From contig CAJHZI010000780.1 in NCBI GenBank assembly GCA_905160935.1, positions 339,001-403,000 of the forward strand: a stretch of DNA of 64,000 bases, written 5' to 3'. The notes below the pieces were generated by a model. That model was not told where the DNA came from and searched no databases. It was given only the letters and a program-made list of their open reading frames with translations. Within the stretch, counting starts at the first letter, position 1; each line of letters begins with the position of its first letter. A program made the position numbers and the translations under genes. This document shows positions 1-64,000 of this stretch, piece after piece. Source of the DNA: Enchytraeus crypticus. Taxonomy: Eukaryota > Annelida > Clitellata > Enchytraeida > Enchytraeidae.

Positions 1-43
1 AAATTTAAGTAAATTAATTTAGACAATTTTCCTTCTACGAGAA

Positions 44-81
44 ATGTTTGCCCTTCATATCAATGTATGAAGGGCAAACAT
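44..81. repeat. Perfect 16-bp hairpin
   Basis: Positions 44-59 and 66-81 are exact reverse complements around a 6-nt loop. A third copy of the arm (TTTGCCCTTCAT) follows at about 99-110 and leads directly into the SINE tail at 123. Function unknown. Confidence 0.8.
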
Positions 82-122
82 ATGTCTTATGTCTGTATGT
101 TTGCCCTTCATATCTATCTAAT

Positions 123-193
123 CCTGGGCTCGCCCGTCACAGACATCGCCTTCGAGTGAAGAAACTGACGTTAACATTAGCTTTACCAGCTAT
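123..193 (+). repeat. SINE-A, 3' part
   Basis: This is the 3' half of the commonest SINE here (SINE-A): the end of the B-box region, then GGGCTCGCCCGTCAC, a GACATCGC block and the tail GACGTTAACATTAGC. The tRNA-like 5' half is missing. It faces a minus-strand copy at 496-648, so the two could pair in a transcript. Confidence 0.75.
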
Positions 194-495
194 GTGTTTG
201 TTTAAAAAGAGTATGTAAGATTTAGTAACCCTGTCTAAATTAAATTATTAAGTTGGATTAACTTATGTAGAGTTAACTTAGCAGTAGCACCAATACATTC
301 AGAAGCACACCTACGCTGAACACAAACAATTGCAAGTATACTCCTATAATCCTGCACACGTGCATATCGCCATGCACCAGAACACATTGTATGCTAAATT
401 TTATCCATTCACATACATTAGCGCTCTAAATAGCAAAAAACAAATCGACAGAGAAATAGCTTCGCTACATTACTACAGGTACAGACAGTATAGTA

Positions 496-648
496 AAAAG
501 CTGGTAAAGCAAAGGTTAACGTCAGTTTCCACACTCGAAAGTGATGTCAGTGACGGGCGAGCCCAGGATTTGAACCCCACACCTACTGATCCGCGGTCGA
601 GTATCTTACCGATATCGCCACTCACTGGCTTCAGTACTACCAGCTAGA
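496..648 (-). repeat. SINE-A, full-length-like copy
   Basis: On the minus strand a pol III A-box-like stretch (AGTGGCGATATCGGTAAG) is followed by a B-box-like GGGTTCAAATCC and then the shared GACATCAC/GACGTTAAC 3' domain. This is the layout of a tRNA-derived SINE. An open frame across it is a shadow of the repeat. Confidence 0.8.
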
Positions 649-675
649 GAGAGCAGGAGATCACTACAATAGAAT

Positions 676-713
676 CCTATTTACCTCTAACAGTATTGTT
701 AGAGGTAAATAGG
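676..713. repeat. Perfect 17-bp hairpin
   Basis: Positions 676-692 and 697-713 are exact reverse complements around a 4-nt loop, just beyond the minus-strand SINE-A copy. It may be a small fold-back element; no other evidence. Confidence 0.75.
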
Positions 714-1245
714 CTTTCTTTTAGATATAAATTTAAATGTAATTTTTACTTAGATTATTACTATGGAACTCTTTCTGTAGAGTAGTCTCGAAGACCGATT
801 TCTGCCTTGACACTGCTATAACAGTTTTCGTTGTTGATAAAAAATAAAAATAATAACTGCTGTTGTGGCACGATTACAGTTGATAGAACAAATTGCATGA
901 GGAACAGAGTGGAATGTAAATAGTCTTCATTCTTTAACACAAAATCATGGATTCTAGACACCATATGGAGTGGACAAGAATGCTTACACTGCGTATTGTG
1001 CATATTGCACAAAAAGCATAAGAGAAAAATGAGCATTTATAGCATAAAGTGAATAAATATGGACACTGTTTAGCAAAATTTCTCGAAATTATTTCACTTC
1101 CAGACACATATAAAAAATATTTCAAATAGCTATCAATATGAGTTTCAGGCCAGAGCATATTTATGTGGTTTCAATCACAAATAGATAATTGAATGTTTAA
1201 TACATATATACCACCATTATCAGAAATACTTGAAGTTAGATGGCA

Positions 1246-1407
1246 CTAGCTGCCCTTCTCTAGAAATGAAGACAGTTTCTCGGAGGTGGGTGTCTTCATG
1301 CGAATATTAAACTGCTTCAGAGTCTCCTCGAGTCCAATCTGATTACCAGAGAAATACGCCGCCACAGCATTGTGAAACATCAGCAGCTGCTTGTGCATCA
1401 CCTTCAC
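1246..1407 (-). CDS. ARFIP: ARFIP coding exon 6 with stop
   Basis: It encodes [19 protein letters not shown]...[15 protein letters not shown]...LEKGS and stops with TAG at 1246-1248, matching the family C-terminus. The acceptor is GATGCAG; the motif GCAG/GTGAAGGTGA is repeated many times upstream. Confidence 0.95.
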
Positions 1408-4400
1408 CTGCATCATTCAATCAATCAATCAATCACCTTCACCTGCATCATTCAATCAATCAATCAATCACCTTAACATGCATCAATCAATCAATCACTA
1501 TCACCTGCGTCTATCAATCAATCAACTTCATCTGCATCAATCAGTCAATCAACTTCATCTGCATCAATCAGTCAATCAATCACCTTCACTTGCGTCAATC
1601 AATCAGTCAATCAATCACCTTCACCTGCGTCAATCAATCAGTCAATCAATCACCTTCACCTGCGTCAATCAATCAGTCAATCAATCACCTTCACCTGTGT
1701 CAGTCAATCAGTCAATCAATCACCTTCACCTGCATTATTCAATCAATGAAATGTTAATCAATTTATAGAAAACACTATGCAGGTACTCTACTGATTAGTT
1801 AATCAATGATTTTAGATGATTCGTGAATCACAACATTAACCTGTCCACTAGCCTGCCCAATCAATAAATCAATCAAATCAAATTTGAGTTGATAAATCAA
1901 CTGACAAGTCAGCGGGTATTAGCGGATTGAAAAGTTCACAAAATCCAAAGGTGGCTATCCCCTGGATAAACTTGTCGATTTCTAGCTATCGGAACGTCAT
2001 AAATTGGCCATAAATCAATCAAACTGACGTAGACAAGTAACAAATAGTAGGACAGAAAATAATAATGGTTTAACGTCCGTTTCCTCATACAAGGATGATG
2101 TCAGGAACGTCCCCCCATCACATGTCACAACAAATCGATTCACCCCAAACGATTTGAAAAAACAAACACGTGCTGAGTAGAAATAAAAGATAAGTATGGC
2201 ATACTCTGTTCTCGTCCAGAAACTTGAGTTTGATGGCCACGTCTCCACGCAGCTTCTCGTATCTCTCTTTGGACTGCTTGTAGCGCGCCTGAGCGTCATA
2301 CAGGCGCTGACTGACAGATCTGTCACCCCCCGAGCCTGTCAGAGCCTCTAGGTCAGCTCTGTATGCGTCGTACTCTATCCTGAGCAATCAATCAATCAAT
2401 CAACCAGTATCAATCGTGGAGCCTGTCAGAGCCTCTCGATCAGCTCAGTATGCATTGTACTCTATCCTGAGCAATCAATCAATCAATCAATCAGTATTAA
2501 TCGTGGAGCCTGTGAGAGCCTCTAGATCAGCTCTGTATGCGTCATACTCTATCCTGATCAATCAATCAATCAATCAGTATCAATCAAACAATCAATCAGT
2601 ATCAATCAATCAATCAGTATCAATCAATCAATCAATCAATCAATCAGTATAGCTGCTTAATACTACATCTATCAATCAATCAGTAGAGCTGCTTAATAAT
2701 CCATCAATCAATCTATGAGCAAAGCTGCTTAATACTTCAACAATCAATCAATCAGTAGAGCTGCTTAATAATCCATCAATCAATCAATGAGCAAAGCTGC
2801 TTAATACTTCAACAATCAATCAATCTTCGAAGCTGCTTAATACTACATCAATCAATCAATGAGCATAGCTGCTTAATACTTCAACAATCAATCAATCTTC
2901 GAAGCTGCTTAATACTACATCAATCAATCAATCAGTCAGGCTGCTTAATACTACATCAATCAATCAATCAGTCAGGCTGCTTAATACTACATCAATCACT
3001 CAGTCAGGCTGCTTAATACTACATCAATAAATCAATTAGTCTATCAGTAAAACTACATCAATCAATCAATTAGTCTATCAGTAAAGCTTGTTAATACTCA
3101 ACTCTAATCATTCAGTCAATTACAGCAAAGATTGCTTAATACTCAACACTAATCAAACAATTATTGTAAAGTGGCATAATAATCTAAGACATGCATAAGG
3201 TGTAGCGTTGTGAAAGATAAGCCTTAAACTGAAGGGGTTAACTTGTTGATCTATGGTATGACAGCAGAATGAGCATGACCCCTTGACCATGTACCATAGC
3301 AGCATGGACCAGTCATTTGGCTGAACACTAGAAAGAGGGTATAGTATTCTATCAGAATCAATAAATTACTGTTAAGTTCTATCAAACCACATTCTAATCA
3401 ATAAATTACTGTCAAGTTGTATCATACCCTATAATCAATAAATTACTGTCAAGTTGTATCATACCCTATAATCAATAAATTACTGTCAAGTTGTATCATA
3501 CCCTATAATCAATAAATTAATGCAAATATGTCATGCCTATTAAGGTTTGTTAAATGACAAAAGCACTGTGGCCAACGACATTACTAAATGCCTTGTAAAC
3601 AACAGCTAGTGAAAATCCACAGCAAAATTCATCCATAACCACGAAGATTAAAAATTACGACGCAGGCGCGAACTAACCGAGCATTCTCGTAAGTTTTTAC
3701 AGTTAGCAGGGTGTCGGTAATCGTCTTATTGCACAAAGTGTTCAGAGTTGAAGTGAACATGTTTAAAGCTCCTGCAATCAATCAATCAATCAATCAATTA
3801 ATAAATCAATCAATCAATTAATAAATCAATCAATCAATTAATCAATCAATTAATTAATCAATCAATGAGCGAAGGGATCATTCAATAGCTACAATTATAT
3901 TATAATAAGACAGTTAACTAAGTCAACAAATCAATATTTACTTAAAGCTTTGCAAATCCTGCTGAGTGATTGATACAGCACTGACAGGTGATGACAGTGA
4001 TTGAAGAAATAGACAGACTGACTTCTGATAAACAGAAACAAAGATTATAAAAAAAACAATCAGCAACCAATCTATTGATTTATCTTGTGATTTATCTATT
4101 GATTAACATATCGATTGATCTGTTGATTGATCTATAGATTGATCTATTGACTGACTGACTGACACACTGACAGACTCACTCATTAATGTCTCTCCGTTGC
4201 GTGCGAGCACTTTCTGTGTCTCGCTGTTGTACGAGAACTCTTCTCTCAGCTCAGGGTTCTTCTGAGACATATCGCCAAACACGTCCCCAAGAGCTTTCTG
4301 GGTCTGCAGAGCACGATGGAAGTGCAGCGTCAGAGCCTGCGCTAGGTTCAGCACGTTGACGTACTTCTGCTGCGTGTCGCGCAGGTCTGCTATCTGAGCC

Positions 4401-5495
4401 TCCAACTCTGCGTCCACCGTGCGAGACGCTCGACCCAGCCGCTCTGATACGAGCTGACGAGTGACCTGCGGCAGATATTAACTCAATTTATTAACTTACT
4501 TTTCACCAATTAATTTTAGCAAATAATTTCAAACAAAAAAGACACTGACAAATAAACAATAGAACCAATAAAAATCGACAAACAGAAGACAAACCTTGTA
4601 GGTGCTGAGCGACCACTCTCGCAGGTCGTCCAGCACAGAGCTCGTCAGCGCAGGATTGGTCGAGGAGGGAGTGGGAGGAGCCGAGTGCCTGGAGAGGCGG
4701 GGCCCCGCGTCTCTGCTCGTCTCTGGGCTAGATAGCGACACGCTGGACATCGCTGTACAGCGTCGAAAACATTACAGTAATAATAATAATAGTAATAATA
4801 ACAATAATAATAATAACCATAATAATAATAATAATAATAATTAATTAATTAATTAATAACAATAATAACAATTAGAGTGCTACAGTCATCAATGACAAGC
4901 ACTATTGTGTCAAAATCGGAGAGCACAAAAAAATGTACTGAAATATAGTCACAAAAATTACAGCGATGAAATAGTGTCAGAAAAATTTCAGTACTAATAG
5001 TGTCAAAAAAATTACAGTACTTAAATATAATCACAAAATTACAGTACTGAAATAGTATCACAAAATTACAGTACTGAAATAGTATCACAAAATTACAGTA
5101 CTGAAATAGTATCACAAAATTACAGTACTGAAATAGTATCAGAAAACTTACAGCACTGAAATAGTATCAGAAAACTTACAGTACTGAAATAGTATCAGAA
5201 AACTTACAGTACTGAAATAGTATCAACAAAATTACAACACTTAAAGAGACTATTAACTGATCGTAAATCTTTTCTATATTTGGAGGCATAAATAAACCAC
5301 AAGTTGATACTAACTTGAGTGTTGTTCGGTCGCTGCCTTATCCAAGCCACTCATCGATACACTCGGCCTTGCACCAGAATATACCATGCCCGTCGCCGGA
5401 CCTAATCCAGAATCTTGTCTCTCTGATCCGTTCCCATCATATGCAGCGCTCATTCCGTGAGATGAATCGTTGCCATTGGTATACGTACCAGCCAT
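1246..5495 (-). CDS. ARFIP: Arfaptin (ADP-ribosylation-factor-interacting protein), complete gene
   Basis: Six coding exons on the minus strand splice into 351 aa: 5315-5495, 4595-4752, 4180-4465, 3678-3771, 2205-2379 and 1246-1407. All introns read GT-AG and all phases join. Residues about 114-345 match the arfaptin-homology (BAR) domain: [42 protein letters not shown]-like [29 protein letters not shown] and [17 protein letters not shown] are all family signatures. Family members form crescent dimers that bind Arl1, Arf or Rac1 and curved trans-Golgi membranes. Length fits the mammalian paralogues (about 340-370 aa). The N-terminal 110 residues are Ser/Gly-rich and low-complexity. The start is the only Met ahead of the first junction. 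Introns are loaded with ATCA repeats (TGAT in sense), and exons 5 and 6 have tandem copies of their own acceptors. Confidence 0.95.
1400..1745 (-). repeat. Tandem copies of the ARFIP exon-6 acceptor
   Basis: About nine units read, in sense, TGATTGA..TG(A/C)(T/C)GCAGGTGAAGGTGA: a (TGAT)n stretch, a GCAG and the first 10 nt of exon 6. The unit nearest the gene's 3' end (1407) continues into real exon 6; the others run back into TGAT. Some units have drifted to GCAGATGAAG. Confidence 0.85.
2205..2379 (-). CDS. ARFIP: ARFIP coding exon 5 (BAR domain)
   Basis: It encodes [13 protein letters not shown]...[19 protein letters not shown], the most conserved arfaptin segment. The acceptor is TTGATTGCTCAG, the donor ACAGA/GTATGC. 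Two further copies of the acceptor plus about 50 nt of exon lie immediately 5' in the sense direction. Confidence 0.95.
2380..2660 (-). repeat. Two extra copies of the ARFIP exon-5 start, then (ATCA)n
   Basis: Copies near 2417-2470 and 2503-2556 repeat the acceptor GATTGCTCAG (or GATCAG) plus the first ~50 nt of exon 5, with a handful of substitutions. Between and after them runs (ATCA)n. They have no matching donor, so they look like partial exon duplicates. Confidence 0.85.
2650..3075. repeat. Minisatellite, about 38-bp units
   Basis: About eleven units of AGCTGCTTAATACTACATCA followed by (ATCA)2-4 lie within the ARFIP intron between exons 4 and 5. Units differ by small changes (CTTCAACA, GAGCAAAG). 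Confidence 0.85.
3345..3525. repeat. Minisatellite, 37-bp units
   Basis: Five units of ATCAATAAATTACTGTCAAG followed by TTGTATCATACCCTATA, nearly identical in the last three. Intronic in ARFIP. Confidence 0.85.
3678..3771 (-). CDS. ARFIP: ARFIP coding exon 4 (short BAR exon)
   Basis: This 94-nt exon has no long open frame of its own. Its translation [17 protein letters not shown] and [14 protein letters not shown] aligns with the family stretch AVNFFVSSINTLVTKT...DTLMTVKQYEAAR. The acceptor TTGATTGCAG sits directly at the end of a (TGAT)n tract; the donor is GCTCG/GTTAGT. It bridges exons 3 and 5 in phase. Confidence 0.92.
3775..3866. repeat. (ATCA)n / (ATTA) tract abutting ARFIP exon 4
   Basis: In the sense direction this is (TGAT)n running into the exon-4 acceptor with only GCAG added. 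It illustrates the tract-to-acceptor arrangement seen across the window. Confidence 0.85.
4180..4465 (-). CDS. ARFIP: ARFIP coding exon 3 (BAR domain)
   Basis: The acceptor is CTGCCGCAG. The exon encodes [20 protein letters not shown] through ARNGETLM, the first long BAR helix and the start of the second. It ends with one base at ATGA/GTGAGT. Downstream sequence is a mixed GACT/GATT repeat. Confidence 0.95.
4595..4752 (-). CDS. ARFIP: ARFIP coding exon 2
   Basis: The acceptor is CTGTACAG. The exon encodes [15 protein letters not shown]...[12 protein letters not shown], a Ser/Pro-rich linker running into the start of the arfaptin-homology domain (the ..W.L.TYK pattern). It ends phase 0 at ACAAG/GTTTGT. 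Confidence 0.92.
4775..4860. repeat. (AAT)n / (TTAA)n tract
   Basis: Simple AAT and ATTA repeats, followed at about 4862-4930 by a decayed copy of the dispersed repeat whose tail is TTAGAGTGC (family E). Confidence 0.8.
4985..5245. repeat. Minisatellite, about 27-bp units
   Basis: About ten units of ACTGAAATAGTATCA followed by (C/G)AAAA(C)TTACAGT lie in the first ARFIP coding intron. In sense each unit contains ACTATTTCAG, which looks like a splice acceptor and could act as a decoy. Confidence 0.85.
5315..5495 (-). CDS. ARFIP: ARFIP coding exon 1
   Basis: It begins with the ATG at 5493-5495 and encodes 60 residues ([14 protein letters not shown]...), Ser- and Gly-rich. It ends at CTCAA/GTTAGT, leaving one base to make the Thr codon with exon 2. 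No recognisable domain. Confidence 0.85.
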
Positions 5496-5835
5496 TATGA
5501 AACTAAATGAATAAATAAAATTTTTTGTCGTAAATCATATAAAAAAAATTTATATTTCTAAATCTAATCAAATAATTAAATGGCAATGGAGTCATTGAGT
5601 ATGCATTAGAAAATTGATGAGTCATATTTTTCCAATTCTACTGGTAAGGATCAAAGAAAAGATTAATTGAAACTGACAGGAAATTGAAGCCACTTAGCGT
5701 GAGAGAATCATAGAGTGCCATAGACTCAAGTAGTTATACCTAAAAGTGACAGCAGCAGTTGCAGCACGTACTAAAATAATACTAAAATGACTGTTTGGAA
5801 CTTGATTCCGATTGACAATACTCTTTTTATTTAGA

Positions 5836-6065
5836 ATGCCTCAATAGAGTAGTGGTTAGAAGTGTTAGGTAACGGCATGAAGTTTAAATGACAGATCCTC
5901 AAGTACAGTGAACTCTAGTGGATTCGATTCCCGGTAGCGCAGATCACAGAGTATAATCTTGGACATTCACTGGACTGGTTACATTGATTATGGACTAAAT
6001 TGCCATACAGTTTTAAACGTGTGATATTAACAGTGCTAGATATCAACATAGTTGATCATCCACTA
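5836..6065 (+). repeat. SINE-B copy
   Basis: A tRNA-derived SINE: A-box-like TAGTGGTTAGAAG near 5851, B-box GGATTCGATTCCC at 5920-5932, then a body containing GGACATTCACTGGACTGG and a 3' end GTGATATTAACAGTGCTAG...ATCAACATAGTTG. Four copies are found in this window. Confidence 0.85.
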
Positions 6066-7162
6066 TAATAGTTTCAATGCATCTATTTAAGTTTGATGAC
6101 GATGCCGAACGTGTCCATCTAATTAGGCAAGCAAGTATAATTCAGAGATGCATTTGCTTATAACAGACTGTAAAGATAAAGAAAGAATAAATCATTTTTA
6201 CCTTTAGAGACAATCAATTAATCGATGAATTAAAGAGATGAAAGTAAAATTACAACATTAGTAACAATTTTAATGGTTTTCAATCAAACAACAACATAGT
6301 GGATTCCGTTAACTGTAGATCTAGTCCGGCACGATCCAAATATTTCATCCCAGATAAATTTTTGTCAAGAAATTGTTTTGAATATTGCATTCAATGCATT
6401 AAATATGACGACGTGTGTGTTCCAGTGGAGACTAGCAAGAATAGAGATTTTCCCCAAAAAAATCTAAAGCCTGATTTAAGGAGCCAATATGCACATAAAT
6501 TACGGAATGCCGATTTTGGGAAAAATATTCAATTTAATAATGGCTTAAATCATTAATGATGGTTGAGATCTTTGTCGTTCTTTCATCAGAAAATTTATAT
6601 TAATTATGTCAGCTTGGAATGTTATATTTAGAATAGTGCAGGCTTGTTGGGCTTACTAATCCAAAAAAAGAAAAAAAGAAAAACCTAATAGACTGTGACA
6701 AAATCATACAGGAAGCCTAAAGCCTTGCGGAAGTGTTTATGTTGTGTTGGAGAAAACTGAATCATCATCATCACCGGGTAACAAGAGCAAACTGGGACAT
6801 GACATAACATAACAACAATTTTAATTATTAGAGTGCCATCTATGAAAAATGGTGAGCACTATTGACGCATATCAAGCCATTTTTATAGACCTTTCATAAT
6901 ATGTAGTTGCACCTTTGCACAGATTATAAACAAAGCCAAGGGGCAGTGGTGGTGGGAGTGTGTGGGGAGGGTGTGTGTTTATATTGGCGGTAGGCAATGT
7001 TTAATACAATGTTTACTACATGCATGTATTTGTTAGGTATTTCTCATAGAATAAAGAAAAACAGAAAAACCTTATTTTAAGGATCTTTGAAATTTCTTCA
7101 GTATTAACAGAATGACACTAAATAAATTCGAAAGGAAATTATATTTCAAAAAGTAAAAACAC

Positions 7163-7388
7163 GCCGTTATAGTGAAATGATCAACAATATCGATATCTAT
7201 CACTTTTAGTACCAGATGTTTAAACTGTTAGACAATTTCGTCCATTTTCCGTATAACCAATACAGTGAATGTCCGAGGTTTTACTCTCAGATCAGCGCGG
7301 CTGGGATTCGAACCCACGAGGGTTCCATTCACCTCAGGATCTGTCATTTAAAAGTTCATTACGTTACCCCTACGCTATAGAGATATTC
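7163..7388 (-). repeat. SINE-B copy
   Basis: Reverse-complement copy of the element at 5836: B-box TGGGTTCGAATCCC, the CACTGGACTGG-like body (here TTGGTTAT variant) and the ATATCGATATTG tail. The A-box side is at the high-coordinate end (AGCGTAGGGGTAAC). Confidence 0.85.
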
Positions 7389-7884
7389 AACTAATTTTCA
7401 AATGATTATATAATAATGTTGTAATTTACATTTAAAATGTTTAGATTAAAAAATCTTGGGCAGTTGCCTTACATACTTTTATATGAGATATCTTACATAA
7501 TAAATACCTGCCGTAGAACAGTCGACTGTTGAGTGCACAGTGGCGCCCTCCAACGAATAAGAAAATATACAACGCAATTTTTCAAAGTAAACAAGTTTTA
7601 GGAAAGGTCTATTATAATGAGATATGAAATCTACGACTAGAATGATACGTGTTACAAGTCTCACTACTGCCTGAGCCAGTATGTTCAATTAAGTAAAAAA
7701 AAATCAAATAAATAATTCTTTATTCTATTAGTGAAGTTAAACTTAGAAGAAGTTAAGTTAAGCTATGAAAATGTTAAATCTATTAGACTAGTACTATAGT
7801 AGACCATTACAACGTATCAACTTATCTTTGGACCTTAGAATAATAAACATATTTTATAGTTCTGCTCTAGATCTGGACTGATTT

Positions 7885-8010
7885 TATGTATTTTGAAATG
7901 TTTCGCCGTTTTGGGTCTTCTATTTGCTCACCTGCTTGGATTTGACTCAATAGTGCTCGATGTTATCGTACACGCCAGTGACATTCTAATTGTGTTACGC
8001 TATGTTATGT
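7885..8010 (+). repeat. Dispersed repeat family E
   Basis: Contains TTTGCTCACCTGCTTGGATT, CAATAGTGCTCGATG and an ending CATTCTAATTGTG that runs into a TTATG repeat. The same order recurs at 15538, 19985, 23015 and 23642, so this is the 3' end of an interspersed repeat. Confidence 0.7.
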
Positions 8011-8115
8011 TAAGTTGTGTTATTTTATGCTATTTTATGGTATGTTATGTTATGTAATGTTATATTATGTTATGTTATGTTTTGTTATGCTATATTATGT
8101 TATATTTTTTGATGT
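8010..8115 (+). repeat. (TTATG)n microsatellite
   Basis: Degenerate TTATG/TTATA pentamers directly after the family-E repeat, most likely its expanded tail. Confidence 0.85.
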
Positions 8116-9702
8116 TATGTTATTTAGTATCTCAGTAAAAGAAAATCTAAGGACACCATTAAACAAAGAACGAAACAACTTTAGACTGTGGAATAAGAAT
8201 TTTGCGAATTTTATCATTATTGTAGAAAAATTTAGAAAATTAGAGAGTTCAAAAATTGTCTCATTTAAATTTATCTGAGAGACAGAGATGCTTTAAAGAA
8301 CTTATTAATTGTTAGTTAATGAAAGTTGTGCTGCTGATAGGAAATGATTATCGGAAGAAACTGTGAACTGCTTAATATTTGAAGCGAGAAACTCTTCTAG
8401 TAATTTCGTTGGCCATTGTTCAACAATAGTCTAATCAATACCTATTTTTATCTGTAAAATAAATAAATAAATACTCAGAGTATTTATTAGCGATAGAGAC
8501 AGTGTCATTTAACAATATTTTAGTTGATTATATCGCAATTCTATCATACAACTGGCTTTAAACGAGAAGTTTAAGTATTGTTGACTCTGCTAAAGTCTAA
8601 AATTAGACTTTAGTTATACGCGAATTTGCGAGATTATTTTGTGACCCATCTAACTAAGCCTTAGAGTTGCCGCGGTGATCAACAAATATATTGTAGGTCG
8701 GTATTTATTCCTGCGTGTTCATATATTTTGTTGATTGTGTAATGTGTTTGTCTGTTTGATAATGTAACGTTTTAGTAGGTTTCAGAATTATTCTGCTATT
8801 TCTCACCAGCTTTGAAGTTTTGAGAATATATTGCAAGAATACAAAACTCTCAACTCGATCTACTTCAATTGAACATTCGAAGAGAGATGGATATACATTT
8901 GAACTGTGGACTTTCTGATATGAATTTCAGCGTTCATTTCTCTAAGGAAGGAACTGTCATATCATATTGATCAGATCGGGACTACTATTTGAGTTATATC
9001 TTGGATAATACGTCGTGATCTCCGACCCTAGAATATTAAGCATTCTGTAATATTTAACGGTGGTTTAGAAATGGCAAAATGTTGCGTATAGTCTTTAAAC
9101 TGCATCAAATCGGCGTAACATAGAGTAGTACTCTAGGAGTTTAGCTGAAGTTGTAAAAGTTAAATATTTGAGCGTACTATCAGTTTGCGTATAGGTTCAG
9201 TCGTGTAGGTTAATAAATTTGAAGTAATTAGCTAGTTAGAATATTGAAGCTCAGTGCTATATATTGCAATGATTCCATTGAGTCGTATATATAAGAATTT
9301 GTAAGTAGAAATCTCGAGTTGATATGTAAGCTACTGTAGATTATGTGTTTATATGATATTTTGTATGTATCTCTGTGAATACTTGTTTCACTTCGTCTAA
9401 ATCTCTTTGTTTCTTGACCTCTGTGTGTAATTTTCTAAAGCTAAAGACTGGAAACTAGACAGATATAGAGTATATATCAAATATACTATATATAGTATAT
9501 TTGATTATTATAGTTTGCATAGTTAAATTTATTAGATTAATAATAGTTTATTACAGTGAATAGGCTGATTTTTGTCTTGAAAGCATGTCGATAATGGAAT
9601 GAACATTGGATATGAACTCTGTACCTACTGACCCACTGTCGGACAACTTGCCGACATGCTACCTGCATAGGCCAATACTACCAGCATAATCAACATGCTA
9701 CC

Positions 9703-9815
9703 AGCCCATTTATGCAGATCAGTATATGCGGGGTTCAAATTCTGGGCTCGCCCTTCACTGACATCTCTTTCGAGTGAGGAAACTGATGTTAACATTAGCT
9801 TTACCAGCTTTTACA
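9703..9815 (+). repeat. SINE-A copy, 5' part damaged
   Basis: Starts in the anticodon-arm side (GATCAGTATATGCGGGGTTC, B-box) and runs through GGGCTCGCCC and the GACATC block to ACATTAGCTTTACC. Upstream (9620-9700) are two related scraps with GACAACTTGCCGAC. Confidence 0.8.
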
Positions 9816-10159
9816 GAGTGTACATTGAATCTTGTTAGCGATAAACTGATAGTAGCTAGTATAAATTAAATAATGTGTAATAAATAATATATAAAATAAT
9901 AAATGTAATAACTAAATATGAATATTGTTCAGTAATCTGCTATGCAGTACAATGCTTTACTAGCTACATAGTTCCCATTTAACTCCTTCACAGGAACTAA
10001 CTATTCTTTATCTTGCTTTCTATAGAATCAGTTAAATGATTTTTATTTAATTTTACTATATTTTCAATAGATGTAAGATGTAATCCTGAAATGCCCTACC
10101 AGCATTAGACCACATTGTACTTTATATTTAGTTAAGCAGAAAATGCTTTAAAAAGTAAA

Positions 10160-10390
10160 CACGCATTATAGTGACTAATCAACTAGTTGATATCTATCAC
10201 TTTTAAAACCACATGTTTAATCCGTTAGGCAATTTAGACCATTTTCTGTATAACCAGTCCAGTGAATGTCCGAGATTTTACTCTCAGATCAGCGCGGCCG
10301 GGATTCGAACCCACGAGGATTCAATTCACCGCAGGATTTGTCATTTAAAACTTCATGACGTTACCCCTACGCTATTTAGACATTCTAAAT
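10160..10390 (-). repeat. SINE-B copy
   Basis: Reverse-complement copy with B-box TGGGTTCGAATCCC (10302-10315 area) and the tail ATATCAACTAGTTG. Very similar to the copy at 7163. Confidence 0.85.
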
Positions 10391-11225
10391 GATTTAAATA
10401 TTGTCTATTATGCTTTGTCTATTTTGAGAAACTCTCTGTTATTATTCTAGCCATATTGCTGTTGAGACTTGTGTGCAGTTTGTTGTAAATATTGAAATGT
10501 TTGTGTAGTGGTTTCAGGCGGAGGAACGAGGGAGCTCTGTTTGTTTTTGTGAGAGCAGGTTCTGTTGACTTTTGCACTACCAGGTTAGAATTTTAGTATT
10601 TTAAGTACTGGGCTCGTTGACGCAGATCTGTGGCGTATAGATTAAAAGATTCGTGTTCATATTTGAATGGAGTTGCCTAGAATAGGAGAATTATGTATTG
10701 CTCGCAGATGCGATGATGTGTAAGAGGTGACCAAACGGAATCTGAAAAAGAGAAGCCCATTGATTAACATATCTCCATGCTAAAGACCCATTAGATGAGC
10801 TTGGATAAAAATGAGAGTTTTTTGTAATTTTATTAAAATATAACATAATATTATGACATGTTCACTTTTCTGGCTGCCGAAAAATTGTAATGTCTTGTGA
10901 ATCAGAGATTTAATTGTGGTTTTTTTCTGTACGTCTGCCAAGTGCTAGATCGAGTTAATTGAGACATCGTTTGGATTGTGCTGAAACGCATATATCTGAG
11001 CATTTGATTGGATATTTGTTTATAAAGCTCATTGATTGTAATGCATATTGTGCGCACATACGTTCATAATGTTTCTAGCCATTGCTGGATTCTTGTTTGT
11101 CACTCAAGACCTCTGACATAGACATCTGATTAGATAACCTCCTGGTATGCTGATAATATATTATCAGCTTTTTATCTTGTTTATATTTTAATGTTTGTAT
11201 ATTCTTGCGTGAGAGGATTGGAGTA

Positions 11226-11440
11226 AGTCTATTCGTATCCTGACCCTGTGTTAAACTGGGATTTTAGGGATGATGATGATGATGATTTTATATTTTTACT
11301 TGTCTCTCTCTTAGTGCACTGCCTACTGGCAGGTCCATGGTATATATTACATAAAGCCTCCACTCTTCTCTGTCTTCTGCTCTCGTCTTCATTTTCACAT
11401 ATGAGTGGGTCTTTAAATCATCTAACATACCTAATCGTAC
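11226..11440 (-). mobile_element. LINE 3' end with ATC-repeat tail
   Basis: Read on the minus strand this gives the last codons of a LINE ORF2 (a pattern like DMKRK..DREEWRR), a TGGACCTGCCAGTAGGCAGT stretch around the stop, a short 3' UTR and (ATC)n followed by CCTAAAATCCCAG. Related tails are at 12537, 42718 and 56418; related ORF ends at 54455, 55490 and 59195. It ends about 40 bp before the AKAP17A acceptor and opens a false in-frame N-terminal extension there. Confidence 0.6.
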
Positions 11441-11493
11441 TTACTTGTAACACTCCCTATATTCTCTGTTCTCTACAGCTCTGGTGTCTGCAG

Positions 11494-12264
11494 AAGATGT
11501 CGTTTGGAGTGTGCAGCGACACGTCGGAGGCGGTGCCGCTGTTTGAGCCGCAGGGTCTCTTCCTCAAGCCCATCGCCAAGCTGCACATCAGCGTTCAGCT
11601 GCCGGCCCTCAAGAACCCCGGCAACTCCATCTCCAACTGGGAGGTGATGGAAAAGCTCAAGAAGATGATCAAGCCCGACACATTTCTTGTCCTCAAGGTC
11701 GCCAAGAGTACCCTGGAGTTTGTCCGCTTTGAGGGCGAGGTAGAGAACAAGAGCAAGCTCAAAATTCACATTTCCAATCTCGACGGAAAGACGATAAAGC
11801 TCAGCGGATTTCCGGATGCACTGAAAGTTCGAGCCGCCGAAGCGAAGATTCCGTTTCCGACGCGGCACGACTGGGACTCTTTCTTCAGAGACGCCAAGAA
11901 CATGAACGAGCTGAACCCAGGTGAACGACCGGACACCATACACATAAAGGACCTGCCTTGTCGCTGGTTCTCCAGCAAGCGAGACAAAGAACGGGACGTT
12001 CCCAGCGAGTTTATTGTTCGCAAGGTTTTTGAGTCGTTCGGAGAAGTGCGCTGTATGGACATTCCGATGCTGGATCCATACCGTAAAGAGATGGGACAGA
12101 ACAGAAGCGCCATTCAGACGTTCAGCTTTGGGCAGGATTTTCTGTTTGAGACTTACATACAGTTCTCAGAGTACATGGGTTTTGTTAAAGCGATGGCAGC
12201 GCTGAAGGGAATGAAGCTGATGTATAAGGAGGATGAGGATAAGGCGTTGACGGCTGTTATACGG
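11494..12264 (+). CDS. AKAP17A: AKAP17A coding exon 1
   Basis: An acceptor (GTCTGCAG at 11493, or CTCTACAG at 11478) precedes AAG-ATG; coding starts at 11497. It encodes 256 residues including the whole conserved N-terminal domain and RRM-like region, ending at ATACGG/GTATGC in phase 0. GC content is clearly above the flanks. Confidence 0.93.
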
Positions 12265-14586
12265 GTATGCGATGTTTTTATGCCTCGCGCTGGGTTAAGT
12301 TATGTAGATGTGCTGTCTATAAGTTTATGCACTATTTATCAACATGTTTATACAAATTGTCATACGATGAATGTCTATAGATATCTTAATGCCTCAATGG
12401 TTTGTCGTTTAGTTTTGCTTTATAGTAATAACTCGTTTAGGAGTTGTTACCGATTTGCAATTTTTTCCATGTGCCTTGGAGATTGACTGATGGCTGATAT
12501 GATGTAGGACAGAGAGGATTTGAAACAGTCTATAATAGATTCGTGTCCCGACCCTAGTTAAACTGGGATTCAAGGCAAGAATGATGATGATGATGTGTCT
12601 TGGTGTTTTTATATGTTTTTTTGTGTTACAAAGTGAGTGCTTGATTGATTGAATGATTGGCAGGTGGACTTTGACAAGACGAAGCACCTGTGTGACATGA
12701 TGATAGAGAAGAGGAAACAAGAGAGAGACAGCCTGATACGATTAGAGAGAGAGAGAGAAGAGAGAGTGAGGAGAGAGAGGGAGCAAGAGGATCGACGTAG
12801 GGAAGACGAAAAGTAAGCAATTTAATTTATACGCTAGCAAAGTCACTTGATTAATTGATGAACTCTGATTAATTGATGTTAGTATTTAAAAACAGTTACT
12901 ATGACTTGACTTTGAGCAGAGTGACCAAGGCTTAGAAACATGATTAGTCTATCGGGCACTGATTACACATCAAACGAACAACACGTGTGTTGGTGTGGTT
13001 ATATGTGTAGACGCCGAATAGAGCAGGAGGAGATGGAGAGAGAGAAGAAGAGAGAGGAGAAGGTGAGGAGAAGGGAAGATAGGAGGACAGAGAGAGAGGA
13101 AAGGAGAAGACTGGCTAAGCTTGAAAGAAAGAGAGCAGAGGAGGAGAGACAGATGCAGCAGAGAATAGCGATTGAGGAGAGGAAGATTCTGATAGCGCAG
13201 AGAAAACTGGAGACAATACGGCTTCTCTCTGATCTATTCAGTCGCATCAAGGTAAGTGTGCATGTGTGTGTATACATGTGTGTGTATGTGTGTGTACATG
13301 TGTATGTGTGTGCACATTTGTGTGTGTATGACTGATACTCTCCTATCTATTCAGTAACAGAAAGGTATGTGTGTATATGTGTACATGTGTGTGTGTATGT
13401 GTATTGTACATGCGTGTGTGTGTGACTGATACTCTTTGACCTATTCAGTCACATCAAGGTAAGTGTGTCTATTTATTTTAGCATAAGTTGCAGTCTTTCA
13501 ATTTTTGTATATCTATCTGTGACTGTTTGGTGTCCTTTGATTTTAGTGCGTTTTATTAAAGTGTTAATTGCTCTGCAGCTATATTTATTTCATTTCAGGG
13601 TCTGGAAAATTTTATCCATCATAATAATTTATTCCTGCAATTCGCTAATGTCCTTGAAGACCGTCAATATGTGAAAAGTGAATGATCCAGATTCTACAAG
13701 AGCTTAAACTGTAATTGATTGGTTGATCGACTGATTTTTTGATCGACTGATTGATTGATCGACTGAATGATTGATTAATCAGGTGTTAAAACAGAAGAAG
13801 GAGGTGGCGCGGAGAGATAGTTGGAGGAGGAGCGGAGGAAGCAGGTGGAGCTGTGATTGATTGATTGATCGCCTGATTGATTGATCGACTAACTGATTGA
13901 TTGATCAGGTGTTAAAGCAGCAGGAGGAGTTAGCACGGAGAGAGAGGGAGTTGGAGGAAGAACGGAGGAAGCAGGTAGAGCTGAGATTGATTGATTGATC
14001 GACTGATTGATTGACTGATCAGGTGTTAAAGCAGCAGGAGGAGTTGGTGAGGAGAGAGAGAGAGAGTTGGAAGAAGAACGGAGGAAGCAGGTGGAGCTGT
14101 GATTGATTGATTGATCGACTGATTGATTGATTGATTGATTGATCAGGTGTTAAAGCAGCAGGAGGAGTTAGCACGGAGAGAGAGGGAGTTGGAGGAAAAA
14201 CGGAGGAAGTAGGTGGAACTGTGATTGACTGATTGATCGCCTGATTGACTGATTAACTGACTAATTGATCGACTGATTGATTGATTGATCAGGTGTTAAA
14301 GCAGCAAGAGGAGTTAGCACGGAGAGAGAGGGAGTTGGAGGAGGAACGGAGGAAGCAGGTGGAGCTGGAGCGAGAAAGACAGCTGGAGGAAGAGAGGAAG
14401 AGGATAGAGGAGGAGCGGAGGAAGGCGGAGGAGTTGCTGCAGCAGGAGAAGGAGTTGAGAGCTAAGATCCTGCGCAACATTAAGCTGCTAGAAGAGAAAC
14501 GATCGGAGCAGCAGCGAGAAGATCTGCGCAAGAAAATCAAAGAGACGACGACGAAGCTAAAGAGCGCTGTTGTCATGAAGAAATGA
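11497..14586 (+). CDS. AKAP17A: AKAP17A (A-kinase anchoring protein 17A / XE7 / splicing factor SFRS17A)
   Basis: Four coding exons (11497-12264, 12664-12812, 13011-13251, 14293-14586) give 483 aa. The N-terminal 256 aa match AKAP17A closely: ISNWEVMEKLKKM, RFEGEVENKS, LDGKTIKLSGF, FPTRHDWDSFFRDAK and an RRM-like fold from about residue 144 (RPDTIHIKDLPCRWF...VFESFGEVRCMDIPMLDPY). Residues 265-480 form a continuous Arg/Glu-rich coiled coil. In vertebrates this is a nuclear-speckle protein that binds PKA RI/RII and affects splicing. The vertebrate protein is about 695 aa; this one stops after the coiled coil, so the described RII-binding and Arg/Ser tail are absent or encoded elsewhere. The Met at 11497 was chosen because it follows an acceptor and starts the conserved part; upstream open frame is LINE tail. 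Confidence 0.95.
12537..12600 (-). mobile_element. LINE 3' tail fragment
   Basis: CCTAGTTAAACTGGGATTCA followed by (GAT)n on the plus strand is the reverse of the LINE 3' end seen at 11226. It lies in the first AKAP17A coding intron. Confidence 0.6.
12664..12812 (+). CDS. AKAP17A: AKAP17A coding exon 2
   Basis: The acceptor GATTGGCAG follows a TGATTGATTGAATGATTGG stretch. The exon encodes VDFDKTKHLCDMMIEKRK then an Arg/Glu-rich coil, ending two bases into a codon at GAAAA/GTAAGC. Confidence 0.93.
13011..13251 (+). CDS. AKAP17A: AKAP17A coding exon 3
   Basis: The acceptor is ATGTGTAG. It encodes RRIEQEEMEREKKREEKVR... to IAQRKLETIRLLSDLFSRIK, matching the family pattern LLLAQRNLQSIRLIAELLSR. 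The donor ATCAAG/GTAAGT is repeated twice more downstream. Confidence 0.93.
13335..13470 (+). repeat. Two copies of the AKAP17A exon-3 donor edge
   Basis: CTATTCAGTAACAGAAAGGTATGTGTG (about 13348-13373; split here as CTATTCAGTAACAG and AAAGGTATGTG) and CTATTCAGTCACATCAAGG + TAAGTGTG (13441-13466) copy the real end CTATTCAGTCGCATCAAGG at 13235-13253. (TG)n-rich spacers separate them. Confidence 0.85.
13783..14212 (+). repeat. Four tandem copies of the start of AKAP17A exon 4
   Basis: Copies at 13783-13844 (62 nt), 13909-13974 (66 nt), 14023-14090 (68 nt) and 14147-14212 (66 nt) each begin after TTGATTGATCAG (or TTGATTAATCAG) and copy the first ~66 nt of the real exon 4 at 14293. Each ends at CAG/GTGGAG, CAG/GTAGAG or TAG/GTGGAA, so each could be a small cassette exon. 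Only the 13909 copy is in frame without a stop (22 codons, VLKQQEELARRERELEEERR..); the first and third shift frame by length and the fourth ends in TAG. Confidence 0.9.
14293..14586 (+). CDS. AKAP17A: AKAP17A coding exon 4 with stop
   Basis: After the acceptor TTGATTGATCAG it encodes VLKQQEELARRERELEEERR... through LLQQEKELRAKILRNIKLLE to AVVMKK, then TGA. The stop TGA is itself the first unit of a (TGAT)n tract (14584 on). The family's C-terminal extension is not found downstream. Confidence 0.9.
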   Translation: MLKQQEELARRERELEEERRKQVELERERQLEEERKRIEEERRKAEELLQQEKELRAKILRNIKLLEEKRSEQQREDLRKKIKETTTKLKSAVVMKK

Positions 14587-14700
14587 TTGATTGATTGATT
14601 TATGATGGATTGATTGATTTATGATTGATTGATTTATGATTGCTTGATTTATGATTGATGGATTTATGATTGATTGATTTATAACTGATGGATTTCTTGT
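14584..14700 (+). repeat. (TGAT)n tract beginning at the AKAP17A stop codon
   Basis: TGATTGATTGATTTATGATG-type units start at the stop codon and continue about 110 bp into the 3' UTR. Confidence 0.9.
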
Positions 14701-14949
14701 ATAATTGGTGAGAGGCTATACGATTGAATGAATTATCTTCTGGTTTCTGATTGTTTGGCTGAATGACGGAATTTTTCGAATCAATCCGCTGATTGATTTG
14801 ATGCAGTGATAACACTGTTGGTTTGAAGTTTGTTCTCTGACACTGGCTCAGGTAAATCGCTGATAGGTGTTATAGACGGCAGATTATATAGTAATTTAAC
14901 TGAATCCATACACTTGCAGTCTTTATTTGACAATAATTAGACTTAGTCT

Positions 14950-14990
14950 TAATTGTCTTATTAGACAATTATTGTCTAATAAGACAATTA
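14950..14990. repeat. Perfect 20-bp palindrome
   Basis: 14950-14969 and 14971-14990 are exact reverse complements around a single base. It lies in the AKAP17A 3' UTR or just past it and would form a strong RNA hairpin. Confidence 0.8.
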
Positions 14991-15262
14991 TTGTTGTACT
15001 AAGAGAATTAACATCCGGTTTTGTCGTTCTCAGGTGACGTCAGGAATGGGAGCGGATAGATGCAGTCTGAGTGAGTGTTGTAGAAGGGTTGATTTAAGTT
15101 TAGTAATAGTGTCTCGTTTAATTTACAAGAGTTGCTTTTCGGGTAGAAAGATTTTTATGAGCCAGTGAACGGTGGTCAGTGACTGTGAGTATTGAGTGCT
15201 ATGTACTGAACGATTGTATAAAGACTGTAGCAACGATCACGAGTTGTAATGTGCAGATGAAG

Positions 15263-15268
15263 AATAAA
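15263..15268 (+). terminator. Candidate AKAP17A poly(A) signal
   Basis: AATAAA about 680 bp after the stop, in a GAAGAATAAATGTAAAT context. A second AATAAA is at about 15417. Position is the only support. Confidence 0.4.
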
Positions 15269-15537
15269 TGTAAATATTTGTGTATTTTTAAGTCATTGTT
15301 CTAATGCATATTGTCGCTAGGTAATTTCTATCAGCTGACTGTAGGAGTAGAAAGACTCCTCTGTTGGAATTTCTACTGTTGTACACGTGAAAGAAAACTA
15401 GAATACTTTTGTTTTAAATAAACTTTCTTTTGTAGTTTTCTTAATTTTTATATCCTAGCTTTCCTCCAACACTGTTTCTGCGGATTCTAAGACGTTGCTA
15501 TGATGTTTTAGGCTTTATTAATAATAATAATAATAAC

Positions 15538-15660
15538 AACAGTTAGAGTGGTTCAGTCATTAATGACAGCATCGAGCACTATTGAGTCAAAATCAAACCG
15601 GCGAGCAAAAGGAAAAACGGTGCATATTCCAAAATCCAGAAGAATTTACTTTAGTCCAAA
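15538..15660 (-). repeat. Dispersed repeat family E
   Basis: On the plus strand: AACAACAGTTAGAGTGGTTC, CATCGAGCACTATTGAGTCA, then GGCGAGCAAAAGG; this is the reverse of the 7885 and 19985 copies, ending in a (AAC/AAT) tail. Confidence 0.7.
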
Positions 15661-16002
15661 GTAAAGAGAATTAAAGAAAAAGAGGTTTGGCGCTGGTCGC
15701 AACTCATGGACACCGGAGAAAGACTGCGGATATTTGTCAAGAGTTGGACGGTCGAGTGAAGGCACACTTGTGTCAAAAGCTAGAGGCCATGGGTTCAGAT
15801 ACCTGTCTTTGCTGGTATACCTTGTGATTGCAAGCGGACATTAAACTAGGTTCTATCTAAAACCGGCATGCTTCAGGTTAAATCCCGCTGTCTGTCACTG
15901 ATATGCTATCGGGCAGAATACAGACTTAAAACTCGAACAATTCAAGAAGACACAACCTATTTATAGATGTGCTTTGTGTGTGGTACGACGGTTTGCTGGA
16001 GT

Positions 16003-16118
16003 CAGTGGCGATGTCAACATGATATCCAACCGTTGCTAAGTATGTGTGAGTCAAATCCCGGGCTCGTTCGTCCATGATATCGCTTTCGAGAGATGAAACT
16101 TACGTTAGCATTGGTCTA
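16003..16118 (+). repeat. SINE-A copy, diverged
   Basis: GGAGTCAGTGGCGATGTCAA (A-box side), GAGTCAAATCCCGGGCTCG (B-box side), GATATCGCTTTCGAGAGATG and TTACGTTAGCATTG. All parts are present but diverged. Confidence 0.75.
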
Positions 16119-17084
16119 ATTTTTTTTTCTGAGGTGCACGTTCCCCTGCTAGGGGCCATTATTAGATACTAGGACACCTGTTAGTAAATTACAGGGTGGC
16201 CCAAAAAATCTGACACTTTCCCTAGCTCTCAATTTCCAATTTAAACACTGGTTTTAATTAAGCACTATGCAGTTAAAATATTAATTCGTAAATGACAAAT
16301 AAATTACCAAGATTTTGACCTGATTTCTGTGTAAACTATATAATACAAAAATATAAAATGTACATTTAATAACAGAATCGTCGCTTGGCGCTGTTCTTCG
16401 CAGAGGCACCTAAAACACGCACACTGTAGCGCTTATTCACGATTACATCACCTAATGTCCTTAATCAAGTCACCATTACGTACATGAACACGTATGCACG
16501 TATTTAAATACACAAAATAAAAAATACAAAAAAGCACGTAAATACGTAAGCACTTAAACTAGGCCTATCACGTATATTTAACCATTTAAACCTTTTTGCC
16601 TCATCTTTAATTTAAGCAGAGTTTCCTAGGTAAAGATTACTATGCGGTATGATAGAGGCTTAACCATTTTGAACAGAACAACTTGTTAATGCAGAACTCT
16701 TAGTAACTTAACGTAACCTAACTTAGTAACTTCTTAGGCCTACAGAGCAAGAAAGCTGTGAGTATAATGTGTACGATGAATCTACTTTGAGCAGAAGGTA
16801 AAATAGCGAGATAGAGAAGTGATGTTAAGAGTAACAAAATCAGGGGCTGATCCAAAGAGGGCCTCCCCCCTAGGCCCGCCAATCCTACTCGACGGGCTCC
16901 ATTGCTCAACATGACATACTGCTCTTCGTCTTTATTTTCATAGTTTTCATAGCGATTCTCGTGTCAGAAATTTTTGGATCCGCCCCGGCGGATAGGCCTA
17001 ATAATTGTTTTAATACCGCGTGCTTGTTGAAACACATTTAGAAATGTCCGTACCTGTAAGTACAAAACCTACAGTACAATGTCT

Positions 17085-17310
17085 TAATAGCGAGGGGTAA
17101 CTTCGTGAAGCTTTAAATGACAGTTCCTGAGGTGAATTGAACCCTCGTTGGTTCGAATCCCAGCCGCGCTGATCTGAGAGTCAGATCTCGGACATTCACT
17201 GGACTGGTTACACGGACAATGGACTAAATTGCCTAACGGTTTAAACATGTGGCATTAAAAAGTGATAGATATCAACATAGTTGGTCGTTTCACTATAATG
17301 CGTGTTTACT
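17085..17310 (+). repeat. SINE-B copy
   Basis: Includes AGCGAGGGGTAACTTCGTGA, B-box TGGTTCGAATCCC, GGACATTCACTGGACTGG and GATAGATATCAACATAGTTG. Fragments of the 3' end recur at 17380-17420 and 17525-17570. Confidence 0.85.
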
Positions 17311-17584
17311 TTTACTTTTTTACTTTAGCATATTCTCAAACAGCTTCCCAAAGGACTTGAGCGTGTGACGGTGATAAAGTGCCAGATATCGTCATTGACG
17401 TGCAGTTCACTGTGGCGTGAATAAATGCACAATATCTGTTAAACTTCTCACTCGTAAATGATGTACAAGCTTCTCATGACTACAGCGGTGTAATGTAGTC
17501 TACTTAAGCACGTATTAAAAGTGCTTGATATCGTCGTAGATAATCATTTCACTATGGCGTGAGTTTTTTTTTAACAATAATAGT

Positions 17585-17593
17585 AGTAGTAGA

Positions 17594-17641
<48 letters not shown>

Positions 17642-17645
17642 TTTA
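17585..17645. repeat. (AAT)n microsatellite
   Basis: About 18 AAT units followed by a shorter inverted (ATT)n stretch. Confidence 0.9.
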
Positions 17646-17695
17646 ATATTGTTATTATTATTATTTTGATATTTTACTAATACTTAATAATAATG

Positions 17696-17945
17696 ATAAT
17701 ATCTAATGTTCTGCATAATACATGTAGCTACACTTGAACTGTAGTGTTCATGCACATGTCGCACAATAAAAACGCTAGAAATCATCCTGGATATTAATTT
17801 AGATCTCTATGACGTGTAATAATATCTAATGTTCTGCATAATACATGTAGCTACACTTGAACTTGAACTGTAGTGTTCATGCACATATCGCACAATAAAA
17901 GCGCTAGAAATCATCCTGGATATTAATTTAGATCTCTATGACGTG
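17696..17945. repeat. 125-bp direct tandem duplication
   Basis: The segment beginning TAATATCTAATGTTCTGCAT and ending TTTAGATCTCTATGACGTGT occurs twice in a row, with only a few differences (one copy has an extra GAACTT). Confidence 0.85.
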
Positions 17946-19984
17946 TGCTTAATATTTAAATTGATAGCTACAACCTTATACCTTATAACCTTACAAGATA
18001 ATGTATAGGCCTATTGCACACTGCGGCGGCCGTACGTACGCGCATTAAAAGTGCTAAATATCATCGTAGACGGGTATTTCACTAGTGGTTAATCACCAGA
18101 GATCTTTAAAATAGGTAGATATGGCATGACTGTTGTTTCAGCGATACCAGTTTTGTAACAAGAGCGACTTGATTTCCAGCATGCTCCATTCAATCGTGAG
18201 GGTAAACGAAGTCCCTTGGTCATATGTGTATTTATTAGTAATTTCTGTAATTTCAGATTTATTTCATGATATTTGGCCTCTAAACGGTTTTAAGATGATG
18301 TAGGGGCCTATTGTCGCGCATGTGGGTATACAAATTCTAAAAATCCGGAAACTAAAGAACGGGGAATATCCTATAAGAGATTTAATTGAAATAAAATTTG
18401 TTTGCATTTTGTATTATAAAAATATACATCTAATTAATAGGAATTAGGCCTTATTTTCAAATAATTTTTTGTCATAACAATATATTGGATAGATGTGACG
18501 ATAAATGTGCTCCTAAAATGTTTCATTGTCGTTCAAAAGCTTTAAAAATGTTCAAAAACTTCATTATTTTATGCTTTAAATAACGATCAGCTGATATTGT
18601 TTACCTCTGGCTAGCAAAATTAGTTGTTGGTATCTCTGCAATTCTTGAGCCCAATGTTTACAATGGTTGAGATCGCCTTTACAACTTCTACGGTTTTTGT
18701 TTATTCTATGTTAATCACTGATAACCACGCAGTGATCGCTGCTACAGTGTTGTATGGACTCCTAAGTCCCACTGGTAACCCGGGCTGACCGCTGTGTCAA
18801 GTGTTTGTATGAATTGATCATTTGCTGAGATGATGCTAGTAGGGCCTCTAATGACGTGACGCCGGGAGGAGCGACACTGGGGCGATGTCTCCACTTCATC
18901 AGCCTCTCCTAGCCCGCAAACAAACCCCCCTGAGCGCCTGGCGCCGCGCAATGCTTGTGGTCGTCTATCGACACATCATATCGTGGGCAAATCCAAACTA
19001 AGCAAGTGTTTTACCAAGTCCAAGCTTAAAAATATTTTCGTGTAGTATCGTTTATTTGTTTATCACAGCACAGATTATACAAACAATAGGAAAGCGCATG
19101 TAGTTAGATAAACAAATAACAATACAAAAGAGGCTATCATAGAAGAGCCAAAGCTACCGGCTGTGCTGGTATATAGAGATGTTTCTTTCTTATGTCGCCT
19201 TGAGATGTCGAAACTCCAAACATACACTTAATCAATATTAAATTCAATCATGTCAAAAAAATCGAAATCTAAAATATCATGTGAATAGAAAGTAAATACT
19301 GTAGAAATATTAAAATTAAAGGCGTTATATTGTTTTCATCGTCTCCATGCAATTATGTTCAATTAAGAGTCTACTTGAGTCTGAAATACAAAAAATTCTA
19401 TTACATTACCAATTACAGTAAAACCGTTGATAGCCATACAATTGAATATTTAAGCCAGATTGATTATTGAAACAAGTCAATGGCTTACTCTGGAGATTCG
19501 GATGTTATTAATCGAGGATTCTAGAAGCGTCGTGCTGCGATAAAGCTAATATTTTATTTACAGTCCTTTTCATTATTCATGCGAGACCTGAAGTTAAAGA
19601 ATCCCTCCCTACCTCATATATCAGGAGGGCAGCGTCATAGACCCCCTTAAAGCTATAGCTAGTCTGGCGCCCTCTTAGCTCACTGACCGCCTCCTGTGAT
19701 TGATCGAATAGTGCTCATCATTTCAAGTGTAATTATAATCAGCCAGGCTATTTAGCGTTTATCTCAGAAGCTTCATCCCGCAGTATAGATAAATAAATTC
19801 AAAATTAAAATTAAACTCCATTGTTGCGTTTAATTTTGTGACGAGTGACATCTGTATAATGCTATACTGGGAGTTAACTCTTCGCAAAATAATTTTTTTC
19901 CAATAGTTTATTTAATGAGTTTGTATTGCACAATAAAATCACATTTACTTTGAACTAATTTTCAGGATTTGGCAATTTACACTG

Positions 19985-20070
19985 TTTTTGGACCTTCTTT
20001 TTGCTCGCCGGTTTGATTTTATCTCAATAGTGCTCGATGATGTCATTGATGTATGTTGCACTCTATTTGT
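19985..20070 (+). repeat. Dispersed repeat family E
   Basis: TTTTTGCTCGCCGGTTTGAT, CTCAATAGTGCTCGATGATG, TGCACTCTATTTGTTG then (ATT)n. Confidence 0.7.
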
Positions 20071-21427
20071 TGATATTATTATTATGTACACGTTAATGAT
20101 ACATGACATAGCTAAGACGGTAAACCTTAGGCTATAGCAATTGCAAGAAAGTTGAACGACTTTTGGTATTAAAAAAGCTAAATAGCTTAATTATATTTAG
20201 TTTTTGCACTACATGGAGACTAATGTGTCGTAATTTATATATTATTCGGATTTCAAAGATTTCACAGCCTCATAAATTTAATAACCCAGTTAGCAGCAGT
20301 TTTTATTCAACATCTTCCAGGTTTCTGCCCTTGATCTACATATTAATATCGAAACACTTTTGATTTTCATTGCATTGACTCGACAATTTGAATTCTAATC
20401 GGCCAGTATTTTACACATACTAACATCTTAAACCTGTCGTAAACGACAGCGATTATGATGGTTAATAAAGATTTAAACTGACGACCCTGCGTGACTTTCA
20501 CTCGTGGCGTGATAATACACCACTAATGACAAGGTTCCACTGAGTCAGCGCGAGATGTAAGGTGGCGCAAAACATGCTACGGGGTTTGCTCGGGATAATG
20601 ATCCAAGGGAATCTGTTAGGGGCGTCACCACGCCAGCAAATGATGCGATAAAATAGCCCTAAACCCCTGTTGTAGCATTCACTTGTGCTTCTATGATCTC
20701 CGGTACAAGAAGCTGCTTTGAGAAGACATTAAGCCCGATAAACTATTTCTTTACGTCGTCGTTACATCAGTGACTCTGAGCCCATTCATGCTCGACTCAG
20801 CGTAAACCTGTTCCAATTTCTCAAATTCGTTTCTTTATTCTGACAATTTCTTACACTCTGATAGAGAACAACTGGACGATTCTTGCACATCATAAATCAA
20901 TTTTATTCCCGGCTTTGCGATGAAAAGTCTTTATAGTGACTGGAAAGGCGTTGATTCCATGCTGTAATTAGATGACTGGAATTCATTATACGTGTAAATT
21001 TGCAGACATAATAAAAATGATTACAAATTCCAACTTGAAACAGTTGCATTGCGATTTAAAACGTTTGATGAGATAAATTTATTTGAGAAATTTGAATTGA
21101 ATTTATGTAATTTAAAACTTCAATGGTCAATTGTCAAATTTTTTGTATAAAAACACAAGAATGTTGATTTAATTGAAGTCAGTATGAATAGCCTATCATA
21201 TAAGCTTATCTGTAGGGGGCCTATCATATATACAGAAAATGCAGATAACAATGAGGTCCTATCATCAGAATCATATTTTAGCAGGCTAATACACATTGTG
21301 ATGATGGTCGTATTTTAGCAAGCTAATACACATTGTGATGATGGTCGTATTTTAGCAAGCTAATGCCTAAACTATAGCAAAATAAAGGTATGAGTTTAAA
21401 TTATTTATCGATGGAGTGCTAGTTCAC

Positions 21428-21459
<32 letters not shown>

Positions 21460-23014
21460 TAAATAGTAATTATATTACTATTTACTAGATATAACATGTT
21501 AATAAATAGATCTACTAGGGAGAAATATAATTTGGAAATATAATTACCAGGATAGATATAGTCTACTTAAATGCCTTCTCAGTATCTCTGTTGACGACGC
21601 TGGCGAAATCAGTTTTATTCTCAAGTTTTCAGCATATGAGCTAAGCTACCAACATTGAGGTAGCTCATAAAATTGTAGGGCTTCGAATGTTAAGAATCTT
21701 ATCATTTTATTAGAATATGTTCAAATTTTATTAAACCATAGGAAACGGTAATTAAAATGATCTTTATTACAGGTTTTATATTCAAGCATCAGTTAAACGG
21801 TCATTCAAAGTAATTTTATTGCACGAATGTCTATTTTAGTTAAAAGCCAATTATAGGAGTAAAGATGAATCATTACGATTAATAAGTGGAGTATTTGTAT
21901 GGGGCCCAAAGCTATGCGGTACTCGGGGCATAGCTTGTAGTATTAACTGCCTGGCTTCGACTTCTTTCATCTTTTACAACCAGCTCCACATCCAAAACTT
22001 GCTCAAATTACACTGACTGGAAGCCTGGCCGGGTTTACAGCCGCTGTCTCATTCTGATGATGATGATTAGGAGAGATAATTAAGGTTCAGCGATCAATTA
22101 ATTTGTGTATGAAATTTAGAAGTAAAAAACCTTAATTCTCAAATTGATCAATTTCTAAACAAGCCTCTCTGGTTTTCTGCCAAGTGGCAGGTCCATGGTA
22201 CATGTTCATAGTCAGGGTCTCACTCTGGATAAAGAGCTCCCCATCGATCAGCAGGTTGATCTTTTCAAAAAAGTATTTGCTTATTCACATCTTATGTAAT
22301 ATGTAGCCAATCATTGCATTTCCTAAATGTAGTAAACGGATAATTGCTTTATAGACTAGGCCTATATGCAAGGTTTTTATGCTACATTATACAAATGTTT
22401 TCTATTTTTTATTTTCAATTTTAGAATTGAGTGTCTGTTGAATTCTAATGATACATTTCATATATAAATTCATTGTGTAGGCCAATTATTAAATAGGCCT
22501 AGATTTCTCATTATAAATCAGAGCACCAGATAGACCACATAGGTTTCTGTTGGGAATTTATTGTTAAATTTTAAAATAATGACCGACTTGAAAATGTGTT
22601 TGGTCTTGAAAATCTACACCTACTGTGCGTAAATTCGGTAAATTCCGAATTTACCGAATTCATTCGGAAATTCCGAATTTGGATACATGTGAGCAAGCTC
22701 TTATAACGCCTCAAACAAGTTACACAAATGGAGGGACCTACTAGACTATAGTCAATGTAGGCTACAATACAATCTTATAAATGTTTTACATGTACATCAT
22801 AATTGATTTATACTTTTTTGCATTTATCACGCATATGCTCTATTATAAATGTTCTACTATAGTATAGGCCTAATGACAATTGTAGGAACGAAACTCAAAT
22901 TATAACTCGTCAATTAATAGAAGAACTGAAGTTCATATAATCTTTCGTATACACGAAAAATTGTTAAACTACATTGTACTGAGCTCGAGTAGGGCTTGCG
23001 ATCTCTTTCTATAT

Positions 23015-23092
23015 ATACTGGATTGATTTTGTCTCAGTAGTACTCGTTGTTGTCATAGACGACTATAGCACTCTAATTGTTGTTGTTGTTAT
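23015..23092 (+). repeat. Dispersed repeat family E
   Basis: TGGATTGATTTTGTCTCAGT, AGTACTCGTTGTTGTCATAG, GCACTCTAATTGTTG then (TTG)n. Same order as the other copies. Confidence 0.7.
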
Positions 23093-23641
23093 ATGATATT
23101 TGGGCCAAACGTTATGATATATTACATAATTGTGTTGGCTTCTTCCACCGATTCATCGACTCAACTATGATTGAGCTGTTTGAAGTTGCTTTAGCTGTGC
23201 CACGGTGTGAGTACGGCTTGATAAAACTTCATATAGACTGAGCCAAATAGCTCAACCATGAGTTCAAAAAGAGAGATCTTCCAATAAAGCCTTTTGATAA
23301 CCTATATCTCTTTTCAATTTTCAGTACACCGCCAAATGGCAGGTTCAAGGTACATATTCATACTCAAAGTCTGCTTTCTTGCTTCATAAGAGCACTCCTT
23401 AGAGCAACAAGTTAATCCCTACACAATGCCTATGCCTTATCCATACCTTATGTAGCCTACAGCTTGGGAAAAAGTGTGGCCTTAAAATATATAGCCTTAG
23501 CCTATATATATTTTTAAATTTAAAATCAAAGGTGATTATATCTTTCTACGCAATATTATGTAGTCACTACACTCGTTGTTTAAAACACAGTGCCGACGTG
23601 TGATTATAGGTTGTCATTTAAATGTATCTACCCGTCTTTCT

Positions 23642-23790
23642 TAATAACAACAACAATGCGATTAGAGTACCACTGTTGTCCATGACAACATCGAGAACTG
23701 TGGAACCAAGTCAAGCCCGATGAACAGAGTCAAGGGTCCATAAACGGTGCGAGCCAAAATCCGGATAATTATAATCAGTCCAAGGAAGGG
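23642..23790 (-). repeat. Dispersed repeat family E
   Basis: AACAACAACAATGCGATTAG, CCATGACAACATCGAGAAC, GATGAACAGAGTCAAGGG; a reverse-strand copy with the (AAC)n end at the low coordinate. A 63-codon open frame inside it is not a gene. Confidence 0.7.
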
Positions 23791-24014
23791 TACTAGTTCA
23801 ATGGAGGTTTTCGTGCTGGTCTCAAAGAGGATCATTTGACATGAGAGCTCCATTAGCCAAGATATAGCATCGTTTGGTTTGACTTTAAATGTAATATTTA
23901 TTTCCTGTTAATAATATGACTAAAGTAATAATTATTGGTACTAATGATCATGAATTACAGATGATGCTTCATTTTGTTCCTGTTTATTTGCAATTGTAAC
24001 ACATTTGGCTCCTC

Positions 24015-24450
24015 GATCTACAAATGATACAGGCCTATTTGAGCTAAAAATGATATAGGCCTATTTGATCTACAAATGATATAGGCCTATTTGATCTACA
24101 AATGATATAGGCCTATTTGATCTACAAATGATATAGGCCTATTTGATCAACAAATGATACAGGTCTATTTGATCAACAAATGATACAGGTCTATTTGATC
24201 AACAAATGATACAGGTCTATTTGATCTACAAATGATATAGTCCTATTTGATCTACAAATGATATAGGCCTATTTAATCTACAAATTATATAGGCCTATTT
24301 GATCTACAAATTATATAGACCTATTTGATCAACAAATTATATAGATCTATTTGATCTACATGTACAAATGATATAGGTCTATATGATCTACAAATGATAT
24401 AGGCCTATTTGATCTACAAATGATCTACAAATGATATGGGCCTATTAGGT
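24015..24450. repeat. 26-bp satellite
   Basis: About sixteen units of GATCTACAAATGATATAGGC + CTATTT, with variants GATCAACAAATGATACAGG. It lies about 400 bp upstream of the Ovo promoter-like block. Confidence 0.9.
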
Positions 24451-24469
24451 GAATTACTCTGTTGTGATG

Positions 24470-24550
24470 TGTGCTGTTAGGGACGTCCCTGACATCATCC
24501 CTGCATGAGGAAACGGACGTTAAACCCTTATTGTTATTATTATTATTATT
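24470..24550 (+). repeat. SINE-A-related 3' domain with (ATT)n tail
   Basis: GACGTCCCTGACATCATCCC, TGCATGAGGAAACGGACGTT, AAACCCTTATTG then (ATT)n. It shares the 3' domain of SINE-A but with a different body; a minus-strand relative is at 2070-2115. Confidence 0.65.
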
Positions 24551-24824
24551 ATTATATTTATTTTGATCTACAAATGACGCAGACCTATTTGAGCGCTATA
24601 ACAATACTGTATATGTCACTTGAGGATGTAAACCCCTCCCCCACCTGTTCACTACTCCAGGAAGCGACACGTGCATTCCAAAGCTTTCATCTCACCTCCG
24701 CCCCCACCACACGTACAGGTGAAACACCCCCCCGCTAGGTGGCAACAAGCCTGGAGCGGTGAAAGTCGTTACGATTATAGAGATGATGGAATAAGATTAT
24801 GATCGTCTGCACACGCGTCCTCTG

Positions 24825-24932
24825 ATTGGTTGACACAAATCAAAGCATGACTTCTGATTGGTTGATGCTCGGTGAAATAACAGCAGGAAGACGTTTATGG
24901 TTGCAATAAATTGCTCCAGAATCTTATATAAA
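24825..24932 (+). promoter_or_regulatory. Candidate Ovo promoter: two CCAAT (reverse) boxes and a TATA box
   Basis: TCTGATTGGTTGA occurs twice (ATTGG at 24825-24829 and 24857-24861) and TATATAAA is at 24925-24932. Spacing to a start near 24957 is normal for a pol II core promoter. It lies upstream of a good splice donor (25127) on the same strand as Ovo. Inference from motifs only. Confidence 0.45.
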
Positions 24933-24956
24933 TTCACCAACGTTTTAATTCATTGC

Positions 24957-25127
24957 TACATGAAAGTTTGCCAGCTGTTTGGCATGTATTAGCTTAAAAC
25001 TGTCTGGACTACATTAAATTTGTTAAGAAAATAGTATATGTTGTCAATAGGATACAGATACTGACTATAGGAAGAAGGAATAGGTTACTGTAGGCTATAG
25101 CAGAGCACGGCGAGTATTAGCATCAAG
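24957..25127 (+). other. Candidate Ovo 5' untranslated exon
   Basis: About 25 bp after the TATA box, this stretch ends at ATCAAG/GTAAGAG, a strong donor. It has no Met codon open into the next exon. A second possible donor exon ends at 26223 (TTTGCG/GTGAGT), which could be an alternative first exon. Confidence 0.35.
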
Positions 25128-26746
25128 GTAAGAGTTTCGACTATTTACTGAAAAAACGTTTAAAATATCTTATTGGCAATTAGTAGGCTAGACAATCTTT
25201 AAATAGTTTCGAATAATAGTGTAACTGAATTAAGAGTTTTTAATCTAAGTATTATCTAACTATGCTAGATGTTTCTTTTATTCAAAGAATCGATCGGCGG
25301 TAGCGCGTTTTGAAGTGTAAAAGGGAGGATAATCTTGTAGGCTGCGCTTAGAACCTTTCTAACTTCTTTTTGATAGAACCTTTCTAATTTCTATTTGATA
25401 CTCGTTAGAAATTAACTCTTTCCGCTTCTCTTCCCACCAGCACCATTTGAGACTAGTTTTTTGAGACTAGTTTTTTGAGACTTTTTTTAGACTAGATATT
25501 TAAGTAGATCTAAATATGCGCACATAGCTATGTCAACAGAACCTCACAGTAGACTTAAACTTAAACATATGGCGTGTATTTATTTCTGTATTTACGTGTA
25601 TTCATTTGCAAATATACTTAAAATACATTTACTATATATACATAGGCAGATGCATTCACTGTCAAATTCATACTTCATGTATTCAGTGTAGGCCTATGCA
25701 GAAGTAAAATTTACTAAACTAGTACAAACAGTAATTTAAGCTACATTTTTTAACAATTTTCTTTACTAAATAAAGCTCTCCGCCACTGGGCATAGAAGCC
25801 GCAGCTCTATAGTTTACACAGTCAAGCTGTCTACCGCCACGGCCATTCTGACAGGACTAAAGCTAGTAACTATAGGACCGGCTTCTCGCTTTCTCTGTGG
25901 CGCCTGGATGTATGAGCGGTGCGGATTCAGTCGTGATTTAATTAACCGAGGCTGTCAGAGCTGCTTTAACAGAGTTTTAATAACTCAAACTAAAGTGACA
26001 TGCGTTGATTCCCGTGTTAGTCATTACATATAGACAACCGTGATCTAACTGAAGTCGATGTGTAAATTGAATCTAACGAGATTTCGCTGAATGGGAACGT
26101 TTACGTAGAAGTTTTAAGAATAACTCTGTGGCACAGTTTTATCACATCTGTGGCACAGTTTTAGCACATCTGTCAGCACATTCGAGGCAGTGCGTTAGAG
26201 ACGCATCATAGGCTGAACTTTGCGGTGAGTTTGGCGTGCACGATTTGGTGACAGCATAATTCTGCTCGTTCTACAGTGTAAACAACGACCGAATGTGAAT
26301 TATTCAAAGTCTAGTGTAGGTGATAACCATCAAGTTGATTTATTTAAAGTCAGGAAATTAGGTAGATAGATAGGTAGAGGTAGCTAGAATCGATAGGGTA
26401 GAGAACTGGACGTCTTAATAAAGAGTTGACTAAAGTAGATGCGACACTGCGGCAGGAGTGTTTTTAAAAGGATAGGCTAATATTCCGAGAGTAGTTAAGT
26501 CACTGTTCCTTACGAGAGAATATACATGTATTTATAATGCAAAATTCTCTATAAGCAGCAGGATAGTCGATTGCTCATAATTCCGTATAAATATTTCTAT
26601 AATTTAAATTACATTTTTGGCATAATACAAATTTAAGGTATGCCTATAAACTGTATCGTTGTTTAACTGTTAGTGAATATAGGTACTATATAAGCTAAAA
26701 CTTAATTGAGTTTAGTCTAACTGATTAGGCTACTGGTTACGTTTAG

Positions 26747-26882
<136 letters not shown>

Positions 26883-27745
26883 TTTCAATGACAAGTGGAA
26901 ATAAAACTTAAAAAATAATTAAATTCTAAATATCTAATAGATTTTGATAGTTGGCCCAGTTGTTTGCTGGATTTGTTGAAAGGAGGATTATCTGACAGGT
27001 AAGAAGATTAGGATGGGTGTGGGTAATAAAGGGAGGGGAGAGAAGGGGTAGGCAGAATCCTGGAATCTATGTGACAGATGGAAGGAATGTCGGCATATAC
27101 CTGGCTGGTGTGATGTGAGCTCTCTCCCTCAAGTGTAACTGAATTGAATATAGAAAACTAAAGAGATCTCTGTTACGTTCTTCCATATTCGGCCTGTGAA
27201 GTTTGCAGCATAGCATATGTCGACCGAAAAAGAGGAGGGGGGGGGGGGGGGGGCATAAGATTCGTATATCATCTTAATTAGCTTAAATTCATGGCAGTTG
27301 AAACATACATAGAATCAAACAAATACAGAAAATCAACACAAACAAAAATACGTAGAGAAAAACTGTTGAATGCAAATCTGAATAAATTATCACAACTTAG
27401 AAGTGCACTCCTAGAATGCACGATATTATCGATATTATTAGATTAGAACAGTGTCATTTAAAAATGATTTCGAAACTTTTTCCCAGATACAGGCTAATGA
27501 GCCCTTATCCTGAATGGACTATTTTCATTTAATATAAATCTATAGTCCTAATACTCCGGATTAACTTTTTATTCATACTTTCAGCTCAGATGTATTCTGA
27601 ATACATATTTTCAATCAACCAATCCATAAGAATTTAACGTCAGGTTACTCGCCAATGTCAGGGACGTCAAGGTTTTGAATTAAGTTAATCTTTATTTTGC
27701 TTTCAGATTATCACAAGGAGATTTATCTCATCTCTAGCGATTAAA

Positions 27746-35403
<7,658 letters not shown>

Positions 35404-35406
<3 letters not shown>

Positions 35407-35695
35407 GATTGATGGATCAACGACTGGTTTGATGGATCAACCACTGGTTTGATGGACCAACCACTGGTTTTATGGATGAATTAATCACCAGTTTGATGTA
35501 TCAACCACTGGTTTGATGGATCAACCACTGGTTTTATGGACGAATTAACCACCAGTTTGATGTATCAACCACTGGTTTGATGGATCAACCACCGGTTTTA
35601 TGGACGAATTAATCACCAGTTTGATGTATCAACCACTGGTTTGATGGATCAACCACTGGCTTTATGGACGAATTAATCACCGGTTTGATTGATCA
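35404..35695 (+). repeat. Minisatellite starting at the ovo stop codon
   Basis: Units of TTGATGGATCAACCACTGG and TTTATGGACGAATTAATCAC alternate from the stop codon onward, about 290 bp of 3' UTR. The last codons (AATCAATCGACTGATCAG) belong to the same ATCA/TGAT-type sequence. Confidence 0.85.
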
Positions 35696-35859
35696 GTCTA
35701 AGTGACTAGCTCTTTCTCAAGCTTCGTAGCTTATAGTCTAGGCGCTATATAAAGAGAGTGTAATATATCATAGTGTACTTTTTCGTAGTGTAATATATCA
35801 GTGTAATTTCATTTATATATATATATATATAATTTTATGTGCATGAACGTGACTGTGTG

Positions 35860-36165
35860 TGCTAAATGAAAGTGAACTATGCGAAATTATGTGTGTTAAA
35901 TGAATGTGAACTATGTTTAATAATGTGTGTTAAATGAATGTGAACTATGTGAAATTATGTGTGCGTTAAATGAATGTGAACTATGTAAAATTATGTGTGT
36001 GTTAATTGAATGTGGACAACGTGAAATTATGTGTGTGTTAAATTAGTGTGAACTATGTGAAATTATATGTGTTAAATGAGTGTGAATTATGTAAAATTAT
36101 GTGTGTGTTGAGTGTGAACTATGTGAAATTTTGTTTGTTAAATGTGTGTGAATGTGAACTGTGAA
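35860..36165 (+). repeat. Minisatellite, about 35-bp units, in ovo 3' UTR
   Basis: About nine units of GTGTTAAATGAATGTGAACT + ATGTGAAATTATGT, with drift. Confidence 0.85.
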
Positions 36166-36217
36166 ACTAAGCGCGAGTTTTATGAACGCCAATTAGGTGA
36201 AATTTAATTTTATTTAA

Positions 36218-36332
36218 TGTCGGTAAGATATTCGACCGCGGATCAGTATGTGCGGGTGCAAATCCTGGGCTCGCCCGTCCCTTACATCGCTTTTGAGTGA
36301 GAAAACTGACGTTAACATTAGCTTTAGCAACT
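36218..36332 (+). repeat. SINE-A copy
   Basis: GTCGGTAAGATATTCGACCG, GGATCAGTATGTGCGGGTGC, GGGCTCGCCCGTCCCTTACA and ACTGACGTTAACATTAGC. Probably inside the ovo 3' UTR. Confidence 0.85.
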
Positions 36333-36603
36333 ATGTGAATTTTGTATGCGTGAATGGAAGTGACCTAAGTGAAATGTAGAATGTAAACTGTGAAATAGAT
36401 GCTAACATAGAAATGCTATTGTGTACATAGGACCTTGCGCCATCGAGTAGCCACGCATTTTTGTTGTAATGTGATACGTGCAGTTTATTTGTTAAAAGTT
36501 ATCCGTGTTCTGAACTGCACAGTACGATTGCTATGTATTATTTTTAAGATCGTGTAACTGTTTTGTACAGCTATTAGCATCGTATAACTGTTTTGGCTTT
36601 GTA

Positions 36604-36609
36604 AATAAA
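36604..36609 (+). terminator. Candidate ovo poly(A) signal
   Basis: AATAAA about 1.2 kb after the stop (context GTAAATAAATTCC), followed by a T/G-rich stretch. Another AATAAA lies at about 36733. Confidence 0.4.
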
Positions 36610-37900
36610 TTCCTCTCTATTGTGATCATACTACGGAGTATCTACAGAATATTAAGTGGGTTCATGTGATTTTTCTGATCCTGACATCTTCGTCTAGATT
36701 AGAAACCAGACGTTAAATTCTTACTAAACGAGAATAAAGCTCTCTTCATATTCGTTACTTCATCTGAAATTCTCGCATATTCCACAAATATAAATTGCAG
36801 TGAATATATATGAACTCGAATAAGGCATAAAGACATACAGTACTGTAATATGCTATTGGACAGAGTTATACAGAGTTTATACAGTTAAATCAGTTGATAA
36901 TGTACTTATACTTCATTTACTGATCTATTTAGAGTCAGTAGAAAATCAACCATAACGTCACAGTTCAAGTCTACGCTTATCTAGAAGAGTTCCACTTGAA
37001 AGCCTACAATAACTCAGTGACCCTAACAACAACCCACAATATAACAGCACATCTCAGTAACCCTAATAACAACCCACAATCTAACAACATCCCTCTAGCA
37101 CCCACTCTTTCAATTAAATGCTCTAGAAATATAACCATAGTAGAATAATAATAATTATAATATAATTAATAATTTAATAAAAATTATAACAGTTTTAATA
37201 ATAATAATAATAGTTATAAATAATAATTACAAATTATAATAATAATACTAATACTAACGTATCAAGTATAAACAGTTCGATTAATTCAATACATTACTTG
37301 TGCATTATACATATCGTTCTTACATCCTCAGTCGTTTAAACCTTAGTAATTAAGTAATTACGGGTCTGTTGAATCAATCAATTAAATCACAATTATCGGC
37401 TCATGTTGCAGCGACTAGCTAGACTGATTCAATTCATTGGCTTTCAGTCCAAAGCACACAGTTCTATAAGTTATCTCTCTCACACGAGCACATAACATCT
37501 TGACTGAGAAACTAGTGGATTACTAGAAAACTGAATGAAACAACTCCATTACGTTCCAGCCTTCAAGCATGAGCACATAAATAACAATATCTAATTAACT
37601 TGTAACACCTGAGAACTCATCAGACCGCTCTGAGCATCCTAATGTTTAATTAACGACGTTCCGTTGCGTTCACTCTTACGTACAACGCTGTTATGTTAAC
37701 TATATCGACATTATCTATAAACAAACTATCTAATGGAAATTCATAGCGAAATATCGTACTCTTACAATACACTTATACATTGTGCACATCGTGCTATTTG
37801 ACGAGGAGGAATTGTGCATAAGACTTTCAATTGATGGGGCTATCAGAGAGAAAGGGTTACCCCCATCCCCTTCACTCAGATAGTACTAAATGTTTACAAT
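36610..37900. other. Spacer between convergent ovo and DNAJC13
   Basis: AT-rich DNA with (AAT)/(TAA) tracts at 37145-37260 and a short duplication AACAACCCACAATATAACA near 37030-37085. No gene seen. Confidence 0.6.
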
Positions 37901-37904
37901 GACC

Positions 37905-38531
37905 TCTAGACGATGACCTATCTGAACTCATGACATTGAAGGAGGAACAATGACCTCTAGACGATGACCTATCCGAACTCATGACATTGGAGGTTGAACA
38001 ATGACCTCTAGACGATGACCTTTCTGAGCTCATGACATTGGAGGCGAACAATGACCTCTACACGATGACCTATCTGAACTCATGACATTTGAGGTGGAAC
38101 AATGACCTCTAGACGATGACCTAATTGACCTCATGACATTGGCGGTGGAACAATGACCTCTAGACGATGACCTGTCTGAACTCATGACATTGGAGGTAGA
38201 ACAATGACCTCTAGACGATGACCTATCTGAACTCATGACATTGGCGGTGGAACAAACCTCTACAAGATGACCTATCTGAACTCATGACATTGGAGGCGGA
38301 ACAATAACCTCTAGAAGATGACCTATCAGAACTCATGACATTGGATGCGGAACAATGACCTCTAGACGATAACCTATCTAAACTCATGACATTGGAGGTG
38401 GAACAATGACCTCTAGACGATGACCTATCTGAACTCATGACATTGGAGGCGGAACAATGACCTCTAGAAGATGACCTATCTGAACTCATGACATTGGAGG
38501 CGGAACAATGACCTCTAGAAGATGACCTAAC
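37905..38531 (-). repeat. 51-bp minisatellite derived from the DNAJC13 stop region
   Basis: About twelve 51-bp units in the 3' UTR. In sense each contains TCATCTTCTAGAGG + TCATTGTTCCGCCTCCAATG + TCATGA, a close relative of the real end TCATCGTCTATGCC + CAATGTTCCTCCGCCAATG + TCATGA at 38532-38560. The 51-nt length keeps frames open (17-codon unit SSDRSSSRGHCSASNVM), giving false ORFs. Confidence 0.9.
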
Positions 38532-63587
<25,056 letters not shown>

Positions 63588-63785
63588 CTACAGAGCAACA
63601 ACAACATTACATGACGTCTGACTGCTTGTTCTATGACCAGTAAAATCAACAGAGCAACAACAACATTACATGATGTCTGACTGCTTGTTCTATGACCAGT
63701 ACAATCAACAGAGCAACAACAACATTGCATAATGTCTGACTGCTTGTTCTGTCACAAGTACAATCAACAGAGCAACAACAACATT
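63588..63785 (-). repeat. Three copies of the DNAJC13 w1 exon start
   Basis: Units of CATGATGTCTGACTGCTTGT + TCTATGACCAGTACAATCAA + CAGAGCAACAACAACATTA; each holds the exon's first ~20 nt (sense AACAAGCAGTCAGACATCAT), but most copies read CATAGAACAAG or TAGAACAAG at the junction. Confidence 0.88.
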
Positions 63786-64000
63786 ACATGATGTCTGACT
63801 GCACTTATCTCATCAAATCTGAAGACTTGATGGGTGTACTTAGAGGGTGCACTTACCTCATCAGACCTAAGACTTGACGGGTGTACTAGAGGGTGCACTT
63901 ACCTCATCAGATCTGAAGACTTGATGGGTGTACTTGAGGGTGCACTTACCTCATCAGATCTGAAGACTTATGGGTGTACTAGAGGGTGCACTTACCTCAT
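63786..64000 (-). repeat. Array of the donor edge of the next upstream DNAJC13 exon
   Basis: Four or five ~47-bp units in sense TCTTCAGATCTGATGAG/GTAAGTGCACCC. The true exon end is probably the unit cut by the window edge (63996-64000 = ATGAG). Confidence 0.85.

Follow-up and report, generated by a model that had tools for sequence, protein, structure and literature searches.

Are tandem repeats drawn to the edges of exons? The question is raised by a window of 64,000 nucleotides from Enchytraeus crypticus (contig CAJHZI010000780.1, positions 339,001 to 403,000), in which many exon edges lie beside tandem copies of themselves. An earlier note had proposed that repeat birth chooses these edges. 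Our analysis points elsewhere: many introns have a TG-rich, AG-free microsatellite where the 3' splice signals belong, and the stutter at exon edges is probably a tolerated overshoot of its slippage.

Gene maps and exon-edge copies

Exons were mapped by spliced protein-to-DNA alignment, the queries at first being human proteins. This placed 33 exons in total in DNAJC13, ARFIP (arfaptin) and AKAP17A, which are the three genes named by the earlier note, although it had spoken of four. A second map of DNAJC13, with a full-length database relative (P0001, 80% identical) as query, agrees with the first at 46 of 46 interior splice sites. The product of the last ARFIP exon matches arfaptin-2 chain 1i49_A, while the start of AKAP17A exon 4 was chosen by hand between two in-frame AG options. 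The exon suspected past the window edge exists: the next upstream DNAJC13 exon lies at contig positions 403043-403243, and its donor is therefore 43 bp beyond the window end. Rfam and tRNA scans of the window gave no matches. Three exons needed below are as follows (a slash marks the splice site).

1246-1407, minus strand: ARFIP last exon, acceptor CAG/GTGAAG (spliced alignment, frame end)
2205-2379, minus strand: ARFIP exon 4 of the 5 mapped (spliced alignment)
14293-14584, plus strand: AKAP17A exon 4, the last mapped (start hand-placed from alignment; joined frame open)

A junction was scored as strongly copied when the 30-mer spanning it had a copy with at least 24 of 30 positions matching within 3 kb. 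This holds for 13 of 60 window junctions, or 13 of 61 once the exon 1 acceptor is added, and TRF arrays extend 6 bp to both sides of the junction at nine of the 61. Strong copies were thus found where the earlier note had seen them at the last two ARFIP acceptors, the AKAP17A exon 3 donor and exon 4 acceptor, and DNAJC13 acceptors 2, 5, 6, 14, 17 and 21 and donors 3, 16 and 20. Other claimed copies are weaker or gapped: DNAJC13 acceptor 1 has three, each with 17-22 nt of the exon, acceptor 10 has a single one, acceptor 16 and donor 14 (22/30 and 21/30) lie at or within TRF arrays, and the one copy of acceptor 9 lacks the AG. DNAJC13 donors 22 and 23 have no junction copies; their arrays begin a few bases past the donor (18/30 and 17/30). 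The stop codon does have its copies: ten exact copies of the surrounding 13 nt follow it, spaced 46-51 bp apart with one double gap.

1397-1747, minus strand: 35-bp array, 9.8 copies, of TGAT units, CAG and the first 11 nt of the ARFIP last exon (TRF, copy match)
2332-2576, minus strand: 87-bp array, 2.8 copies, of a TGAT run, the ARFIP exon 4 acceptor and 48 exon nt (TRF, copy match)
13252-13472, plus strand: the AKAP17A exon 3 donor together with 94-bp copies of it (TRF, alignment, copy match)
13748-14292, plus strand: copies of the AKAP17A exon 4 start, within a TGAT array (TRF, copy match)
37896-38534, minus strand: DNAJC13 stop codon (38532-38534) and the subsequent 51-bp array (TRF 37896-38529; alignment)
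42937-43592, minus strand: DNAJC13 exon 21 acceptor with 60 exon nt, at least 4 copies (TRF, copy match)
43594-43810, minus strand: 79-bp copies of the DNAJC13 exon 20 donor (TRF, copy match)
50983-51141, minus strand: copies of the DNAJC13 exon 16 donor (TRF, copy match)
51200-51656, minus strand: 28-bp array, 16 copies, reaching the DNAJC13 exon 16 acceptor; exon ends 51203 (TRF, alignment)
52418-52682, minus strand: 31-bp array over the DNAJC13 exon 14 donor; exon ends 52671 (TRF, alignment)
52742-52945, minus strand: 35-bp array over the DNAJC13 exon 14 acceptor, 52762 (TRF, copy match)
60144-60416, minus strand: 57-bp array over the DNAJC13 exon 3 donor, 60382 (TRF, copy match)
61300-62905, minus strand: 30-bp array, 53 copies, from the 8th base off DNAJC13 exon 2, 61292 (TRF); three copies of the exon start lie close to or past its far end
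63590-63802, minus strand: 59-bp array at the DNAJC13 exon 1 acceptor (exon 63433-63587), units with 17-22 nt of exon start (TRF, alignment)
63800-64000, minus strand: 47-bp copies of the donor of the next upstream DNAJC13 exon (TRF, alignment)

The AG is kept in 44 of 51 exon-edge copies, so that the extra edges could act as decoy splice sites, as far as their sequence goes.

Exon edges are not preferentially copied

As a control for junction copying we used matched intronic AG or GT positions. Against this background, strong copies are no commoner at junctions: 13 of 61 were observed in the window versus 20.9 expected (P(<=13)=0.019), and 8 of 51 versus 12.8 among held-out DNAJC13 junctions. 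On these counts, repeats in this genome are not drawn to exon edges. A duplication process aimed at exon edges, or selection for their multiplication, could explain why so many are copied, some of them 4 to 8 times in the window, and why at least two tandem copies occur at 11 of 83 loci from the first 100 (TGAT)4TGCAG matches listed; however, with fewer copied junctions than controls, this view of the earlier note is very improbable. Its other suggestion, that the real edge is held while its neighbors amplify, is borne out, since the best copy is on the intron side at all 13 strongly copied window junctions.

Sense TGAT arrays often end near 3' splice sites

What does distinguish these introns is a tetranucleotide. 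In 26.1 kb of window introns, TGAT runs of at least 12 bp cover 1335 bp in the sense orientation versus 75 bp antisense; in the 30.4 kb of intergenic DNA scanned they cover 13 bp. A sense (TGAT)n run has its end no more than 12 nt from the 3' splice site in 12 of 30 window introns, where the rotation null gives 1.2 (maximum 6 in 20000), and in 6 of 25 held-out introns (null 0.6, maximum 5). In none of the 55 introns of the two sets does an ATCA run end so close to the 3' splice site. Cases in the window are these.

3775-3866, minus strand: sense (TGAT)n ending 3 nt ahead of ARFIP exon 3 (TRF, run scan)
42000-42324, minus strand: sense TGAT array at the DNAJC13 exon 22 acceptor, 41994 (TRF, run scan, alignment)
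43948-44092, minus strand: sense TGAT-type array at the exon 20 acceptor, 43945 (TRF, run scan)
44617-44755, minus strand: sense TGAT array at the exon 19 acceptor, 44606 (TRF, run scan)
49919-50501, minus strand: sense TGAT/GATA array at the exon 17 acceptor, 49915, with one exon-start copy (TRF, copy match, run scan)
54745-55034, minus strand: sense TGAT array at the exon 11 acceptor, 54741 (TRF, run scan)
57330-57444, minus strand: sense TGAT array at the exon 8 acceptor, 57322 (TRF, run scan)
58460-58858, minus strand: sense TGAT array at the exon 6 acceptor, 58455, with one exon-start copy (TRF, copy match, run scan)

The strand excess is modest in the held-out introns (421 bp sense versus 169 bp antisense; 7 versus 4 of 25 introns), and two tests fixed beforehand were weak or failed there. 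TRF arrays cover 67% of the last 100 intron nt versus 37% of the first 100 in the window, but in held-out introns tandem repeats are no denser at 3' than at 5' ends (P 0.45 and 0.57). A general crowding of tandem repeats at 3' ends is therefore not replicated, and we dropped it. Several junction arrays, at DNAJC13 exons 1, 2, 3, 14, 16, 20 and 21, are of non-TGAT type by TRF. Inspection by eye also showed (TTG)n and (TG)n, likewise of TG type, at acceptors.

An acceptor signature across the genome

Throughout the 524-Mb genome, (TGAT)4TGCA is followed by G in 338 cases and by A, C or T in 88; for CA instead of TGCA the counts are 485 with G versus 558 with another base. The strand control, (ATCA)4GCA, gives 22 with G versus 114 (Fisher P 1e-40). 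Exons lie downstream of these sites: at 27 TGCAG sites the coding score exceeds 10 downstream in 20 and upstream in three, and at E<=0.01 Pfam recognizes 19 families among the 27 downstream peptides versus one upstream (23 of 27 flanks gave a peptide), where the match looks like a copied exon start. At 12 of the 27 sites a score above 10 is also reached by the antisense of the downstream flank, and the score therefore marks coding DNA better than its strand. Of 16 unselected (TGAT)6 ends inspected by eye, about 6 lie directly against an exon. Fixed-step stretches totaling 200 kb hold only 10 TGAT clusters, mostly 12-19 bp long, with a downstream coding score above 10 in three and without any at an 81-bp array.

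A proposed route from slippage to spare exon edges

How might such arrays shed copies of exon edges? A TG-rich, AG-free repeat, chiefly (TGAT)n on the transcribed sense strand, fills the end of many introns; it reaches the terminal CAG or TAG or stops about 10 bases short of it, in the usual place of the polypyrimidine tract and branch site. We propose that these arrays slip and recombine, and that in some exchanges the array pairs with a TGAT-like word that lies in the exon, a few to tens of bases from its start. The resulting new unit would include the acceptor and the exon start, and the gene would stay intact only if the added units fell on the intron side; the stutter would thus be tolerated because overshoot lengthens the intron only. 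Microhomology at breakpoints was seen in single cases.

The arrays may also do splice-signal work rather than merely be tolerated, judging from their composition. The branch-site consensus is YTRAY; the TTGAT unit fits it, the array is AG-free, and in TGAT-type introns YTGAY reaches a density of 125 per kb between 50 and 12 nt from the 3' end. In introns with no TGAT near the acceptor, YTRAY is slightly commoner there (15 of 35) than in mid-intron windows (32%), and the other introns thus lend little support to a branch-site reading. Our boldest suggestion, that a self-expanding array of branch-site-like words replaces branch site and polypyrimidine tract in a sizeable share of introns and sheds spare exon edges by replication slippage, is tentative and less likely than not.

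The most serious competitor of the reading we prefer is neutral. In this view the ordinary needs of splice signaling make intron 3' ends rich in TG and poor in AG, so that the microsatellites seeded in them are of TG type and in sense; the array is tolerated and functionless, the last bases before the AG being sufficient. This shares the positional part of the preferred reading and differs on function. Introns without TGAT are indeed also TG-rich at their 3' ends, with GTTG, TGTT and TGTG enriched; the last 4-24 intron nt are T 47, G 26, A 21 and C 6%; and acceptors have (TTG)n and (TG)n as well. We regard neutral seeding as quite plausible, if short of an even chance, but alone it leaves unexplained the dominance of one tetranucleotide and arrays of hundreds of bp.

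Fish have structured introns, with AC repeats at the donor end and GT repeats at the acceptor end, which are spliced independently of U2AF2. By analogy, (ATCA)n near donors might pair with (TGAT)n near acceptors and bridge the intron. In 4 of 55 introns an ATCA run begins at a distance of 5-22 nt from the donor, and genome-wide GTAAGT occurs within 25 nt of ATCA4 in 220 rows versus 128 for TGAT4 (81 versus 53 loci, P 0.02, on contigs C1-C391 among the matches listed). However, 2 of 55 introns have a TGAT run that begins within 25 nt of the donor, and of the 18 introns whose acceptor has TGAT only 2 contain an ATCA run, which makes bridging unlikely. The earlier note's paired TGAT/ATCA repeats accordingly survive in half: TGAT stands at many acceptors and joins some copies to the exon, but the ATCA mate at donors is minor. 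The likeness to fish is the strand-fixed repeat adjoining the 3' splice site; the difference is that here the repeat unit, TGAT, is mostly confined to the 3' end, and 16 of 18 such introns lack the complementary ATCA.

A role for AG/GT units in intron gain or recursive splicing, each unit being both donor and acceptor, is highly improbable. By hand count, the exon starts with GT at 5 of 9 strongly copied window acceptors versus 6 of 22 others, but these numbers are small, and AG/GT accounts for only 4 of 26 copied acceptors when the set is widened (ARFIP exon 5 is absent from the wider set because its copies hold only 11 exon nt). Still harder to credit is a transposon or introner of which TGAT arrays would be the tail: tandem tails and sense orientation would fit and interspersed repeats are common to introns, but shared repeats lie at varied places in both orientations and no common body was seen abutting TGAT arrays in the 55 introns and 8 loci compared. 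Least credible is assembly error, for although two loci on different contigs (L004 and L005) share 3021 identical bp and copy numbers of long arrays are taken as assembled, many contigs show the same signature, at hundreds of places in all, and exon-edge copies have diverged from one another.

Relation to known intronic repeats

Simple intron repeats are described as aiding splice-site choice (PMC7404189, PMC9508853). In polyubiquitin genes, dual-specific AGGT splice sites are reported in tandem repeats that are coding and whose units are used (PMC10809524); splice sites are likewise repeated within arrays here, but the copies are intronic and most copied junctions are not AG/GT. Tandem genomic duplication has been reported to create an intron (PMC4974935), and there as here the copies include a splice junction; in our case, introns are lengthened. 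Finally, the CeRep25B minisatellite lies near alternative splicing regions in C. elegans (PMC4039745) and short tandem repeats lie near human alternative splice sites (reviewed in PMC10027321). These too are intronic tandem repeats tied to splicing, but they have other units and are tied to alternative splicing, and the portions of these sources used here describe no placement at the 3' splice site. In a literature search judged by titles and abstract openings, with subscription journals mostly outside its coverage, we found no report of a TGAT array at acceptors among the matches listed.

Implications

Before striking repeats at exon edges are put down to a special mechanism, their rate should be compared with an intronic background. 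As a strand-controlled, annotation-free acceptor signature across a 524-Mb genome, (TGAT)nTGCAG could improve gene calling there. If the arrays are functional, a splice signal would be an unstable microsatellite, and the effect of slippage on splicing and the origin of spare splice sites would become questions that can be asked.

Gene and exon maps

The window (C682:339001-403000) belongs to an assembly of 524 Mb in 802 contigs. Three intron-bearing genes were mapped in it:

Left part of the window, minus strand: ARFIP (Pfam Arfaptin)
Plus strand: AKAP17A (PF25015)
About 38.5 kb to the right window end, minus strand: DNAJC13, C-terminal half

Exons were placed with a purpose-written spliced protein-to-DNA aligner, the initial guides being human proteins. 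The DNAJC13 map was redone with P0001, a full-length database relative, which left all 46 interior splice sites unchanged (46/46) and added an exon 1 acceptor at 63587/63588. Among the best 120 of 738 matches, the P0001 transcript matches window DNAJC13 at 80%, and the nearest named relatives are from annelids and other lophotrochozoans (Lamellibrachia 72%, Owenia 71%, Capitella 71%), which points to an animal probably within or near the annelids. Residues 27-248 of the 251 in the mapped ARFIP protein align with arfaptin-2 in the PDB. The start of AKAP17A exon 4 was set by hand, as one of two in-frame options; at its end, the TGA stop merges into a TGAT array (14584-14695; from 14583/14584 in TRF). 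An open frame of 441 aa is also present on the plus strand (31398-32723), with a Methyltransf_35 match (E 0.002) under the curated cut-off. The introns of all three genes contain interspersed repeats of ~60-280 bp that run in either orientation, many being 80-92% alike. One of these looks, we presume, tRNA-derived; ARAGORN and Rfam scans of the window found nothing.

Exon edges are copied, but not preferentially

The earlier note reported tandem copies of the junction at about 20 exon boundaries, an observation that is largely correct. When a strong copy is defined as a 30-mer matching at no fewer than 24/30 positions within 3 kb, 13 of the 61 window junctions have one (9/31 acceptors and 4/30 donors), the best copy lying on the intron side in all 13. 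DNAJC13 acceptors 1, 10 and 16 and donor 14 have weaker or gapped copies. The exon placed beyond the window edge is real (contig 403043-403243, ending in FRSDE followed by gtaagt), with that edge repeated at 63800-64000, and the DNAJC13 stop codon is indeed followed by 10 exact copies of its surrounding 13 nt. As for donors 22 and 23, arrays lie close by, starting a few bases into the intron, but the junctions themselves are uncopied. At DNAJC13 exon 2, a TATTG-like 30-bp unit is repeated 53 times in the sense orientation (61300-62905), beginning at the eighth base from the exon, and copies of the exon start are found near and past the far end of this array.

The further proposal that repeat birth chooses exon edges is unsupported. 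Tandem repeats detected by TRF cover 44% of window introns. The figure is 15% for intergenic DNA of the window and 12% for a sample of four large contigs (twenty 10-kb stretches at fixed steps). Among high-complexity intronic control sites, 36% of AG and 33% of GT have a nearby copy. Intronic AG/GT sites predict 20.9 copied window junctions, while 13 were observed (P(<=13) 0.019), and TRF arrays reaching 6 bp on both sides span 9/61 junctions versus 42% of intron positions. Four tests were fixed before analysis of a held-out set, the remainder of DNAJC13 beyond the window edge (25 introns and 51 junctions, five doubtful exons being excluded), in which 8 junctions are copied versus 12.8 expected. 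Therefore, copying is no more frequent at exon edges than elsewhere in introns; any difference runs the other way.

TGAT arrays lie at many intron 3' ends

In the 30 window introns, TGAT runs of at least 12 bp total 1335 bp in the sense orientation (the gene's strand) versus 75 bp in antisense (ATCA). Run density is ~512 bp per 10 kb in these introns versus 11.7 in the fixed-step stretches. Twelve introns have a TGAT run ending 3-11 nt from the 3' splice site, four of which reach the terminal CAG itself, versus a mean of 1.2 and a maximum of 6 when runs were moved within introns by rotation (20000 rounds). Most TGAT bases (66%) fall in the last intron quarter and 2.6% in the first. In the held-out set, 6/25 introns have a run ending at most 12 nt from the 3' splice site (null 0.6), and 76% of TGAT bases are in the last quarter. 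Their strand excess is modest (sense 421 bp versus antisense 169 bp; 7 introns versus 4) and, contrary to the window, their general repeat cover is no higher at 3' ends (P 0.45, 0.57). None of the 55 introns, window and held-out, has an ATCA run with its end 12 nt or less from the 3' splice site.

The 3' ends of the mapped introns are TG-rich and C-poor, not pyrimidine-rich (C 6% in the window and 9% in the held-out set, over the last 4-24 nt). Past the 5' end of DNAJC13 (C682:426300-462900, in loci L011-L014), TGAT runs are mainly on the minus strand (545 versus 47 bp), which may reflect another minus-strand gene.

The pattern is genome-wide

Arrays that stop at 3' splice sites should be followed by letters reading AG, a prediction that can be checked without annotation. 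In the 524-Mb genome, (TGAT)4TGCA is followed by G at 338 places and by A, C or T at 88 (79% G), versus 22 and 114 (16% G) for the other-strand reading (ATCA)4GCA (Fisher P 1e-40). A second array phase gives 485 G versus 558 other letters (46.5% G). Tandem copies raise these counts to some degree (the first 100 places listed fall into 83 loci); after scaling 338 down for them, P is near 1e-93. Genome-wide repeat counts, which may be lower bounds, include 11348 overlapping matches for (TGAT)6 versus 259 for the letter-reversed (TAGT)6.

Coding potential was scored by codon usage (training set, 2707 codons) at 27 of the listed TGCAG sites. These are distinct loci, taken in the order of the contigs with a single site from each cluster and with one identical duplicate removed. 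The score exceeds 10 in 150 nt downstream at 20 sites and upstream at 3; in antisense, it does so on the downstream side at 12 and on the upstream side at 0. The 27 downstream peptides match 19 Pfam families at E <=0.01, including kinase, E1 dehydrogenase, Hid1, OB_NTP_bind, MORN, Myb, thymosin, transglutaminase-like and UQ_con, which by eye stem from about ten members, the hits being given for the set as a whole. Upstream flanks yielded a peptide in 23/27 cases and one family, OB_NTP_bind, evidently from the peptide of locus L050, a repeat of the exon start. Among 16 unselected (TGAT)6 ends (drawn from the ~36 array loci that the first 100 matches listed comprise; 140 bp read downstream), about six lead by eye straight into an exon, one is mostly N and several enter further repeat; 13 peptides from these ends gave three Pfam families (dynein heavy chain 5e-17, NIF 3e-4 and protein kinase 0.008). 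The fixed-step stretches hold only 10 TGAT clusters, mostly of 12-19 bp. A downstream score >10 is reached by three of these, locus L022 (32 bp) being strong, and the longest (81 bp) has no adjoining coding signal.

Origin and fate of copied edges

Copies carry between 8 and 75 nt of exon start. The ARFIP exon 5 copy departs from the exon at GGTGAT, followed by TGATTGAT, and the L050 copy at GAGAGGT, followed by GATTGATT; such exit words, each a single case, would allow the array to pair inside the exon. Of the 82 acceptors searched, 26 have their first 18 exon nt copied once or more. AG is kept in 44 of the 51 acceptor copies, no fewer than overall identity predicts (79%), and these therefore show no sign of erosion of spare acceptors. 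Since arrays of other units also occur at DNAJC13 edges (a TATTG-like unit at exon 2, one of 28 bp at exon 16 and one of 57 bp at donor 3), TGAT is not the sole source of copies. Loci L004 (C50) and L005 (C61) contain identical 3021-bp stretches on two contigs, perhaps uncollapsed haplotypes.

Possible role of the arrays

The branch-site consensus is YTRAY, which TTGAT fits. A sense array would thus present a branch-like word at intervals of four bases and, since (TGAT)n has no AG, would leave the way to the acceptor clear of AG. In antisense, the array is likewise AG-free, but lacks a YTRAY word. This putative combination of branch word and AG-free path agrees with the strand and position of TGAT. 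Counting against a branch site, YTRAY is only mildly common in introns without TGAT near the acceptor (15/35 versus 32% of control windows), and GTTG, TGTT and TGTG are enriched at the 3' ends of these 35 introns. Therefore, it is a serious rival explanation that a TG-rich 3' tract merely seeds TG-type microsatellites. An intron-bridging hairpin between donor-side ATCA and acceptor-side TGAT is unlikely as a general feature: ATCA runs do start 5-22 nt inside the donor in 4 DNAJC13 introns (1 in the window and 3 beyond), mirroring TGAT at acceptors, but the donor-side ATCA excess is weak (81 versus 53 loci, P 0.02), 2/55 introns have a TGAT run that begins no more than 25 nt from the donor (4/55 for ATCA), and only 2/18 TGAT-acceptor introns contain both repeats.

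Among the papers listed, judged by titles and abstract openings and with subscription journals mostly outside the scope, we recognised none that describes TGAT arrays next to acceptors. The nearest known class is the AC/GT-repeat introns of fish, as described in two later papers (PMC7404189 and PMC9508853). The likeness lies in intron repeats, which in the fish matter for splicing; however, the Enchytraeus introns are mostly without a partner repeat and use another unit, TGAT. In place of the exon-edge surprise, there is a genome-wide, strand-controlled TGAT pattern, with a possible role in splicing.
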